NCBI RefSeq assembly: GCF_023501975.1
Contig: NZ_JAMFLH010000004.1
Coordinates: forward strand, 1 to 64,000
DNA: 64,000 nt
Direction of reading: 5' to 3'
Source: Altererythrobacter sp. KTW20L
GTDB lineage: Bacteria; Pseudomonadota; Alphaproteobacteria; Sphingomonadales; Sphingomonadaceae
The translations under genes and the position numbers were made by a program. Below are positions 1-64,000 of the stretch, one piece after another (within the stretch, counting starts at the first letter, position 1; each line of letters begins with the position of its first letter). Under the pieces are notes generated by a model. It searched no databases, was not told where the DNA came from, and worked only from the letters and a program-made list of their open reading frames with translations.

Positions 1-2
1 GC

Positions 3-302
3 GGGATCGCCAGCGGCCCCACGGTGCTGTCGGGCCGGATCGATGCCGCGCGCGACTTCCCCATTCCCGAAGGCGGGCGGCAGGTGCGCGACGGAACCTC
101 CGTCACCGTGGTGTTTACCGTGGGGGTGGATGGCCGCGCGCGCGATTGCAGCGTCAGCCGTGCGGGACCGGACCCGGCGACCAATGCCCTGGTCTGCCCG
201 CTGGTGGTGGAACGCATCCGCTTCAACCCGGCGCGCGATGCCGATGGCAATCCGGTGCCTGCACGTTATGGCTGGCGCCAGGATTTCTTCCGCCGGCAAT
301 AA
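3..302 (+). CDS. TonB C-terminal domain protein, 5'-truncated by the window edge
   Basis: The reading frame is open from the first bases, so the true start lies upstream of the window. The visible ~99 residues hold a TonB C-terminal-like fold: a VTVVFTVGVDGRARDCSV stretch, a Cys pair (DCSV and ALVCPL), then RIRFNPARDADGNPV and a closing aromatic-basic tail. This is typical of alphaproteobacterial energy-transducer TonB paralogues, which contact TonB boxes of outer-membrane receptors from the inner membrane. The N-terminal membrane anchor cannot be seen. It ends 41 bp before the manC-like gene. The family call is fairly sure; its partner receptor is unknown. Confidence 0.7.
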   Translation, partial: GIASGPTVLSGRIDAARDFPIPEGGRQVRDGTSVTVVFTVGVDGRARDCSVSRAGPDPATNALVCPLVVERIRFNPARDADGNPVPARYGWRQDFFRRQ

Positions 303-343
303 TTTGCTGTAAGTGAAGGAACGTGCCCGCCCCGCCGGAGTAA

Positions 344-1387
344 ATGCAGCCGATGACCCTTATTCATCCCGTGATCCTGTGCGGTGGCAGCGGCACGCGC
401 CTGTGGCCGGTCAGCCGCAAGTCCTGTCCCAAACCGTTCCTGCCGCTGGTGGGGAATCGCACCCTGTTCGAAGCCACGCTGGACCGCTGCGGCGACCGCA
501 CGCTGTTCGCCGCGCCCACCGTGGTGGCGGGCACGCAGCACCTTGCCCATGTGGGGGCGCAACTGGGCGGATTTCCCGATGCCAGGATCGTGGTCGAGCC
601 CGAGGCGAAGAACACTGCCGCCGCCATCGCGCTGGCCGCCGAACTGCTGCCCGAAGATGCCGTGATGCTGGTCTGCCCGAGCGATCACCACATCGCCGAC
701 GTGCCCGCCTTTGCCGCAGCGGCGCGGGCAGCGGCAGCCCTGGCGGCGGACGACTGGCTGGTCAGCTTCGGCATCGCGCCAACCGCGCCCGAAACCGGCT
801 TCGGCTATATCCTGCGCGGAGATGAACTGCCCGGCGGCTACCGGGTGGAGCGGTTCGTCGAAAAGCCCGACCTTGCCACGGCCACGCAGTTCCTCGCCAG
901 CGGCGGCTATAGCTGGAACGGCGGGATCTTCGCCTTCCGCGCCGGGGCCTTCCTGGCCGAACTTGGCCAGCATCGCCCCGACATTTCCGAGGCCGTGCGC
1001 CGCGCGGTGGAACAGGGGCAGGAGGACGGCCACCTGTTCCATCCCGACCCCGCCGCCATCGCCGCGATCAAGGGCGAATCGGTTGACTATGCGGTGATGG
1101 AAAAGACGGCGCGCGCGGCCATGGTGCCGGTGGCAATGGGCTGGTCAGATATCGGCAACTGGCAGGCCCTGCGCGATGCCCTGCCAGGTGACGAAGCTGG
1201 CAACCGGGCCGAAGGACGCGTGGAACTGGTCGGCTGCACCAACGTGCTCGCTCGCACCGATGGCCCGCGCATATCCATCATCGGCCTTGCCGACGTGGCG
1301 GTGATCGTGGATGGTGACGACGTACTGGTTACCACGATGGAAGGCGCGCAACTGGTGGGCAAACTGACTGGAGCCGCGCAGCAATAA
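344..1387 (+). CDS. manC: Mannose-1-phosphate guanylyltransferase
   Basis: The enzyme makes GDP-mannose from mannose-1-phosphate and GTP in the cytoplasm, feeding exopolysaccharide or glycan synthesis. The nucleotidyltransferase signature GGSGTRLWPVSRKSCPK is at residues 14-30 and FVEKPD is near residue 173. At 347 residues it is the short form: the C-terminal phosphomannose-isomerase domain of ~480-residue AlgA/ManC proteins is absent. ATG codons at 344 and 353 are both possible; 353 would remove three residues. No other polysaccharide gene is next to it, so its end product cannot be read from context. Confidence 0.9.
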   Translation: MQPMTLIHPVILCGGSGTRLWPVSRKSCPKPFLPLVGNRTLFEATLDRCGDRTLFAAPTVVAGTQHLAHVGAQLGGFPDARIVVEPEAKNTAAAIALAAELLPEDAVMLVCPSDHHIADVPAFAAAARAAAALAADDWLVSFGIAPTAPETGFGYILRGDELPGGYRVERFVEKPDLATATQFLASGGYSWNGGIFAFRAGAFLAELGQHRPDISEAVRRAVEQGQEDGHLFHPDPAAIAAIKGESVDYAVMEKTARAAMVPVAMGWSDIGNWQALRDALPGDEAGNRAEGRVELVGCTNVLARTDGPRISIIGLADVAVIVDGDDVLVTTMEGAQLVGKLTGAAQQ

Positions 1388-1403
1388 GGGGCGTTACGGG
1401 TTC

Positions 1404-1844
1404 ATGATCGCGCAGACCATCCAGTTGGCGCTGGCCCCGGTGTTCGTGCTGGTGGCGATCGGCAACATCATGAACATCCTGTCCAGCCGCCTTGGCCGCG
1501 TGGTCGATCGCAGCCGCGTGCTGCAACAGCGCCACCGCGAGACCGAAGGCGCGGAACACGATGCCGTGGTGCGCGAAATCCGCATGACCGACAACCGCAT
1601 CAAGCTGATCGGGCGGGCGCTGCTGTTGCTGGTGCTGTCGGGCCTCGCCATCGGCCTGACCGTGGCGCTGCTGTTCCTGGAGGAATTCGCCGCCACCAGC
1701 CTGCAGCCATTCGCGGCGGGCGTGTTCATCGTAGCCATCGCCTTGTTGATGGCGGCGTTGTTGCTGTTCCTGCGCGAAACCCGCGAGGCGACCGAGGCCC
1801 TGCGCATCCCGCGCGATTTCCTGGAGCTGGACCGGAAGCTTTAG
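1404..1844 (+). CDS. DUF2721 family membrane protein
   Basis: This 146-residue protein has three hydrophobic segments: residues ~5-30, ~70-95 and ~103-125. Between the first two is a charged loop with LSSRLGRVVDRSR, which is typical of DUF2721. The family has no established function. It starts 16 bp after the manC-like stop and may be co-transcribed with it. The C-terminus is charged and cytosolic in appearance. Confidence 0.8.
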   Translation: MIAQTIQLALAPVFVLVAIGNIMNILSSRLGRVVDRSRVLQQRHRETEGAEHDAVVREIRMTDNRIKLIGRALLLLVLSGLAIGLTVALLFLEEFAATSLQPFAAGVFIVAIALLMAALLLFLRETREATEALRIPRDFLELDRKL

Positions 1845-1868
1845 GCGGACCCAAGCCTGCTTATCCAT

Positions 1869-2009
1869 TCGTCATCCTGAACTTGTTTCAGGATCCATTC
1901 CTCCGCCAAAGCCGGGTCTTGTTCGGCAGCAGGACGGTGGCGCCCCGCCAATCCCGATGGCTCCGTGTCGCTCTGCACGATGGATCCTGAAACAAGTTCA
2001 GGATGACGG
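1869..2009. repeat. Miniature REP-bounded element, ~140 bp, inverted hairpin ends
   Basis: Each end is a short palindrome (stem ATCCTGAA / TTCAGGAT, loop CTTGT). The two ends are inverted relative to each other at about 1871-1898 and 1979-2006. Both ends and ~30 bp inside the right end (with ATGGCTCCG and CGATGGATCC) match the element at 17288-17697 that carries a GIY-YIG ORF. The interior here is only ~80 bp and has no gene. I read it as an internally deleted relative of that element. It lies between two convergent genes. Confidence 0.75.
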
Positions 2010-2029
2010 GAAAAACGCAAAATCCTTAC

Positions 2030-2338
2030 CTAAGCCGAAGGCGGCGCCAGCAGCTTCTGCCCTGCCTGCCGGATCGTGCCTTCGACGATCGGTTTGATGA
2101 AGCCCAGCGCGGGCGGCAGGTCGATGTCGAACAGCACTTCGGTATCGCGAATGTCGATCCGGCCCTGCATCACCTGGCCCATGGCGGTGATCGCCAGCGA
2201 TAGCGAATCCTCGCCCACCCATTCGGTTTCCACATCGGCCATGCCGCCGGGAATCGCATCGGCGATCTGGTGGGTGGACGATGCCAGCCGGCGGCGCACT
2301 TCCTCGCGGCCTAGCTGATGGGGAATGGCGACCTGCAT
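2030..2338 (-). CDS. Polyhydroxyalkanoic acid system family protein
   Basis: This 102-residue cytoplasmic protein matches the small PHA-granule-associated family (PHA_gran_rgn type). It has an N-terminal IPHQLGREEVRRRL helix, then alternating strands (SLSLAITAMGQVMQGRIDI, VLFDIDLPPALGFI) and a C-terminal helix. Members are thought to bind or regulate polyhydroxyalkanoate granules, but the mechanism is not established. It starts directly at the end of the upstream minus-strand gene, so it is probably the last gene of the telA transcript. No PHA synthase is in the window. Confidence 0.7.
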   Translation of the reverse strand: MQVAIPHQLGREEVRRRLASSTHQIADAIPGGMADVETEWVGEDSLSLAITAMGQVMQGRIDIRDTEVLFDIDLPPALGFIKPIVEGTIRQAGQKLLAPPSA

Positions 2339-3103
2339 TTATGTGTTCTCCGGTGAAGGCAGCGATTGGGCATCGCCATAGCGGTAATCGAGGTAACGGT
2401 TGCGGATGGCGAGATCGTCCAGCGAGCCTTCGGCCAGTTGCCGCGTCACGTGATCGATCTCTTTCGAAATCTTGCCCAGGCTATCGACCAGCTGCCGGTC
2501 CGGCGTGGAGCCGCCACGTTCTTCCGTGCGCAGGTTGGCGGGTATCTTGCGATAGGAGTCGATCATCTCGGGCAGGACTTCACCCACCAGCTTGCGGGTT
2601 TCGCTCGCCGCCGGGTGCGCCGGATCAACATGGGCCAGTTGCGCGCCCAGCGCATCCAGTTGCACGCCGATATCCTCGACAATGCGCACCGCAGGCGCAG
2701 GCAGGGCGGGGCGCTGCTGTTCCAGCCACAGCTCGGTGCGGGCGACCAGTTGGCGCGCATCCTGCGTGCGGGTCAGATCCATGCGGCTGGGCAGGCGCAC
2801 CTTGGGATAGTTGCCGAACACCACCACGGCGGTGACAATGGCAAGGAATGTCACCACCACGCCGATGAAGCCGATCCCCTGCAGCACCAGCCCGGCGACG
2901 GAAGATGCCAGCAGGATCGCCACGACGGCCGCCGCCATCAGCTTCAGCCGCGTCGCCCAGTTGTTTTTGCGCATGCGCCGCGAGCCTTCGCCGATGGGCG
3001 GACCGCTCTTCACCAGCCGGTGCCTGCCGCCCGTCTGGTTGTCGCGCAGGACCGATTTGGCTTCGGCCAGCAGGCGTTCGCTATCTCTGGTCAGGTCGGA
3101 CAT
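2339..3103 (-). CDS. XpaC-like membrane protein, partner of TelA
   Basis: 254 residues: a charged N-terminus, two adjacent membrane segments (~residues 50-75 and 76-97), then a long helical cytosolic domain rich in Leu, Gln and Arg. Size, topology and position directly downstream of a TelA gene fit the XpaC-type proteins (5-bromo-4-chloroindolyl-phosphate-hydrolysis family) that pair with TelA in many bacteria. I identify it mainly by context. The gap from the telA stop is 3 bp, which implies translational coupling. Confidence 0.6.
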   Translation of the reverse strand: MSDLTRDSERLLAEAKSVLRDNQTGGRHRLVKSGPPIGEGSRRMRKNNWATRLKLMAAAVVAILLASSVAGLVLQGIGFIGVVVTFLAIVTAVVVFGNYPKVRLPSRMDLTRTQDARQLVARTELWLEQQRPALPAPAVRIVEDIGVQLDALGAQLAHVDPAHPAASETRKLVGEVLPEMIDSYRKIPANLRTEERGGSTPDRQLVDSLGKISKEIDHVTRQLAEGSLDDLAIRNRYLDYRYGDAQSLPSPENT

Positions 3104-3106
3104 TGA

Positions 3107-4315
3107 TCAGGCATCAAGGCTCAGCAGGCTCGGAGTAGCAGCAGCCTTCGAAGCCTGGGCCTGCCCTTCGGCGCGGGCGATATAGCCCTTGGACTTCTCC
3201 ACCTCGTCGGTCAGCACGGTGACGGTCTGCTTCATGGAATCGAGTGCGCGCAGCTTGAAACTGTCCACCTCGTCCATCGTGTCATAGATGTTCTGGAAAG
3301 CGCGTTGCAGCGTTTCCAGCGGGATTGTCGAGCTGGCCGCCTGCTCGTGGATCTGCGCGGTATTCTCGCGCAGCAGCTTGCCGGTGGAATCGATGATGTT
3401 GGCGGTGGTGGTGTTGAGCGCGGTGATCTGCCCCAGCACCAGCCGCTGGTTGGTCATGGCCTGGGCCACGGTCACGGCGGTGCGCAGTGCGCCCACCGTG
3501 GTGGTGCTGGCGCGATCGACACCCTTCACCAGTTCGACGTTGTTCTTCTTCACCAGGTCCAGTGCGAGGTAACCCTGCACCGATACCGCCATCTGCGTCA
3601 GCAGGTCCTGCGTGCGCTGGCGGACATAGAACAGCGCGGTCTCACGGATCGCCTTGGCCTTTTCGGGATCGGTCGCGTCCAGGTCTGCCGCGCGTTCCTC
3701 CAGCCGTTCATCCAGTGTGCGGGCGATGTGGATCATCTGCTCCAGGTTGCCCATCGCGTCCCACAGCTTCTGCCGCTCCACGTCGATGGCGGCATTGTCC
3801 ATCAGCAGTTCGTCCTTGCCGCTGGCCAGGCGGGCGAGGATCGCCTGGATGTGGCTTTGCGCGCTGGTATAGCTGTCGAAATAGTTCTTCAGCTTGTTGC
3901 CGAAGGGGATGATGCCGAACAGCTTGCGCCCGGTCAGCTTGCCCTGGCGGCCGGGATCGAGATCCTCCACCGTGCGGCGCAATTCGGCCAGATCGGTGCC
4001 CACGCCGCCTTCCTGGTCCATCGCCCGCACCGGGCGGTCGAGGAAGCGGTTGGACATGCCGGCGGCCGCCATGATTTCCTTGCGGCCCATGTTGGTAATC
4101 TGGTCCACCTTCTGGCCGAAATCGGGCGACTTGGCATCCAGCGCGATCAGTTCATCGACGAAGCCATCGACCTTTTCATCCAGCGCCGAGCGCTTTTCGG
4201 CAGCGACCGGCACCAGACCTGCGGCGCGGTCCACCGAGATCGCAGGCACTGGATCAGGCGGGGTGAGCTTCAGTTCGGTTTCGACTGCTGTGGTCGTCTG
4301 GTTGTTCGTGGCCAT
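3107..4315 (-). CDS. telA: TelA family toxic-anion (tellurite) resistance protein
   Basis: 402 residues, normal for TelA. The C-terminal two thirds carry family features: QTQDLLTQMAV-like helices (RQRTQDLLTQMAVSVQGYLALDLVKKNN near residues 231-258), then TTVGALRTAVTVAQAM and NTTTANIIDSTGKLL. It is predicted to be soluble and largely alpha-helical. The family is linked to tellurite and envelope-stress tolerance, but its molecular role is not settled. It heads a three-gene minus-strand set with the XpaC-like and PHA-type genes and is divergent from the DUF389 gene. Confidence 0.9.
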   Translation of the reverse strand: MATNNQTTTAVETELKLTPPDPVPAISVDRAAGLVPVAAEKRSALDEKVDGFVDELIALDAKSPDFGQKVDQITNMGRKEIMAAAGMSNRFLDRPVRAMDQEGGVGTDLAELRRTVEDLDPGRQGKLTGRKLFGIIPFGNKLKNYFDSYTSAQSHIQAILARLASGKDELLMDNAAIDVERQKLWDAMGNLEQMIHIARTLDERLEERAADLDATDPEKAKAIRETALFYVRQRTQDLLTQMAVSVQGYLALDLVKKNNVELVKGVDRASTTTVGALRTAVTVAQAMTNQRLVLGQITALNTTTANIIDSTGKLLRENTAQIHEQAASSTIPLETLQRAFQNIYDTMDEVDSFKLRALDSMKQTVTVLTDEVEKSKGYIARAEGQAQASKAAATPSLLSLDA

Positions 4316-4437
4316 CGGCTATTCCTCACCCCGCAAGTGCTTCAGCTAACTGTATTAGGCAGGCAAGACACGCTTTTCAAGCGTTCCCCTGCGCGCCTCG
4401 TTGTCTATACCCCTGATCCGATCAGGAGACGATAACA

Positions 4438-5958
4438 ATGGCGACACAGGCTCCCGCACCGGGCAGGCACACATTCGGCGATGTGATCCACAGCTGGCGC
4501 GGCTGGTGGCATAATTCGGTCAAGGCGACAGTCGATCAGGCAGATGTCATCGCCAGGCGGCGTGCGGAAAGCGGGGTCAGTTCGCGCTACCTGCTGATGC
4601 TCGGCATGTCGGCGGGCATTGCCATCCTCGGACTGCTGCTGTCCTCTCCTGCCGTGGTGATCGGGGCCATGCTGCTGTCGCCGCTGATGGATCCGATCAT
4701 GGGGCTGGGCTTCTCCATCGCCACCGGAGATTACAAATGGATGCGCCAGTCGGCCCGGTCGCTGGCCATCGGCACGGTGTTTGCGGTGCTGTTCTGCGCT
4801 ATCGTGGTGTTCCTTTCGCCTTTGCAAACTGTGACATCGGAGATCGCGGCGCGCACCAAGCCCAACCTGTTCGACCTGCTGATCGCATTCTTTTCCGCCA
4901 TCGCCGGCGCCTATGCGATGATCCGCGGGCGCGAGGGGACCATCGTCGGCGTGGCCATCGCCACGGCCTTGATGCCGCCGCTGGCCACGGTCGGCTTTGG
5001 TCTGGCCACGCTGAACTGGACAGTCTTTTCGGGCGCGCTCGGCCTCTACTTCACCAACCTGATGACCATTGCCCTGACGGCCGCGGTAATGGCCCGGCTC
5101 TATGGCTTTTCGACCAACCTGTCCGAACGGCAGACCACCTGGCAGACGGTGATGATCCTGACCTCTTTCGTGGCCCTGGCAATCCCGCTGTTCCTGTCGC
5201 TGCGGGATATCGCGTGGGAAGCCAATGCCACCCGGCTGACCCGCTCGATGGTGCTGGAAGCGTTTGACGACAATGCCCGCCTGTCGCAGATTGACTATAA
5301 CTTTGACGCAGAGCCCATCCGCATTACCGCAACAGTCCTGACGCCCGAATTGAAACCCAATGCCGAAAGCGCGGCCGAACGGGCGATGACCCGCAGTCTC
5401 GGTCGTCCGGTGGACGTGGCGATCACCCAGTACCGGGTCGGCACCAATGCCCAGGCAGCCGAAGAAGCGCAGCTCTCCTCTGCCCTCGCCAGTGAGCGGG
5501 CGGCGGCCGAACGGGCGGACGAACTGGCCGAGCGGCTGGCGCTGGTGGCCGGCGTTTCGCCCGAACAGGTGACGGTTGACCGCGCGCGTCGCCGCGCCAC
5601 GGTAACCGCGCTGGCCCTGCCGGACGCAAGCTTGCGGACCTATTACGAACTGGAGCGCCGCATCCGCGCCACGGCGGGCGAAGGGTGGGAAATCCGGCTG
5701 ATTCCGCCGCTGCTGTCGATGCCAGCGGTCGCCATGGAGGACGAGGGAATTTCCACTGCCGGATACCGCACGGTCGTGCTGATCGAATGGGCTGCCCGGC
5801 GCTCGCAGCTGCCCGTCAGGCTGGAAGGGCCGGGCGGTTCGGTGGCGCTGGTGCGCGAAGCCTTGCAGGAACGCGGCATCGAACCGCAGGTTTCTCCCGC
5901 AGGCAACGGCTTCGGCGCAGTGCGGGCCTTGTGGGTCATGCCCGACGGGGCCGAATGA
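4438..5958 (+). CDS. DUF389 domain membrane protein
   Basis: 506 residues. The N-terminal half (about 50-265) has five to six membrane segments with DUF389 signatures: a SPAVVIGAMLLSPLMDPIMG stretch near 62-81 and VGVAIATALMPPLATVG near 165-181. The C-terminal ~230 residues are soluble, with repeated alpha/beta strands and an Ala/Glu-rich helix at about 340-375. The family is predicted to be an inner-membrane transporter or sensor, but the substrate is unknown. An AGGAG box lies 10-15 bp before the ATG. It overlaps the tail of the MAPEG reading frame. Confidence 0.85.
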   Translation: MATQAPAPGRHTFGDVIHSWRGWWHNSVKATVDQADVIARRRAESGVSSRYLLMLGMSAGIAILGLLLSSPAVVIGAMLLSPLMDPIMGLGFSIATGDYKWMRQSARSLAIGTVFAVLFCAIVVFLSPLQTVTSEIAARTKPNLFDLLIAFFSAIAGAYAMIRGREGTIVGVAIATALMPPLATVGFGLATLNWTVFSGALGLYFTNLMTIALTAAVMARLYGFSTNLSERQTTWQTVMILTSFVALAIPLFLSLRDIAWEANATRLTRSMVLEAFDDNARLSQIDYNFDAEPIRITATVLTPELKPNAESAAERAMTRSLGRPVDVAITQYRVGTNAQAAEEAQLSSALASERAAAERADELAERLALVAGVSPEQVTVDRARRRATVTALALPDASLRTYYELERRIRATAGEGWEIRLIPPLLSMPAVAMEDEGISTAGYRTVVLIEWAARRSQLPVRLEGPGGSVALVREALQERGIEPQVSPAGNGFGAVRALWVMPDGAE

Positions 5959-5972
5959 TCGGAGTAACCGGA

Positions 5973-6368
5973 ATGACCAGCGAACTGACAGTCCTTGCCC
6001 TGGGTGCCCTGCTGCTGGTGGTGCACATCATGCTGGCCGTCCATTTCAAGACCCGCCAGTATGGCAAGGACTGGAACATGGGCGCGCGGGATGAAAGCCT
6101 GCCTCCGCTCAATCCCGTGGCCGGAAGGCTCGAACGCGCGCGCGACAACTTTGCCGAGACATTCCCGGTGGCCATCGTGGCGCTGCTGGCGGTGACGCTG
6201 GCGGACAAATCGAGCCTGCTGACCGAGATGGCCGCGTGGACCTGGCTCGCCGCGCGGGTGATCTACCTGCCGCTCTACTGGACTGGCGTACCCAAGGTCC
6301 GCACCCTGGTGTGGACCGTCAGCCTGCTCGCCCTGCTGGTGGTGCTGGGCGCGGCGCTGGTGGGGTAG
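5973..6368 (+). CDS. MAPEG family membrane protein
   Basis: About 131 residues with four membrane segments. It has the MAPEG hallmark RLERARDNFAETFPVAIVALLAV at ~residues 48-70 and a C-terminal TWLAARVIYLPLYWTGV segment. Bacterial MAPEG proteins are relatives of microsomal glutathione transferases; most, including this one, have no proven substrate. An ATG at 5955 overlaps the DUF389 stop, but the ATG at 5973 has a GGAG box (5960-5963) at better spacing and gives a more usual N-terminus. Confidence 0.85.
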   Translation: MTSELTVLALGALLLVVHIMLAVHFKTRQYGKDWNMGARDESLPPLNPVAGRLERARDNFAETFPVAIVALLAVTLADKSSLLTEMAAWTWLAARVIYLPLYWTGVPKVRTLVWTVSLLALLVVLGAALVG

Positions 6369-6490
6369 GGGGCTATGCCCGGCACGTCACGTTCAGCGGG
6401 CGTAGGGAATCGATGGTTTAATGTGAGACCAAGATTGCATGGGCATCCCCAGATGAGCCTCAACGGGATGACAGAACTGGAGACTTGGAC

Positions 6491-6856
6491 GTGGCAATCA
6501 AGTCAAATAAAGTAAATTTCCTAGAAACGAATTTCCTATTGCTGTTAGCGATTACTTGCGGCAATTTGGTGAGTAGTCCGGTTCATGGGCAAGATTCGGA
6601 CGTCCCCGACATAAATGCGGATATTTCGCGAATTGAACTGAATTCTCTCCCGGATATTGACCCGGTTGAGCCTTTGGCCAGGCGAGTGGTACGGCATCCA
6701 TCTGACGCGGAGGACCTAGATTGCCCGGTACCGGGGGGTAGCACAGATGAAGAGAATCCTGATCCTGACAGCAGCAGGGGTGATGCTGTCGAATCCGACG
6801 GAGCTACGCGCCCAGTCGTCAACCATAGACCAGGACATCGAAAGGATCGATCTTAA
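6491..6856 (+). CDS. Hypothetical exported protein in a lower-GC patch
   Basis: A GTG-started frame of ~121 residues with a signal-like hydrophobic stretch (ETNFLLLLAITCGNL) followed by QDSDVPDINADISRIELN. That stretch resembles the mature N-terminus of the next gene product (STIDQDIERIDLNLL), so the two look like paralogues at their 5' ends. The last third overlaps the start of the next gene and is Asp/Ser/Arg-rich with no family likeness. A+T content is clearly higher here than around it. It could be a decayed copy or a real small secreted partner; I cannot decide. Confidence 0.4.
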   Translation: MAIKSNKVNFLETNFLLLLAITCGNLVSSPVHGQDSDVPDINADISRIELNSLPDIDPVEPLARRVVRHPSDAEDLDCPVPGGSTDEENPDPDSSRGDAVESDGATRPVVNHRPGHRKDRS

Positions 6857-7634
6857 CCTCCTCGACCTGCAGTTCGACTTCACCCAGTTGGACCCCGCCT
6901 TCATCGAGGAGGCTCCACAGCGCTGGAAGCTGACGGTCGGGGCCCCGATCGCTTTCAACTCGAACGTTGCCAACGCAGAGACTGGTGCCTTGTCCGATTT
7001 TCACTCGGCTCCAAGTCTGGCGCTGAGCTATACCCGCCCTATGGGGGGCGGGGTGGCGCTCGAAATCTCGGCTTTATCAACGCTGGACGCCTATTTCGAC
7101 GAGACTGCCGCTGACCAGTCCTCGCTCGGCAGCAGCGCGAAAATCAGCTTGGGTGACGCAACCAAGGGGTGGGCGCCCTACGCTTCCTACTCCTTCACTT
7201 CCCTCTATTCGGACCAGTTCGGTGACCACAAAGTCAGCACTCACAGTTTTACGGGCGGGTTCGGTCGCACCGTCGGTCTGGCCGTGGGAACGAAGTTGTC
7301 GGTCGATGCCAACGTAACGCGGCGCGAGGCAAGTCTTGCCACCGTCGAACAGTGGCGCTTCACGGCAAGCACGACATTGAGCCAGCAGATCGATGCCACG
7401 TCGAGTTTTCAGGTCCAGGCACAGGCATTCTGGGCCGGCTTTACCGGTGGGGCATCCGACGGTCGGGACGATGAACAGATCATCCTCGTCGGCGCCTATA
7501 GCCGGGCACTCGTGCCTGATCTCGTCAACTTGACGATCGCTGCAAAATTCCAGCGCAACTGGTCCAATGTTGCGGGCAAATCTTACAGTGTTTTCGACGT
7601 CGGCCCAAGACTCAACTTTGTCAGCAAGTTCTAG
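6747..7634 (+). CDS. Outer-membrane beta-barrel protein
   Basis: 295 residues. Residues 1-22 form a Sec signal peptide ending near LRAQ-S. The mature part is a run of amphipathic strands with aromatic girdles (for example APYASYSFTSLYSDQFGD and LSVDANVTRREASL) and ends in LNFVSKF, a C-terminal Phe expected for BAM substrates. Strand number suggests a 10-14 strand barrel, but no named family is recognised. The N-terminal IDQDIERIDLN segment is shared with the preceding ORF. It is transcribed convergently with the acyl-AMP ligase gene. Confidence 0.65.
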   Translation: MKRILILTAAGVMLSNPTELRAQSSTIDQDIERIDLNLLDLQFDFTQLDPAFIEEAPQRWKLTVGAPIAFNSNVANAETGALSDFHSAPSLALSYTRPMGGGVALEISALSTLDAYFDETAADQSSLGSSAKISLGDATKGWAPYASYSFTSLYSDQFGDHKVSTHSFTGGFGRTVGLAVGTKLSVDANVTRREASLATVEQWRFTASTTLSQQIDATSSFQVQAQAFWAGFTGGASDGRDDEQIILVGAYSRALVPDLVNLTIAAKFQRNWSNVAGKSYSVFDVGPRLNFVSKF

Positions 7635-7644
7635 CCAAAAACCC

Positions 7645-9384
7645 TCAGGCCGCGACCAGGTAAGGCTCGATCTCGCCTGCGAGGTACATCTTGCGCGCTT
7701 TCGCCCGGCTCAGCTTGCCGGAGGACGTGCGCGGCAGGGTGCGCGGGGGGACGAGTTCGACCACGCAGTTCATGCCGGTGATGGCCCGCACCTTGTCGCG
7801 GATATCGTTGCGCAGCTTGATGCGTTCATCGGGGTCCGACACGCGGCAGTGGACCAGCACGGCGGGGGCTTCCTCGCCGTTCTCGGTTTCCACCGCGAAA
7901 GCGGCGATATCGCCGTGGTTGAAGCCGGGCAGTTGTTCCACCGCCCACTCGATATCCTGCGGCCAGTGGTTCTTGCCGTTGATGATGATCATGTCCTTCG
8001 CCCGGCCGACGATGAACAGGTAGCCTTCGTGCATGTAGCCCATGTCGCCGGTGTCCAGCCAGCCATCGACCAGGCATTCGGCGGTCGCTTCCGGGTTGCG
8101 GAAATAGGAATGCATCACGCTGGGGCCGCGGCACCAGACCTTGCCGATCTGGTGGTCCGCCTTGACCTGGCCGCCTTCGCCCCTGATCTCGACATCCATG
8201 TCGGGCAGCGGCTTGCCGCAGTTGACGATGGCGCGATAGCGGGCGGGGCGCGACAGGTCGCGGCGGCTGCCCGACAGGCGCTCCTCCTCGACCAGTTCCA
8301 CGCGAATACCCTCGCCCGGCGGCATCACGGTGACCGCCAGCGTCGCTTCGGCCAGGCCATAGCTGGGAGTGAAGGCCGATGCCTTGAACCCGGCAGGGGC
8401 AAAGGCGTTGACGAAATTCTGCATCACGTCTGGCCGGATCATGTCCGCCCCGTTGCCCGCCAGCCGCCAGCGCGACAGGTCGAACCGGTCGGACACGCTC
8501 GACTGGCTGGAAATGCGCCGGGCGCAGATGTCATAGCCGAAGGTGGGGGAATAGGAGAGCGTGGTGCCCTTGTTGCGGCTGATCAGGTCGAGCCAGGCGA
8601 GCGGACGGCGGGCGAAATGTTCGGTCTTGAGGTAATCGACGCTCACCTGGTTGGCGATCAGCGACAGGAAACAGCCGACCAGGCCCATGTCGTGATACCA
8701 CGGAAGCCAGGACACCACCCGGTCGTTGCTGCCGATTTCCATGGATGCAGCATGGCCATAGAGGTTATGCAGCAAGGCCTTGTGGGTCACCGCCACGCCC
8801 TGGGGGAAGCGGGTCGAGCCGCTGGAATACTGCAGGTAGCAGATGTCGTCGGGATGGGCCTTGGGCAGATCCACCGCCGGGGCCGGGCGATCGCCCAGGG
8901 TAGACCAGTCGATCCCCTCGCAACCCTGCCGGTCGGCCGCCGCCTTTGCCATCTCGGCAATTTCGGGCGGATAGATCAGCATTTTCGGGTCGGCGCTGGA
9001 AAGCTGGACGGAAAGCTGGTCGATATAGCTTTCCTTGCCGCCGAATGTGGTCGGCAGCGGCAGCGGCACCGGCCATGCGCCGACCAGCGTGCAGGCGCAG
9101 AACAGCGCGGCGAAATCAGGGCCGGTCTCGGCTATCAGGGCAACGCGGTCATCCTTGACGACGCCGCTGGCGGCCAGCCGGTAAGCCATGGCCAGCGCAT
9201 CCTCGCGCATTTGCGCATAGGGATAGACGACCTCCAGCTCGCCACGCATGTCGTGGAAGTTCATGCCCTTTGCGCTGCGCGCGGCATAGTCGATCGCATC
9301 GTTGAAAGTGGCGAAATCGGCCCGGATGCGCGGCAGGGCGCAATCGTTCGGCGTGGCAACGAGCTTAGGATTCAACATGGTCAT
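7645..9384 (-). CDS. Fatty-acyl-AMP ligase (FAAL) family protein
   Basis: 579 residues, an adenylate-forming enzyme. Motifs in order: the P-loop YSSGSTRFPQGVAV near residue 187, PWYHDMGLVG near 227, SYGLAEATLAV near 343, GWLDTGDMGY near 443 and a SSGKLSRAKARK tail near 562. The SGSTR form and the AEATL motif favour FAALs, which make acyl-adenylates for transfer to carrier proteins, over CoA ligases. No polyketide synthase or acyl carrier protein gene is next to it. It is probably a stand-alone lipid-modifying enzyme. ATG codons at 9384 and 9378 are both possible. Confidence 0.85.
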   Translation of the reverse strand: MTMLNPKLVATPNDCALPRIRADFATFNDAIDYAARSAKGMNFHDMRGELEVVYPYAQMREDALAMAYRLAASGVVKDDRVALIAETGPDFAALFCACTLVGAWPVPLPLPTTFGGKESYIDQLSVQLSSADPKMLIYPPEIAEMAKAAADRQGCEGIDWSTLGDRPAPAVDLPKAHPDDICYLQYSSGSTRFPQGVAVTHKALLHNLYGHAASMEIGSNDRVVSWLPWYHDMGLVGCFLSLIANQVSVDYLKTEHFARRPLAWLDLISRNKGTTLSYSPTFGYDICARRISSQSSVSDRFDLSRWRLAGNGADMIRPDVMQNFVNAFAPAGFKASAFTPSYGLAEATLAVTVMPPGEGIRVELVEEERLSGSRRDLSRPARYRAIVNCGKPLPDMDVEIRGEGGQVKADHQIGKVWCRGPSVMHSYFRNPEATAECLVDGWLDTGDMGYMHEGYLFIVGRAKDMIIINGKNHWPQDIEWAVEQLPGFNHGDIAAFAVETENGEEAPAVLVHCRVSDPDERIKLRNDIRDKVRAITGMNCVVELVPPRTLPRTSSGKLSRAKARKMYLAGEIEPYLVAA

Positions 9385-9547
9385 GGAAGTAAGGGCAACC
9401 CTTCAACTGAGCGCGCCGCGGCTTCGCTGGAGCCCGCGATCTGCGCTTCCCCTCCTGGCATCATCGGATACGGCATCCCCCCGAACCCGCAACGAGCGAT
9501 CCCGCGATTTATTTTCCCGCGACAAACTTTCCCATTTGTCATGAAGT

Positions 9548-10150
9548 ATGGCACGAATAAGGCCAATGGGCACCTATAAACAAGAGTGTAAGCAACCCAA
9601 GCGGGCAAAAACCCCGCTCGACGACGCGCGATTGCGCGATCTGGCGCTGTCCTACGTCGCCCGTTACGCCACTTCGGGTGCGCGGCTTGAACGCTACCTG
9701 AAGCGCAAACTGCGCGAGTTCGGCTGGGCCGACGAGGATCGCCAGCCCGATGTGGCGGCGCTGGTAGAGACCTATGCCGGGCTTGGCTATGTCGATGATC
9801 GGGGTTTTGCGCAGGCGCGATCGTCCAGCCTGCTGCGGCGCGGCTATGGCGCGCGGCGGGTTGACCAGGCGTTGGGGCAGGACGGTATCGCGCCCGAAAT
9901 CAGGAGCGCAGTGGCCGCCAGCGAAGCGCAATTGCGCCAGGCAGCCCTTGCCATGGCCTCGCGCCGCCGTTTCGGCCCCTTCGGTGGGGAGCCGCCAGAA
10001 AAGGAGCGGCGCGAAAAGCAGCTATCGGCCATGCTGCGGGCAGGCCACAGCCTCGACTTTGCGCGCGAAATGGTCAATGCCTCTACCATCGAGCGCGCCG
10101 AGGAATGGGCGCATGAACTGGATGAGGACGAATTGGGTGACGACAGCTAG
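9548..10150 (+). CDS. recX: Regulatory protein RecX
   Basis: 200 residues, with three-helix repeats typical of RecX: LRDLALSYVARYATSGARLERYLKRKL, then VETYAGLGYVDDRGFAQARSSSLLRRGYGARRV. RecX modulates RecA filaments. The length and the long C-terminal acidic tail (DELDEDELGDD-like) fit alphaproteobacterial members. The start at 9548 or 9566 is uncertain. recA is not in the window. Its 3' end overlaps the next gene, which implies co-transcription. Confidence 0.85.
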   Translation: MARIRPMGTYKQECKQPKRAKTPLDDARLRDLALSYVARYATSGARLERYLKRKLREFGWADEDRQPDVAALVETYAGLGYVDDRGFAQARSSSLLRRGYGARRVDQALGQDGIAPEIRSAVAASEAQLRQAALAMASRRRFGPFGGEPPEKERREKQLSAMLRAGHSLDFAREMVNASTIERAEEWAHELDEDELGDDS

Positions 10151-10649
10151 TGTGCTGAAATTCCTGCGCCGGGCAATATTGCTGCCCGCCATCATCGCGC
10201 TGTCCGCCTGTTCCACCCAGGCGGCACCCGATGCCGCCTCCACCTCTGCCGCACAGAGCCCCTCGGTCCACCCCGAATCGGGACTGGAGGTCATCGACCT
10301 CAGTGTCACCACCAGCGCCGGACCGCGCAACTTCCGCGTCGAAGTGGCCGCCACCCCGCAGGAACAGCAGCGCGGGCTGATGTTCCGCACGGAATTGGGG
10401 CCGGATGAAGGGATGATCTTCCCGCTCGCGCAGGTCCGCATGGCCAGCTTCTGGATGCGCAACACGGTGATCCCGCTCGACATCATCTTCATCGGGCCGG
10501 ACAACCGGATCATCAACATTGCCGCCAATACCGTGCCCTATTCGGAAAGCCCCGTGCCGTCAGATGCCCCGGCCAAGGCCGTGCTCGAACTGAACGGCGG
10601 CCGGGCGGCCGAACTGGGCATCGCGCCGGGCGATCTGGTCACGTGGTAG
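10137..10649 (+). CDS. DUF192 family lipoprotein
   Basis: About 170 residues. The N-terminal stretch LPAIIALSAC is a lipobox with Cys acylation. The DUF192 domain follows with QRGLMFRTELGPDEGMIF and MASFWMRNTVIPLDIIFI. The domain's function is not established. GTG at 10137 has a GAGG box 9 bp upstream and overlaps recX by 14 bp; GTG at 10152 is the alternative. It is likely exported to the inner or outer membrane. Confidence 0.85.
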   Translation: MTTASVLKFLRRAILLPAIIALSACSTQAAPDAASTSAAQSPSVHPESGLEVIDLSVTTSAGPRNFRVEVAATPQEQQRGLMFRTELGPDEGMIFPLAQVRMASFWMRNTVIPLDIIFIGPDNRIINIAANTVPYSESPVPSDAPAKAVLELNGGRAAELGIAPGDLVTW

Positions 10650-10700
10650 GGCCACACACAAGCTTGCGCTCCACCCCCGAAAAGGGCTAACCGCGCGGCC

Positions 10701-11108
10701 ATGGGTTTGTTCGGAAAAATCTTCACCTGGTGGGATGGCGCGACCATCGGCACCCTCCTGTGGTCGGCCCGCAAGGGCGAGCACGTCGGCACGGACGGGC
10801 TGGGCAACCGCTACTACCGCTCCAAACCGGGCAAGGACCGGGGCAACGGCGGACGCGAACGCCGCTGGGTGCTGTACAATGGCCCCAACGATGCCAGCCG
10901 CGTGCCGAGCGAATGGCACGGCTGGCTCCATTCGTCCTATGACGAGCTGCCAGAAAGCCACCTTCCGCCGCCGCGCATCTGGGAAGCCGATTACAGCCCC
11001 AATGCCACCGGCACGGTCACGGCCTATCGTCCGGCCGGCGCGCTGGAGCGTGGCGGAAAGCGGGCGCGCGCCACCGGCGATTACGAATCCTGGACACCCG
11101 ACGCTTGA
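10701..11108 (+). CDS. Complex I accessory subunit, NDUFA12 homologue
   Basis: 135 residues. It matches the NDUFA12 / B17.2 supernumerary subunit found in alphaproteobacterial complex I: GTLLWSARKGEHVGTDGLGNRYYR near residues 17-41 and RRWVLYNGPNDASRVPSEWHGWLH near 54-77. It binds the peripheral arm of NADH:ubiquinone oxidoreductase. Its stop overlaps the start of the DUF2155 gene, a conserved linkage in alphaproteobacteria. Confidence 0.9.
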   Translation: MGLFGKIFTWWDGATIGTLLWSARKGEHVGTDGLGNRYYRSKPGKDRGNGGRERRWVLYNGPNDASRVPSEWHGWLHSSYDELPESHLPPPRIWEADYSPNATGTVTAYRPAGALERGGKRARATGDYESWTPDA

Positions 11109-11710
11109 GACCTTTCCGCCTCGCACTGGTGGCGGGGGCCGGCCTGTTCGGGCTGGCAGCCTGCACGTCCGAGGCCCCGGCACCGGTGGCCGAGGAAACC
11201 GAGATTCCTGACGATATTGCCGCCGCTCCGCTGCCCCAGATCGAGGTGGAGGACAGCCTTGGCACGCCGCTGGCCGAACGGGTGGCCACGCTGGGGCTGA
11301 TCAACAAGCGCAACAATATCACCCGCGATATCGAGATGAAGCCGGGCGAGGCGCGGCGGATCGACGATGTCATTATCCGCCTGTCGAGCTGCGAGCGGAC
11401 CCCGCCGTGGGAAAACCCTCCGCTGACCGGCGCCTTCGTGCAGGTTATTGTGCAGGATCGGGCCGATGCCCAGTCCGACCCCGAATGGCGCGGCGTGTTT
11501 TCCGGCTGGCTGTACAAGGAAGCGCCCGCCGTCAACGTGGTCGAACACCCGATCTATGACGTGTGGGTGAAGGACTGCGCGATGACTTTCCCGGGCGAAG
11601 AAGAGGCGCTGCGCCGGTCTGCCCCGTCTGCGGGGGGCGCTCCCGCTGCGGCTCCGGCTGCTCCTGCCGAACCGGCGACCGCTCCGGCCCCCGAAGCTCC
11701 CACCGCCTGA
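11105..11710 (+). CDS. DUF2155 domain lipoprotein
   Basis: 201 residues from a TTG start that overlaps the previous stop (TTGA). A lipobox GLFGLAAC is at residues ~14-21. The DUF2155 core contains RRIDDVIIRLSSCERTPPWE and AFVQVIVQDR. The C-terminal ~40 residues are an Ala/Pro low-complexity tail (AAAPAAPAEPATAPAPEAP). That tail is encoded by DNA that is also the antisense 3' end of aat. The function of the family is unknown. Confidence 0.85.
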   Translation: MRPFRLALVAGAGLFGLAACTSEAPAPVAEETEIPDDIAAAPLPQIEVEDSLGTPLAERVATLGLINKRNNITRDIEMKPGEARRIDDVIIRLSSCERTPPWENPPLTGAFVQVIVQDRADAQSDPEWRGVFSGWLYKEAPAVNVVEHPIYDVWVKDCAMTFPGEEEALRRSAPSAGGAPAAAPAAPAEPATAPAPEAPTA

Positions 11711-12333
11711 TTCCACGCAGCCTCCAGGTCCGCCTGGAACCCGTCTGCACAGGCTTGGTCCACCAGTTTGCGGTAAAGATCGCGCTTTACTTCCACCGCA
11801 CCCAGTGATCCCAGGTGGTCGGTCATGAACTGGCAGTCGAGCACGCGGTATTGCGCCAGCCGCATCAGGGCCACCAGCCAGGCAAGCGCCACCTTGCTGG
11901 CATTGTCGGCCCGGCTGAACATCGATTCGCCGCAGAACACCCGCCCGAAGCTGACACCGTAGAGCCCGCCCGCCAGCGCGCCGTCCAGCCAGCATTCGAT
12001 CGAATGGGCATGGCCCGCGTGGTGCAGGGCAATGTAGCTCGCTTCGATCCGGTGGCTGATCCAGGTGTCCGGATGATCGGGGCGCGGCTCGGCGCAGGCG
12101 CGGATCACGCCGGCGAAATCGCGGTTGCAGGTGACGGTGAAGCGGTCCTGCCGGAGCACCTTGGCCAGCGAGCGCGAGGGGCGGAATGTCTCCAGCGGGA
12201 ACACCGCGCGGGTCCGCGGTTCGACCCAGAAGACATCGGTGTCATCGCGCGAATCGGCCATCGGGAACACCCCGCCGCGATAGGCCCGCAGCAACAGTTC
12301 GGGCGGCAGGATAGCGGGAACGGTGCCGTGCAT
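11554..12333 (-). CDS. aat: Leucyl/phenylalanyl-tRNA--protein transferase
   Basis: This N-end-rule enzyme adds Leu or Phe to proteins with N-terminal Lys or Arg, marking them for ClpS/ClpAP. Family motifs: LLLRAYRGGVFPMADS at ~13-28, FWVEPRTRAVFPLE, HSIECWLDGALAGGLYGVSFGRVFCGESMFSR near 110-141 and DCQFMTDHLGSLGA. The core ends near residue 200. The remaining ~58 residues are a Gly/Ala-rich extension unlike the usual family end. It overlaps the DUF2155 gene by 157 bp on the opposite strand. Confidence 0.9.
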   Translation of the reverse strand: MHGTVPAILPPELLLRAYRGGVFPMADSRDDTDVFWVEPRTRAVFPLETFRPSRSLAKVLRQDRFTVTCNRDFAGVIRACAEPRPDHPDTWISHRIEASYIALHHAGHAHSIECWLDGALAGGLYGVSFGRVFCGESMFSRADNASKVALAWLVALMRLAQYRVLDCQFMTDHLGSLGAVEVKRDLYRKLVDQACADGFQADLEAAWNQAVGASGAGAVAGSAGAAGAAAGAPPADGADRRSASSSPGKVIAQSFTHTS

Positions 12334-12405
12334 CGCGGCTCCCTAGCACGGAGGAAGTGTGCCAGCCATGAATGTGTGATCCGTGCCGCCATGCCGAGCA
12401 GGCGC

Positions 12406-12432
12406 TTGCCATCGCGGCAAAGCCATTATAGA
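12406..12432 (+). promoter_or_regulatory. Putative sigma-70 promoter of tRNA-Trp
   Basis: TTGCCA (12406-12411) and TATAGA (12427-12432) are separated by 15 bp, slightly short. They lie 16 bp before the mature 5' end of the tRNA. Sequence evidence only. Confidence 0.4.
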
Positions 12433-12447
12433 GGCCCGCGAACCTGC

Positions 12448-12523
12448 AGGGGTGTAGCTCAGTTGGTAGAGCATCGGTCTCCAAAACCGAGGGCCTGCGG
12501 TTCGAGTCCGCACACCCCTGCCA
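12448..12523 (+). tRNA. trnW: tRNA-Trp (anticodon CCA)
   Basis: A full cloverleaf can be traced. Acceptor arms AGGGGTG / CACCCCT pair perfectly. The D arm contains TAGCTCAGTTGGTAGAGC, the anticodon loop is CTCCAAA, the T arm has GGTTCGAGTCC, and the 3' CCA is encoded. The anticodon CCA reads UGG. It is followed by a small hairpin and lies upstream of secE, a linkage common in proteobacteria. Confidence 0.97.
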
Positions 12524-12532
12524 GTTTTCTTG

Positions 12533-12554
12533 CGTGAGCCCATCCGGGCTCACG
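12533..12554 (+). terminator. Hairpin after tRNA-Trp
   Basis: CGTGAGCCC and GGGCTCACG form a perfect 9-bp stem with an ATCC loop, 10 bp after the tRNA CCA end. There is no T-run after it, so it may be a processing or weak termination structure. Confidence 0.45.
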
Positions 12555-12685
12555 TCCTCGGCGCTGATCCCTACATTTCGCTACGCTTCATTGCGGGGCA
12601 CCTGCGGGCGGGCGGTTGCCCTCTGGTTCGACTGGTCGCCGAACGGGGTTGCGCACCAGCTGCGAACTCCACTCATCGGGTTTCA

Positions 12686-12710
12686 GGAACTTTTGACCCT
12701 ATCTGCCGTT
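12686..12710 (+). promoter_or_regulatory. Putative EcfG (general stress sigma factor) promoter
   Basis: GGAAC (12686-12690) and CGTT (12707-12710) are separated by 16 bp, the known alphaproteobacterial EcfG consensus. Start of transcription would be near 12717, about 20 bp before the AAGGAG box of the small ORF at 12751. Confidence 0.65.
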
Positions 12711-12750
12711 ATCACCCTTGGCATGAACAGGGGTCATAAGGAGCAATCGG

Positions 12751-12897
12751 ATGATGCGTTTCCTCCGCACTACACGTCGCCATGGCGCGATCCTGCCGCG
12801 TTCGTCGAGCGAGGCTGAATTGCGCTCGCTGGCGTCCACGCCGATCCTGCCGATGGAGCAGCCGGGCCTGTTTGCCCGCCTGTTCAATTCCCGCTGA
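12751..12897 (+). CDS. Small basic protein, 48 residues, stress-promoter-driven
   Basis: ATG at 12751 is preceded by AAGGAG (12738-12743) and, further up, by a GGAAC-N16-CGTT promoter. The product begins MMRFLRTTRRHGAIL, continues with SSSEAELRSLAST and ends LFARLFNSR. It is positively charged at the N-terminus and has a short amphipathic C-terminal helix. No family is recognised. Promoter, ribosome-binding site and ORF are well spaced, which makes translation likely. Confidence 0.6.
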   Translation: MMRFLRTTRRHGAILPRSSSEAELRSLASTPILPMEQPGLFARLFNSR

Positions 12898-12932
12898 ACA
12901 GGCCCGCTGGACGCGACTTGTCCGCTATCGGG

Positions 12933-14450
12933 CTATTTTGGCGTCTGCACCGGATGTTCCGGCCCGGCCTTGCGATCACCGCGCGCCAGCTTGAACACCA
13001 CGCCCGACAGCAGCGCCAGCGCCACCAGGTTGGGCAGGGCCATCGCCGCGTTGGAGATATCTCCCAGCCGCCACACCACTTCCAGGTTCTGGAAGCTGCC
13101 GAAATAGATCACCAGGCACCACAGTACCCGCCATGACAGGTGCAGTCGCTTCTCGCCCGCCAGGGTGGAGCCGGGCACCCGGTCGTAGATGAAGGTGATC
13201 GCCCGCTCGCCATAATATGACCATGTCAGCAGCGTGGTGAAGACGAACAGGATAAGCGCCAGGCTGGCGATCAGCGTTCCGACCGGGATCGAGGCGATGG
13301 TGAAGGGGAATGCCGCCGCAAAGGCACCCGATGTCATGGCAAAGCCGTTCAGGTCCGATTGCCAGGCGTGCAGCACCGGCTGGCCGCCCGCGGTGAAGTT
13401 GCCCTCCACCGTCAGGATGACCAGCGCGGTCATGGTGCAGATCACGATGGTGTCGATGAAGGTGCCGAGCATGGCCATGCGGCCCTGCTGTTCGGGATCG
13501 TCTGTCTGGGCCACGGCGTGGGCGATCGGGGTGGAGCCCTGCCCCGCCTCGTTGGAAAACAGGCCGCGCGCCACACCGGCGCGTATCGCCATGATGATTG
13601 CCGCGCCCAGGAAGCCGCCGGTCGCCGCCTGCGGGTTGAAGGCGCCATGGAAGATGCGGCCGAATGTTTCGGGGAGGTCCTGGTAGTCCAGGATGATGGC
13701 GACTGCCGCCATCACCAGATAGGCCGCGGCCATGAACGGCACGATCTTTTCCGCCACATTGCCGATCGAACGGATGCCGCCAAGGATAACGATCAATACC
13801 AGGACGGCGGTGACCAGGCCGCCGATCCAGTCCTCTATGCCGAACAGTTCGGTCATCCCGTCGGCCATGGCATTGGCTTGAATCATGTTTCCGGTGACCA
13901 GCGCGGAAGCCAAAGTGCCCAGGCAAAACACGATGGCCAGCCAGGTCCATTTGGGGCCCAGACCCATCATGATGTAGCTCATCGGGCCGCCGCGCCAGGT
14001 GCCGGCGCTGGTCTTCTCGCGGTAACGGATGGCCAGCGCGCCTTCGCCAAAGGCCAGCGCCATGCCGATCAAGGCGGTGATCCACATCCAGAAGATCGCG
14101 CCGGGTCCGCCAAGGGTGATGGCCGTGGCCACGCCCGCCAGGTTGCCGGTGCCGACCTGGCCTGAAAGCGCGGTGGACAGGGCGGCAAAGGGGCTGATCT
14201 CGCCCGAACCCTGGTTCTTCCTGCCCTTGAACAGTCCGGAAAAGGCCGCGCCAAGCTTGACGACAGGGTAGAACCTGAGGCCCACCATCATCCACATGCC
14301 CACGCCGAACAGCACGATCACCATCGGCGGGAAGGGCAGCACCTGCTCCCCGTTCCACAGGCCGGCCCAGATGAAATCCGAGACATTGGTAATCTCGTCC
14401 AGGAACGCGACCGTGTTTTCTGCCTGTGCCAAGCGAGCAATCCCCTGCAA
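12933..14450 (-). CDS. Sodium:alanine/glycine symporter family (AGCS)
   Basis: 505 residues with about 10-11 membrane helices. The AGCS signature SPFAALSTALSGQVGTGNLAGVA is at about residues 86-108, followed by WMWITALIGMALAFGEGALA. It imports small neutral amino acids with Na+ in this family; the exact substrate cannot be told. The start at 14450 is the longest choice. The gene sits between tRNA-Trp and secE, facing away from secE, which breaks a usually tight linkage. Confidence 0.9.
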   Translation of the reverse strand: MQGIARLAQAENTVAFLDEITNVSDFIWAGLWNGEQVLPFPPMVIVLFGVGMWMMVGLRFYPVVKLGAAFSGLFKGRKNQGSGEISPFAALSTALSGQVGTGNLAGVATAITLGGPGAIFWMWITALIGMALAFGEGALAIRYREKTSAGTWRGGPMSYIMMGLGPKWTWLAIVFCLGTLASALVTGNMIQANAMADGMTELFGIEDWIGGLVTAVLVLIVILGGIRSIGNVAEKIVPFMAAAYLVMAAVAIILDYQDLPETFGRIFHGAFNPQAATGGFLGAAIIMAIRAGVARGLFSNEAGQGSTPIAHAVAQTDDPEQQGRMAMLGTFIDTIVICTMTALVILTVEGNFTAGGQPVLHAWQSDLNGFAMTSGAFAAAFPFTIASIPVGTLIASLALILFVFTTLLTWSYYGERAITFIYDRVPGSTLAGEKRLHLSWRVLWCLVIYFGSFQNLEVVWRLGDISNAAMALPNLVALALLSGVVFKLARGDRKAGPEHPVQTPK

Positions 14451-14553
14451 ATTCCCTCAGGCGTGCGACGCTATCGGCAAGACCAGCGGCTGACCAGCCC
14501 CGATGTTACATTCGCAACAAAGTGGCGCGCACTTGCCGCGGGTCGAGGCAGTC

Positions 14554-14582
14554 TTGCCATTCGCGCACCATGGCCCTAAATA
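14554..14582 (+). promoter_or_regulatory. Putative sigma-70 promoter for secE-nusG
   Basis: TTGCCA (14554-14559) and TAAATA (14577-14582) have the ideal 17-bp spacing. They precede secE by ~135 bp in the 267-bp divergent spacer with the symporter gene. Confidence 0.5.
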
Positions 14583-14717
14583 GCCGTTCGCTCACCGACA
14601 TCGGAGCATCAACGCCCCTCCCGGTCACCTTGACCGGGGCGGCGATGGTCCTATGGCGAAAGGCGTTGTGCAGGATCGGCCGGATTCTCGGCCGGATGAC
14701 AAGAAGGCGATTAAGCG

Positions 14718-14924
14718 ATGGCCAAGGAAGGCAAGTCGTCTCCGGGCGAGTTCTTCAAGCAGGTAAAAGCCGAAACCTCCAAGGTTTCGTGGCCCAGCCG
14801 CGAAGAAACGATCCGTACCGCGATCTTCGTGTTCATCCTGGTGGTGATCATGGCGCTGTTCTTCCTGGCGGTCGATTCGGTGTTCGGCGCCGTGGTGGCC
14901 TGGCTGCTGTCGCTGGCCTCCTGA
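14718..14924 (+). CDS. secE: Preprotein translocase subunit SecE
   Basis: 68 residues, the short one-helix form common in alphaproteobacteria. The conserved cytosolic segment EFFKQVKAETSKVSWPSREET is at residues ~11-31, followed by one membrane helix. It clamps SecY in the SecYEG channel. nusG follows after 46 bp. Confidence 0.95.
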   Translation: MAKEGKSSPGEFFKQVKAETSKVSWPSREETIRTAIFVFILVVIMALFFLAVDSVFGAVVAWLLSLAS

Positions 14925-14970
14925 CCGGCCCTTACCGCTTTTCAATCGAATCCAGACACGAAAGACACAT

Positions 14971-15507
14971 ATGGCCCGCTGGTACATCATCCACGCCTAT
15001 TCCGGCTTCGAGAACAAGGTGCGCGATTCGATCCTGTCCGAGGCCGAGCGGCTGGGCCTGTCCGATGGCGTCGAAGCGGTCGAAGTGCCGACCGAGACCG
15101 TGACCGAGATCAAGCGCGGCAAGAAGGTACAGGTCGAACGCAAGTTCATGCCGGGCTATGTCCTGGCCAAGCTGCAGCTGACCGATGACGTGTACCACCT
15201 CGTCAAGAACACCTCCAAGGTCACCGGCTTCCTCGGTTCGGGCAGCAAGCCGCAGCCGATTTCCGAGAAGGAGGCCGCCCGCTATTTCGGCGGCGTCGCC
15301 GCAGCCCAGGCCGCGCCCAAGCGCGAAATCAACATCGATTACGAGATCGGCGACAGCGTCAAGGTCAACGCCGGCCCCTTCGCCAGCTTCAACGGCATTG
15401 TCGAGGAACTGGATTTCGAAAAGAGCCGCGTGAAGGTCGCCGTGTCCATCTTCGGCCGCGCCACCCAGGTGGAAATGGGCTTCGACGAGGTCGAACTGAC
15501 GAAGTGA
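14971..15507 (+). CDS. nusG: Transcription termination/antitermination protein NusG
   Basis: 178 residues. The NGN domain starts with RWYIIHAYSGFENKV and includes RKFMPGYVLAKLQL; the KOW motif is GDSVKVNAGPFASFNGIVEELDFEKSRVKV near residues 127-156. NusG links RNA polymerase to Rho and to the ribosome. It belongs to the secE-nusG unit. Confidence 0.97.
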   Translation: MARWYIIHAYSGFENKVRDSILSEAERLGLSDGVEAVEVPTETVTEIKRGKKVQVERKFMPGYVLAKLQLTDDVYHLVKNTSKVTGFLGSGSKPQPISEKEAARYFGGVAAAQAAPKREINIDYEIGDSVKVNAGPFASFNGIVEELDFEKSRVKVAVSIFGRATQVEMGFDEVELTK

Positions 15508-15532
15508 CGGACTGGCGGACCCTGGTCCGCCG

Positions 15533-15562
15533 CCGTCATCCCGGACTTGATCCGGGATCCAT
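15533..15562. repeat. Single REP hairpin (half element)
   Basis: A lone copy related to the REP arms at 1871 and 17293. Here the stem is ATCCCGGA / TCCGGGAT with loop CTTGA; GTCATCC and GGATCCAT flanks are kept. It sits just after the nusG stop and could act as a bidirectional transcript-end structure. Confidence 0.65.
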
Positions 15563-15583
15563 CGTGGTTGTGCCACGAATTGC

Positions 15584-15612
15584 TTGAGTTTCGCGCGTCT
15601 TTCCACTAGGCA
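15584..15612 (+). promoter_or_regulatory. Putative promoter of rplK-rplA with ~130-nt leader
   Basis: TTGAGT (15584-15589) and TAGGCA (15607-15612) are 17 bp apart. The leader that would follow (about 15619-15744) is long and contains GC-rich complementary stretches. Autogenous control by L1 binding to such a leader is known in other bacteria, but no binding site was proven here. Confidence 0.4.
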
Positions 15613-15744
15613 CGCGCATTCCTGACAGGCCATCAAGGTGGCCCGAAAGGTAAACCGTGCGGGAGGCTCCGTCAGGAGCTGTTTGACCGCTTACCATGAG
15701 GGTTGCTGGAAACTGCGCCCGACAGTGAGAAAAGGAGCGGCCAC

Positions 15745-16176
15745 ATGGCCAAGAAGATCGAAGGTTATATCAACCTGCAGGTGCCCGCGGGCTCTGCCAC
15801 TCCGTCGCCGCCGATCGGCCCGGCCCTGGGCCAGCGCGGCGTCAACATCATGGAATTCTGCAAGGCCTTCAACGCCGCCACCGGCGACATGGAAAAGGGC
15901 ATGCCGATTCCCGTCAAGATCACCGTCTATGGCGATCGCAGCTTCACCTTCATCACCAAGACCCCGCCTGCCAGCTACCTGCTGAAGAAGGCTGCGGGCC
16001 TGAAGTCGGGTTCGAAGGAACCGGGCAAGGTCGTGGCCGCCACGGTCACCAAGACCCAGGTGCGCGAGATCGCCGAAACCAAGATGGCGAACCTCAATGC
16101 AAATACGATCGACCAGGCCATGAAGATCATCGAAGGCACTGCCCGTTCGATGGGCCTCGATGTGGTGGAGGGCTAA
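15745..16176 (+). CDS. rplK: 50S ribosomal protein L11
   Basis: 143 residues, the standard length. It starts [16 protein letters not shown] after an AAAGGAG box. The N-terminal domain carries [23 protein letters not shown] and the C-terminal rRNA-binding domain ends in [13 protein letters not shown]. Four bases separate it from rplA. Confidence 0.98.
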
Positions 16177-16180
16177 GAAC

Positions 16181-16873
16181 ATGGCAAAGCTGACCAAGAA
16201 GAACAAGGTTCTGGCCACCCTTGACCGCGAGAAGCTCTACACGGTTGACGAGGCAATCGCCCTGCTGCGCACCCACGCCGCCAAGTTCGACGAAACCGTC
16301 GAAGTGGCGATGAACCTGGGCGTCGATCCGCGCCATGCCGACCAGATGGTCCGCGGCATGGTGTCGCTGCCCTCGGGCACCGGCAAGGACGTGAAGGTTG
16401 CCGTGTTCGCCCGTGGCGAGAACGCCGAAAAGGCGCTGGCTGCCGGTGCCGACAAGGTCGGTGCGGAAGACCTGATGGAAGACATGCTGGCCGGCAACCT
16501 CGATTATGACCGCGTGATTGCCTCGCCGGACATGATGGGCGTGGTGGGCCGCCTCGGCAAGACGCTCGGCCCCAAGGGCCTGATGCCGAACCCGAAGCTC
16601 GGCACTGTCACTCCCAACGTGGCCCAGGCCGTGAAGGACGCCAAGGGCGGCCAGGTCGAATTCCGCGTTGAAAAGCAGGGCATCATCCATTCGGGCATCG
16701 GCAAGCTGTCGTTCGCCGACGATGCGCTGAAAGCCAACTTCACCGCGCTGACCCAGGCCGTGGTCAAGGCCAAGCCCTCGGGCTCGAAGGGCAAGTACGT
16801 CCGCAAGGTGTCGATCACCTCGTCGATGGGCCCGGGCCTGAAGCTGGACCTGGCCGAGGTTGAAGGCGCGTAA
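16181..16873 (+). CDS. rplA: 50S ribosomal protein L1
   Basis: 230 residues. Typical L1 signatures: [19 protein letters not shown] near residue 47, [20 protein letters not shown] near 124 and the C-terminal [17 protein letters not shown]. The ATG at 16181 (MAKLTKKNK) is chosen over an upstream in-frame codon. L1 is a 50S stalk protein and a known translational repressor of its own operon in other bacteria. Confidence 0.98.
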
Positions 16874-16900
16874 GCGAGCCTTCCTTCGGGATTATTCAAG

Positions 16901-16933
16901 AGGCCGGCGGGAGCGATCCTGCCGGCCTTTTTG
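16901..16933 (+). terminator. Rho-independent terminator of rplKA
   Basis: AGGCCGGC and GCCGGCCT form a strong stem, extendable by a few pairs, followed by TTTTTG. It starts 28 bp after the rplA stop. Confidence 0.9.
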
Positions 16934-16991
16934 TTTTGTATTGGGGCTGGAGCGGGGGTGGAAAGAAGCCGCTTAACGGAGCTTTCCCCGG

Positions 16992-17183
16992 TCAGTCGTG
17001 ATTATGGACTGCCTTGCGAGCCTTCCTCCAATGCAGAGACGCGACCAGAATGCCGGCAGCAACGCATATGGCACCCCACCAAGTTGTCATCTCATGATAG
17101 CCAAATGCCCAATCCAGGATCAGCAAGGTTATCCCTGCCCCGACAAGCATTGAAGTTAACCTTTCGAGCACCGCATCCACCAA
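16992..17183 (-). CDS. Small membrane protein, hypothetical
   Basis: 63 residues from a TTG start (GTG at 17180 also possible). Two hydrophobic segments ([17 protein letters not shown] and [18 protein letters not shown]) are joined by a short polar loop, with a basic C-terminus. No family is recognised. It lies alone between the rplKA terminator and the REP/GIY-YIG element. Moderate support only. Confidence 0.45.
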
Positions 17184-17287
17184 TCAGTCCCTCACTATCG
17201 ACTTGATAGTGCCGAGGTTGGCAGGTGTGGGCAACGTCCGCAATGGGGGCGTTTGCGGTCAGTGTGCGATCACCGCGACCCTTCTCC

Positions 17288-17697
17288 CATTCGTCATCCT
17301 GAACTTGTTTCAGGATCCATCCCTCGGTTTGCGCGGAGCAAGCGGGGGCAGGCCGATCCCTGGGGCAAGGTCGTGCCAATCAGGGTTGTCGCTCTGGATC
17401 AGGTTGATCTTCCATTGGCGGTGCCAGTTTTTCAATTGCTTCTCGCGGGTGATGGCCAGGTCCATCGTGCCAAATTCTTCGAAACGGACCAAACGATAGA
17501 CGGAATATCGGCTGGTGAAGCCACCACTCACTCCGGTCCGATGTTGGAACATCCGGCCCACCAGTTCGGATGTCACGCCGATATAGATTGCGCCGAAGGG
17601 CTTGCTGGCAAGAAGATAGACGCAAGGGTGGCGTTCGCGCGGCATGGCTCCGAGTGTGCCGCCCGATGGATCCTGAAACAAGTTCAGGATGACGGTT
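17288..17697. mobile_element. REP-bounded GIY-YIG element, ~410 bp
   Basis: Two REP hairpins (stem ATCCTGAA / TTCAGGAT, loop CTTGT) lie in inverted orientation at about 17293-17320 and 17667-17694 and enclose one GIY-YIG ORF on the minus strand. The stop codon of that ORF is made by the left hairpin arm itself (GGATCCTGA on the minus strand). The left boundary CCATTCGTCATCC is the same as in the miniature copy at 1867. I see no clear target duplication. The layout recalls REP elements paired with RAYT transposases, but with a GIY-YIG nuclease instead. Mobility is inferred. Confidence 0.6.
17310..17645 (-). CDS. GIY-YIG nuclease family protein (UPF0213/UvrC-N-like, single domain)
   Basis: 111 residues from ATG at 17645; an upstream TTG would start inside the hairpin and is rejected. 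The GIY-YIG core runs from CVYLLASKPFGAIYIGVTSEL (residues 8-28) with Tyr in both halves, through HRTGVSGGFTSRYSVYRLVRFE to a C-terminal REKQLKNWHRQWKINLI helix. The catalytic-type Arg (ELVGRMFQH) and Glu (TREKQLK) are present. The last codons (DGS-stop) lie in the REP arm. Such small proteins are common in sphingomonad genomes; their substrate is not known. Confidence 0.8.
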   Translation of the reverse strand: MPRERHPCVYLLASKPFGAIYIGVTSELVGRMFQHRTGVSGGFTSRYSVYRLVRFEEFGTMDLAITREKQLKNWHRQWKINLIQSDNPDWHDLAPGIGLPPLAPRKPRDGS

Positions 17698-17799
17698 GGT
17701 GTTTGCGTAAGACGGGCCCGACTTTCCTACAGCCCCCCAGCCATGCCACCCCCGGCTCATGGCCACCGCACACCCCTCCAGCGCGTTTCTCCCGGCAGG

Positions 17800-17898
17800 G
17801 TGTCACTTTGTCACCCACCCCCGCAAGCCCGCACAAATCCGCCATTTTCGGGCCCGAAACAAAGGTGACACCCTGTCACTTCTGTCACCTTTGTCAGC
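17800..17898. repeat. GTGTCAC-type repeat, copy 1 (~100 bp)
   Basis: The left box is GTGTCACTTTGTCACC (17800-17815). The right box at 17860-17896 holds AAAGGTGACACCCTGTCAC followed by a TTCTGTCACCTTTGTC tail. A second copy in reverse orientation is at 39032-39134. The boxes form several overlapping GTGACA/TGTCAC palindromes. It occupies most of the 329-bp spacer before the transhydrogenase gene, where no gene is seen. Confidence 0.7.
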
Positions 17899-17974
17899 CC
17901 CTCGGTCCGTATTTCCCGCAGGGTTAACCCGACACCGCCCGCCCCGTTCTACCCTTGCAAGGGAGCATGGGCAT

Positions 17975-19444
17975 ATGGCGCGTTTCGATTTCGTGGTGCT
18001 GGGCAGCGGGCCTGCGGGGCGGCGGGCGGCGATCCAGGCGGCCAAGCTGGGCAAAAGCGTGCTGGTGGTCGATGACCGCTCCAAGGTGGGCGGCGTCTCG
18101 GTCCACACCGGCACGATCCCGTCCAAGACCCTGCGGGAAACGGCGCTCAACCTGTCGGGCTGGCGCGAGCGGGGCTTCTATGGCCGGTCCTATCGCGCCA
18201 AGGGCGATATCGTGTCGGAAGACCTGTCGATGCGCATGGCGCGGACCTGCGAATACGAAGTCGCCGTGCTTGAACACCAGTTCGCCCGCAACGGGGTTAA
18301 GACCATGGTCGGGCGCGGGCGGTTCGATGGACCCGGCAGGATCGTGGTGGAGCGGCGCGAGGAAGGCCGCAATTTCGAGGAGGTGGTCGAAGCGGGCAAG
18401 GTGCTGATCGCGGTCGGCACCCAGCCGCATCGCCCGGCCCATATCCCGTTCAACGATACCAATGTGTTCGATAGCGACAGTTTCATCGCCCGGCCGCGCT
18501 TGCCGCGCAGCCTGGCAGTCGTCGGGGGCGGGGTGATCGGGGTGGAATATGCCACGATCTTCTCCGCCCTCGACGTACCCGTCACCCTGATCGATCCGCG
18601 CGCCCGGCTGCTCGATTTCCTCGATGGCGAGATCGTGGACAACCTCGTCCACCTGATGCGCGACAACGGCATGACCCTGCGGCTGGGCGGCATGGTCGAC
18701 AAGATCCGCTTCGCCGCCAACGGCAATCCGGTCTGCATGCTGGAGGACGGGCGGCAGGTCTCGGCTGAAGTCGTGCTGTTCACCGCAGGCCGTTCGGGCG
18801 CAACCGGCTCGCTCGGCCTCGATACGGTCGGGCTGAAGGTGGACCGGCGCGGCTATCTGGAGGTGGACCGCACCACCTTCCAGACCAGCGTGGCCGGCAT
18901 CTATGCGGCGGGCGACGTGGTGGGCTTCCCCTGCCTTGCCTCGGTCTCGATGGAACAGGGCCGCTCTGCCGCCTGCCATGCTTTTGATGCGCCTTACAGC
19001 ACCGAGGGGAAGTCGAACCCCTACGGCGTCTATTCGGTGCCGGAACTCTCCGCGGTCGGCATGTCGGAAGAGCAGGTGCGCGAGGCCGACATTGCCTACG
19101 AATGCGGCGTGGCGCGGTTCCGCGAGACCAGCCGCGGACACATCATGGGCATGGACTATGGCGTGCTGAAGATGATCTGCGCGCGCGATACGCGCAAGGT
19201 GCTGGGCGTCCACATCATCGGCGAAGGGGCGAGCGAGCTGATCCACATCGGGCAGGCGGTGATCAACCTGGGCGGGACGGTGGACTATTTCGTGGAGAAC
19301 AGCTTCAACTATCCGACGCTCGCCGAAGGCTACAAGATTGCCGCGCTAGATGTGTGGAACAGGCTGCAGGCCCAGGCGGCGGATGTGGTAGAGCTGCCGG
19401 TTGCTGCGGCCCGCCCGGCGCGGCCTAGATCCCGCCGCGCGTGA
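17975..19444 (+). CDS. sthA: Soluble (Si-specific) NAD(P)+ transhydrogenase
   Basis: 489 residues, slightly longer than the usual ~466 because of an Ala/Arg-rich tail. FAD Rossmann motif GSGPAGRRAA at ~9-18 and NAD(P) motif VVGGGVIGVEYATIF near 177. The redox-disulphide region of lipoamide dehydrogenases is replaced by GGVSVHTGTIPSKTLRET, lacking both cysteines, as in SthA. It interconverts NADPH and NADH in the cytoplasm. The ATG at 17975 is chosen on homology. The 3' end overlaps the converging cinA-like gene by 20 bp. Confidence 0.9.
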   Translation: MARFDFVVLGSGPAGRRAAIQAAKLGKSVLVVDDRSKVGGVSVHTGTIPSKTLRETALNLSGWRERGFYGRSYRAKGDIVSEDLSMRMARTCEYEVAVLEHQFARNGVKTMVGRGRFDGPGRIVVERREEGRNFEEVVEAGKVLIAVGTQPHRPAHIPFNDTNVFDSDSFIARPRLPRSLAVVGGGVIGVEYATIFSALDVPVTLIDPRARLLDFLDGEIVDNLVHLMRDNGMTLRLGGMVDKIRFAANGNPVCMLEDGRQVSAEVVLFTAGRSGATGSLGLDTVGLKVDRRGYLEVDRTTFQTSVAGIYAAGDVVGFPCLASVSMEQGRSAACHAFDAPYSTEGKSNPYGVYSVPELSAVGMSEEQVREADIAYECGVARFRETSRGHIMGMDYGVLKMICARDTRKVLGVHIIGEGASELIHIGQAVINLGGTVDYFVENSFNYPTLAEGYKIAALDVWNRLQAQAADVVELPVAAARPARPRSRRA

Positions 19445-20189
19445 AGGCGAACCCGCGTTCCTCCAGCCCCAGGCACAGCGCGTCCATGCAGACGGCGAGC
19501 AGCGCGGCGTCGGTCGAACGGACCACGAAGTTGGCCCCGGTGCGGCCTTCGCGGAAGAAGGGGTATGAGCCGATCTGGCAGCCGGGATGGGCCTTTTCGG
19601 TTGCGCGCAAAAGGTCGGCCACTTCGCTTTCCTTGATCCACCCGCCGACCGTATCGGTCAGCAGCGGCAGCCCGCCCTCCAGCGTGCCGGTCAGCGCCTC
19701 CAGCATCTGCGCGGTAATGCCCGGCACGCCAGCCATCAGGAATACGTTCGCCACCTTGATCCCCGGCGCACCCGACATGCGGTTGGGGATGAGGTCCGCG
19801 CCTTCAGGCGTACGGGCCATGCGAAGGCGGGCCTCGGTCAGGCCGCCTTCCTTGTCCTTGTAGTAGTCCGCCAGGATCGCGTGGGCTTCGGGATGGACAA
19901 TGACAGGAACGCCCAAGGCCAGGGCCACGGCATCGACGGTGATGTCATCGTGGGTCGGGCCGATGCCGCCGGTGGTGAAGAGGTAATCGTGCTGGGTCCG
20001 CAGCGCGTTCACCGCAGCGGCGATGGCTTCCATGTCGTCGGCCACCACGCGCACTTCGGTAAGGCGGATGCCCTGCACCTGCAGCCAGCTCGCCACCTGG
20101 GCGATGTTCTTGTCATGGGTCCGGCCCGAGAGGATCTCGTCGCCGATCACCACCATGCCGGCGGTGTAGATGCGGGTTGTTGCTGTCAT
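19425..20189 (-). CDS. CinA-type molybdopterin-binding domain protein
   Basis: 254 residues, only the MoaB/Mog-like N-terminal half of CinA. Motifs: AGMVVIGDEILSGRTHDKNIAQVASWL at ~10-36, FTTGGIGPTHDDITVDAVA near 71-89 and PNRMSGAPGIKVANVFLMAGVPG near 136-158. The full-length CinA deamidase domain is absent. It may act on pyridine-nucleotide or related damage products. It is 9 bp downstream of the monooxygenase gene. Confidence 0.85.
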   Translation of the reverse strand: MTATTRIYTAGMVVIGDEILSGRTHDKNIAQVASWLQVQGIRLTEVRVVADDMEAIAAAVNALRTQHDYLFTTGGIGPTHDDITVDAVALALGVPVIVHPEAHAILADYYKDKEGGLTEARLRMARTPEGADLIPNRMSGAPGIKVANVFLMAGVPGITAQMLEALTGTLEGGLPLLTDTVGGWIKESEVADLLRATEKAHPGCQIGSYPFFREGRTGANFVVRSTDAALLAVCMDALCLGLEERGFAFTRGGI

Positions 20190-20198
20190 GGCGGGGAG

Positions 20199-21695
20199 TT
20201 AGGCCAATTCACCCGCCCGCGCCACCGGACTTTGGGCGGGGGTGGGGGCGGGGGTGAAGGCAAGCACCCCGTCGTCCACCGGCCTGTCGCGGTAATCGGC
20301 CAAGTCGGCGAGGTAATCCATGTTGAGCCGCCAGGGCAGAGCGGCCTCGCTCTTCGGCATCAGCCCTGCGGCACGGCGAATATAGCCGGACGAGAAGCCG
20401 AACGAGGGATCGACCGCCGTGTCCGGATCGTCGTGCTCCCTCACCGGGCGGGCCACGGTGGCACCGCGCGCGGTCATCTCGTTCAGAACCCGGCAGGCGT
20501 ATTGCGCGGTCATGTCGGCCCGCAAGGTCCAGCTGGCGTTGAGATAGCCGAACACCACGGCCAGGTTCGGCACATTGGAGAACATGCAGTTGCGATAGAA
20601 CCAGCGGTCCTCCCAGTGCACCGCCACGCCATCCAGCGTCACCGCGATCCCGCCGCCGATGGCGAGCGTCAGCCCGGTGGCCGTAACCAGCATGTCGGCG
20701 GCAAGGCGCGCGCCATCGTCCAGCACCACGCCGTCTGCCTCCACCCGCGCGATGTGGCCGGTGGCGACAGAGGCCTTGCCCTGCCGGATGGCGCGGAACA
20801 GGTCGCCATCGGGCACCAGGCACAGCCGCTGCTCCCATGGGCCATAGGGCGGGAGGAAATGCTGCGGATCGTAAGCCTCGCCGAGCTGGCGCTTCAGCCT
20901 GCGGGTGAGGAAGGCAGCCACCCTGGCCGGATTGGAACGGGCGCGGCGGAAGATGAGCGCATGGAGCCGCGTGTTGATGAAGCGGGTCACGCGGTAGGCG
21001 AGCTTCTCCGGCAGCAGGCTGCGCAAGCTCCGCGCCAGCCGGTCCACCGAAGGCTGGGCAACCATCCATGTCGGCGTGCGCTGGAGCATGGTGACGTGGA
21101 CCGCCTGCCCGGCAAGTGCAGGCACGAGGGTAACGGCAGTCGCGCCCGATCCGATCACCACCACGCGGCGGCCAGACCAGTCGAGATCCTGCGGCCAGAA
21201 CTGCGGATGGACTACGGCTCCTGCAAACTGCTCGAGACCGGGAATGTCCGCCCGGTGCGGCTGGTAGTAATCGTAATAACCCGAGGCAAGATAGAGGAAG
21301 CGCGCGGTCATGGTGTGGCGCCCGGCGGCATCCTCCAGCGTCACGTGCCACAGCGCGTCCGCCTCGCGCCAGTCGGCCGCGATCACGCGGGTGCCATAGC
21401 GGGTGTGCCGGTCCAGCCCGCGTTCGGCGATGATCCGGTCGAGATAGGCGAGGATGTCCTCGCCATCGGCAATCGCCTTGGCCCCGCGCCACGGGGCGAA
21501 GGAAAAGCCCAGCGTGTGCATGTCCGAATCGGAACGCACGCCGGGATAGCGGAACAGGTCCCAGGTGCCGCCCGGGCGGTCCCGCGCCTCGATAATGGCA
21601 AAGCTGCGTTGCGGGCACAGGTCCTGCAGGTGCGCGGCCATCGATATGCCGCCAATCCCCGCTCCGACAATCAGGACATCGACAGGGTGTTCCAT
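20199..21695 (-). CDS. Flavin-containing monooxygenase, Baeyer-Villiger type
   Basis: 498 residues. First FAD motif GAGIGGISMAAHL at ~11-23; the Baeyer-Villiger fingerprint FAGAVVHPQFWP (FxGxxxHxxxW/P form) lies near residue 155; the NADPH motif GSGATAVTLVPALA is near 180. It uses O2 and NADPH to oxidise ketones or heteroatoms; substrate unknown. The gene is alone in orientation with cinA and just downstream of the C1/folate genes, but a link to them is not shown. Confidence 0.85.
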   Translation of the reverse strand: MEHPVDVLIVGAGIGGISMAAHLQDLCPQRSFAIIEARDRPGGTWDLFRYPGVRSDSDMHTLGFSFAPWRGAKAIADGEDILAYLDRIIAERGLDRHTRYGTRVIAADWREADALWHVTLEDAAGRHTMTARFLYLASGYYDYYQPHRADIPGLEQFAGAVVHPQFWPQDLDWSGRRVVVIGSGATAVTLVPALAGQAVHVTMLQRTPTWMVAQPSVDRLARSLRSLLPEKLAYRVTRFINTRLHALIFRRARSNPARVAAFLTRRLKRQLGEAYDPQHFLPPYGPWEQRLCLVPDGDLFRAIRQGKASVATGHIARVEADGVVLDDGARLAADMLVTATGLTLAIGGGIAVTLDGVAVHWEDRWFYRNCMFSNVPNLAVVFGYLNASWTLRADMTAQYACRVLNEMTARGATVARPVREHDDPDTAVDPSFGFSSGYIRRAAGLMPKSEAALPWRLNMDYLADLADYRDRPVDDGVLAFTPAPTPAQSPVARAGELA

Positions 21696-21779
21696 GCCGC
21701 TGGATTGCCAGTCGGCGCACGGCCTGTCACCAAAAGATCGGGCGGACCTGATGCCCGCCCGGATCCCTTGAACCCCGAA

Positions 21780-22694
21780 TTACTTGAACATGCTGCGGTC
21801 AGGCGCGTCGGCATAGTCGTTGGCCGCGCCGTTCCCCGCTTGCAGCGCCTTGGCCGCCTGGACGGTGTTGGCGAGCAGGCAGGCGATGGTCATCGGGCCG
21901 ACGCCGCCGGGCACGGGCGTGATCGCCTTGGCGTGCTGGCATTCGTCGAACGCGACATCGCCCAGCAGCTTCTCCTTGCCATCATCGCCCATCACGCGGG
22001 TGATGCCGACATCGATGATCACCGCGCCGTCCTTCACCCAGCTTCCCTTGACCAACTGAGGAGCGCCCGCGGCGGCCACGATGATATCGGCCTTGCGGCA
22101 GATCTCGGACAGGTTGGCGGTGTAGATGTGGGTCACGGTCACGGTGCATTCGGCATCGAGCAGCAGGTTCGCCACTGGCTTGCCGACGATGTTCGACTTG
22201 CCGATCACCACCGCGTCCTTGCCCTTGAAATCGTCGATCACCGACTGGAGCAGGATCATCACGCCCAGCGGGGTGCAGGGCACGATGCCGCCGGTGCCGG
22301 TGGACAAGCGGCCCACGTTGACCGGGTGGAAGCCGTCCACGTCCTTGTCCGGGCTGATCGAGCGCAGCACCAGCCGCGTGTCGATATGGTCGGGCAGGGG
22401 AACCTGGCACAGGATGCCGTGGATCGCCGGATCGGCATTCATTTCGTGGACGATGGCCAGCAGGTCTTCCTGGCTCGTATCGGCGGGCAGGCGGCGTTCG
22501 ATCGAGGTCACGCCGACCTTCTGGCAGGCCTTGATCTTGCGGCGGACATAGACCTGGCTCGCGCCATCGTCGCCCACCAGGATCACGGCGAGGCCGGGCC
22601 GCTGCATGCCTGCAGCGACCATCTCGTCCACCTGGGCCTTGGTCTTTTCGTCAAGGCTGTTGGCGACCGCCTTGCCGTCGATCAGCTCCGCCAT
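21780..22694 (-). CDS. folD: Bifunctional methylene-THF dehydrogenase / methenyl-THF cyclohydrolase
   Basis: 304 residues. Family signatures: DDGASQVYVRRKIKACQKVGV near residues 43-63 with the catalytic Lys, and TPVPGGVGPMTIACLLANT near 250. It interconverts 5,10-methylene-, methenyl- and 10-formyl-THF with NADP+. It follows metF by a single base on the same strand. Next to a folate-dependent O-demethylase, it would oxidise the C1 units released from methoxyl groups. Confidence 0.95.
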   Translation of the reverse strand: MAELIDGKAVANSLDEKTKAQVDEMVAAGMQRPGLAVILVGDDGASQVYVRRKIKACQKVGVTSIERRLPADTSQEDLLAIVHEMNADPAIHGILCQVPLPDHIDTRLVLRSISPDKDVDGFHPVNVGRLSTGTGGIVPCTPLGVMILLQSVIDDFKGKDAVVIGKSNIVGKPVANLLLDAECTVTVTHIYTANLSEICRKADIIVAAAGAPQLVKGSWVKDGAVIIDVGITRVMGDDGKEKLLGDVAFDECQHAKAITPVPGGVGPMTIACLLANTVQAAKALQAGNGAANDYADAPDRSMFK

Positions 22695-22695
22695 C

Positions 22696-23568
22696 TTACG
22701 AGTGCTTGGCGTGGTAGGCGTTGATCCATTCGGCCGACGCGGTGAGCGCGCCGAACGGGTAGAAGTGCAGGCGAACGCGGCCGTGGCTGTCGTTCAGCTT
22801 GTCGCCCAGCGAGTTCACCAGCTTGTCCGGACCGGCGCTGCCGATCAGGTTGGTGATGCTGATGCCGTACTTCTTCATCACGCTGGCCGACGCGCCAACG
22901 CCGCAGCGTTTGGCAAAGCCGAGCAGACGCTTGATGCCGGCCGGGCCAGGGACGCCGAGGCGCACCGGCACGTCGATGCCGCGCTGGCGCATCTCGGCCA
23001 GCCATTCGACAATGGCATCGTCGTCGAAAGCGAACTGGGTGACGACCAGCGGGGTCATGCCGTGGGCGCGCACTGCCGCGATCTTCTTTTCCATCCAGAT
23101 CCACAGATCGGCGGGAGTGTTGTTGGGGTGGCCTTCCGGGTGGCCGCCGACGCCGACGATTTCGATGCCGTGCTTTTCCAGCAGGCCGCTTTCGATGATC
23201 TGCAGCGAATCGGAATAGGGGCCTTCGGGCTCGGGCGGGTCACCGGCGATGATGAAGACGCGCTTCACCTGGGCCTTGGTGGTGATTTCGCCCAGATACC
23301 AGTTGAGCTGCTCGGCGCTTTCGATGCGGCGTGCGGAAAGGTGGACGATCGGCTCGAACCCCAGTTCGCGCACCAGCACGGCGGCTTCGACCCGCTGCGA
23401 CAGTTCTTCGCCCGGCAGGAAGGTCACGGCGACCTGGGTGCCGGGGCGGATCAGCGGGGCTGCTTCACGCAGGCCTTCGATCTCCTTCGCCGTCATTTCC
23501 AGCGAATAGCCGTCCACCATGTTGTCGGGGTTCTTTTCCCAGTTCGGGTGAATCGCTGCGTAGGACAT
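22696..23568 (-). CDS. metF: Methylenetetrahydrofolate reductase
   Basis: About 290 residues from ATG at 23568, preceded by AGGAGAAG. The TIM-barrel fold with FAD-binding motifs is seen: VTFLPGEELSQRVEAAVLV near 48, VFIIAGDPPEPEGPYSDSL near 105, GVGGHPEGHPN near 140 and VVTQFAFD near 176. In sphingomonad lignin cultures such a MetF runs in reverse, oxidising the 5-methyl-THF made by LigM. Its divergent partner region leads to the hydrolase and O-demethylase genes. Confidence 0.9.
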   Translation of the reverse strand: MSYAAIHPNWEKNPDNMVDGYSLEMTAKEIEGLREAAPLIRPGTQVAVTFLPGEELSQRVEAAVLVRELGFEPIVHLSARRIESAEQLNWYLGEITTKAQVKRVFIIAGDPPEPEGPYSDSLQIIESGLLEKHGIEIVGVGGHPEGHPNNTPADLWIWMEKKIAAVRAHGMTPLVVTQFAFDDDAIVEWLAEMRQRGIDVPVRLGVPGPAGIKRLLGFAKRCGVGASASVMKKYGISITNLIGSAGPDKLVNSLGDKLNDSHGRVRLHFYPFGALTASAEWINAYHAKHS

Positions 23569-23655
23569 CGAATCTTCTCCTCTCAAGCTCGCTTCTCGCG
23601 CGGGGCTTTACGCCTAGTGCGCGTCGTCAGAAAGCCCCTAGCGCAGGGCGCTTTA

Positions 23656-23669
23656 TTCGTATAGACGAA
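23656..23669. promoter_or_regulatory. TTC-N8-GAA palindrome in the metF / hydrolase divergent promoter
   Basis: TTCGT and ACGAA flank ATAG in an A/T-rich patch between the two divergent starts. A similar TTC-N8-GAA is at 28591-28604 before the MetE-like/IclR pair. It could be an IclR operator. This is inference. Confidence 0.35.
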
Positions 23670-23710
23670 AATTTCATAAGAGCGAACAAGGTGAGAGTCC
23701 CCTCCAACCC

Positions 23711-24412
23711 ATGCTGCTGATGCTGCCAGGCCTGATCTGCGATGCGCGCATCTATGCGCCGCAAGTGGCGGCCTTTGCCGATTCGCATGTGGTGAACTCC
23801 TATGGTTCAGCCGATTCGCTGGTCGAGATGGCGCGCATCGCGCTGGCCGAGGCGGACCGCCTGGGGGCCGAGCGATTCGACCTGTTCGGCCATTCGATGG
23901 GTGGCCGCGTGGCGCTCGAAGTGTTCCGCATGGCACCCGACCGCGTGCAGCGGCTGGCGCTGGTTTCCACCGGTGTCCACCCAGTTGGCGCTGATGAACC
24001 GGCCAAGCGCGAGGCGTTGAAGGCGGTGGGCCACAAGAACGGTTTCGAGGTGCTGGTTGATACATGGCTGCCGCCGATGGTGGCCGATGCAGGCCGCGCC
24101 GATCCGGCGATCTATCCTCCCTTGCGCGCCATGTGTCTGTCAATGGACCAGGCCACGTTCGATGCACAGATCAATGCGCTGGTCACCCGGCCCGAGCTGG
24201 ACAGCCTGCTGGGGCAGATTGCCTGCCCGACGCTGGTGATGACCGGCGAACTCGACGCCTGGGCGCCCCCTTCGCAGCACGAGCAGATCGCCGCTGCCAT
24301 TCCTGATTCGCACCTCGTTATCGTTCCGGGTGCTGGCCACATGGTCCAGTTCGAAGCACCCGAAGCGGTCAACGAAGCAATAACCCGCTGGCGTTCCACG
24401 CCCGCATCCTGA
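23711..24412 (+). CDS. Alpha/beta hydrolase
   Basis: 233 residues. The nucleophile elbow GHSMGG is near residue 60, the acid is likely in GELDAWAPP near 178, and the catalytic His is in GAGHMVQFE near 205. It is cytoplasmic. It lies 33 bp upstream of the O-demethylase gene, so the two are probably co-transcribed; it may hydrolyse an ester or C-C bond in the same pathway. Substrate unknown. Confidence 0.85.
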   Translation: MLLMLPGLICDARIYAPQVAAFADSHVVNSYGSADSLVEMARIALAEADRLGAERFDLFGHSMGGRVALEVFRMAPDRVQRLALVSTGVHPVGADEPAKREALKAVGHKNGFEVLVDTWLPPMVADAGRADPAIYPPLRAMCLSMDQATFDAQINALVTRPELDSLLGQIACPTLVMTGELDAWAPPSQHEQIAAAIPDSHLVIVPGAGHMVQFEAPEAVNEAITRWRSTPAS

Positions 24413-24445
24413 CCACCCCGCAAGCCCTCGAGGAGAGGAAAGACC

Positions 24446-25870
24446 ATGAGTGACAACCTGCAACAGAAGCTGGACGGCCAGTCCAGCGTAGTCGATTTCC
24501 TGCGCAACCAGCAGGCTGGTCCGAACGTCTATCCCGGCGTTCCGGCAGAATATTCCAACTGGCGCAACGAGCAGCGCGCTTGGGCCAAGACCGCCGTGCT
24601 GTTCAACCAGTCGTACCACATGGTCGAGCTCTACGTGCGCGGTCCGGAAGCCATGGCGCTGCTGGAATACACCGCCATCAACAGCTTCAAGGGCTTCGCC
24701 GTCAACAAGGCCAAGCAGTACGTGCCGGTCACGCCCGAAGGCTATGTCATCGGCGACGTGATCCTGTTCTACCTGGCCGAGGAAGAATTCAGCCTCGTCG
24801 GCCGTGCGCCCGCCATCGAATGGGTCGAATTCCACGCCCAGTATCCCAAGCCCGACGGCTCCAAGTGGAACGTGACCGTGGAGCGTGACGAGCGCACCGC
24901 GATGCGTTCGGACGGCGTTCGCAAGAACTATCGCTTCCAGCTCCAGGGCCCGAATGCGATGAAGATCCTGTCGAAGGCCATGGGCACCGACGCTCCGGAC
25001 CTCAAGTTCTTCAACATGGCCCACGTCGACATCAGCGGCAAGGACGTGATCGCGCTGCGTCACGGCATGGCCGGCCAGCCGGGCTACGAGCTGTTCGGTC
25101 CCTGGGCCGACTACAAGACCGTCCACGGCGCGCTGGTCGAAGCCGGCAAGGAATACGGCCTCGAACTGGTCGGCGGCCGTGCCTATTCGTCGAACACCCT
25201 GGAATCGGGCTGGCTGCCTTCGCCGCTGCCCGCCTTCTTCACCGGCGACAGCCAGATGATGAAGGACTTCCGCGCCTGGGCCGGTGCCGACAGCTATGCC
25301 GGCAAGTGCTCGATCGGCGGCAGCTACGTGCCCGACTCCATCGAGGGCTACTACCTGACGCCGTGGGACATCGGTTATGGCCACATCGTCAAGTTTGACC
25401 ATGATTTCGTGGGCCGTGAAGCCCTCGAAAAGATGGCCGGCGAAACCCACAAGCAGAAGGTCACCCTGGCGCTCGACAACGAGGACATGCTGCGCGTGCT
25501 CTCGTCGCTCTATGCCAATGGCGACCGTGCCAAGTACTTCGAATTCCCCAGCGCCGTTTATGCCATGCACCCCTTCGATGAAGTGCGGAATGCAGATGGC
25601 AAGGTGATCGGCGTGTCGACCTGGGTCGGCTACTCGTCGAACGAAGGCAAGATGCTGACGCTGGCGATGATCGATCCGGCCGAAGTGGAAATGGGCAAGG
25701 AAGTGAAGCTGGTCTGGGGCGAGCCCAACGGCGGCACCTCGAAGCCCACTGTCGAGCCGCACGTCCAGACCGAGATCAAGGCTGTCATCAGCCCCGTGCC
25801 CTACTCGAACGTCGCCCGCACCGCCTATGCGGATTCGTGGCGTGCGACCGGTGTCGGCGCCAACAGCTAA
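24446..25870 (+). CDS. THF-dependent aryl O-demethylase, LigM/DesA type
   Basis: 474 residues, the size of vanillate O-demethylase LigM (471). It is a GcvT/aminomethyltransferase-fold protein. Segments shared with LigM/DesA as I recall them: VPAEYSNWRNEQRAWAKT near 33-50, NKAKQYVPVTPEGYVIGDV near 89-107, LRHGMAGQPGYELFGPW near 206-222 and SSNTLESGWLPSPLPAF near 250-266. The enzyme moves a methyl group from a methoxylated aromatic to THF, giving 5-methyl-THF and a catechol-type product. folD and metF lie just upstream on the other strand, as fits this chemistry. Which methoxy-aromatic it accepts (vanillate, syringate or other) is not evident. Confidence 0.85.
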   Translation: MSDNLQQKLDGQSSVVDFLRNQQAGPNVYPGVPAEYSNWRNEQRAWAKTAVLFNQSYHMVELYVRGPEAMALLEYTAINSFKGFAVNKAKQYVPVTPEGYVIGDVILFYLAEEEFSLVGRAPAIEWVEFHAQYPKPDGSKWNVTVERDERTAMRSDGVRKNYRFQLQGPNAMKILSKAMGTDAPDLKFFNMAHVDISGKDVIALRHGMAGQPGYELFGPWADYKTVHGALVEAGKEYGLELVGGRAYSSNTLESGWLPSPLPAFFTGDSQMMKDFRAWAGADSYAGKCSIGGSYVPDSIEGYYLTPWDIGYGHIVKFDHDFVGREALEKMAGETHKQKVTLALDNEDMLRVLSSLYANGDRAKYFEFPSAVYAMHPFDEVRNADGKVIGVSTWVGYSSNEGKMLTLAMIDPAEVEMGKEVKLVWGEPNGGTSKPTVEPHVQTEIKAVISPVPYSNVARTAYADSWRATGVGANS

Positions 25871-25899
25871 GACGCTTTTCCTTCGGGAGAGGAGGGAAG

Positions 25900-25927
25900 G
25901 GGCGGCCAGGCAACTGGTCGCCCTTTT
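25900..25927 (+). terminator. Terminator after the O-demethylase gene
   Basis: GGGCGGCCAG and CTGGTCGCCC pair over 10 bp with one G-U and a GCAA tetraloop, followed by TTTT. It starts 30 bp after the stop. Confidence 0.8.
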
Positions 25928-25981
25928 CGCGTCCAGACTGTTTTGCTTGCGTTGCAGGCCCGCCCGCAGGAAGAACGGGTG

Positions 25982-26629
25982 ATGACCCTGCTCCGTCTCG
26001 TACTCGCCTTCCTCACCCTGCTCCTGCCGCTGGCGGTGCAGGCGCAACCTGCCGATCAGGCTCCCGACCAGGGAATCGAGGGCGCGTGGGACTTGCAAGC
26101 AGACGGCACCACGGTTTTCCGTTTCGAAATCGGGCAGGCGGCCAATGGCGAATGGCAGGGACGCTGGCTGCGGCCCGAGACTTTCAATTCCGATGGCAAC
26201 GCGTTCTACAATATCCGCGGCGGGACCAGGGCCACCACCAGCATGACCGCGCTGACCGTCGGCGATACGGTGGAGCTGGGGTTTGACGATCCGCGGCCCG
26301 GAGCCATCCCCGACATCTTCAGTTTCCGGCTGACCGGACCGGACAGCGCCGAGATGGTCTATGTCGGCACCGACCTTGCGCCCTATGCGCTGGTGCGGGC
26401 AAGTGCAGACGACGCGATGGGACCGTGGGATGCTGCGCGCATCTACCGGCGGGAGGTGCCGCAATCGGGCAATGAAGGGGACACCGCAGCAGGGGCCGGG
26501 CAGATAGATTTCGACCTTGCCGGACGCGCGCTGGCCACGCCTGCAGGACCTGTACCCGCTGTCGAGCAAGCTCCGGAGGAGCCGCAGGAGCGCTCCCGGA
26601 TCGAGGCGGATTTCCTCGAAGGATTTTAG
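25982..26629 (+). CDS. Hypothetical exported protein
   Basis: About 215 residues from ATG at 25982. A Sec signal peptide (LLRLVLAFLTLLLPLAVQAQ) precedes a beta-rich domain: EGAWDLQADGTTVFRFEIG and EWQGRWLRPETFNSDG, like the lipocalin/META-type small barrels that scan solute binding. The C-terminal ~50 residues are acidic and Pro/Glu-rich. No named family is assigned. It stands alone between the O-demethylase terminator and the IclR gene. Confidence 0.55.
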   Translation: MTLLRLVLAFLTLLLPLAVQAQPADQAPDQGIEGAWDLQADGTTVFRFEIGQAANGEWQGRWLRPETFNSDGNAFYNIRGGTRATTSMTALTVGDTVELGFDDPRPGAIPDIFSFRLTGPDSAEMVYVGTDLAPYALVRASADDAMGPWDAARIYRREVPQSGNEGDTAAGAGQIDFDLAGRALATPAGPVPAVEQAPEEPQERSRIEADFLEGF

Positions 26630-26641
26630 AGAAGGGCGCTT

Positions 26642-27409
26642 CTAGCTGCCTTCCAACAGGTCGGCTGCGCGGTCTAGCAGGTCGGCCACCCGGGCATGCA
26701 GGTCATCATCGAACCGCACCTTGGGCACGGCCACGCTCATCGAGCCGACGGGGATGCCGCCGATGGTCACCAGCCGCGCGATGCCGACGATGCCGAGCGA
26801 GAATTCCTCGTCGGTCATGGCAAAGCCGGTGCGGCGGGCCTCGTTTAGTTGGCGGCGCAGCGGCGCTTCGTCGATAATGGTCGCTTCGGAAAAGCGGCGG
26901 CGCTCGCTCTCGGCGAAATAGCGGTCGATTTCCTCAGGTGCGAGGGCGGCCAGCAGGGCTTTGCCCGCGGCCAACGCGTGCATCGGCAGGCGGCGGCCCT
27001 GCGGCACAGAATAGCGCAAGGCCTGCTCGCTCGATTCGGTGACGATCGCCTCGATCTCCCACCCATCGCGCACAAAGAAACTTGTGGTCTCGTCCAGCTG
27101 GACCCGCAAGGTGCGTACCAGCGGCGCGACGCGGTCGGCCAGGGTGAAGCCGGCGCTGGATGTCTGCAGCTTTGCCAACCCAGGCCCCGCTGAATAGCGG
27201 CGGCCTTCGCGCACCAGGTATTGCCGCTCGACCAGGGTGGACAGCAGGTAGGACAGGCTGGAAACGGGGATGCCCAGCGCCGTGGCGATTTCCTGCGCCA
27301 CCAGCGGTCGCCCGGCGGCGACGACATATTCGATGATGTCGAGCGTCCGGGTGGCCGACTTGACCTGCGAATTGGCCGCAGGATTGCCTCCCAGGGTGCC
27401 CAAGTCCAT
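26642..27409 (-). CDS. IclR family transcriptional regulator
   Basis: About 255 residues. The N-terminal winged helix-turn-helix includes ATRTLDIIEYVVAAGRPLVAQEIATALGIP (~20-49) and the C-terminal effector domain has the AAGKALLAALAPEEIDRYFA and GFAMTDEEFSLGIVGIARLV signatures. IclR proteins often control aromatic catabolism by binding pathway acids. The ATG at 27409 overlaps the stop of the MetE-like gene (TGATG), so the pair is co-translated. Effector unknown. Confidence 0.9.
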   Translation of the reverse strand: MDLGTLGGNPAANSQVKSATRTLDIIEYVVAAGRPLVAQEIATALGIPVSSLSYLLSTLVERQYLVREGRRYSAGPGLAKLQTSSAGFTLADRVAPLVRTLRVQLDETTSFFVRDGWEIEAIVTESSEQALRYSVPQGRRLPMHALAAGKALLAALAPEEIDRYFAESERRRFSEATIIDEAPLRRQLNEARRTGFAMTDEEFSLGIVGIARLVTIGGIPVGSMSVAVPKVRFDDDLHARVADLLDRAADLLEGS

Positions 27410-28557
27410 CACCGCAATCTGGCCTCCGCGATGTCAGCGCCTGCACGCAGGGCGGCCAGCTTTTTCCAGGCCACGGCGGGGTCGATCTTGCCATAGCCGG
27501 CAAAGGTGCCGAACCCGCAGTCACTGCTGGCGATCACCCGGTCCTTTCCGAAAAAGTCGGCAAACCGCTCGATCCGCTGGGCGATCAGTTCGGGCGTTTC
27601 GAGATAGTTGGAACAGCTGTCGATGAAGCCGGGGGCGAGGATCTTGCCATCGAGCTTGCCCGCCTCGGCGGCATCGCGCCACACCTTCCACTCGTGTTCA
27701 TGGCGCGGATTGGCGTGTTCGAACAGGATCGTGGCGGGGCGGGCCGACAGGACCACGTCGATGATCCGTTCCAGCGGAATATCGAAATCATGCGGGCCTT
27801 CGTAATTGCCCCAGCACACGTGCATCCGCATGGCTTCGGGGGCAATATCCGCCGTGGCCTGGTTGAGCGCATCGACATTGGCCTGGATCGTGCCGAGGAA
27901 CTGGTCCTCGGTCATGTCCTGGTAGCCGGTGTGGCGGCTCATCGCCAGGTCGGGGCAATCGAACTGCACTTCGAATCCGGCATCGACGATGGCGTGGTAT
28001 TCCGGGCTCATCGCCGTGACCAGGTCGGCCAGGTAGGCTTCGTGGCTGGGATAGAACTGGTTGGGCTGGAAGGCGGTGATCAGGCCGGGCGAGGCGGTGT
28101 TGAGGAATGACCGCACCCGCTTGCCGCGAACCGTGCCGTGATCGTCCAGTGCATTGCGGAACCGGCGCACTTCGTCGTGCAGCGGCTGGAGGTTGACGAG
28201 CTCGACCTTGGCGATGGCGCTGGCGCGGGTGAATTCCTGCGCGCCCATGATGTGCGCCAGTTTCTTGGCAAGATCGGGCACGGCTGCCAGATCCTGTGCC
28301 GGCTTGCGCGGCGTATGGCCGCCAAAGCCCGACAAACGCTCGATAATATAGGTCGAATAGCCGACCTTGCCCAGTTCGCCATCGGATACGATGGAAACCC
28401 CCGCTTCAACCTGCCGCCGAACGCCTTCGTCCACTGCAGCCTGGACCACGCGGTCGAATTCATCTTCATCATAGACATCGCCGCGGTCGCGTGCGAGCAA
28501 CAGGGGAACAAGCTCGGGGCCTCGGGGAAGGCTGCCGACGTGGGTAGTTTCGATCAC
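27409..28557 (-). CDS. Cobalamin-independent methionine-synthase-like protein (MetE C-terminal domain)
   Basis: 382 residues from GTG at 28557, with GGAGGG upstream. Only the MetE-like catalytic barrel is present: TTHVGSLPRGPEL at the N-terminus, DGELGKVGYSTY near 59, MHVCWGNYEGPH near 246 with a Cys ligand, and IASSDCGFGTFAGYGK near 344 with the second Cys. Such proteins move methyl or alkyl groups with Zn-activated thiols. A role in taking methyl groups from 5-methyl-THF made by the O-demethylase, or on a thiol intermediate, is possible but inferred. It is co-transcribed with the IclR gene. Confidence 0.75.
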   Translation of the reverse strand: MIETTHVGSLPRGPELVPLLLARDRGDVYDEDEFDRVVQAAVDEGVRRQVEAGVSIVSDGELGKVGYSTYIIERLSGFGGHTPRKPAQDLAAVPDLAKKLAHIMGAQEFTRASAIAKVELVNLQPLHDEVRRFRNALDDHGTVRGKRVRSFLNTASPGLITAFQPNQFYPSHEAYLADLVTAMSPEYHAIVDAGFEVQFDCPDLAMSRHTGYQDMTEDQFLGTIQANVDALNQATADIAPEAMRMHVCWGNYEGPHDFDIPLERIIDVVLSARPATILFEHANPRHEHEWKVWRDAAEAGKLDGKILAPGFIDSCSNYLETPELIAQRIERFADFFGKDRVIASSDCGFGTFAGYGKIDPAVAWKKLAALRAGADIAEARLR

Positions 28558-28590
28558 TGGTGGATGCCCTCCTGCGGTGCGTTCTGTTCT

Positions 28591-28604
28591 TTCAGATATG
28601 CGAA
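28591..28604. promoter_or_regulatory. TTC-N8-GAA motif upstream of the MetE-like/IclR operon
   Basis: Matches the spacing of the palindrome at 23656-23669. It lies ~35 bp before the GTG start. It is followed by TAACGCAAGTAT, a 7/8 match to the TAAC-N4-GTTA operator found elsewhere. Possible IclR autoregulatory site; inferred. Confidence 0.3.
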
Positions 28605-28626
28605 ATTAACGCAAGTATGAAATAGC

Positions 28627-29022
28627 TCAGGGAACCACTGCGCAGCCGACCGATGCAATCTTGCCGCCATCGAGGTGGTAGTGGATGTACTGCCGCATCT
28701 CCTGGACCTCGCCTTTGGCGATGGGGAAGAACTGCTCCATCCCGTTGGCGTCGAGGTCCTCGCGGGTGAGGTCGCGGATGGCTTCGATGCGGATGATCCC
28801 TTCCACCGCCGCCAGGTCATCCGAGGAAGCGAACTTCTCGATCGTGACGGTCTCGGTGACATAGGAATGGAGGAAGGTGTAGAACGCCTTCAGCTGTTCG
28901 CGCGTGGTGATCTCGATCCCGAAGAAGGCCATGCGCGGGGCCTCGGCATAGAAATCGAACACGGCATCATAGTCGCGCGCGTTGAAGGCGGCGACATAGT
29001 GTTCATAGTCCTCGCGGGTCAT
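28627..29022 (-). CDS. NTF2/SnoaL-like protein
   Basis: About 131 residues from ATG at 29022. It has the cone-shaped NTF2-like fold: REDYEHYVAAFNARDYDAVFDFY helix-turn-helix at the N-terminus, then strands ending QYIHYHLDGGKIASVGCAVVP. Members include ketosteroid-isomerase-like enzymes and lyases. It is divergent from the GMC oxidoreductase with a TAAC-N4-GTTA site between them. Function unknown; an isomerase or lyase role in the pathway is plausible. Confidence 0.65.
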   Translation of the reverse strand: MTREDYEHYVAAFNARDYDAVFDFYAEAPRMAFFGIEITTREQLKAFYTFLHSYVTETVTIEKFASSDDLAAVEGIIRIEAIRDLTREDLDANGMEQFFPIAKGEVQEMRQYIHYHLDGGKIASVGCAVVP

Positions 29023-29068
29023 GGATTGGCTCCCATTGCTTGCATGCGCCTGTCCTTGCATAGGATTG

Positions 29069-29080
29069 TAACGGGCGTTA
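29069..29080. promoter_or_regulatory. TAAC-N4-GTTA operator, site A
   Basis: Perfect palindrome TAACGGGCGTTA between the divergent NTF2-like (start 29022) and GMC (start 29109) genes. One of four such sites in this window, all in divergent spacers. Confidence 0.6.
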
Positions 29081-29108
29081 GCAATGCGGCAAGGAGAGGT
29101 TTGCCAGC

Positions 29109-30752
29109 ATGGACGAAGCGCAATTCGATTATATCGTCGTGGGCGGCGGCAGCGCGGGCTGCGTGATGGCCGCGCGGCTGAGCGAGGACGGCAAGGACAA
29201 TGTCCTGCTGCTGGAAGCCGGCGGCAGTGACGACCATCCCTTTATCCGTATGCCGCTGGGCTTCCTGCGCGCCATGGTCCTGCCTTCACTCAACTGGACC
29301 TACTGGACCGAACCCGAACCGCATCTGGACGGGCGCCGCATGCCCCTGCCGCGTGGCAAGGTGATGGGCGGATCGGGCTCCATCAACGGCATGTTCGCCA
29401 TGCGCGGACACCCGGCGGACTATGACCAGTGGGCGCAGATGGGCGCGCGCGGCTGGTCCTACGCCGACTGCCTGCCCTATTTCCGCAAGATGGAGGACAG
29501 CTGGCGCGGCGACAGCGAGTACCACGGGACCGGCGGGCCGGTGAAGATCCGCCCGATCGACAGCCCCCACCTGCTGCACGAAGAGATGATGGAAACCGCC
29601 GCCAACGCCGGTTTTGCCACGACCGACGATCTCGGCGGTGCCAACCCCGAAGGCTTTGCCCGCGGCGAGCAGACGGTGGACGAGCGGGGCCGCCGGGTCA
29701 GCTCGGCATCGGCCTATATCAGGCCCGCGCTGGGTCGCCGGAACCTCGATGTGCGCCAGGGCGTGCTGGTGCGGCGTGTGGTATTCGAAGGCAAGCGGGC
29801 GGTGGGTGTCGAGGTTGATACCCCCGCCGGTCCGCAGCTTTTCCGCGCGCGGCGCGAGGTGGTGCTGTCGGGCGGGGCCTACAATTCGCCGCACCTGCTG
29901 ATGCTGTCGGGCGTTGGCCCCGCTTCGCACCTGAAAGACCATGGCATCGCGGTGGTGCATGACAGCCCCGGTGTGGGCCGCAACCTGCAGGAACATCCCA
30001 CCGCCAGCCTCGAATTCGAAGCGAAGGAGAAGGTCACCTTCCTGCGCCAGCTGAGGTGGGACCGCATCCTGTTCAACGCCGCGCGCTGGGCTGTCACCGG
30101 CACCGGCACGATGGCGAGCCAGCTCAACAGTTGTAACGTGGTGGTGCGCACCGCAGACCACCTTGATCGGCCCGACATGCAGATCATGGTCAACCCCATC
30201 CGCTTCGATGCCGCCCCGTGGTTCCCCGGGATCAGGGCGGAACAGGACCACGTGTTCTGGGCCGGGATCGTCCAGCTCCATCCTGAAAGCCGCGGCTGGG
30301 TGGAGCTGAAAAGCGCCGATCCAAACGAGGTCGCTGCCGTGACGCTCAACATCATGTCGGAGGAGGCGGACCTTGTGCAGATGCGCCGCGCGATCCGCAC
30401 CGCGAGGCTGATCTACCGCACCGAGCCGATGGCCAGCCTGATCGGTGCCGAACGCGCGCCGAGTGCCGGGGCGGAGACCGACGACGAACTCGACGCCTTG
30501 ATCCGCGCCAACTGCTATGTCGGCATGCACCCCACCAGCACCTGCGCCATGGCCATGGGCGCGCGGTCGGTGGTGGATGAGCAGTGCCGCGTGATTGGCG
30601 TGGAAGGCCTGCGCGTGGTCGATGCCAGCGTCATGCCCACCGTGCCCGGAGGCAATACCGCCCTGCCGGTCACTATGGTGGCGGAAAAGGCGGCCGACAT
30701 GATGCGCGGGCGGCAATTGCCCGCTGCCGAGCTGGCGGAGGCCGCCGCATGA
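29109..30752 (+). CDS. GMC family oxidoreductase (FAD alcohol dehydrogenase/oxidase)
   Basis: 547 residues. FAD motif VGGGSAGCVMAARLSED near 12-28; GMC signature PLPRGKVMGGSGSINGMFAMRG near 79-100; C-terminal catalytic region with HPTSTCAMAMG near 477 and GLRVVDASVMPTVPGGNT near 502. Members oxidise primary alcohols. In Sphingobium, GMC enzymes (the Phc type) oxidise the side-chain alcohols of phenylcoumaran lignin dimers, so a related role is possible here. Its stop overlaps the ATG of the next gene. Confidence 0.9.
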   Translation: MDEAQFDYIVVGGGSAGCVMAARLSEDGKDNVLLLEAGGSDDHPFIRMPLGFLRAMVLPSLNWTYWTEPEPHLDGRRMPLPRGKVMGGSGSINGMFAMRGHPADYDQWAQMGARGWSYADCLPYFRKMEDSWRGDSEYHGTGGPVKIRPIDSPHLLHEEMMETAANAGFATTDDLGGANPEGFARGEQTVDERGRRVSSASAYIRPALGRRNLDVRQGVLVRRVVFEGKRAVGVEVDTPAGPQLFRARREVVLSGGAYNSPHLLMLSGVGPASHLKDHGIAVVHDSPGVGRNLQEHPTASLEFEAKEKVTFLRQLRWDRILFNAARWAVTGTGTMASQLNSCNVVVRTADHLDRPDMQIMVNPIRFDAAPWFPGIRAEQDHVFWAGIVQLHPESRGWVELKSADPNEVAAVTLNIMSEEADLVQMRRAIRTARLIYRTEPMASLIGAERAPSAGAETDDELDALIRANCYVGMHPTSTCAMAMGARSVVDEQCRVIGVEGLRVVDASVMPTVPGGNTALPVTMVAEKAADMMRGRQLPAAELAEAAA

Positions 30753-31138
30753 GCCGCACCCCGCAGGAAGAAGCAAACCTCGCGCTGGTGCTCGACATGT
30801 TCGCCCATGTTTTGAACCCGATGGATTCAGGTGCAGTGGACCGGTTCATCGCGCCCGGTTACATCCAGCACAACCAGGCCGCCGAGCCGGGGCGTGAGGG
30901 GCTCAAGCGCTTCCTCGACATGATCCGCGCGGCAACGCCCGAAGCCGTCCACGATGTGAAGCGCGCCTTCGTCGATGGCGACCATGTGACGGTCCATTAC
31001 CACGTACGCCGCTGGCCGGATGACCTTGGCTGGGCGGTGATCGACATTTTCCGCATCGAGAACGGCATGATCGCCGAACACTGGGACGTGATGCAGGATG
31101 TGGTCGAGGGCGGACCCAATCCCGCCTCGCCCTTCTGA
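30749..31138 (+). CDS. SnoaL/NTF2-like protein
   Basis: 129 residues; ATG overlaps the GMC stop (ATGA). SnoaL-like signatures: VLDMFAHVLNPMDSGAVDRFIAPGYIQHNQ near 15-44, VHYHVRRW and IDIFRIENGMIAEHWDVMQDV near 98-118. It is close in type to the 54583 gene product. Functions of this group are mostly isomerase, aldolase or hydrolase-like; here undetermined. Part of the operon 29109-32428. Confidence 0.8.
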   Translation: MSRTPQEEANLALVLDMFAHVLNPMDSGAVDRFIAPGYIQHNQAAEPGREGLKRFLDMIRAATPEAVHDVKRAFVDGDHVTVHYHVRRWPDDLGWAVIDIFRIENGMIAEHWDVMQDVVEGGPNPASPF

Positions 31139-31145
31139 GGAGAGA

Positions 31146-31898
31146 ATGATGCGATTCACCGACAAGATCGTGCTGGTACTGGGCGGCAACAGCGGCATCG
31201 GGCTGGCGGCGGCGCAGGCCTTTGCGGCGGAAGGTGCGACGGTCCACCTGACGGGCCGGAACCGGGCGACGATCGACGAGGCCGTGGCGTCCATTCCCGG
31301 CGCTACGGGCCACATGTCCGACATCGCCGACATCCCCGCGACCGAACAGGTAGTTCGCGCGGTCGAACAGGCCCACGGCCGGATCGACGTGTTGTTCATC
31401 AATGCCGGGGTCGGCGGCTTCGCGCCGCTCGAAGGCATTACCGAGGCCGACTGGGACCATGTCCACTCCATCAACCTGAAAGGCTGTGTCTTCGCGCTGC
31501 AAAAGGCGGTTCGGATCATGGGCGAGGGCGGCGCGATCGTGGTGACAGGGTCCATCGGCGCGCATGGTCCGCTTGAAGGCAACGGCACCTATGCCGCCGC
31601 CAAGGCCGGGCTTGCCATGGCCATGAAAGTGTTTGCGAAGGAACTGCTGCCGCGCAAGATCCGCCTAAACATGGTCTCGCCCGGTCCGATCGACACCCCG
31701 CTGCTCCACCGCAATCCCGGCATGGGGCCGGACGATGTGGCGCGGCTGAAGGACATGATGATCGCCAATATCCCGATGCGCCGCATGGGCGAGAGTGACG
31801 AGGTGGCCAAAGCCGTCCTGTTCCTTGCCAGCAGCGATGCCAGTTTCATTACCGGCACCGACCTCCTGGTCGATGGCGGCCTGATAGAGTTGAGCTGA
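31146..31898 (+). CDS. Short-chain dehydrogenase/reductase
   Basis: 250 residues from the tandem ATG at 31146. Classical SDR motifs: GGNSGIG near 14-20, NAGVGG, catalytic Ser in TGSIGAHGP and Tyr/Lys in TYAAAKAGL near 150-158. NAD(P)-dependent oxidation or reduction of a pathway alcohol or ketone is expected. Its stop overlaps the next ATG. Confidence 0.9.
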   Translation: MMRFTDKIVLVLGGNSGIGLAAAQAFAAEGATVHLTGRNRATIDEAVASIPGATGHMSDIADIPATEQVVRAVEQAHGRIDVLFINAGVGGFAPLEGITEADWDHVHSINLKGCVFALQKAVRIMGEGGAIVVTGSIGAHGPLEGNGTYAAAKAGLAMAMKVFAKELLPRKIRLNMVSPGPIDTPLLHRNPGMGPDDVARLKDMMIANIPMRRMGESDEVAKAVLFLASSDASFITGTDLLVDGGLIELS

Positions 31899-32428
31899 TG
31901 ACCCAGTTTTCCGACACCACTCCGTTCACCCCGCCGTTCTCGGAAATCGACAACCCGCGCCTCGAATTCGTGATGGAAGTGCGGCTGACCTTCCCCGAAG
32001 TCTATACCATGGCCCCGCACCCTAATGGCGGAATGCGCAGCGCGGTGCTGGTCCAGGGCGGCACTTTCGAAGGCCCGCATCTGAAGGGCCGCGCCATTCC
32101 GGGATCGGGCGGCGACTATGCCTATTTCCGGCCCGACGATACCGCCGTGTTCGATGCGCGCTACCTGCTGGAGGAGGACGACGGCACGGTGATCCTGCTG
32201 CACAACAAGGGCTTCCTGTGGGGCCGCAAGCCCGACACCATGGCCCGCCTGCGCGACTGGGCCTTCAACGGCGGCGCGCCGGTCCCGCACGAGGACTATT
32301 ACTTGCGCGGCAACCCCACCTTCGAATGCGCCGTGGGCAAGCACGACTGGCTGACCCGCCACGTGTTCATCGGCGTGGGCGAGCGGCGCAGCGACGGCAA
32401 CTGCCTGCGGTATTACGCGCTTGTGTGA
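31898..32428 (+). CDS. DUF3237 family protein
   Basis: 176 residues. DUF3237-like beta-barrel signatures: NPRLEFVMEVRLTFPEVYTM near 19-38, GRAIPGSGGDY near 66, FDARYLLEEDDGTVILLHNKGF near 86-107 and a C-terminal FECAVGKHDWLTRHVFIGVGER. Function not established. It is the last gene of the GMC-SnoaL-SDR operon, with a 1-bp stop/start overlap. Confidence 0.8.
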   Translation: MTQFSDTTPFTPPFSEIDNPRLEFVMEVRLTFPEVYTMAPHPNGGMRSAVLVQGGTFEGPHLKGRAIPGSGGDYAYFRPDDTAVFDARYLLEEDDGTVILLHNKGFLWGRKPDTMARLRDWAFNGGAPVPHEDYYLRGNPTFECAVGKHDWLTRHVFIGVGERRSDGNCLRYYALV

Positions 32429-32520
32429 GCGGTTTGTCGTAAGTTGATTGCGGCCTGGCGCAGCGCAGCTTGATCGGGCAGGTGCCTCCCGTAGTTCCCC
32501 TTGGGTGAGGGGGCAGCAAA

Positions 32521-33132
32521 ATGGCGGACAAAACCGATCTAAAGCGGGCCGAGAAGGACTACTTCAGTGCTCCTGTTGCCGACTTCGCCGAAGGCATATT
32601 CCGTCCTTACAGCTATTTGATGGTGGACGGCCAGGGCTCGCCGGGGGATTCGGCCGAATACCGCCAGGCGCTGGAAGCACTCTACCCGCTTGCCTATGCA
32701 ACCAAGTTTCTCAGCAAGGCAGCGCTGGGGCGGGATTATGTAGTGCCACCTCTCGAAGGACTGTGGTTTGCCCATGACATGGCGGCCTATACCCAGCCGG
32801 GAAGGCGCGACGAATGGCGCTGGACCCTGATGCTGATGCTGCCCGACTGGATCGAAGGCGAACATGTCGCCGAGGCGCGAGCCGCCAAGTACGGGATGGA
32901 CCTGTCGATGGTGCGAATGGGGCGGCTGGATGAAGGGCTATCCCTGTCGAGGCTGCATCTCGGACCTTTTGCCGACGAAGCCCCGGTGCTCCACCGGCTC
33001 CACCACGAACTGATCCCGCAGGGCGGATATGCCTTCAATGGCCAGCACCACGAAATCTACCTGTCCGATCCGCGCCGCACCGTGCCCGAGAAGCTGAAGA
33101 CCATCTTGCGGCAACCTGTCCGGCGCCTTTGA
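32521..33132 (+). CDS. GyrI-like small-molecule-binding domain protein
   Basis: 203 residues. The GyrI-like domain is seen from YSYLMVDGQGSPGDSAEYRQALEALY near 30 through YVVPPLEGLWF near 73 to the C-terminal HHEIYLSDPRRTVPEKLKTILRQPV. Such stand-alone proteins bind hydrophobic drugs or intermediates and may hydrolyse some of them. Not linked in operon with neighbours. Confidence 0.8.
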   Translation: MADKTDLKRAEKDYFSAPVADFAEGIFRPYSYLMVDGQGSPGDSAEYRQALEALYPLAYATKFLSKAALGRDYVVPPLEGLWFAHDMAAYTQPGRRDEWRWTLMLMLPDWIEGEHVAEARAAKYGMDLSMVRMGRLDEGLSLSRLHLGPFADEAPVLHRLHHELIPQGGYAFNGQHHEIYLSDPRRTVPEKLKTILRQPVRRL

Positions 33133-33287
33133 ACTGCGGATGATCCATGTCGCTGTTGTTCGAGTGTAGGATTTATCCACCAGCACTATTGTCGCCACGA
33201 CAGACCTGATCTACCTTCCTGCGCCTGCATCCGGGGGGAACCGGAGCGGTTGAACGAACAGATAATCGTTTCGGGAGGGATTACTTT

Positions 33288-33785
33288 ATGTCTGCATATC
33301 TCGCGCTTGCAGTTTCGGTCGGCTTGCTGGCCGTACTCGATACCTGGCTGTTCTTCGGGCCGCTGTCGGCCACGCTGGTCGCCGGGCTGGTCTGGGTTTC
33401 CTTTATCGCCTGGGGTTGCTTTTACCATTCGGGCGGCGGCACCAAAGGGGCGACGACCACCGTTGCCTGCATGTCATGGGGTGCGGTTGTCGGGATGGCA
33501 TCGGTGATGCTGGCCAACGGCCCGCTGGGCGGTCTCGACGTACCGGTCGCCCTGGCAATTGCCGTCGGCATCGGCGCGGCAGTGATCTGCCTGTCGAGCA
33601 AGGTTCCGCTGCTCTCGACCATTCCGGCCAGCGTCTATGGTTTTGCTTCCATTGCCGGTTCGATGGTCCTGGCCGGAAAGGCCCCGGAAGAAGCCGTGCT
33701 GCCAACCATCGTCGCAATCATTATCGGTGCGGTATTCGGTTATGTGTCCGAACTGCTCGCCAATGCGCTGACCAAGAAGGCCTGA
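33288..33785 (+). CDS. DUF1097 family membrane protein
   Basis: 165 residues with four to five membrane helices. DUF1097-like features: FFGPLSATLVAGLVWVSFIAWGCFYHSGG near 25-53 and SKVPLLSTIPASVYGFASIAG near 103-123. Function not established; transport is suspected. Closed by a strong terminator. Confidence 0.8.
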   Translation: MSAYLALAVSVGLLAVLDTWLFFGPLSATLVAGLVWVSFIAWGCFYHSGGGTKGATTTVACMSWGAVVGMASVMLANGPLGGLDVPVALAIAVGIGAAVICLSSKVPLLSTIPASVYGFASIAGSMVLAGKAPEEAVLPTIVAIIIGAVFGYVSELLANALTKKA

Positions 33786-33807
33786 TCGTCTTCCAGTGAC
33801 CGCCAAC

Positions 33808-33847
33808 AAAAAGGGCGGGGAAGCGTGCTGCTTCCCCGCCCTTTTTT
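33808..33847 (+). terminator. Strong bidirectional-looking terminator
   Basis: AAGGGCGGGGAAGC and GCTTCCCCGCCCTT pair perfectly over 14 bp around GTGCT, with AAAAA before and TTTTTT after. Ends the DUF1097 transcript and may also stop the converging minus-strand operon. Confidence 0.95.
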
Positions 33848-33865
33848 GTGCCCTGCCGCAGGGGC

Positions 33866-34849
33866 CTAGTCCGAGAAGCTGTGCTCCGACTGGTAGGGCA
33901 TGACCAGGCCCAACGCCTCGATCTCGTGGATCGCGCCGCCCCACACCTTGTAGATGTGGATCGCGGGCATATCGAAGGCATTGAACCTGCTCATGTCGCG
34001 GCTTTCGAACCACGGCACGCCAAGCAGCGGCGTGTGGTCCTTGTCCATCGCGTGGTGGAAATGGCTCATCCCCCAGACCAGGCCGGTAACCGGATCGACG
34101 ATATCCACGCGGCGGTTCTCGATCGTGTCGATGTACTCCCACATGTTGGTGTCCATCTGCGCCGCGCAGCCGAGCCCGCCGAGATAGGCGAACTCGCTGT
34201 CGGAAAACACCTGCCCGGGCCGGGTGAAGCTGTTGCGGGCGGTCTGGTAGCCGTTTTCGTGCCGCACGCAGTCGTCGGCCATCACTGTCAGGCGCGAGTT
34301 GTTGAGATCCAGCGCATCGTAATAGGCACGGCCCAGCCACAGCAGGCGCGCCCGGCTGTCGGCATAGGCTTCGGGCACCGGCATCATGATCTGCACGCGC
34401 GGGCTTTGCAGGTTGGCGAGCTGGCCTTCCGTCAGGTTGCGCGCCACCAGGTGTTCGGCCTCGCTGATCGCGCCGCTGGCATCCAGCTTGAGGCGAATAC
34501 CCACCAGCACCGGCGCATCGCCTTCGACCATCATCTTGAGCAGGCCGACCTGCTGGCTGACCGGATCGGGCACGTGGATGGCATAGTTGTCTTCACCATC
34601 GCCGGTGATCGTGTCGAAGGCCCCGGCCCCCGCGCTGGACGGAGCGAGGTTTTCCATCACCACCGCGCCTGGCGCCCAACGCACCGCGCCCGGTTCGTCA
34701 TCGATCAGCGCCTGGGCATAGCTGTCGGCCAGCGCGATCAGGCAGTCCCGGTCGCAGGATTGCGCCCCGGACTGCGCCTGGGCGGTAGCGGGCAGGGCCA
34801 GCACTATTGCGCTGGCGGCCAGCAAGCCTGCGGTCATCGACTTCATCAT
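33866..34849 (-). CDS. Hypothetical periplasmic protein, SnoaL/DUF8021-like
   Basis: 327 residues. Sec signal peptide to about residue 26 (ALPATAQAQ-S). The mature start CDRDCLIALADSYAQALIDDEPGAVRWAPGAVVMEN resembles the repeat units of DUF8021-type secreted NTF2-like proteins, and a second similar unit with DCVRHENGYQTARN follows. Paired cysteines suggest disulphides, as in an exported protein. It is the last gene of the minus operon starting at the lignostilbene-dioxygenase-like gene (37987). Function unknown. Confidence 0.55.
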   Translation of the reverse strand: MMKSMTAGLLAASAIVLALPATAQAQSGAQSCDRDCLIALADSYAQALIDDEPGAVRWAPGAVVMENLAPSSAGAGAFDTITGDGEDNYAIHVPDPVSQQVGLLKMMVEGDAPVLVGIRLKLDASGAISEAEHLVARNLTEGQLANLQSPRVQIMMPVPEAYADSRARLLWLGRAYYDALDLNNSRLTVMADDCVRHENGYQTARNSFTRPGQVFSDSEFAYLGGLGCAAQMDTNMWEYIDTIENRRVDIVDPVTGLVWGMSHFHHAMDKDHTPLLGVPWFESRDMSRFNAFDMPAIHIYKVWGGAIHEIEALGLVMPYQSEHSFSD

Positions 34850-34957
34850 TCAGCCTCCCCTTTGAAACGAAGTGTCGTCACACAGGCTTGCGATGCCCCT
34901 CCGTCGGCCCGATTGCTTTGATCCAGGATAAAGCGTCCCGCCAGTGCGGGCTTTCGA

Positions 34958-35425
34958 TCAATCCTGTATTCCCGGCTTGGTCGAGAAGTCCGGCCGCCCG
35001 CGCCATGCCAGCAGCGGCCAGTAATAGCGCCGCCACGGCCACAGCAGGATCGCATTGAACAGGATCGTCAGCCCGCCAAAGGTCCATTCCACGATCCCTT
35101 CGTCGAGCACGAAGTTCCAGTAGATGATGACAAAGTTGATCGGGATGATCGCGGCTGCCGCCAGCGGCATCATCCGGTTGGCCAGGATCAGCAGGCCGAG
35201 CACGATCTCGGCCACCTTGACCCAGGTCATCAGGCCGCTGTCGATCATCGCCACGCTGAAATCGATCGCCGGCTGCTCTTGCCCCAGCGGCTGCCATGCC
35301 GGATTGATGAACGGCATCACGCCGGAATAGAGCCACCAGCCGCCGAAGATGATCCGGCTGAGGTGGTAGATCCACTTGATTGTCGGACCCGGCAGTTCGT
35401 CCGGGATTTGCTGTTCTCGCGTCAT
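34958..35425 (-). CDS. DoxX-like small membrane protein
   Basis: 155 residues from ATG at 35425, which overlaps the preceding stop. Four membrane segments, with GGWWLYSGVMPFINPAWQPLG near 27 and VKVAEIVLGLLILANRMMPLAAAAI near 68, resemble the DoxX/DoxD group. It probably sits in the inner membrane, possibly coupling to quinone. A longer frame upstream would run into the previous gene and is rejected. Confidence 0.65.
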   Translation of the reverse strand: MTREQQIPDELPGPTIKWIYHLSRIIFGGWWLYSGVMPFINPAWQPLGQEQPAIDFSVAMIDSGLMTWVKVAEIVLGLLILANRMMPLAAAAIIPINFVIIYWNFVLDEGIVEWTFGGLTILFNAILLWPWRRYYWPLLAWRGRPDFSTKPGIQD

Positions 35426-36450
35426 TGTCCGCCTCCTTGCGCTGCCCAGACTGCCTGGCGATGTTCCTCGAACCGGGGCGAGGTCGACATGATATAGCCG
35501 CGCACCTGCACGTTGCCTTCGTGGCAGGCATATTCGAACATGCCGTAATCGGATTCGCGCAGCCACGGCAGGTCGAGCTTGTAGTGGCCTTCCATCACCA
35601 CCGGATCGCTTACCCAGGCTTCATAGCGCACCTGGTCGGGGTTCATCAGTGTCAGGTGTTCGACAACCTTGAGCTGGTCCGAATTGGGCGCGGGCCCCAT
35701 CGACATGCCGGGGCGGAAATTGGTCGTCTCGATCACCAGGGTATCGCCTTCCCAGCGACCAACCGAATAGCCGAGGTCGAACTGCACTTCGGGCGGCGGC
35801 GGGGCGCGTCCATCCAGATGGACCATCCGCGTCTCGTGGATCATCTCCAGGCTGATCACCACGAGGCCGGGCGACTGGAAAATCTGGATCCCGCCGTTGT
35901 AGGCACCGGGCAGCATCGAGCTTGGCATGCCGCGGGTCAGGCAGCGGTCGAAGATGCCGAAGTCGTTCATGTCCTCGAACACCTCGGTATTCCAGCTGGT
36001 CCGCTCTTCGCTGCGCCATTGCTGGCCGATGGCGGTGAGCGGCGGGTAGCGGCCGTTGGCGGGTTCCACCACCATCGAGTTCTGGCGCAGCGGGTGGCCG
36101 CGCTCGGCCCAGTGGCCCATGGACATCACGCCGACCTCGATCTCCTCGTCATAGCGGTCGAGCTGTTCCTGAGCGTCGCGGAAGGCGGCGTTGTATTCCT
36201 GGTCGGTGAAGAAGGCGCGGGTGCCGAAATGGGCCGCCCGCTCGCGCGGGGTCTGGCCGAGGTAATCGACCGGCCACTTGCCGCGCAGGTCGGGATCGCC
36301 CCATTGGGTGCGCGGCATCTGCCAGCCGGGCGGTGGCGGCTGGAAGCGGGCCGCCATCTGTTCCTCCACACTGGCATCCTGCGCCAGACTCGGCGCGGAG
36401 GGCAGGGCCAGCGCCAGACAGATCGCGGCCGCGAGCAATCGCTTGTTCAT
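35422..36450 (-). CDS. Hypothetical secreted protein
   Basis: 342 residues with a Sec signal peptide (AAAICLALALPSAPSLAQ). The mature part contains the SVGRWEGDTLVIETTNFRPG motif near 236-255 and VVEHLTLMNPDQVRYEAW near 270, which is typical of an uncharacterised family abundant in soil Alphaproteobacteria and Acidobacteria. The two conserved cysteines lie near DRCLTRG and EYACHEG. Co-transcribed with the DoxX-like gene. Function unknown. Confidence 0.6.
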   Translation of the reverse strand: MNKRLLAAAICLALALPSAPSLAQDASVEEQMAARFQPPPPGWQMPRTQWGDPDLRGKWPVDYLGQTPRERAAHFGTRAFFTDQEYNAAFRDAQEQLDRYDEEIEVGVMSMGHWAERGHPLRQNSMVVEPANGRYPPLTAIGQQWRSEERTSWNTEVFEDMNDFGIFDRCLTRGMPSSMLPGAYNGGIQIFQSPGLVVISLEMIHETRMVHLDGRAPPPPEVQFDLGYSVGRWEGDTLVIETTNFRPGMSMGPAPNSDQLKVVEHLTLMNPDQVRYEAWVSDPVVMEGHYKLDLPWLRESDYGMFEYACHEGNVQVRGYIMSTSPRFEEHRQAVWAAQGGGQ

Positions 36451-36511
36451 CGCATCTCTCCCCTCTGCGCCAGACTATGCCCGAGGCATGCCCCGTGGCA
36501 AGTGCGCGACG

Positions 36512-37987
36512 CTACTTGACCCGGCTACCATCCAGCCGCTCGCGGCTGACCCAGGTGCCGTGGACCTGGCTGCGCAGGGCAAGGCCCGTTTTGACTTTCG
36601 CTACCGGCCCGTTCTCCACCGCATCGGCTTCCACGATCCAGACCTCGCTGGAATAGTCCGCCGGGTTGGGGCTGTTGGGCACGTCCACCACGGTGAGCAG
36701 CCAGCCGCCGTGGCCCGCCTCGCTCGACGGCACGTGCGCCGGTTCGCTGATGCCTGCGCCGGGCGGCAGTTCCATCATGGTCACCCGGCCATTGCCCGGC
36801 TCGATCCTGAGCAGGGCATTGAAATTGGCGCCCACCGGGCCGCCCAGCATCGGCGGACCCTTGGCTTGCGGGTTCATCGAGAGATACCAGGCCCGGTTGT
36901 ACGGGCGGCCTTGGTCGGCATCGGCCAGGCGGCAGAGGTCGCCGGGAGGGCCGATGGGGCGTTCCTCGATAGCGGGCGCGTCCTTGCCCATGTCGATCGT
37001 CCAGCGGGTCAGCGCGCCCTGGATCTCGCGCTGGTCGCGGTGGATGCCACCCGCCTCGCGCATGAAGGCAAAGGCATTGGTATCGGTGAGGCACAGGTCG
37101 ATGTGGACCAGGTCGCCGTCATCGTAGGCGTTGACCTCGTGGAAGCATGACACGCCGACCGGCCCTTCGATCCACTTCATCTCGCTCACATCGCCATAGC
37201 GCGGCATGATGCCGATATAGGATGGCTTGTCCTGATGATGCGCCCAGTGCGCGCCGCCAGCCCTCAAGCGGTCGAGATCGGCCAGAGTCGGGAAGATGGG
37301 GAAGATCGCGTAATTCTCGGTAATCACGAAGTCGTGGATGGTGGAAAGGTAGGGCTGCTCGAACCACTGTTCCTTGACCAGGTTGCCTTGCGCATCGGCG
37401 ATGCAATAGGCCACGTTGGGATCGCACAGTCCGCCCGCTTCATAGCCGAAGAAGAACAGCTCGCCCGTGACCGGATCGACGCGGGGGTGTGCGGTGAAGG
37501 TCTGGCTGCGCAGCTTTCCTTCATAGTCCCACTTGCCGACAGTCTCCAGCGTGTGGGGGTTCACCTCGTAACCGCGCCCGTCTTCCTTGGTCATGAACAG
37601 GCGGCCGGCGTGCCATACCGGCGTGGTGTTGGCGACGGTGCGGTCCTTGCCCTCTGCCGCCGGATCGTCGGTGAAGGGATTGCGGTACTGCCCGAACAGC
37701 GCCCGCCGCGCCTCGCGCTCCAGCTTGTAGCGTTCGGTCTCGACATACCGGATAGCGAAATCGACCGCGCCGCCGGAAAAGTCGAACTTGGCGATCATCC
37801 CGTCGGCGTTCAACGCAATGTCATCGTCGAACATCGGCGCATGGGCATTGTCGGGCACGGCGCGGAAGAAAGCGCCTTCGACATCGGCCGGGATCGTGCC
37901 TTCCACGGCGAGGTCGCGAACCGACATTTCCACCCGCCGCGGGGTGTTGGTGCCGATAAAATGGATTGTCTGCGGAAAGGCAGTCAT
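36512..37987 (-). CDS. Carotenoid-oxygenase family, lignostilbene dioxygenase-like
   Basis: 491 residues; a seven-bladed propeller Fe(II) dioxygenase. Four His ligands can be placed: AHPRVDP near 166, IHDFVIT near 216, FHEVNAY near 281 and VHGTWV near 477. It has no signal peptide and is cytoplasmic. In sphingomonads such enzymes split the C=C bond of lignostilbenes into two aromatic aldehydes. Gene order (MarR divergent; secreted protein, DoxX-like and DUF8021-like proteins downstream) supports catabolism. A TAAC-N4-GTTA site is 40 bp upstream. Confidence 0.85.
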   Translation of the reverse strand: MTAFPQTIHFIGTNTPRRVEMSVRDLAVEGTIPADVEGAFFRAVPDNAHAPMFDDDIALNADGMIAKFDFSGGAVDFAIRYVETERYKLEREARRALFGQYRNPFTDDPAAEGKDRTVANTTPVWHAGRLFMTKEDGRGYEVNPHTLETVGKWDYEGKLRSQTFTAHPRVDPVTGELFFFGYEAGGLCDPNVAYCIADAQGNLVKEQWFEQPYLSTIHDFVITENYAIFPIFPTLADLDRLRAGGAHWAHHQDKPSYIGIMPRYGDVSEMKWIEGPVGVSCFHEVNAYDDGDLVHIDLCLTDTNAFAFMREAGGIHRDQREIQGALTRWTIDMGKDAPAIEERPIGPPGDLCRLADADQGRPYNRAWYLSMNPQAKGPPMLGGPVGANFNALLRIEPGNGRVTMMELPPGAGISEPAHVPSSEAGHGGWLLTVVDVPNSPNPADYSSEVWIVEADAVENGPVAKVKTGLALRSQVHGTWVSRERLDGSRVK

Positions 37988-38026
37988 GGCCCTCTTGTCC
38001 TCTCTTTTGATTCCTCGCCATAATGC

Positions 38027-38038
38027 TAACAGGTGTTA
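38027..38038. promoter_or_regulatory. TAAC-N4-GTTA operator, site B
   Basis: TAACAGGTGTTA, perfect half-sites, between the divergent lignostilbene-dioxygenase-like gene (start 37987) and the MarR gene (start 38106). Confidence 0.55.
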
Positions 38039-38105
38039 TGGTGGGCGGAAACAGCGTTTCGGCATGTTTAGGGGCACAAGCAGAGTGGACAGGGCAGGGG
38101 ACGAC

Positions 38106-38585
38106 ATGACGGGCAAGGCAAAGTTGCTGCACGACATGCTGAAATTGAACAACCGGCTGATGGCCCCGTTCAGCACGCACCTGTCGCACCGCTACCGCAT
38201 CAGCCTCAACGAATTCCGCCTGCTGATGACCATCGGCGCACTGGGCCGCACTGCCAGCCACGAGGTGGCCGACCTGACCGGCGTCAACGTGATGAGCGTG
38301 AGCCGCGCGGTCGCAACACTGCAGCGGAGCGACCGGGTAGAGGTGGTGCGCGACGAAGCCAACCGCCGGCGCAAATGGCTGACCCTGACCGAGGAGGGCC
38401 AGCGCCTGTATGAGGTCATGCGCCCGCAAAGCGACAAGGTGGCAGACTACCTGTTCGACGGGCTCGACAAGGACGAACTGGCCAATCTGGCCAACCTTGT
38501 CGAACGGCTGACCGACCGGCTGGAAGCGACCGACGAGAAGGGCCGCACGCGCTTCCTCGAAGTGACCCGGCCTGAAGAGGATTGA
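38106..38585 (+). CDS. MarR family transcriptional regulator
   Basis: 159 residues from ATG at 38106; an ATG at 38064 is an alternative. Winged-helix signatures: ISLNEFRLLMTIGALGRTASHEVADLTGVNVMSVSRAVATLQRSD near 34-78, then RRRKWLTLTEEGQRLYE. MarR proteins commonly sense aromatic acids or CoA thioesters. The divergent operator-bearing spacer suggests it may control the neighbouring dioxygenase operon, but no proof of binding exists. Confidence 0.85.
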   Translation: MTGKAKLLHDMLKLNNRLMAPFSTHLSHRYRISLNEFRLLMTIGALGRTASHEVADLTGVNVMSVSRAVATLQRSDRVEVVRDEANRRRKWLTLTEEGQRLYEVMRPQSDKVADYLFDGLDKDELANLANLVERLTDRLEATDEKGRTRFLEVTRPEED

Positions 38586-38590
38586 GCACG

Positions 38591-39016
38591 ATGGACGAGG
38601 GGCAGCGCCGCGCGATCGAGGCCGATGTTACGCGGCTGATCCACGCCTACACCTGGGCCAACGACGATGCCGACTGGCACGCCTGCGCCGCACTCTACAC
38701 CGACAATGCCCGGTTCAGCCGCCCCAGCGGGGGCGAGGCCATTGTCGGGCGCGAGGCAATCCTGGCAGGCTTCCTCGCCCGCGCGCCGCGGGTCCAGCGC
38801 CATGCCATTGCCAATGTGCTGGTGGACGTGGTGGACGAGAATACCGCCCGCGCCCGCAGCGTGATCGTGCTCTACATGGGCGACGCTGCACCCGATGGCC
38901 TTCCCGTGCAGGATGTGAAAAGCCCGCTGGTCGGCACCTTCACCGACCTGTGCGTCAGGACGACCGAAGGCTGGCGCTTTGCCGAGCGGGTGGGCGGGCT
39001 GGACTTCCGGCCCTAG
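38591..39016 (+). CDS. NTF2/SnoaL-like protein
   Basis: 141 residues from ATG at 38591, with GAGG 11 bp upstream. Typical pattern: LIHAYTWANDDADWHACAALYTDNARF near 19-45 and FTDLCVRTTEGWRFAERVGGLDF near 118. It resembles the ring-hydroxylase-beta-like branch of the NTF2 fold. It starts 5 bp after the marR stop and is likely co-transcribed. Function unknown. Confidence 0.8.
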   Translation: MDEGQRRAIEADVTRLIHAYTWANDDADWHACAALYTDNARFSRPSGGEAIVGREAILAGFLARAPRVQRHAIANVLVDVVDENTARARSVIVLYMGDAAPDGLPVQDVKSPLVGTFTDLCVRTTEGWRFAERVGGLDFRP

Positions 39017-39031
39017 GCTCGCTTGCACACC

Positions 39032-39134
39032 GGACAAAGGTGACACAAGTGACAGGGTGTCACTTTCGCATCTGGCCCTAACTACCGGAAAAACTTGCTG
39101 AAACCTGAGTGGGGACAAAGTGACACACCCCCGG
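39032..39134. repeat. GTGTCAC-type repeat, copy 2 (inverted to copy 1)
   Basis: Box GACAAAGGTGACACAAGTGA with GGGTGTCACTTT after it (39033-39067) and a second box GGACAAAGTGACACACCC (39113-39130). On the opposite strand the order and spacing match copy 1 at 17800-17898. It fills the 263-bp spacer between the NTF2-like and MFS genes, which holds no gene. Confidence 0.7.
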
Positions 39135-39279
39135 GGAGCGCGACAGATTCCGTGCCGGCTGTGCAGGATAATTTCCCGCACGAGCCAGCAGCATGGCCCG
39201 CGATAGAAACGAGAGGATCGACGGTGTGAAAGAGCCGGTGCACCCTGTGCACACCGGCCCCGTGTAGGAAAGTGCCCTG

Positions 39280-40572
39280 TCAGCCTGTTGCGGATGCAGC
39301 AACGCGGGCTTCCTCGCGCCCCTTTACCAGCAGTGCCCGGCTCACCAGCAGCGCCACCACCACGCAGGCTACTGCGGGGAAAGCGGCCACGCCGATGATC
39401 GTCTGGGCGGGCATCCCGGCCCCGATCATCGCGGCACCCAGCGGCGGCCCGGCAAAGGCCCCCAGTCGCGCCACCAGCACGCCCATGCCGACCGCGCTCG
39501 ACAGCAGCCGCGCGGGGAACAGGTAGGCGGCCAGCCCCGGCAGGACCATGCCACCGGCATTGGCTCCGCCCACGCCGACCATCAGCATCAGCGTCCACCG
39601 GGTGGTGTCTGGCGCAGTCAGGGCGATCACGGCAAAGCTGGCCGTCATCGATCCGAACAGCAGCATCAGGGTGAGGCCCTTCTTCCAGCGATCCATCAGC
39701 ATGGACGCCCCGATGCCGATGACCAGGCCCGCAAGGTTCGCCACGCCCGCCACCTGCGCTGCCACGTCGAGCGACAGACCCGCTTGCGGAAGGATGGTCG
39801 GCAGCCAGGAATTGAGCTTCCACAGCACCATCGCATTGAGCGCCAGCATCGAGGCGAATACCGCGAACGGAAAAGCCCAGGGGCTGAGGAACAGCCCCAG
39901 TTGCGGCAACTTGCCGACCAGGCCCCCGGCGGGCTTGGTGGCAGTGGCGGGATCTCCACCTGCATCTTCACTGGCAGTGCTTGGCACCACCTTGGGTTCG
40001 GACGATTGCGGAACTCCGCCATCGAGCATGAACCACAGCAGGAAGGCCAGGGTTATCGCGGTTATGCCGGGGACGTAGAACAGGCCCTGCCATTCGATCA
40101 GGCCGATGATCGCCGGGGCGGCAAATCCGGCCAGGGCCAGGCCCACCGGGATGCCTGCGGAAACCACGGCCATGATCGTCGCGCGCATCCCGGCCGGTGC
40201 CAGTTCGCTCGACAGGGCGCTGACGTTGGGCAGGCAGGCTCCCAGGGCAAGGCCGGTGAGGAAGCGCCAGATCAGGAATTCGGTCGTCGTGGTGGATGTT
40301 GCCGTTGCCAGGGTGACAAGGCCGGTGGCGAGGCACCCGGCCACGATCAGCGCGCGCCTGCCGAAACGGTCTCCCAGCGGCGCAATCGTCGCCCCGCCGA
40401 TACCAAGCCCCAGCAGGATCGCGGTGAAGACCCAGCCGAAGTTTTCCGGCGGAATGCCCAGCGGGCCTTCGAGCCGCGGGACGACCAGTCCCATGGCGGC
40501 AATATCGAAGCCTTCCATCACGAACACGCCCGTCATCAGGCCGAGCGCGACCAGGTTGCGCCTTGAAAACAT
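39280..40572 (-). CDS. MFS transporter, aromatic acid:H+ symporter (AAHS) type
   Basis: 430 residues, 12 membrane helices. Signatures: GVFVMEGFDIAAMGLVVPRLEG near 15-36, GDRFGRRALIVAG near 67-79 (the DRxGRR loop) and the charged DxxGRR-like MDRWKKGLTLML in the second half. The DGFD-like GFDIAAMG in helix 1 is typical of AAHS permeases, which import benzoate-type acids. Likely uptake of a lignin-derived aromatic acid; the substrate is not known. Confidence 0.85.
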   Translation of the reverse strand: MFSRRNLVALGLMTGVFVMEGFDIAAMGLVVPRLEGPLGIPPENFGWVFTAILLGLGIGGATIAPLGDRFGRRALIVAGCLATGLVTLATATSTTTTEFLIWRFLTGLALGACLPNVSALSSELAPAGMRATIMAVVSAGIPVGLALAGFAAPAIIGLIEWQGLFYVPGITAITLAFLLWFMLDGGVPQSSEPKVVPSTASEDAGGDPATATKPAGGLVGKLPQLGLFLSPWAFPFAVFASMLALNAMVLWKLNSWLPTILPQAGLSLDVAAQVAGVANLAGLVIGIGASMLMDRWKKGLTLMLLFGSMTASFAVIALTAPDTTRWTLMLMVGVGGANAGGMVLPGLAAYLFPARLLSSAVGMGVLVARLGAFAGPPLGAAMIGAGMPAQTIIGVAAFPAVACVVVALLVSRALLVKGREEARVAASATG

Positions 40573-40589
40573 CCCTTATCTCTCCCCTC

Positions 40590-40626
40590 CCGCTCGGCGC
40601 CCTTCGACAAGCTCGGGGCGAGCGGC
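40590..40626. repeat. REP-like hairpin
   Basis: CGCTCG and CGAGCG flank an inner GCCC / GGGC pair with a TTCGACAAGCTC loop. This is a short palindrome seen widely in sphingomonad intergenic DNA (from memory). It lies between the MFS gene and the next minus gene. Confidence 0.6.
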
Positions 40627-40639
40627 TGTTATTGTGTTG

Positions 40640-41503
40640 TCAGCTCCGATTATCCCAAGGACTGGGCATGCGATAGGGCACGGTAAGGAAATCGGCCTCG
40701 ACCTGCTCGATGGCATGGTCCCTGATGCGGAAGGCTTCGGCAAGGTAATAGCTGTGCGGGCGGCGCACCGGGCTGCGGGCAGGCGTGCCGTCGGTCAGGG
40801 TGTAGTCGCCCAGGCGGCCCGAATGGTCGATGAAGCCATAGGCCAGCACGGTGCCGCGTTCGACGTCCACCAGCGGGAAGCGGCGGGCGCGCAAGTCGTC
40901 GTCATAGCGGTACCAGCCAAGCGCGAACTGTTCCTCGCAACCTAGTTTGGCGATGGGCAGCGGAAAATCGGCGTTGTTGGTGGTCTGCACGCCGTTTTCC
41001 ACCCGGTTGCACTGCGGCCAGAACTTCGTGGCGATGGTCCCGTCGTTGCGCTCGATCGTTTCGAAATAGCCGTTGGCCACGCGTACCAGCTCGTCGCGGC
41101 TGGCGCGCTCGGCTGCGGGGATTTCGGCTTCCATGACGGGCTTGGTTTCGAAGAACTGCGGACCGAAGGGGAAGCCTTCGTCCTTGTTGCGGGCGACCAC
41201 GGTTTCCACCCCGGTTACAAGGCCGTCCTCGCCCACCTCCAGCCTGATGCAGCACGGATTGAGCGAATCGGTCTCCTCGATGGCGGTGAACACGGCAACC
41301 TGCCGGGCGTCCGGTTCGGCCACCCGCAACTGGTAGGGGTGGAGCGCGGTCACGGTGTTCCAGCAGCCGTCGCCGGGTTCCAGCACCACGTTGTTCTCGG
41401 TCATGAAAGCGCCAGCGGCCAGCGGGGCGGCGGATATGTCGCGCGTTGCCAGCGCCGCCAGCCAGGCATCGAGCACGGCGTAGAGTTCTTCGCGGGTGGC
41501 CAA
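40640..41503 (-). CDS. Hypothetical NTF2-like double-domain protein
   Basis: About 287 residues from TTG at 41503, after a GGGAGA box; a much longer frame upstream runs antisense to the SDR gene and is rejected. Contains REELYAVLDAWLAALATRDISAAPLAAGAFMTENNVVLEPGDG at the N-terminus, with an NTF2-like helix followed by strands, and a second unit with LVRVANGYFETIERNDGT near 150. Divergent from the SDR gene with a TAAC-N4-GTTA site in between. Function unknown. Confidence 0.6.
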   Translation of the reverse strand: MATREELYAVLDAWLAALATRDISAAPLAAGAFMTENNVVLEPGDGCWNTVTALHPYQLRVAEPDARQVAVFTAIEETDSLNPCCIRLEVGEDGLVTGVETVVARNKDEGFPFGPQFFETKPVMEAEIPAAERASRDELVRVANGYFETIERNDGTIATKFWPQCNRVENGVQTTNNADFPLPIAKLGCEEQFALGWYRYDDDLRARRFPLVDVERGTVLAYGFIDHSGRLGDYTLTDGTPARSPVRRPHSYYLAEAFRIRDHAIEQVEADFLTVPYRMPSPWDNRS

Positions 41504-41547
41504 GATTGTCTCCCTCTCCTTGACTTCATAGCCTGCTACCTCAAAAG

Positions 41548-41559
41548 TAACGTTCGTTA
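41548..41559. promoter_or_regulatory. TAAC-N4-GTTA operator, site C
   Basis: TAACGTTCGTTA, perfect, between the divergent NTF2-like gene (TTG 41503) and the SDR gene (41597). Confidence 0.6.
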
Positions 41560-41596
41560 AAGTCGCGACGCAGAATCGCGCAGATTTGGAGAGCTG

Positions 41597-42376
41597 ATGG
41601 ATCCGCGTGGGAAACTGGCCGTCGTGACCGGCGGCAATTCGGGACTGGGCGAGGGCGCTGCCCGTCGCCTGCTGGCCGATGGCGCGACCGTGATCAGCCT
41701 CGATGTGGCGGACGACGCTCCTGCAGGCGCGCATTTCATCCAATGCGACGTCAGCGATGCGGCATCGGTGAAAGCTGCCGTGGCCGAAGTGGTGGAACGG
41801 TTCGGCGAAATCCATATCCTGCTCAACAATGCCGGGATCGGCGGGATCGGGCCGATTGCCACGGCGGAAGGTCCGGGCGACCTGGAGGCGTTCTCGCGCG
41901 TGATCGCGGTCAACCTGATGGGCGCGGTGAACGTGGCGGCCCACGTGGCGCACCGCATGACCGGTAACCACCCCAGCGGGCCGGATGGCGAGCGCGGGGT
42001 GATCGTCAATTCCTGCTCCATCGCCAGCTTCGAAGGGCAGGAAGGCATGGGCGCCTATACCGCCGCCAAGTCTGCGCTGAAGGAGCTGACGCTGGTCTGG
42101 GCGCGCGACCTGTCGCGCCATGCGATCCGCGTGTGTGGCGTGGCGCCGGGCTTCATGGCAACGCCGATGGTGGCCATGCTGCCGCCCGATTTCGTGGAAG
42201 AACTGCTGCGCGACGTGGAATTTCCCAAGCGCGCCGGCACGGCAGAGGATTTTGCCGCCGCGGTCGATTTCCTCATCCGCACGCCGCTGGTAAACGGCGA
42301 AGTGTTGCGGCTGGATGGCGGGGCGCGACCGCCCGCCCGGACACAATGGGCATCAAATTCGGCTTCTGGCCAGTAA
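41597..42376 (+). CDS. Short-chain dehydrogenase/reductase
   Basis: 259 residues. SDR motifs: TGGNSGLGEG near 12-21, NNAGIGG near 77, Ser in NSCSIASFEG and the catalytic Tyr/Lys in AYTAAKSAL near 154-162. It starts the plus-strand operon leading to the VAO-type flavoprotein and cytochrome; it would oxidise or reduce the alcohol or aldehyde they form. Confidence 0.9.
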   Translation: MDPRGKLAVVTGGNSGLGEGAARRLLADGATVISLDVADDAPAGAHFIQCDVSDAASVKAAVAEVVERFGEIHILLNNAGIGGIGPIATAEGPGDLEAFSRVIAVNLMGAVNVAAHVAHRMTGNHPSGPDGERGVIVNSCSIASFEGQEGMGAYTAAKSALKELTLVWARDLSRHAIRVCGVAPGFMATPMVAMLPPDFVEELLRDVEFPKRAGTAEDFAAAVDFLIRTPLVNGEVLRLDGGARPPARTQWASNSASGQ

Positions 42377-42388
42377 GGACAATAGACA

Positions 42389-43948
42389 ATGGCCGATATC
42401 CCCCTTCCTCCCGATTTCACCACGCAGAAGATGGACCAGGCGCGCCGCGCGCTGGAGGCCGTGCTGGGTGCGAGCAAGGTGTTCTTCGAAGACCTCGACC
42501 GGCTGACCTATCAGGACAAGTTCTCGGTCGATGACAGCCTGCACCATCCGGCGGGCGCGGTGGCCTGCGAAAGCGTGGAGGAAGTCCAGGCGGTGGTGCG
42601 GATCGCCAACCAGTACCGCCTGCCGCTGTTCCCCATCAGCCGCGGCAAGAACCTGGGCTATGGCGGCAGCGCGCCGGTGATGGCGGGCTCGGTCGTGCTC
42701 GACCTGTCGCGCATGAAGAAGATCGAGTTCGATGCGGAACTCGGCACCGTGGTGCTGGAACCGGGCGTCGGGTTCTATGACCTGTACGACTATATCCAGC
42801 GCAACAACCTGCCCTACTGGCTGTCCACCCCCGGCAATTCCTGGGGCAGTGTGATGGGCAACGCACTCGATCGCGGGGTCGGCTACACTCCCTATGGCGA
42901 GCATGTGAAGAACATCTGCGGCATGGAAGTGGTCATGCCCGATGGCGACCTGGTGCGCACCGGCATGGGCGCTTTCACCAATGCGCCGACGTGGCAGGCC
43001 TATCCCTTCGGCTTCGGGCCGGGGTGGGACCAGATGTTCGTGCAATCGAACTTCGGCATCGTCACCAAGATGGGCATGTGGCTGATGCCCGAGCCCGAAA
43101 GCCTGATGGGCATGGATGTCGAATTCGACCGGCCGGAAGACCTGAAGGTCATGGTCGATACCATCGCGCCGTTGCGGCGCGAGCGGGTGCTGACCCAGAG
43201 CCCCTCCATCGGCAACTGGATGCGCGCCGCCGCCGTGCTCACCCGCCGGACCGACTGGACCGACAAGCCCGGTGCCATCACCGATGACGTGATCGACGCC
43301 ATCCGCCAGCGCTTCAACATCGGCTGGTGGGGCGTATCGCTCAGGCTCTATGGCCGCGAGGATGTGAACAAGGCGGCCTACAAGATTCTTGAGACCGCGA
43401 TGGGCAATGCCAGGCCGATGGCCATCCAGCCGACCACCTGGCGCCGGGGCGAGCCGCTGGAATATACCGGCTGGACCGGCACGCCGATGACCTTCCCCAT
43501 GCAGAACGTGAACTGGTACGGCGGACGCGGCGGGCATATCGGCTTTTCGCCCATCATCCCGCAGGACGGCGATGCGGCGCTGGCCCAGTTCAACCGCACC
43601 TATGCCCGCTACCAGGAATACGGCATGGACTACCAGGGCAGCTTCGCCTTTGGCGAGCGGCACCTGACCAATGTCAACGCCATGGTGTTCAACAAGGACG
43701 ATCCGGCGATGATGGCCAAGGTCGATCCGTTCTTCCGCACGCTGGTGGCCGATGCGAAGGAGCACGGCTATGGCGAATACCGCACCCATCTCGACTATAT
43801 GGACCTGGTTGCCGACAGCTATGATTTCAACAACGGCGCGATGCGGCGGTTGAACGAGAAGGTGAAGAACGCGCTCGACCCCAACGGCATCATCGCCCCG
43901 GGCAAGAGCGGCATCTGGGGTACCTATTCAGGGGAGCGCGGAGCATGA
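42389..43948 (+). CDS. VAO/4-cresol-dehydrogenase-type flavoprotein (flavocytochrome subunit)
   Basis: 519 residues, the usual length of PchF / EhyB / vanillyl-alcohol oxidase proteins. FAD-binding PCMH features: ISRGKNLGYGGSAPVMAG near 84-101, LEPGVGFYDLYDYI near 127 and STPGNSWGSVMGNALDRGVGYTPYG near 148-172. The C-terminal DPNGIIAPGKSGIW near 498 is family-typical. It removes hydrogen from para-alkyl phenols (for example 4-cresol or eugenol). A cytochrome c gene overlaps its end by 4 bp, so it is probably a flavocytochrome c rather than an oxidase. Substrate not proven. Confidence 0.85.
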   Translation: MADIPLPPDFTTQKMDQARRALEAVLGASKVFFEDLDRLTYQDKFSVDDSLHHPAGAVACESVEEVQAVVRIANQYRLPLFPISRGKNLGYGGSAPVMAGSVVLDLSRMKKIEFDAELGTVVLEPGVGFYDLYDYIQRNNLPYWLSTPGNSWGSVMGNALDRGVGYTPYGEHVKNICGMEVVMPDGDLVRTGMGAFTNAPTWQAYPFGFGPGWDQMFVQSNFGIVTKMGMWLMPEPESLMGMDVEFDRPEDLKVMVDTIAPLRRERVLTQSPSIGNWMRAAAVLTRRTDWTDKPGAITDDVIDAIRQRFNIGWWGVSLRLYGREDVNKAAYKILETAMGNARPMAIQPTTWRRGEPLEYTGWTGTPMTFPMQNVNWYGGRGGHIGFSPIIPQDGDAALAQFNRTYARYQEYGMDYQGSFAFGERHLTNVNAMVFNKDDPAMMAKVDPFFRTLVADAKEHGYGEYRTHLDYMDLVADSYDFNNGAMRRLNEKVKNALDPNGIIAPGKSGIWGTYSGERGA

Positions 43949-44385
43949 GCAGGACTGTTGCCTTTACCGCGCTGGCCGGGCTGGTGCTGGCCGGATGTGC
44001 GGGAGTGGCTGTCGCCCAGAACGCGCCCGATGCCCTCCAGGATGTCGCTCCGGCCACTCCGCCGCCTGCCGGTCCCCCGCCGGGGATGCCGCAGCCGATC
44101 ACCATGGCAAAGCGCCCCGCGGCCACCGGCGGCGAGGCGCTCTATATCGAGCATTGCATGGTGTGCCACGGCCCCAACGGCATGGGCACCGGCCTGCTCG
44201 AACGCGCTGGTCGGCCCGAGCCGCTGCTGGAAATGCGCAGCGGCCTGCCTGCCGCATTCTATGTCACCGCAGCACGCAACGGCATCGGCAACATGCCCTC
44301 CATTCCGCGCGGCGAGGTGAGTGACGAGCAGATGCAGGCGATTGCCGAATATCTGGCCGCAGGACCGCACGGAGTCGCGCCATGA
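43945..44385 (+). CDS. Cytochrome c subunit of the flavocytochrome
   Basis: 146 residues. Sec signal peptide, then a Pro-rich linker, then one heme c site CMVCHGPNGMGTG near 69-81; the Met ligand is likely in the C-terminal NMPSIPRGEVSDEQM. It carries electrons from the FAD subunit to the respiratory chain in the periplasm, as PchC or EhyA does. Overlaps genes on both sides by 4 bp. Confidence 0.9.
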   Translation: MSRTVAFTALAGLVLAGCAGVAVAQNAPDALQDVAPATPPPAGPPPGMPQPITMAKRPAATGGEALYIEHCMVCHGPNGMGTGLLERAGRPEPLLEMRSGLPAAFYVTAARNGIGNMPSIPRGEVSDEQMQAIAEYLAAGPHGVAP

Positions 44386-44912
44386 AAGTTACCCGCCGTA
44401 CCATGATAGCAGGCGCGCTGGCCGTGCCGACCGTGGCGGGCCTCGCCCGCTGGCGCTGGCAGCACGGCAGCCACACCGGCCTGGTCCACGATGGCAGCCT
44501 GGCCGCCGGACGCCGATTTGCCGAAGCCGGGTCGGCTGCGGGCAGGGCGAGCATGGAAGTCCACGGCGACAGGATCCGCTTCGCCCGCGACCTCGTCGCC
44601 ACCGCGCCCTCCCTGATCGCCGGCGTAACCCGCCAGGCCGACGCGGTGCTGATCGCCGATGTCGCTGCAGAGGCGGGCTATGTGCTGGCCGCCGAACTCA
44701 GCGGCAACGATGCGGGATGCAGCGGCAACACCTGCCAGAGCGGCCTCGTCGCGCTCACCCGCATGGCCGTCGGCGCTGGCGGCATGTGGGCCGAGGCTTT
44801 CGCCACCTGGGCCGCCAACCCGCAAGGCCAGGTGCTGCCGGAACCGGCCAGTGGAGGCTGGTTCACCGACCGCGAGATGGCCTTGGGCTGGCTGCTGGTC
44901 CCGCGCGGGTAG
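44382..44912 (+). CDS. Hypothetical twin-arginine-signal protein
   Basis: 176 residues. The start VTRRTMIAGALAVPTVAG looks like a Tat-type signal (R-R plus hydrophobic core). The mature part contains helical heme-free sequence with one Cys pair (DAGCSGNTCQSG) near 118. No family is recognised. It is the third gene of the SDR-flavoprotein-cytochrome operon, with a 4-bp overlap, so it may assist or complete the periplasmic flavocytochrome. Confidence 0.55.
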   Translation: MKVTRRTMIAGALAVPTVAGLARWRWQHGSHTGLVHDGSLAAGRRFAEAGSAAGRASMEVHGDRIRFARDLVATAPSLIAGVTRQADAVLIADVAAEAGYVLAAELSGNDAGCSGNTCQSGLVALTRMAVGAGGMWAEAFATWAANPQGQVLPEPASGGWFTDREMALGWLLVPRG

Positions 44913-44979
44913 GGCGGAATTACGCCACCACCCTACCACCCGGGGTGACTTGGTAGGACTCACAGGTGACCGGCCTGCC

Positions 44980-46557
44980 TCATGCGCTCCCCGGAACCCG
45001 GCACTGGAAGCTGGCCGCCACGGCGGTATCCCCCACACCATCGTACACCGCTTCCATCGGCCAGGCGCACAGCGGGCGCTGCATCGGTGCGCGGGGCGGG
45101 CCGGGAGGGGCACCGAAGCCGCCGCCGCCCTGGGTGGGACGGGTGGCGAGGATGCGATCGGGCGCCTTGCCGGTCGTCGCCCAGTCGTCGATCGTGCCCA
45201 GCACGTCGAACTCGCTGGGGCCGTCGCCGCCCGAACAGTGGCCCATGCCCGGGGCAAAGAACATGCGGAGCTGGTTCTGTGCCTGTGTCGCAGGCAGCGC
45301 GTTGTATAGCCCGTGGTGGAAGGCCAGCGTGTTGGTCGCGGGGATCAGCCCGTCGGCCCAGCCATGGCTGAGCAGCAGCTTGCCGCCGCGCGCGAAGAAG
45401 GCGGACAGCCCGTCAGCGGGCACGTTGAGGATGTCGGCGCCATATTCGCGGCCCACATTGGTATATTCGCGATAATCGGTGGTGCGCCAGTTCCAGTCGG
45501 TGCGGCCCTGGTACACCAGGTCGCGGAAATAGCTCATCGCCACGGGGAAGGGTTCCTGCCCCATGACCAGCGCGGCCAGCTGCATTTCGCTGGAATAGGG
45601 CCAGCCCGGAAGCAGCAGCGTGCCATCATTGGCCCGCACGCCGCCGTAGATATTGGCGACTGCCTGGACCTGTCCGGTGCTCAGGCAGCCTTCCGTCTGG
45701 CCGGGCGCGCATTGCAGGCTGGCGGGGTTGAAGCTGCACTTCATGGGATTGGCGATCAGGCCATCCTCCACCCCGTCCAGCGCATCGCACTGGCGGGTGA
45801 CAGCGCTGTTGACCAGGCCCAGCACCGCCGGGGTGATCTGCACGCCGAAGCGGTGCGGCTGCCATCCCTGCCACATGCTCTGCGTCATCAGGTCGGTCAT
45901 CGGGTTGGCCGGGGCCATGGCGCTGATCGCGTCAAAATCGTTCGGATAGCGGTATGCCGCCATCAGCCCCTGCCGTCCGCCGGTGGAGCATGAACTCCAG
46001 TAGGATTGCGTCGGCGCGCGGCCATAAAACTGCTCGACCACGGCCTTGGCGGCAACCGTGGTGACATGGACCGCGCGGTGGCCGAAATCGACCAGCTTTT
46101 CCGGGTGGCCGATGGCCCATTCGGCAGTCATGCCGCTGCCGGTGTGGCCGGTATCGGTGGCCGCTGTGGCATAGCTGCGCACCACGTTGCGGCCCATCTC
46201 GGTGAACGAGATCGTGCCCGCCCAGATGCCGTTGCCTACGCCGACATATTTGCCGTTCCAGCCGTTGAGCGGCAGCCAGACCTCGCTCTTGATGTCGGAA
46301 TCGCTGGAGGGGGTGAGGGTCAGCCGGACGCGGCAGAAGGCCGGCACATCGGCATAGGGCGATGCCGCCACGCCCGGCGGCGGTCCCATGCCGCTGGCAG
46401 GCGGGGTAAACCCGCCCGCATCGACCACCTGCGCGCTGTCCACCCGCCCATCGGCAATCCGCATCCCCGCCAGGTCTTCGCAGGCGGCAAGTGCCGGGCT
46501 GGAAAGGGCAAGCGCGGCGAGCGAACCGCCAATGGCGAGGATGGTTTTTGCGTGCAT
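44980..46557 (-). CDS. Tannase / feruloyl esterase family protein
   Basis: 525 residues from ATG at 46557, with a Sec signal peptide to about ALSSPALA. The CS-D-HC pattern of the family is present: SCSTGGRQGL near 190, the Asp in GWADGLIPATNT and the HC in GMGHCSGG. It is exported and releases hydroxycinnamates or gallate from esters. It converges with the flavocytochrome operon. Exact ester unknown. Confidence 0.9.
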   Translation of the reverse strand: MHAKTILAIGGSLAALALSSPALAACEDLAGMRIADGRVDSAQVVDAGGFTPPASGMGPPPGVAASPYADVPAFCRVRLTLTPSSDSDIKSEVWLPLNGWNGKYVGVGNGIWAGTISFTEMGRNVVRSYATAATDTGHTGSGMTAEWAIGHPEKLVDFGHRAVHVTTVAAKAVVEQFYGRAPTQSYWSSCSTGGRQGLMAAYRYPNDFDAISAMAPANPMTDLMTQSMWQGWQPHRFGVQITPAVLGLVNSAVTRQCDALDGVEDGLIANPMKCSFNPASLQCAPGQTEGCLSTGQVQAVANIYGGVRANDGTLLLPGWPYSSEMQLAALVMGQEPFPVAMSYFRDLVYQGRTDWNWRTTDYREYTNVGREYGADILNVPADGLSAFFARGGKLLLSHGWADGLIPATNTLAFHHGLYNALPATQAQNQLRMFFAPGMGHCSGGDGPSEFDVLGTIDDWATTGKAPDRILATRPTQGGGGFGAPPGPPRAPMQRPLCAWPMEAVYDGVGDTAVAASFQCRVPGSA

Positions 46558-46632
46558 GTGGTCTCTCCCTGTTTGGGAGTCCTTTTGACGAGGGTTTGGC
46601 CTCGCGGCAAGCCGGGACAGACCCACCCCCGG

Positions 46633-46696
46633 CCCCTCCCGCAAGCGGGAGGGGAGCGACCAGCCTGTGCTATCCCCCTCCCGCCTGCGGGAGGGG
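46633..46696. repeat. Paired REP hairpins (BIME-like)
   Basis: Two copies of a perfect 10-bp stem CCCCTCCCGC / GCGGGAGGGG at 46633-46654 (loop AA) and 46675-46696 (loop CT), spaced by 20 bp. They lie between the esterase gene and the NTF2-like gene. This hairpin type is widespread in alphaproteobacterial spacers (from memory). Confidence 0.8.
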
Positions 46697-46728
46697 TTAG
46701 GGGAGGGCCTGTTGTTCCGCAGCGACTA

Positions 46729-47226
46729 CTAGCGCTTGATAATCAGCGAATCCGGCCTCTTCCTCGGCACCCACTGGCCGCGGCCGGGGAAGTTCTTCAG
46801 CACTTCGCCGTCCCACAGCCGCACGATGCGGGTCTGGAAGCGCCACTTGCCCTCCGCATTCTTGACCGCATGGTCATCGTACCAGCCGGCAAAGCGCAGC
46901 GTGTAGGGCGGTTCGCCCTCGCATTCGGTGACGAAGGCGAAGCTTTTCAGGCGGACCGATCCGTCGGCTTGCGGGAAATACTTCACCTGGGTCACGTGGT
47001 GCTGGCGGCCGGAAAAGCCGGGGGCATTGGCATAGTGCTTCATCAGCCCGCGGATGCCATCATGACCGTTCCAGATGTCGGGATCATCGAACACTTCCTC
47101 GCTCATCAGGCAGTCTTCGGTGAAGCATTCGACCAGGGCATCGGCATCGCCGGTATCCAGCGCCCAGGAATAGTCGGCGATCAGGTCCTGCAAGCCCAGG
47201 CGGTCTTCGATTGACAGTTTGCTCAT
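46729..47226 (-). CDS. NTF2/SnoaL-like protein (ring-hydroxylase-beta-like)
   Basis: 165 residues from ATG at 47226. Pattern IEDRLGLQDLIADYSWALDTGDADALVECFTED near 6-38 and a long strand set ending GEVLKNFPGRGQWVPRKRPDSL. An upstream in-frame extension overlaps the divergent gene and is rejected. A TAAC-N4-GTTA site lies 32 bp upstream. It resembles the lyase-type NTF2 proteins of lignin dimer pathways in general form only. Confidence 0.75.
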   Translation of the reverse strand: MSKLSIEDRLGLQDLIADYSWALDTGDADALVECFTEDCLMSEEVFDDPDIWNGHDGIRGLMKHYANAPGFSGRQHHVTQVKYFPQADGSVRLKSFAFVTECEGEPPYTLRFAGWYDDHAVKNAEGKWRFQTRIVRLWDGEVLKNFPGRGQWVPRKRPDSLIIKR

Positions 47227-47257
47227 GGTCTCTCCCTCTCTTGTGTTGCCTCGACCG

Positions 47258-47269
47258 TAACACTCGTTA
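47258..47269. promoter_or_regulatory. TAAC-N4-GTTA operator, site D
   Basis: TAACACTCGTTA, perfect half-sites, between the divergent NTF2-like gene (47226) and the NmrA-like gene (47300). Confidence 0.6.
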
Positions 47270-47299
47270 GTATCGCGGCCAAGAAGAGGAGAGGGAATC

Positions 47300-48214
47300 T
47301 TGGGCAAGATCATCGTGACCGGCGCGTCCGGACAATTCGGCCATGCAGCGGCCAGGCAGTTGCTGGACCTGTGCAATCCGCAGGACGTAGTGTGCCTCAG
47401 CCGCACGCCCGACAAGCTGGCGGACCTTGCGGCGCTGGGCGCGGACGTGCGCTTTGCCGATTTCGACGATCCGGCATCGCTTGCGGCGGCAATGAAAGGC
47501 GGCGAAAAGATGCTGCTCATCTCCACCTTGCGCGTAGGCACGCGGGTCGAACAACACCGCGCCGCGGTGGAAGCGGCGCGGGCCAATGGCGTGGACCATA
47601 TCGTCTATACCTCGGTCGTCGGCGGCGGGCTGGCGGACCATCCGGGGGTGGAGCAGAAGGACCATTACGAAACCGAACAGCTCATCCGCGAGTCGGGCGC
47701 CGATTTCACCTTCCTGCGCAACAGCCTCTATGCCGAAGCCGTGGCCACGGCCATGGCGATCCCCGCGCTGATGGCGGGGACCAAGCCCGACAACGCCGGT
47801 CACGGCAAGGTCGCCATCGTCAGCCGCGACGATTGCGTGGCAGCGGCGGTCGGCGTGCTGACGCAGGACGGGCATCGCAACAAGGCCTATGACATCACCG
47901 GGCCGGACCTGTGGTCGGTGCCGGAAGCCGTGGCGCTGATTGCCGAAATGGCGGGCAAGCCGATCGACCTGCAGCATGTCGATGATGAAGGCATGTACCT
48001 CTATTTCGATTCGCTGGGTGTGCCGCGCAAGGCATCGGACGTGGTGCCCGATGGTCCGATCCCCTGGGCGAGCGAAGGCATGGTGACCTTCGGCCAGTCG
48101 ATCCGCGAAGGGTTCTTCGATGTACTGAGCCAGGATGTCGAGAATATCACCGGCAGGAAGCCGCGCTCCCTGCGCAGCGTGTTCGAGCAGTTCCAGCACA
48201 CATGGCCGCAATGA
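47300..48214 (+). CDS. NmrA-like / atypical SDR NAD(P)H-binding protein
   Basis: 304 residues from TTG at 47300. Rossmann motif VTGASGQFGHAAARQLL near 6-22; NmrA-like features YTSVVGGGLADHPGV near 103 and DFTFLRNSLYAEAV near 134. It may be a quinone reductase (QOR2-like) or a redox sensor; the lack of a Tyr-x3-Lys pair argues against classical SDR. It overlaps the next gene by 13 bp. Confidence 0.75.
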   Translation: MGKIIVTGASGQFGHAAARQLLDLCNPQDVVCLSRTPDKLADLAALGADVRFADFDDPASLAAAMKGGEKMLLISTLRVGTRVEQHRAAVEAARANGVDHIVYTSVVGGGLADHPGVEQKDHYETEQLIRESGADFTFLRNSLYAEAVATAMAIPALMAGTKPDNAGHGKVAIVSRDDCVAAAVGVLTQDGHRNKAYDITGPDLWSVPEAVALIAEMAGKPIDLQHVDDEGMYLYFDSLGVPRKASDVVPDGPIPWASEGMVTFGQSIREGFFDVLSQDVENITGRKPRSLRSVFEQFQHTWPQ

Positions 48215-50424
48215 TCCGGGCCGCAATGATGCAGCGTCTGGCAATCGGGCTGGCCGCACTGGCGCTGGCCGCCTGCGGGGCCGATGCGCCCGAGGTGGAC
48301 ACCTCCACCTATGGTGCGGGCGAGAACTGGGAGACGACCGGCGGCGATTGGGCGGGCAGCCATTTCTCGCGGCTGGACGGGCTGACGCCAGCCAACGTGG
48401 GCGAACTAGGGCTGGCGTGGGAATATGACCTCGGCACGGCGCGGGTGCAGGAATCGACACCGCTGGTGATCGACGGGGTAATGTACGCCAGCGGCAACCT
48501 CGGCCGGGTCTATGCGCTCAATGCCGTCACGGGCGAGGAACTGTGGAGCTTCGTGCCCGAGATGGACATGCAGGTGGCGCGGTCCGCCTGCTGTGACTGG
48601 GCCAATCGCGGGCTGGCTGTCGCGGATGGGAAAGTGCTGGTCGCCGCGCTCGATGGGCAGCTTTACGCGCTCGATGCCGCGACCGGCGCCATCGTCTGGT
48701 CGGTCGATACCGTGGTAGACAAGACCCGCGCCTATACCGTGACCGGCGCGCCCGAAGTGGCGGGCGATGTGGTGGTGATCGGCAATGCCGGGGCGGAATA
48801 CGATACCCGCGGCTACGTCACGGCCTATAACCTCGCCAACGGGGCCGAGGCATGGCGCTTCTGGACCGTACCGCGCGATCCGGCAGAGGGCCCGCAGGAA
48901 CACGCCGAACTCGACGCCGCGCTGGAGACCTGGAGCGAGGACACGCGCTGGGATATCGGCGGCGGTGGCACGGTGTGGGATGCGATCAACTATGATCCGG
49001 TGTTCGACCAGGTCATCATCGGCACTGGCAACGGCGGACCATACCCGCAGGCGATCCGTTCGCCCGGCGGGGGCGACAACCTCTATTTGAATTCGCTGGT
49101 GGCGCTGGACCGCAAGACGGGCCGCATGAACTGGCACTTCCAGGAAACCCCGCAGGACAACTGGGACCTCACCGCCACCCAGCCGATGACCCTTGCCGAA
49201 ATGGAAGTGGACGGCGAGCTGCGCCCCGTCGTGCTGCACACGCCCAAGAACGGCTTCTTCTTCGTGATCGACCGTGAAACCGGCCGGGCACTGGCCGCCA
49301 ATCCCATCGTGCGGGTGAACTGGGCGGATAGCTGGAACCTCGAAACCCAGCGACCGAACCTCAACATGGCGGCGGCCGACTATACCACCGGCCCCAAGAT
49401 CGTGTTTCCCGGCTCGCCGGGCGCGAGGAACTGGTATCCTGCCGCCTACGATCCCACCCGCAACACCTATTTCGCCCACGTGCTCGACATGGGCAACCTC
49501 ATGTGGCTGCCGGGGCCGGTTGACGCTGTCGAACGGCAGGTGAATTTCCTCAATGCAGGCGCGGCGATCCTGTTTACGCCCGATCTTGAGGCCGCTGCGC
49601 CTACCCTGCCGCCGCCAGTGCGCGAGGCGGTGGAAAGCCATCCGCACTGGCAGTGGGTCAAGGACCAGCCGTTCACCAGCGAACTGCGCGCCATCGACCC
49701 GATGACCGGCGCCACCAAGTGGGCTGTCCCCTCGCTGGGCTGGCAGGATCGCCACGGCGCGCTCGCCACGCAGAGCGGGATCGTGTTCCACGGCAACCTG
49801 GCGGGCACGCTGTTTGCGCGCGATGCCGATACGGGCGAGGAACTGTGGCGGGCGGAAACCGGCTCCTCGATCATGGCCGCGCCGATGACCTATGCGGTGG
49901 ACGGCGTGCAATATGTCGCCGTGCAGACCGGCTGGGGCGGCGGCGGCTGGGGCTTCGTCCCAGGCTATTCCGCCGCCTATTCCAAGGGCAATGCCAACCG
50001 CCTGCTGGTCTTCCGGCTGGGCGGCGGCGAAGTACCGATTCCGGCCGATCTCCCCGCGCTGGAACCTGCGCCCGAGCCGCCCGCGCAATATGCCGATGCC
50101 ACGCCGGAAATGGTTGCGCTGGGCAGCGGGCTGTTCACCGGCAACTGCTCCATCTGCCATTCCAACCAGCCGCGCGCGCCCCTGCCGGACTTGCGGCGGA
50201 TGAGCGAGGGGGTACATTCGGGCTTCGAACAGATCGTGCTTGGCGGCCTGCTGGTGCCGCGCGGAATGCCGAAATGGGATGACCGCTTGAGCCCCGATGA
50301 GGTCAAGGCGATCCACGCCTTCTTGATCGATACGCAAGGCCAGTTGCGGCGGCGCGAACTCGAACTGCAACGGCGCGGCCTGCCGCTCGATACCCAGGCC
50401 CTGACCATATTGTCGAATTTCTGA
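48202..50424 (+). CDS. Quinohemoprotein (PQQ) alcohol dehydrogenase with heme c domain
   Basis: Up to 740 residues; internal ATGs at 48211, 48226 and 48229 could also start it. Lipoprotein-like signal LAIGLAALALAAC. The PQQ propeller has W-repeats, a vicinal Cys pair (SACCDW near 128) that stacks on PQQ, TGNGGPYPQ near 274 and QDNWDLTATQPM near 316. The C-terminal heme c site is CSICHSNQ near 651. It oxidises alcohols in the periplasm; substrate unknown. An aldehyde dehydrogenase gene follows 28 bp later. Confidence 0.9.
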   Translation: MAAMIRAAMMQRLAIGLAALALAACGADAPEVDTSTYGAGENWETTGGDWAGSHFSRLDGLTPANVGELGLAWEYDLGTARVQESTPLVIDGVMYASGNLGRVYALNAVTGEELWSFVPEMDMQVARSACCDWANRGLAVADGKVLVAALDGQLYALDAATGAIVWSVDTVVDKTRAYTVTGAPEVAGDVVVIGNAGAEYDTRGYVTAYNLANGAEAWRFWTVPRDPAEGPQEHAELDAALETWSEDTRWDIGGGGTVWDAINYDPVFDQVIIGTGNGGPYPQAIRSPGGGDNLYLNSLVALDRKTGRMNWHFQETPQDNWDLTATQPMTLAEMEVDGELRPVVLHTPKNGFFFVIDRETGRALAANPIVRVNWADSWNLETQRPNLNMAAADYTTGPKIVFPGSPGARNWYPAAYDPTRNTYFAHVLDMGNLMWLPGPVDAVERQVNFLNAGAAILFTPDLEAAAPTLPPPVREAVESHPHWQWVKDQPFTSELRAIDPMTGATKWAVPSLGWQDRHGALATQSGIVFHGNLAGTLFARDADTGEELWRAETGSSIMAAPMTYAVDGVQYVAVQTGWGGGGWGFVPGYSAAYSKGNANRLLVFRLGGGEVPIPADLPALEPAPEPPAQYADATPEMVALGSGLFTGNCSICHSNQPRAPLPDLRRMSEGVHSGFEQIVLGGLLVPRGMPKWDDRLSPDEVKAIHAFLIDTQGQLRRRELELQRRGLPLDTQALTILSNF

Positions 50425-50452
50425 GGCCTGTCGAATTTCCAAGGAGAGAACC

Positions 50453-51919
50453 ATGACCCCCCAAGGCGTGAACATCAAACACCCCGACAAGCTGTTCATC
50501 GGCGGCGAATGGGTGCAGCCCCACGGCACCGCCCAGATCGAAGTGGTGAACCCCGCCAGCGAGGAAGTAATCGCTCGCGTGGCCCATGCCGATAACGAGG
50601 ACATGGACCGCGCCGTGGCCGCCGCCCGCGCCGCGTTCGACAACGGCCCATGGCCCACTACGCCCCCGCTGGAGCGGCAGGCAAAACTGATGCAGATGAT
50701 CGACGAGCTGGAAAAGCGCGTGCCCGAACTGGCTGCTGCCTGGACAGCGCAGATCGGCGGTCTCGCCTCTGCCGCAGGGCCGATGCACGGCGGTTCGGTG
50801 ATGGGCCTGCGCGGCATCGCGTCTTTGGGCGAGCGGTTCCAGTGGGAGGAACGCCGCCCCGGCATGGCGGTGGATACCGTGTGTATCCTGCGCGAGCCGG
50901 TGGGCGTTGTCGCCGCCATCGCGCCGTGGAACGGACCGTTCCCGATCATGGCCAACAAGGTGTTCTATGCCCTGATCGCCGGTTGCCCGGTAATCATGAA
51001 GCCCAGCCCCGAAACCCCGCTGGAGGCCTATATCCTGGCCGAAGCAGCCGAAGCGGCTGGCCTGCCGCCGGGCACGGTCAACCTGGTGCCGAGCGATCGC
51101 GAGGCGGCCGACCACCTGGTCCACAGCACCGGCATCGACAAGGTGACTTTCACCGGCTCCAGCGCGGCGGGCATGCACATCGCCAGCGTCTGCGGGTCCA
51201 AGCTGACCCGCTGCACGCTGGAACTGGGCGGCAAGAGCGCGGCGATCATCCGCGACGATTTCCCCATCGAGGCAGCCGCCGGCATCCTCGGCAATACCAT
51301 TACCGTGATGAGCGGACAGGTCTGCGCCATGCTCAGCCGCGCCATCGTGCCCCGGGCGCGGCATGACGAGCTGGCCGAAGCCATCGCCCGCGTCATGCAG
51401 GGGGTGAAGATCGGCCATCCGGAAGCTGCCGACACCCAGCTTGGCCCGCTCGCCATGAAGCGCCAGTTGGACCGGGTGGAGATGTATATCGAGGCAGGCC
51501 GCCAGTCGGGCGCGGACCTCATCACCGGCGGCGGGCGTCCGGCGCATATGAACAAGGGCTATTACATCGAGCCCACACTGTTCGCCAATGTCGATAACCG
51601 CAGCAAGATCGCGCAGGAGGAAATCTTCGGCCCGGTCCTGTGCCTGATCCCGGCAGAGGACGAGGAAGACGCGATCCGCATCGCCAACGAGAGCGACTTC
51701 GGCCTCAACGGCAGCGTGCTGACCAGTGATCCGCAGGCCGCCTACGACATCGCCCGCCGCGTGCGGACCGGCGTGGTGGGCCAGAACGGCATGCGCATGG
51801 AATGGACCGCGCCGTTCGGCGGCTACAAGAAATCGGGCATCGGCCGCGAAGGCGGGGACGAGGGCGTCTGGGCCTACACGGAGACCAAGACCATCCTGCT
51901 CGACGGCGCGCCTGCCTGA
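50453..51919 (+). CDS. Aldehyde dehydrogenase
   Basis: 488 residues. FTGSSAAG near 233 (NAD loop), LELGGKSAAI near 256 with the catalytic Glu, and the nucleophile Cys in MSGQVCAMLSR near 290. It oxidises an aldehyde to an acid with NAD(P)+, most likely aromatic or phenylpropanoid in this context. Preceded by an AAGGAGAG box. The TonB/PQQ genes downstream face it convergently after a ~500-bp gap. Confidence 0.9.
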   Translation: MTPQGVNIKHPDKLFIGGEWVQPHGTAQIEVVNPASEEVIARVAHADNEDMDRAVAAARAAFDNGPWPTTPPLERQAKLMQMIDELEKRVPELAAAWTAQIGGLASAAGPMHGGSVMGLRGIASLGERFQWEERRPGMAVDTVCILREPVGVVAAIAPWNGPFPIMANKVFYALIAGCPVIMKPSPETPLEAYILAEAAEAAGLPPGTVNLVPSDREAADHLVHSTGIDKVTFTGSSAAGMHIASVCGSKLTRCTLELGGKSAAIIRDDFPIEAAAGILGNTITVMSGQVCAMLSRAIVPRARHDELAEAIARVMQGVKIGHPEAADTQLGPLAMKRQLDRVEMYIEAGRQSGADLITGGGRPAHMNKGYYIEPTLFANVDNRSKIAQEEIFGPVLCLIPAEDEEDAIRIANESDFGLNGSVLTSDPQAAYDIARRVRTGVVGQNGMRMEWTAPFGGYKKSGIGREGGDEGVWAYTETKTILLDGAPA

Positions 51920-52246
51920 ACCTTGCACGGATGCGGGGGCGGCCATTCCCGGCCTGCCCCCGCCGCTGTTGAAATCGCGCGACGATAGACGGGCCGGCCG
52001 AGCCCCTTGTATTTGTGCGCCTCGCTCCTACATTTCTTTCAACCGATATCCCGGCGCCCGAATTTTCGTCGCCATGGAATCGCTGCCGGTCTGAACGACC
52101 GGCCCGACTTTCCCGCCACCTACGCAACCTGATTTGAACCGCGCGACACTGTCCGCGCCGGATCATCCAATGGGCGCAAGGCCGGGAACTTCGGACTTTG
52201 ACTTTTAATCAGGGCAGGCGCGAGGCGCCGCCCGCAGAGGAATACC
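51920..52246. other. 327-bp spacer; one small hairpin, no gene seen
   Basis: No convincing ORF on either strand. A perfect 7-bp hairpin GCCGGTC / GACCGGC (52085-52103, loop TGAAC) lies in the middle. GGAAC occurs at 52187-52191, but no CGTT follows at 16-17 bp, so it is not called as an EcfG site. Confidence 0.5.
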
Positions 52247-52402
52247 ATGACAATTCAGACTATCGCGAGCGCCCTGCGCCGCACCTTCCCGCAATCCATT
52301 GCGGGCATCCCGCCCCGTGCCACTGCCATCGGCGAACAGCATTGCGCCTCGCGCCTCAGCACGGCTGAACTGCGCCAGCTGGTCGCCACGATGGTGGACT
52401 GA
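52247..52402 (+). CDS. Small protein, 51 residues, hypothetical
   Basis: ATG at 52247 follows AGAGGA (52236-52241). Product starts MTIQTIASALRRTFP and ends SRLSTAELRQLVATMVD. The STAELRQL stretch recalls SEAELRSL of the small protein at 12751, but overall likeness is low. No known family. Its stop lies 13 bp from the converging PQQ gene end. Confidence 0.5.
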   Translation: MTIQTIASALRRTFPQSIAGIPPRATAIGEQHCASRLSTAELRQLVATMVD

Positions 52403-52414
52403 CCGGAAAGAACG

Positions 52415-54580
52415 TCAGCTCTCGATCCCGATCGAACGCAATAATGCTTCATCGGAATCGAGCGGCGTGTCGCCTGCCGGAAAACCGTTTTCGCTGAGCA
52501 GGTAGGCAATCGCTGCCACATATTGTGCATCGGGCAGCGATCCGCCCATGCCCACCGGCATGGTCTGGCGGGTATAGGCGAACAGCTCGCCCACCGATTT
52601 GCCCCGCCAGTTGGCCATGAAGGCCGCGCCCTTCACCACCGGCGATCCCGGCGCAGGCTGGAAATCCACCCCGTGGCAGGCGGCGCAGGCGCGCATGTAG
52701 ACGCCGCGGCCCTCCATCGCCTGTGCCGCGCTGAACACACCGGCAGAGGCACTGCGGGTGAAGCCCTGGGCCAGCGCCGGATCGTCAAAGCCCGCTCCTC
52801 GTGCATTGCTGCGGAAGGCTCGCGTCGGCCCCCGTGCGCCGATCCCCGCCTCCGGCAGGGCGAAGACGAACAGCGTGTTTTGCGTGCCGTGGGTCAGTTC
52901 GGGGGTGAAGGCATCCGACAGCCAGCGCCCGGTGGAGGCGGCGACATATTGCTGGCCATCCACCGCAAAGCTGGCGGGATAGCCGCTGACCGTGGACCCC
53001 AAGTTCATCGCCCACAGCTCCTCGCCCGTAGCCTGGTCCAGCGCCATGAACCAGCCGCCTGCGTCACCTGCAAACACCAGTCCGCCGCCGGTGGTGATGA
53101 GCGACTGAAAGCCAGCGCGCTGGCGGTGTTCCCACCGCGTTTCGCCGGTCACCGCATCGACCGCGAACAGGCTGCCGAGCAGGCCTTCGACCTCGGGCAC
53201 GATCGAGATCTGCTGGCTCATGCCATAGACGCCCGGGCTGTTGGCCGGGTCCACTGCAGTCATTTGTGCGCAAAGGTTGGCGAGCGGCAGGAACAGCGTC
53301 TGGGTGAGCGGGCTGTAGCTGCCGGTCATGTAGTTCGCCCCGCCGGTGGGGCCGGGGCAGACCTCGTGGACCGTGCCATATTCGTGCGGCACGCTGGCGG
53401 GATTGAGATGGGCGCGGCCCGTCACCCCGTCAATCCGCTCGATCACCGTCTGGCGCACGGTCGGCCGCGCCCACAGGAAGCGCCCCGTTTCGCGGTCCAG
53501 CGTGGTGACTATGCCGGGCTTGCCGGGAATACCGGTGACGGTGCGATAGGTGCGTCCCTGTTCGATATCGGGCGCCATCCACGCCACGGCGGCGGGATCG
53601 GGCGCGACCTGCTGGTCCACCAGCATGCGGGCGAAGGGATGGTCGAGATCCCAGTGATCGACCATGTGCTGGTAATGCCAGCGGATTTCCCCCGTCGCCA
53701 CGTCCAGCGCCAGGGTGGAATTGTGATAGAGGTAGTCGTGCTCGACACCTGCAAGGCTGATCTTGGGCGCGGGCGCGGAGACGCTGGTGCCCATGTAGAT
53801 CAGCTTGAGTTCCGGATCGTAGCTGGCGATCATCCACGCGCCGACCTGCTGGCGTTGTTCCAGCGGAAGCCCGCCCCATGATGCATCGTTTGGATCGTCG
53901 CCCCGCGCGATGATCGAGGTGCGCCAGCGCTCCGCGCCGGTCACGGCATCGTGTGCCACGATCACGCAGGCATCGGGGCCGCCCTCGGGCTCGCAGCTTC
54001 TGCCGGTGATGGCGAGGCCATCGGCAATGATCGGGCCGGAGCTGATCTTTGCCCCGCTCGAATAGTCGGCGATCTTCGTTTCCCACACCAGTTCGCCGGT
54101 GCGGGCATCGAGCGCATAGAGGAAGTTGTCGGCCGACTGCCCGATGATCCTGTCGCCATAGATGGCGAGGTTGCGGTTGGTGTCATAGACCGGAAGGTAC
54201 TGGCCGATATCCTCGGGCAATTGCCGGCGGTATTGCCACAGGAGCTGACCGGACCGCGCATCGATCGCCTCGATCACGTCGCTGGGGCCGGGGAAATAGA
54301 TCACCCCGTCGTGGACCAGCGGCGTGCCTTCCTGGTGCCCCGGCGGCAGCGGCCGCGCCCAGACCATGCGCAGGGTGCCGACATTGCCGCGGTCGATCTG
54401 GGTCAGCGGCGAATGGCCCCAGCTATCCAGCGTACGCCGCCAGCTCAGCCAGTCAGCCGGGTCCGGCTGCTGGATTTCGGCATCGGTGACGGGCTCGAAC
54501 GGGGCAGCCTCCTGCGCGCCCGCCTGCGACAGGGCCAGCGCTGCAAGGGCGCAGCCGATGGCCCATTTGCCGATGCGCAC
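52415..54580 (-). CDS. Second quinohemoprotein (PQQ) dehydrogenase with heme c domain
   Basis: About 721 residues from GTG at 54580; a signal peptide (WAIGCALAALALSQAGAQ) follows. Propeller repeats with the QHMVDHWDLDHPFAR catalytic loop near 291; the vicinal Cys pair of the 48202 gene is not seen. Heme c site CAACHGVDF near 644, Met ligand probable in TMPVGMGG. Distinct enough from the first PQQ enzyme to have another substrate. It lies downstream of the SnoaL-like lipoprotein gene by 2 bp. Confidence 0.85.
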   Translation of the reverse strand: MRIGKWAIGCALAALALSQAGAQEAAPFEPVTDAEIQQPDPADWLSWRRTLDSWGHSPLTQIDRGNVGTLRMVWARPLPPGHQEGTPLVHDGVIYFPGPSDVIEAIDARSGQLLWQYRRQLPEDIGQYLPVYDTNRNLAIYGDRIIGQSADNFLYALDARTGELVWETKIADYSSGAKISSGPIIADGLAITGRSCEPEGGPDACVIVAHDAVTGAERWRTSIIARGDDPNDASWGGLPLEQRQQVGAWMIASYDPELKLIYMGTSVSAPAPKISLAGVEHDYLYHNSTLALDVATGEIRWHYQHMVDHWDLDHPFARMLVDQQVAPDPAAVAWMAPDIEQGRTYRTVTGIPGKPGIVTTLDRETGRFLWARPTVRQTVIERIDGVTGRAHLNPASVPHEYGTVHEVCPGPTGGANYMTGSYSPLTQTLFLPLANLCAQMTAVDPANSPGVYGMSQQISIVPEVEGLLGSLFAVDAVTGETRWEHRQRAGFQSLITTGGGLVFAGDAGGWFMALDQATGEELWAMNLGSTVSGYPASFAVDGQQYVAASTGRWLSDAFTPELTHGTQNTLFVFALPEAGIGARGPTRAFRSNARGAGFDDPALAQGFTRSASAGVFSAAQAMEGRGVYMRACAACHGVDFQPAPGSPVVKGAAFMANWRGKSVGELFAYTRQTMPVGMGGSLPDAQYVAAIAYLLSENGFPAGDTPLDSDEALLRSIGIES

Positions 54581-54582
54581 GG

Positions 54583-55146
54583 TCAGTCGATCCGCTTGTC
54601 GTTGGGGTCGATCGGCGTGTCGGTCTTGAGCATCGGGTCCCAATGCTCGGCGATCTTGCCGTCCTGGATGCGGAACAGGTCGAACCAGGTGGAGTAGTAG
54701 GTTTCTCCATCGGGGCCGGTTTCCGGGCGGACGAAGGCGATGGTGACGAAATCGCCCTCGGCCATGATGTTGATCATCGGCAGTTCGAGCTTGTCGAGGA
54801 TCGGGCGTTCGGGCCGCGTGTTGCGGATATAGTCCTGCACGCCCGCCAGGCCCTGGGCTGCCATCGGGTTGTGCTGGATGTAGTCCTCGCGGATGAATTC
54901 GCCCGCGCGGTCGGCCAGGCCTGCCTGCAGCACCACGCGATACATGTCATAGACCAGCCGCTTGTTGGCGGCGAGGCGCGGGTCGGTGCTGGCGAGCAGG
55001 GGGGCGTGGTCGGCAGGGACCATCGGCGTAGTGGCTGACATGGTGTTCTCTCCGGTAGCGGCAGGCTGGGCGTCGGGATCGTCCTCGACCACGATATTGC
55101 ATCCCGCCAGCAACAGGGCAGCCGCCACAAGTGTCAAAAATCGCAT
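54583..55146 (-). CDS. SnoaL/NTF2-like lipoprotein
   Basis: 187 residues. Lipobox LTLVAAALLLAGC at residues 4-16, so exported and lipidated, unlike the cytoplasmic SnoaL proteins here. SnoaL signature: RLVYDMYRVVLQAGLADRAGEFIREDYIQHNPMAAQG near 63-99, then WFDLFRIQDGKIAEHWDPM near 155. It overlaps no gene but directly precedes the PQQ dehydrogenase; it may act on the same periplasmic substrate. Confidence 0.8.
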   Translation of the reverse strand: MRFLTLVAAALLLAGCNIVVEDDPDAQPAATGENTMSATTPMVPADHAPLLASTDPRLAANKRLVYDMYRVVLQAGLADRAGEFIREDYIQHNPMAAQGLAGVQDYIRNTRPERPILDKLELPMINIMAEGDFVTIAFVRPETGPDGETYYSTWFDLFRIQDGKIAEHWDPMLKTDTPIDPNDKRID

Positions 55147-55273
55147 GAATCCCTCCCTTGATCCGGCAACCTGCCAAAGGCGGGGTGACAGGGCAAGCCG
55201 AAGTCGCTATTGCGCGCCGGACAAAGTCAACTTCAAGCCGCTTGCCCAGTTCCGCAGACCCGAGAGATTGCCC

Positions 55274-57295
55274 ATGAAATCCCCCCTCCTCGCCAGCGCC
55301 GCCCCCTTGATTGTTGCCGCGCTGACTGCGTTTCCCGCCTTGGCCCAGGATGCTGTGCTGGATGACGAGAATACGATTGTCGTGCTCGGCGGCGGGCTGG
55401 AAGCAACCCCGGCGGTAACGGCCTATTCCACGGTCGAGGTGACGCGCGACCAGCTGGTGACAGCGGCATCGGGCCGACTGGAGGACGCCCTGTCCAATGT
55501 GGCGGGCTTCCAGCAGTTCCGCCGGTCGGACAGCCGCAGCTCCAACCCCACGGCGCAGGGCGTGACCTTGCGCGCACTGGGCGGCAATGCGAGCAGCCGC
55601 GCGCTGGTGCTGCTCGACGGCGTGCCAATGCTCGATCCGTTTTTCGGCCATGTGCCGCTGAGCGCGCTGGCACCTGAACGGCTGGAACTGATCCGGGTGA
55701 CGCGTGGCGGCGGCTCGGGGCCGTTCGGTTCGGGGGCATTGGCAGGCACGATCGAACTGGAAAGTGCAGGCGCCGATGCGCTCGGCCTGTTCACCGGGCA
55801 AGTGCTGGCCAACCAGCGCGAGGATACCGAGATCAGCGCCAGCCTTGCCCCCAATGTGGGCAACGGTTTTGCTTCGCTCAGCGGTCGGTGGGACCGGGGC
55901 CAGGGATTCTGGACCACGCCTGTGGACCAGCGCGTGCCTGCCTCTGTGCGGGCGGGCTACGAATCGTGGTCGGTCAGCGGGCGGCTGGTGCAGCAGCTTG
56001 GCGGGCTGGAAGTGCAGCTCCGCGGCCTGGCTTTCGATGACCAGCGCACACTGCGCTTTGCCGGGGCCGACAACACCAGCGAAGGGCAGGATGTGAGCCT
56101 GCGCGTGGTCAGCCGCGGGCCGTGGCAGGTCGATGCGCTGGCCTATGCCCAGTGGCGCAATTTCTCCAACGTGGTCATCTCCTCCAACACTTTCAATCGC
56201 GCGCTCGACCAGAAGAACACCCCGGCAGAAGGCCAGGGCGGCAAGATCGAGGTGCGCCCGCCGGTAGGCGATGTGATGACCCTGCGCCTGGGTGCCGACT
56301 GGCGCCGCAGCGAGGGCAACCTGTTCGAGGATGCCTACAACGCCGCAACCGGCGCACGCACGCAGGAACGCTTTGCCGGCGGCGTGAACGAGAACTTCGG
56401 CTTCTATGCCGAGAATGACATCGAACTGGGCGCCCTGACCCTGACCGGCGGCCTGCGTGCCGACCGCTATTCGATCGCGGACGGCTATTACCGCGCGATC
56501 AATGCGGCGGGCACCGTGGTGACTGACAATACCTTTGCCGACCGTTCGGACTGGGAAGTGACCTGGCGTGCTGGCGCGCTGGTCGAGGCGAACGAGGCGG
56601 TCACCCTGCGCGCCGCTGCCTATACCGGCCTGCGCCTGCCGACCCTGAATGAACTGTATCGTCCCTTCGCGGTGTTCCCCGTCACCACCCAGGCCAATGC
56701 GGCGCTGCGGCCGGAACGGCTGCGGGGATATGAGGCGGGGATCGACTTTGCGGTCGATCCGGGCCTGACTTTCGGCGTGACCGTGTTCGACAACAAGGTG
56801 AAGAACGCGATTGCCAACGTCACCGTAGCCAACAACCTGCGCGAACGGCAGAATGTCGATGCCGTGCAGTCGCGCGGGGTGGAATTCAGCTCCTCGCTGC
56901 AGCGCGGGCCGTGGGGTGTGGATGCCAGCCTGGCGCTGACCGATTCCGAAGTGCGCGGATCGGGCGCGGCTGCCAACCTCACCGGCAACCGTCCGTCGCA
57001 GACGCCGACTTTCGCGGGCAGTCTGGGCGCGAGCTATACCGGTACCGACGGCACGCGTTTCGCCGCCACGCTGCGCCACGTGTCGGGCCAGTTCGAGGAT
57101 GACCTGGAAACCGATCTGCTCCCCTCTGCCACCACGGTGGACCTGTTCGGGCAGATCCCGGTCAGCGGCCGCCTGTCAGCCGTGGCGCGGGTGGAAAACC
57201 TGTTCGACGAAACGATCATCACCCGTAACCAGGGCGGATCGATGGACATGGGCGTGCCGCAGACCTTCTGGCTGGGGCTGCGTTACGGGTTCTAG
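55274..57295 (+). CDS. TonB-dependent outer-membrane receptor
   Basis: 673 residues from ATG at 55274. Signal peptide to about ALAQ-D; plug domain with TVEVTRDQLVTAASGRLEDALSNVAGFQQFRRSDSRSSNP and LRALGGNASSRALVLLDGVPM; 22-strand barrel with a C-terminal aromatic strand ending in LGLRYGF. A transport role for aromatic dimers or cofactors is possible; siderophore or vitamin uptake is an alternative. It is divergent from the SnoaL-PQQ pair and starts the plus-strand run of ALDH, ADH and esterase. Confidence 0.9.
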   Translation: MKSPLLASAAPLIVAALTAFPALAQDAVLDDENTIVVLGGGLEATPAVTAYSTVEVTRDQLVTAASGRLEDALSNVAGFQQFRRSDSRSSNPTAQGVTLRALGGNASSRALVLLDGVPMLDPFFGHVPLSALAPERLELIRVTRGGGSGPFGSGALAGTIELESAGADALGLFTGQVLANQREDTEISASLAPNVGNGFASLSGRWDRGQGFWTTPVDQRVPASVRAGYESWSVSGRLVQQLGGLEVQLRGLAFDDQRTLRFAGADNTSEGQDVSLRVVSRGPWQVDALAYAQWRNFSNVVISSNTFNRALDQKNTPAEGQGGKIEVRPPVGDVMTLRLGADWRRSEGNLFEDAYNAATGARTQERFAGGVNENFGFYAENDIELGALTLTGGLRADRYSIADGYYRAINAAGTVVTDNTFADRSDWEVTWRAGALVEANEAVTLRAAAYTGLRLPTLNELYRPFAVFPVTTQANAALRPERLRGYEAGIDFAVDPGLTFGVTVFDNKVKNAIANVTVANNLRERQNVDAVQSRGVEFSSSLQRGPWGVDASLALTDSEVRGSGAAANLTGNRPSQTPTFAGSLGASYTGTDGTRFAATLRHVSGQFEDDLETDLLPSATTVDLFGQIPVSGRLSAVARVENLFDETIITRNQGGSMDMGVPQTFWLGLRYGF

Positions 57296-57324
57296 GGGCT
57301 ACGGCTTCTGGGGCTACGGCTTTT
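57292..57324. repeat. Short tandem repeat at the receptor gene end
   Basis: Two direct copies of a 15-16 bp unit containing GGGGCTACGGCTT lie from the stop codon onward (57296 and 57311). Probably slippage; no function assigned. Confidence 0.5.
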
Positions 57325-57399
57325 AGTCACGTTTCACCGCTCCCCTGTTGCAGGCCTGAGGCAGGCGGCTATCACCGGTCGGCAACAAGGGAGAGAATG

Positions 57400-58863
57400 A
57401 TGGCAACCACCGCCGCCACGCTGGCTGTGCGCAATCCGCGCACCGGCAGTGCCGACCACACGATCACGCTGGCCACGGCGGAAGAAGTCGCCGCCAAGGC
57501 CGCAGTCTTGCGCGAAAACCAGCGCGGCTGGGAAGCCATGGGCGTGGGCGGGCGGTGCGCGGTGATGGCGCGCTGGCTGGGCGCAGTGAAGGCCCAGGCC
57601 ATGGCCATCGGCGAGGCCGACGCGGTCGATACCGGCGGCTGCCACACCAGCTATGTCCAGGGGTTCATAACCATGGGCAATATCGGCGGCTGGCTGGAAG
57701 ATGCACCCAAGGCTTTCGCCGCGCTCGAATGGCAATCCATGAGCACCTCGATGCCCACGGTGGAGGTGGAATCGCAGGTCGTCGCCTATCCGCTGGTGGG
57801 CGTGATCAGCCCGTGGAACGCGCCGTTGATGCTGGCTCTGCTCGATGCCGTGCCCGCGCTGTTCGCCGGCTCCGCCGTGCTGCTCAAGCCCAGCGAAGTG
57901 ACGCCGCGGGTGATCGAGGCACTGTTCGAGACCGTGCGGCAGGTGCCTGAACTGGCTGCTGTGTTCGACTATGTCACGGGCGCGGGCGACATCGGCCAGG
58001 CGGTGATCGGCCAGGCCGACACGATCTGTTTCACCGGCTCTGTCCCCACGGGCCGCAAGGTGGCCGTGGCCTGTGCCGAGCGGCTGATCCCGTGCAACCT
58101 GGAACTGGGCGGCAAGGATCCCTGCATCGTCACCGAAAGTGCCGATCTGGACCGTGCCGCCACGGCCGTGCTGCGCGGCGCGGTCTATGCGACCGGGCAG
58201 GTGTGCTATTCGGTCGAGCGGGTCTATGTGCACGCCAGCGTGCACGACGAATTCGTCGCCCTGCTGGTGGACAAGGCCGAGAAGGTGCGCCTCAATGCCG
58301 ACAATCCGCGCGCCGGGCTTATCGGGCCGTTCACCTTCGCCCCGCAGGCCGACATCGTGATGCGCCATATCGCGGACGCGAAAGCGAAGGGCGCGACAGT
58401 GCTGACCGGCGGCGAAGTTGAGGAACTCGGCGGCGGGCTCTACCTGCGGCCCACCGTGCTGACCGGCGTAAACCACGAGATGGAGATCATGCAGGACGAA
58501 ACCTTCGGTCCCTGCATTCCGGTCATGGCCTATGGCGATGTGGAGGAAGCGATCCGGCTGGCCAACGACACCCATTTCGGCCTCACCGCCAGCGTTATTG
58601 CCGGAACTGCCGAGGAGGCCAAGGCCATCGGCAAGCGGATCAATGCGGGTGGGATTTTCCTCAACGATACCTTCCTGACCTTCGCCAAGATGCGTACTTT
58701 CGGGTCCGACAGTTTCGGCTGGTCCGGCTATGGCAGCCCGCGCATCGGGCCGGAGTCCATCCGCCGGTTCCTGCGCCGCAAGAGCCTGCTGACCCAGACC
58801 GGGCCGGTGGCCGACATCCAGGATGACCATCATCTTGGGCCAAAGACGGGAGCGCCCAAATGA
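57400..58863 (+). CDS. Aldehyde dehydrogenase
   Basis: 487 residues from ATG at 57400; an ATG at 57397 also exists. NAD loop FTGSVPTG near 210, LELGGKDPCIV near 233 with the catalytic Glu, nucleophile Cys in ATGQVCYSVERV near 268. The 4-bp overlap with the Zn alcohol dehydrogenase suggests a two-step alcohol-to-acid oxidation. Substrate likely aromatic; not proven. Confidence 0.9.
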   Translation: MATTAATLAVRNPRTGSADHTITLATAEEVAAKAAVLRENQRGWEAMGVGGRCAVMARWLGAVKAQAMAIGEADAVDTGGCHTSYVQGFITMGNIGGWLEDAPKAFAALEWQSMSTSMPTVEVESQVVAYPLVGVISPWNAPLMLALLDAVPALFAGSAVLLKPSEVTPRVIEALFETVRQVPELAAVFDYVTGAGDIGQAVIGQADTICFTGSVPTGRKVAVACAERLIPCNLELGGKDPCIVTESADLDRAATAVLRGAVYATGQVCYSVERVYVHASVHDEFVALLVDKAEKVRLNADNPRAGLIGPFTFAPQADIVMRHIADAKAKGATVLTGGEVEELGGGLYLRPTVLTGVNHEMEIMQDETFGPCIPVMAYGDVEEAIRLANDTHFGLTASVIAGTAEEAKAIGKRINAGGIFLNDTFLTFAKMRTFGSDSFGWSGYGSPRIGPESIRRFLRRKSLLTQTGPVADIQDDHHLGPKTGAPK

Positions 58864-59960
58864 AGATCACCGCAGCATTGTCCGGCCACGGCGGACCCGC
58901 TCCCGAACTGGTCGAACTGGAACAGGAAGAACCGCGCGCCGGCGAAATGCGCATTCGCCTCGTCGCCACCGGCATTTGCCACACCGACCTGCACGAACAT
59001 CCGGGCAGGCATAGCCCGCAACCCATCGTGCTGGGCCATGAAGGCGCGGGCGTGGTGGACAAGCTGGGCGAGGGGGTTAGCGGGTTCGACGTGGGTGACC
59101 ACGTGATCCTCAGCGGCAATTCCTGCGGGCGCTGCCCCAGTTGCCTGGCGGGCCGCCCGACCTATTGCGACCTTGCCATGCCGCTGTGCTTCGGCGGCAA
59201 GCGGCTGGACGGATCGACTGCGCTGGCGGGCGATAGTGGACCCGTCCATTCGCACTTCTTCGGCCAGTCGAGCTTTGCCAGCCATTCGATCGCGCCGGTG
59301 CGCACGGCGGTGAAGATGGACAAGAGCCTGCCGCTCGAAATGCTCGGTCCGCTGGGCTGCGGCGTGGTGACCGGCGCTGGCGGGATTATCGAGGCGCTCA
59401 AGGTCGGCTTCGGCGATACCGTGGCTATTTTCGGTACGGGCGGCGTCGGCCTTTCCGCGGTGATGGCGGCCAAACTGGTGGGTGCAAAGCGCATCGTGGC
59501 GGTGGACTTGTCGGCCGAGCGGCTGGAACTGGCGCGCGAGTTCGGCGCGACCGACTGCATCATGGGCGACGAGGATGATATCGCCGCGAAGATCCGGGGG
59601 CTTACCGGGCGCGGAGTGCAGTTCACTTTCAACACCACCAATGTCCCCGCCGTCCACGCGCTGGCGCTAGAAGTGCTGGCGATGAACGGCACCGCCGGGT
59701 TCGTGGCCGCACCCCACGGCCCGTTCAGCCCGCCAATGTTCCCCATGTTGGCGGGCGGCAAGCAGTTGCGCGGTATCCTGGGCGGCGATGCCAACCCGCA
59801 GACCTTCCTGCCGCTGCTGGCCGAATACTGGCGCCAGGGACGCCTGCCGTTCGACCGGATGCTGACATTCTACCCCTTTGCCGAGATCGACCGCGCCTTT
59901 GCCGATGCCCATGCGGGCACGGCGATCAAGCCGGTACTGCTGATGGAGAAACCGCAATGA
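58860..59960 (+). CDS. Zn-dependent alcohol dehydrogenase, aryl-alcohol type
   Basis: 366 residues. Catalytic Zn site: [10 protein letters not shown] near 39 and GHEGAG near 60. The structural Zn site has four Cys in [15 protein letters not shown] near 90. NAD motif [15 protein letters not shown] near 189. It resembles benzyl/coniferyl alcohol dehydrogenases (XylB-like). Operon: ALDH-ADH-esterase, each overlapping by 4 bp. Confidence 0.9.
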
Positions 59961-60820
59961 CCCCCGATATCCGCGCCCAGCTCGAAAGCTTCGGCACTGC
60001 GCTGTCGCCCGCCATGCTGGGCGGGACGCAAGGCCTGATGGCCAGCATGAGCCGGGGCATGGCGGCGGCCACCCGCGTGCAGCGCGACCTGTCCTATGGC
60101 CCGGACGAACGCCACCGGCTCGACCTGTTCAACCGCGACGGGCTGTCGCAAGCGCCGGTGTTCGTGTTTGTCCACGGCGGCGGGTTCGTCATGGGCGACA
60201 AGCACACCGAAGGATCGCCGTTCTATTCCAACATGGGCGATTTTGCAGCGCGCCACGGCTTTGTCGGTGTGACGGTGACCTACCGCCTCGCGCCCGCCAA
60301 CCGCTTCCCTTCCGGCCCGGACGACCTGGCGCTGGTGATGGACTGGCTACGCGCCAATGTGGCAGCGCATGGCGGCGATCCCAAGCGGATCGTGCTGGCG
60401 GGCCAGTCTGCCGGGGCGACCCATGTCGCAGGCTATCTCGCCCACCGCCGCGACCATGCCATGGGCACGGCGGGCGCGGTGCTGATGAGCGGCATTTACG
60501 ATACCCTGACCGCCGAACCCAACCACTTTGCCGAGGCCTATTATGGCGATGACCGCAAGGGCTGGGGTCCGGCATCATGCATGGCGGGCCTGCTGGCGAG
60601 CGACGTGCCGATGCAGTTTTCGGTCGCTGAGTTCGATCCCGACGATTTCCACCGCCAGGCCGCACAGGTCGTCACCCAGTGGACGCAGACAAAGGGGCGC
60701 TACCCCGAAATGCAGTTCCTCACCGGCCACAACCACCTGTCACCGGCGCTCAGCGTGGGGTCCGACCAGCGCGAGGTGGAGCGCATGATCGCCGGGTTTG
60801 TGCGGCGCGTTACGGGCTGA
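59957..60820 (+). CDS. Alpha/beta hydrolase, hormone-sensitive-lipase type
   Basis: 287 residues. Oxyanion motif HGGGFVMGD near 73, nucleophile [12 protein letters not shown] near 153, catalytic His probable in GHNHLSP near 257. Cleaves small acyl esters; its place in the pathway is likely the last step of the ALDH-ADH operon. Confidence 0.9.
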
Positions 60821-60854
60821 TGGACGAAAATGTGGTGAAAATATGATCGCTGCG

Positions 60855-60879
60855 GGAACGCCAGCGACGCGCCACCGTT
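60855..60879 (+). promoter_or_regulatory. Putative EcfG (general stress sigma factor) promoter
   Basis: GGAAC (60855-60859) and CGTT (60876-60879), 16-bp spacing, exactly like the site at 12686. Start of transcription near 60886, just before the AAGGAG box of the lipoprotein gene. Confidence 0.65.
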
Positions 60880-60909
60880 TTGCTCCTTGAACAAACAAGG
60901 AGACGGACA

Positions 60910-61143
60910 TTGCGCAAACTCATCACCTCGGCTGCCGCCGGCATCGCGCTCATCGGGCTTTCGGCCTGCGACGTTGAGCAGACCGAAGAAGGCGAAATGC
61001 CCGAAGTTTCGGTCGAAGGCGGCAACCTGCCCGAATATAACGTCGATGTTCCCGAAGTGGTCGTCGGCACCGAGGAACGCACGATCGACGTTCCCGTTAT
61101 CGGTGTTGAACCGGCCGATGCTAGCGCCGAAGGCGATAACTGA
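60910..61143 (+). CDS. Small acidic lipoprotein, stress-promoter-driven
   Basis: 77 residues from TTG at 60910 after an AAGGAG box. Signal peptide with lipobox AAGIALIGLSAC; the mature part is very acidic (EQTEEGEMPEVSVEGG, NVDVPEVVVGTEERTIDVP) with repeated VPxV units. A known kind of small envelope lipoprotein in sphingomonads, no named family assigned by me. Likely under general-stress control. Confidence 0.65.
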   Translation: MRKLITSAAAGIALIGLSACDVEQTEEGEMPEVSVEGGNLPEYNVDVPEVVVGTEERTIDVPVIGVEPADASAEGDN

Positions 61144-61170
61144 GTTTGCCGCGATAGTGCGGCCGGGACA

Positions 61171-61494
61171 CTAGTCCCGGCTGGCACAATCTATGCACAA
61201 AGCCGCCTCGGGCCGCGCTTCCAGCCGGCCCGGGGCGACTTGTTTTCCGCAGCTGACGCATTCGCCATAGGTTCCGTCCGCAATCCGGTCGAGCGCACGG
61301 CGGACAGAGGCGATGGTGTTGCGGGCGTTGACCGCCTGTCCATCGAGCGAATCGTCGTCCTCCAGCTGCACGGCGCGTTCTTCCCAGTCGGGATCGGCCG
61401 GCTCGGCCAGGTCGCGCTCGATATTGGCGAGCCGTGCTTCGAGTTCGGCCAGTTGCGCTTCGAGCGTGGCTTTGGCGGCAGAATGATCGGTCAT
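61171..61494 (-). CDS. TraR/DksA family zinc-finger protein
   Basis: 108 residues from ATG at 61494 with AAGGAG upstream. An N-terminal coiled-coil helix (AKATLEAQLAELEARLANIERDLAE) precedes a C4 zinc finger, CVSCG ... CIDC near 80-104. Small DksA-like proteins modulate RNA polymerase in starvation. Its stop lies in the loop of a GCCGGGAC / GTCCCGGC hairpin (61162-61181). It is followed upstream by the second dioxygenase gene after 14 bp. Confidence 0.85.
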   Translation of the reverse strand: MTDHSAAKATLEAQLAELEARLANIERDLAEPADPDWEERAVQLEDDDSLDGQAVNARNTIASVRRALDRIADGTYGECVSCGKQVAPGRLEARPEAALCIDCASRD

Positions 61495-61508
61495 TTCACA
61501 TAACTCCT

Positions 61509-62918
61509 TCAGGCTGCAACCCAGCAGCCATGGAAACACATCGGCTGCCCGAATGGCAGTTTGATCGTAGCGAGTGGCGGGCGCGATACGTCGTTCCCGT
61601 CGAGGATGAGCAGGTCCATGCGCTTTTCCGCCATGCGGTCGACCGCGACCAGCAGGTAGCCGTCACCTTCGGGTGCATCGGGCGTGCGTGGCACGAAGAC
61701 CGGTTCCTGGCTCGCGGCACCCTGCAATTCGTGGACCTTCATCGCGCCCGTTGCCCAGTCGATCTGGCCGATCCCCATCTGCGGGAAATCGCGCAGGGCG
61801 AAATAGCCGAAGCGGTACTTTTGCATGGCAAAGCGGTCGTCGATCTTGGGCATGTCGCCCAGTGCGCCGGTGACCGGCTCCAGCGTCACCGCCTCGGCAT
61901 CGGGCTTGGAAAGGTCGAAGGTGATGCGGGTGATCCGGGTGATCGTTTCCGGCATGGCAGGCAGGTTGCCATGCTTGTCCTTGAAGAAGCTGAAGCAGTT
62001 GCCCGGGCTGCACGGCGTGTCGATGATCACCTTGCTGCCTTCGGTATAGGCATTCATTACGTGGCCCATCACGATGCCCGGAATATCGAACCAGCGCATG
62101 TCGCGCGCCGGATCGCCGTCACGCGGCATGACGCCCCACTTGCTGGGCAGGTCGGGATCATATTCGTAATAGGCCCCGCCGCTGCGCAGCCGCGCTTCGC
62201 TGGCCACCAGCGGCATGATCGGCAGGACGATATGTTCGCGGGTGATGCCCCAATCGTGGCTGAGGCCGGGGTAGGGGGTGTGGAACCACTGTTCGCGCAC
62301 CAGTTTCCCGTCTTTGTCGAACACGTGGAGGCTGGCGTCGGTCGTCGGTTCGCCTGCGGCAAACACGCCATAGCTCCACCATTCGCCGGTGACGGGATCA
62401 ATCTTCGGATGGGCGGTGAGCGCGGTCGATTTTAGCGCGCCGAACTCGCCCACATCCAGCGTTTCCAGTGTGTCGGGATCGAGCCGGTAGGGGCGGCTGT
62501 CCTCGCGCAGGGCGAACAGCTCGCCGTGGTGGGCAAAGGCATAGGTATTGCCGGTGTTGTCGCGGTTGGGCAGGTTGGATACGCTCTCGTCATCGGTGTG
62601 CTTGTTGCGATAGGTGCCGTAGAGCCGCCGCCGCGCGGCCATTTCGGCCTTCAGCCGGTCGGTCTTCACATAGCGGCTGCGATAGGAAACGTGACCGTCC
62701 TCGAACTTGAACATCGAGAACATGCCGTCGCCGTTTAAAATGATGTCGTCTTCCAGCGTGGGGTACAGCCGGTCACCGCCGGTGCGGTAATAGGCCCCGT
62801 TGCGCAGGGCTTCGGGGATCTCGCCTTCCACTTCGCATTCGAAGACATCGGCCTCGAACCGCATCGGCATGCGCTTCTGCAGCGCGAAGCTGGCGAATGG
62901 ATGAAAAAGTTCCGGCAT
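61509..62918 (-). CDS. Carotenoid-oxygenase family, lignostilbene dioxygenase-like (second copy)
   Basis: 469 residues from ATG at 62918 with a GGGAGAG box. Four His ligands: AHPKIDP near 165, SHDWGIT near 215, GHVMNAY near 280 and FHGCW near 464. Close in plan to the copy at 36512 but clearly diverged. An NTF2-like gene is divergent at 62999. A lignostilbene dioxygenase next to an NTF2-like lyase matches the two-enzyme step for beta-1 lignin dimers described in Novosphingobium (LdpA / LSD). Confidence 0.85.
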   Translation of the reverse strand: MPELFHPFASFALQKRMPMRFEADVFECEVEGEIPEALRNGAYYRTGGDRLYPTLEDDIILNGDGMFSMFKFEDGHVSYRSRYVKTDRLKAEMAARRRLYGTYRNKHTDDESVSNLPNRDNTGNTYAFAHHGELFALREDSRPYRLDPDTLETLDVGEFGALKSTALTAHPKIDPVTGEWWSYGVFAAGEPTTDASLHVFDKDGKLVREQWFHTPYPGLSHDWGITREHIVLPIMPLVASEARLRSGGAYYEYDPDLPSKWGVMPRDGDPARDMRWFDIPGIVMGHVMNAYTEGSKVIIDTPCSPGNCFSFFKDKHGNLPAMPETITRITRITFDLSKPDAEAVTLEPVTGALGDMPKIDDRFAMQKYRFGYFALRDFPQMGIGQIDWATGAMKVHELQGAASQEPVFVPRTPDAPEGDGYLLVAVDRMAEKRMDLLILDGNDVSRPPLATIKLPFGQPMCFHGCWVAA

Positions 62919-62998
62919 TGCTCTCTCCCTTTTGATAGGGTCAATGTGAGCCATTAGCCCCACAGTTCAAGCGGGCATTTGACGGGAGACAAAGGAAG

Positions 62999-63565
62999 AT
63001 GACTTCAACCAGCCATGGGCCCTGCTGGCCGGACGGTGTGCCGCAGATCATGCCGGCCGACGATCGCGGAGAGATCACAGAGCTTTACGCGCGCTATGCC
63101 TGGGGCATCGACCTGGCGGATGAGGAACAGGCCATCGCCACTTTCGCCCGCGATGCCGAATTCGACCACCTTTGGCAGGGCAAGGTGCGCGGCCACGATG
63201 CCATCCGCGAGAACCTGCGCAAGCTGTGGTACGACCGGCAACACTGGTGGTACGGTCGCCAGCACATGATGAACCACTTCATCATGGATCCCCACCCCGA
63301 AGGTGCGCGGGTGCGCTGCTTTTTCCAGATCCTGCAGTGGAACGCCGATTACAAGAACAACTTCGTGTTCGGCATCGGCACGCGCGATGACCGGCTGGTC
63401 AGGGAAGACGGGCGGTGGAAGTTCTGGCGCCTGACGGTCAATGCCTGGACCGAGACCGACCAGGTGCCGTGGAAGGGCGACCGCACCCTGCCGCAGCGCC
63501 CGCCCTATACCATGCCGCCCGCCGATACCCGCCCGTTCGACGAGCAGACGGGCGATCCGTTCTAG
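62999..63565 (+). CDS. NTF2-like protein, candidate lignin-dimer lyase
   Basis: 188 residues. NTF2-like pattern: GEITELYARYAWGIDLADEEQAIATFARDAEFDHL near 24-58 and a long strand set with HMMNHFIMDPHPEGARVRCFFQILQW near 89-114. A run of His and Trp in the pocket region (YDRQHWWYGRQHMMNHF) is notable. Divergent from the dioxygenase gene by 80 bp, as expected for a gamma-formaldehyde lyase and lignostilbene dioxygenase pair. The chemistry is inferred from context. Confidence 0.7.
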   Translation: MTSTSHGPCWPDGVPQIMPADDRGEITELYARYAWGIDLADEEQAIATFARDAEFDHLWQGKVRGHDAIRENLRKLWYDRQHWWYGRQHMMNHFIMDPHPEGARVRCFFQILQWNADYKNNFVFGIGTRDDRLVREDGRWKFWRLTVNAWTETDQVPWKGDRTLPQRPPYTMPPADTRPFDEQTGDPF

Positions 63566-63840
63566 GCCTTTTTCCGGCCCTTCTGGCCCGGAATGGTGGC
63601 GAGCTTGCGGACTTTCTTCTCGCCCTTGCGCGCCTTCTTCTTCCCCTGGCCTTTGGCGAGAACCGCCTCGGCCAGGCGGCGGACCGAAGCCACACGAGGG
63701 CGGAACTTGCGGTCAAGGATGGCCTGCGCCAGTTCCTTCAGGCCAAGCGCATCCTGATCCAGCGGGGCGGGTGGCTGGGCCTGCTGTTCGGCCTTTGGTT
63801 CGGCCTGCGGCCGGTCGGCCTGTTCGTCTGCCTTGGTCAT
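63562..63840 (-). CDS. Hypothetical basic protein
   Basis: 92 residues. Gln/Ala-rich N-terminus, then a helical LKELAQAILDRKFRPRVASVRRLAEAVL, then a Lys/Arg-rich tail (KGQGKKKARKGEKKVRK). It could bind nucleic acid. Overlaps the converging NTF2-like gene end by 4 bp. No family is recognised. Confidence 0.5.
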   Translation of the reverse strand: MTKADEQADRPQAEPKAEQQAQPPAPLDQDALGLKELAQAILDRKFRPRVASVRRLAEAVLAKGQGKKKARKGEKKVRKLATIPGQKGRKKA

Positions 63841-64000
63841 GGAAAAACCTGCTCCCCTGTCATGCTATTTTTTTCACACAAGGGCTTTCGCGCCGCCATC
63901 GCAAGGCTTGCGCGTTATCGTCACAAAACTGTCAAACTACTCATGACCCTGCTGCACTGCGTTCGCCCACGCGCAGTTCAGGAGTGCATCCCAGCCAGTC

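Follow-up and report, generated by a model that had tools for sequence, protein, structure and literature searches.

Four divergent promoters in a catabolic region of Altererythrobacter sp. KTW20L share a short palindrome, TAAC-N4-GTTA, which raises the question of which regulator it belongs to and which genes that regulator would control. The window, that is, the whole stretch of 64,000 nucleotides analysed, contained four exact matches versus a mean of 0.01 and a maximum of 1 in 100 dinucleotide shuffles, and all four were recovered at the coordinates given in a preliminary description of this DNA. Genes and spacers were taken from our own gene caller without curation. The palindrome was present in four of the ten divergent spacers so defined, those of the catabolic region (29023-29108, 37988-38105, 41504-41596 and 47227-47299), and in none of the other six. 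The sites are separated from the start codons of the minus- and plus-strand genes by 46/28, 39/67, 44/37 and 31/30 bases, respectively, which agrees with the distances described earlier except that the bases in between number one less each. With up to one mismatch, six matches (the exact ones included) were obtained versus a shuffle mean of 2.5, which is near chance, so the signal is carried by the exact sites only. A supposed 7/8 match at 28608 reads TAACGCAAGTAT, agrees at six of eight positions, is absent from the one-mismatch matches and was dropped. Three sites do have a leading G in common, and the same three share a GCG, which lies five bases after GTTA and not adjacent to it. The predicted operators and the genes around them are:

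26642-27409, minus strand: IclR regulator, ending the leftmost gene run; rival candidate for ownership of the palindrome
28627-29022, minus strand: SnoaL-like protein (family search)
29069-29080, no strand: putative operator TAACGGGCGTTA, between SnoaL (28627, minus) and GMC (29109, plus)
29109-30752, plus strand: GMC oxidoreductase (PinY family), 35% to the SYK-6 GMC placed at SLG_27980
30749-31138, plus strand: SnoaL-like protein (family search), directly after GMC in the run
31149-31898, plus strand: SDR (family search), following the SnoaL-like gene at 30749
31898-32428, plus strand: DUF3237 protein (PinX family; PF11578), in the GMC gene run
36512-37987, minus strand: lignostilbene-type dioxygenase (PinU family; RPE65 family)
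38027-38038, no strand: putative operator TAACAGGTGTTA, between the lignostilbene-type dioxygenase (36512, minus) and MarR (38106, plus)
38106-38585, plus strand: MarR-family regulator, proposed operator owner (Pfam MarR PF01047, 26.8 bits, cut-off 24.6; co-occurrence)
38591-39016, plus strand: SnoaL_4 protein behind MarR (family search)
39280-40572, minus strand: MFS transporter (family search), downstream of 40640
40640-41503, minus strand: double NTF2-like protein (no Pfam family; predicted fold match)
41548-41559, no strand: putative operator TAACGTTCGTTA, between the double-NTF2 protein (40640, minus) and SDR (41597, plus)
41597-42376, plus strand: SDR (family search)
42389-43948, plus strand: vanillyl-alcohol oxidase/4-cresol dehydrogenase-type flavoprotein (PinW family, by family only)
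43945-44385, plus strand: cytochrome c partner (PinV family, by family only)
46729-47226, minus strand: SnoaL_4 protein (family search)
47258-47269, no strand: putative operator TAACACTCGTTA, between SnoaL_4 (46729, minus) and NmrA (47300, plus)
47300-48214, plus strand: NmrA-type reductase (PinZ-like), sharing 49% identity with the homolog at 766062 in SYK-6
48226-50424, plus strand: PQQ dehydrogenase with cytochrome domain (family search), downstream of NmrA
50453-51919, plus strand: aldehyde dehydrogenase, 71% to a SYK-6 gene in a position consistent with bzaA

The family search agreed with the flanking families named before, namely GMC, MarR, SDR, NmrA, RPE65/lignostilbene-type and two SnoaL proteins. 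The third gene called NTF2-like (40640) gave no Pfam match, and its predicted fold was that of double NTF2-like proteins. The dioxygenase had lignostilbene dioxygenase isozyme I (6ojr) as its best PDB match and scored 66% to the Sphingobium sp. SYK-6 gene placed at LSD5, and the DUF3237 protein 68% to the one placed at SLG_07290; SYK-6 locus tags of matched genes were inferred from gene order. The PDB sequence relatives of the protein at 38106 were mostly named MarR proteins, and its own promoter region holds the palindrome at 38027.

Across the whole genome, 19 exact TAAC-N4-GTTA matches were identified, 13 of which had the form TAACRNNYGTTA. All 13 stand before genes, mostly catabolic, and are spread over six contigs; the single regulator proposed for the four divergent pairs is supported, with a regulon wider than proposed. 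The six matches not fitting RNNY were set aside as background, as they adjoin genes of other kinds or, for one of them, fall within a gene. An esterase (C31:205284) and a beta-lactamase-like gene (C23:225037) are among the targets and have no known tie to lignans.

The link between the palindrome and the MarR gene was examined by two tests free of locus selection, namely site counts against MarR over family genomes and a whole-genome search of SYK-6. Among 119 family genomes, 15 encode a close MarR (E<=1e-45, a cut chosen after the tables were seen) and had a median of 9 TAACRNNYGTTA sites; the median was 1 in the other 104. A close MarR was present in 13 of the 15 genomes with at least six sites. 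Sites without a close MarR were found in G040 (seven) and G068 (six), where they were mostly scattered and control counts were high, and in G038 (five); in all three they were distributed over several contigs or widely spaced, apart from three within ~7 kb in G068 and two within ~33 kb in G038. G117 (one site, fragmented assembly) and G111 (four sites) had a close MarR but few sites, and G034, with a MarR at 45%, had none. The SYK-6 genome contained five sites, all inside 17.4 kb spanning its MarR gene (3.0 Mb); when our own gene calls were inspected by eye, no other gene between the outermost sites looked like a regulator. By position, these sites stand before genes fitting bzaA, a pinY homolog accompanied by LSD5, and a flavoprotein of the cresol-dehydrogenase type.

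Loci picked by their MarR gene provided three further sets, for spacer conservation, site location and position conservation. The check on orthologous spacers of relatives that had been suggested earlier gave an exact site in 132 of 136 pairs: 42 of 42 for the SnoaL-GMC spacer (29069), 34 of 37 for dioxygenase-MarR (38027), 33 of 33 for double-NTF2-SDR (41548) and 23 of 24 for SnoaL_4-NmrA (47258). Around the MarR genes, 244 of 245 distinct TAACN4GTTA sites were intergenic, in DNA that is itself 88% coding; divergent spacers held 212 of them, and 242 were of the form RNNY. The site stands before MarR, or before genes preceding it, in very unlike neighbourhoods, and five of 80 MarR loci had no site in the retrieved DNA. 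L102 and L103, MarR homologs with no nearby site, were excluded from the 245-site and position-conservation counts. Divergent spacers taken as controls carried the site in 22 of 116 cases, which, on visual inspection and BLAST comparison with the window's proteins, comprised 15 MFS pairs, two LigA with GMC, four SnoaL with a TonB-receptor-like gene and one with MarR. These 22 are likely targets rather than chance matches, and the control set is thus contaminated by the regulon.

The extended operator spans 20 bp, AYnnTAACRNNYGTTAnnRT. Position conservation was counted after leaving out sites at locus ends (1), inside genes (1) and with no start within 250 bp (8). At 44 single-direction sites, TTG at -19 or -18 was seen 19 times on the gene side and 6 times on the opposite side (p 0.004), a box picked after the tables were inspected and a p value that overstates independence since the genomes are related; adding L102 and L103 changes nothing in this count because neither holds a site. 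T at -19 alone showed no asymmetry (17 versus 14 of 44), and at 204 divergent sites TTG was found at -19/-18 on both sides (98 and 109). The operator probably sits just downstream of a -35-like box on the gene side. The outer A(-10)/T(+10) was kept on both sides of single-direction sites (.73/.59). T at +10 was rejected as part of a -10 box, since it is just as well conserved on the side away from the gene at single-direction sites, and is read as part of the operator. A promoter scan gave as many matches as in shuffles, and single promoter matches were no better.

The palindrome very probably belongs to the MarR protein at 38106, a candidate of the preliminary description that is backed by the co-occurrence over 119 genomes, the spacer conservation and the SYK-6 co-localisation. 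We consider it likely, with good confidence, that TAACRNNYGTTA is the operator of MarR 38106-38585, and that this protein would repress aromatic-dimer genes until an aromatic inducer arrives, with two promoters per MarR dimer. Without inducer, the MarR dimer would occupy the palindrome just downstream of the -35-like box; in divergent spacers the two promoters are predicted to overlap, so that one dimer could close both. MarR would control its own gene and about 13 genomic sites. The regulon enzymes (PinZ, PinY, PinX, PinW/V and PinU families) would break down lignin-/lignan-type aromatic dimers, with esterases, PQQ and aldehyde dehydrogenases, NTF2-like proteins and MFS as putative feeder functions. 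The dimer would be released by an aromatic pathway intermediate, probably a lignan or its stilbene-/diene-like product. MarR regulons as such are a known kind of system, of which this is a further example.

The pathway for pinoresinol (a beta-beta dimer), PinZ-PinU, was reported in 2025 from Novosphingobium rhizosphaerae LY and, in the available text, comprises the reductase PinZ, the GMC oxidase PinY, the DUF3237 decarboxylase PinX, the flavocytochrome PinWV and the dioxygenase PinU (PMC12607616, PMC12997858). The same text names no regulator and gives no match to 'MarR', and a literature search, in which subscription journals were thinly covered, found no paper naming a regulator of the present cluster. 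The cluster and regulon described here resemble that pathway in holding the PinZ, PinY, PinX, PinWV and PinU families. We tentatively propose that, in Sphingomonadales and some neighbouring Alphaproteobacteria (loci of Parvularcula, Marinicaulis and Caulobacteraceae), one MarR may be the master switch of an entire regulon for lignans and beta-beta lignin dimers. The 20-bp operator would then occupy the core common to both promoters where divergent ones overlap, and many unassigned NTF2-like proteins would become candidate enzymes of the pathway. A lesser but real possibility is that MarR owns the site and the regulon serves other substrates, such as stilbenes like resveratrol or phenolics in general. 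This would fit Saro_0803, a MarR whose gene is transcribed divergently from the stilbene oxygenase gene nov1 and which, in the text available, is released by resveratrol (PMC10046596), and the likely Sphingobium targets (LigA-GMC and MFS pairs, judged by eye), which are broader than lignans. It would also fit the whole-genome search of SYK-6, in which the pinZ-like and pinX-like genes (0.77 Mb) had no site; the former, at 766062, has neighbours and order fitting SLG_07290-SLG_07320 and a place fitting SLG_07320 pinZ. Against it, NmrA, GMC, DUF3237, cresol-dehydrogenase flavocytochrome and lignostilbene-type dioxygenase together match the pinoresinol set.

If lignans are the substrates, the conserved operator and one MarR gene would supply a candidate regulator for a pathway reported with none named in the available text. 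The operator could also serve as a DNA sign for finding more genes of the pathway in relatives, among them those for esterases and for the NTF2-like proteins that lack an assigned role. SYK-6 is a ready test case, with its five predicted operators clustered about a single MarR gene, and the MarR/operator pair could supply a sensor component for detecting lignans or lignin dimers.

Short 4-N4-4 palindromes also fit other regulator families, and the site before marR could mark an ordinary target. It is nevertheless improbable that the palindrome belongs to a regulator of the TetR or another family encoded elsewhere than in the window, with MarR as one of its targets, as the five SYK-6 sites all surround what is, by eye in our gene calls, the only regulator-like gene among them, and site number follows MarR over the 119 genomes; such an owner would explain none of the co-occurrence, spacer conservation or SYK-6 co-localisation. 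A CRP/FNR-type owner is very improbable. HcpR2 (GTAACnnnnGTTAC) and NssR (TTAACnnnnGTTAA) operators, as given in the available text, have an identical half-site and N4 spacing but belong to an unrelated regulator family with unrelated target genes (PMC1274295), and five CRP/FNR genes exceeded the cut-off in this genome; however, none of the five genes is on the window's contig (C30), and a restricted, MarR-linked site distribution would be unexpected for such a regulator. The IclR protein at 26642, though a member of the same cluster and matched at E<=1e-40 in 15 of 15 close-MarR genomes, was rejected as a most improbable owner, since sites do not follow its gene: five genomes with IclR and no close MarR had 0 (G045), 1 (G063), 1 (G072), 0 (G076) and 5 (G050) sites, the IclR neighbourhoods of the first four, which lack MarR, had no site in 18-20 kb each, and four of the G050 sites surrounded its distant MarR and none its IclR.

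The MarR reading was further compared with described systems, cited here from their available text. Saro_0803/nov1 of Novosphingobium aromaticivorans, a species outside the 80 MarR relatives kept of 89, is a MarR-type repressor system with its operator at the -10 box and an aromatic inducer (PMC10046596). The present MarR is likewise divergent from a dioxygenase gene (36512), stilbene-cleaving by family only. In contrast, the nov1 operator holds GCAATA-N6-TATTGC, which has no match in the present genome (G000), and one target promoter is described for Saro_0803 versus 13 sites here. The nov1-type operator, found in 34 of 397 family genomes, was rejected as the relevant one. In the available text of a DAP-seq study of 44 N. 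aromaticivorans regulators, Saro_0803 is not among them (PMC12352068). DesR, DdvR and FerC of SYK-6 (PMC6888825, PMC6874591, PMC8599685) are MarR repressors of lignin-derived aromatic catabolism and are similar in kind and host to the regulator proposed here. DesR differs in its GTTTGTGTCACATAC-like repeat and in controlling ligM and desB, DdvR in controlling the DDVA genes at SLG_076xx-077xx, and, judging by gene number, both are a long way from the SYK-6 MarR identified in this work (3.0 Mb). Outside the window, the product of the GMC gene on C31 under the site at 239896 shares 82% identity with the SYK-6 GMC assigned to SLG_27980, one of the listed pinY homologs.

Four exact TAAC-N4-GTTA palindromes, at 29069, 38027, 41548 and 47258, were confirmed as the only matches in the window, against 0.01 in dinucleotide shuffles. 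As the preliminary description had reported, each of the four divergent spacers of the catabolic region held one, at the same operator-to-start-codon distances. None of the remaining six divergent spacers in the window held one, all ten being defined by our own gene calls. An extra half match claimed as 7/8 at 28608 was found to be 6/8. The genes concerned are as follows.

26642-27409, minus strand, IclR-family regulator
29109 (start), GMC oxidase
31898 (start), DUF3237 protein
33866-34849, protein matched by the SYK-6 homolog of the 40640 product
36512-37987, minus strand, lignostilbene-type dioxygenase
38106-38585, plus strand, MarR-family regulator
40640-41503, minus strand, predicted double NTF2-like protein
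47300 (start), NmrA-family reductase
61509-63565, another lignostilbene-type dioxygenase gene transcribed away from a SnoaL_4 gene, their 119-bp spacer lacking the TAAC operator

The whole KTW20L genome (3.09 Mb, 35 contigs) contained 19 exact places, 13 of which matched TAACRNNYGTTA. Each of the 13 preceded one or more gene starts; 12 were fully intergenic, one of these abutting a stop codon, and the remaining site (contig 32, position 93564) overlapped the final three bases of the adjoining gene. The other six places comprised five intergenic ones beside genes of other kinds and one intragenic. Outside the window, sites with the central bases RNNY preceded two further lignostilbene-type dioxygenases, one adjoining a LigB-like gene, as well as genes for a GMC oxidase, a SnoaL protein, two cupins, an esterase, a beta-lactamase-type hydrolase and a gluconolactonase-type protein, and one site lay between PQQ-dehydrogenase-like and aldehyde-dehydrogenase-like genes (both families judged by eye). 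At one fetched locus (L028, contig 34), the dioxygenase behind the site adjoined both LigB-like and LigA-like genes, and this site may connect the regulon to ring cleavage.

The conservation check suggested earlier was carried out on relatives obtained by scanning genome contigs with a MarR alignment (89 found, 80 loci kept). These loci came mostly from Altererythrobacter-like genera, Sphingobium and Novosphingobium, many as MAGs; a few were from Parvularcula, Marinicaulis and Caulobacteraceae, while a few others carried beta- or gammaproteobacterial labels. At least one TAACN4GTTA occurred in the fetched DNA of 75 of the 80. The exact site was kept in orthologous divergent spacers while its four central bases varied: 42/42 between SnoaL or methionine-synthase-like and GMC or SnoaL genes, 34/37 between the dioxygenase and MarR, 33/33 between the 40640 gene and SDR or flavoprotein genes, and 23/24 between SnoaL_4 and NmrA or PQQ genes. 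Across 95 MarR neighbourhoods totalling 1.78 Mb of DNA, 88% of it coding, and with L102 and L103 excluded, 244 of 245 distinct sites were intergenic, 212 of them between divergent genes. The conserved operator is real. Because the loci were picked by their MarR, they attest conservation and are not independent proof of ownership. The operator also occupied 15 divergent gene pairs in L139-L158, mostly Sphingobium, that were judged by eye to be MFS transporters, and LigA-GMC pairs in L142 and L153.

The operator very probably belongs to the MarR at 38106, a candidate named in the preliminary description. The five sites of the Sphingobium SYK-6 genome all fell within 3.0038-3.0212 Mb, spanning the MarR gene (3.0057 Mb), the only regulator-like gene seen there by eye in our own gene calls. 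A homolog of the 38106 MarR (E<=1e-10) was present in 21 of 119 family genomes. With close MarRs defined by E<=1e-45, a cut picked after the table was seen, the 15 genomes carrying one had 1-13 TAACRNNYGTTA sites (median 9), whereas the other 104 had 0-7 (median 1; Mann-Whitney p 1e-9, which is too small, the genomes being related). Of 15 genomes with at least six sites, 13 encoded a close MarR; in the two exceptions, G040 and G068, the sites were mostly scattered and control-pattern counts were high (31 and 46). More distant MarRs were also seen: in genome G111 a second MarR (32%) had two sites within 7 kb and a dioxygenase-NmrA pair nearby; genome G034 (L103/L180) had zero TAACRNNYGTTA sites, and its MarR (45%) stood apart from any catabolic cluster; and loci L181 and L182 had relatives of ~45% identity with upstream TAACN4GTTA outside the RNNY form (TAACCAAGGTTA, TAACCGGCGTTA). 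In genome G102, locus L100 encodes a second member of this MarR group (55-56%) with three sites near it; its neighbours are a 784-aa gene and genes of SnoaL, MFS and GMC type, and the switch seems duplicated together with its operator.

A rival owner would be the IclR of the same cluster, which five genomes carry without a close MarR; these held 0, 1, 1, 0 and 5 sites. Four of the five sites in the last, G050, surrounded its own MarR (35% identity), and the IclR neighbourhoods of the other four genomes contained zero. A CRP/FNR regulator is a formal rival, as the palindrome of HcpR2 and NssR resembles TAAC-N4-GTTA in the available part of PMC1274295.

Operator anatomy was analysed over 248 RNNY sites (204 divergent, 44 single-direction), which gave the extended motif AYnnTAACRNNYGTTAnnRT. 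The outer A/T was conserved on both flanks even with a gene on one side only (.73 and.59), as expected from flank contact by a MarR winged-helix dimer. At single-direction sites, TTG at -19 or -18 occurred 19 times on the gene side and 6 times on the opposite side (p 0.004), and divergent sites had it on both sides (98 and 109). T at -18 shared this asymmetry (25 vs 7), but T at -19 did not (17 vs 14). We infer that the TTG is a -35 box with the operator directly downstream. Given that arrangement, the two promoters of a divergent spacer would overlap, sharing one operator in their core.

The system is ordinary in kind and new in member. The closest described switch, from the available text of PMC10046596, is the MarR Saro_0803, whose gene lies divergent to nov1 and which resveratrol releases. 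Its operator includes GCAATA-N6-TATTGC, a pattern with 0 matches in the KTW20L genome. In the portions available, DesR uses another repeat (PMC6888825) and DdvR serves DDVA genes (PMC6874591). The literature search found no regulator named for this catabolic cluster.

Besides its NmrA reductase, GMC oxidase, DUF3237 protein and lignostilbene-type dioxygenase, the window encodes a cresol-dehydrogenase-type flavoprotein and a cytochrome c. This is the family set of the pinoresinol pathway enzymes PinZ, PinY, PinX, PinWV and PinU, as far as the accessible parts of PMC12607616 and PMC12997858 describe them, with PinZ counted as NmrA family because of the SYK-6 NmrA match. That match (49%) lies three genes from a SYK-6 DUF3237 gene (68%), in an order fitting the published tags SLG_07320 (pinZ) and SLG_07290 (pinX homolog) in those same parts, and the KTW20L GMC oxidase under the site at contig 31, position 239896, shares 82% identity with the SYK-6 GMC oxidase assigned to the pinY homolog SLG_27980; SYK-6 tags were assigned from gene order and published numbers, not from annotation. 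From these families, a pinoresinol-type substrate would be a good guess for the cluster. Against it, a search of the whole SYK-6 genome found no operator at the pinZ/pinX locus, so that in SYK-6 the regulon does not visibly include the first pathway step. The siteless pinZ-like gene slightly lowers the likelihood of a lignan-wide regulon, which is nearly an even call but falls on the doubtful side, and raises that of a regulon serving another substrate class, which is rather improbable though with a substantial chance. The finding is useful in giving a recently described type of pathway a single regulator that can be tested.

The 40640-41503 product, which has no Pfam family, was predicted to adopt a double NTF2-like fold (pLDDT 89), with the epoxide hydrolases Lsd19 and MonB as best Foldseek matches, followed by ketosteroid isomerases. 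Its SYK-6 homolog also matched 33866-34849 at 32%, and the latter product looks secreted, judging from its N-terminus.
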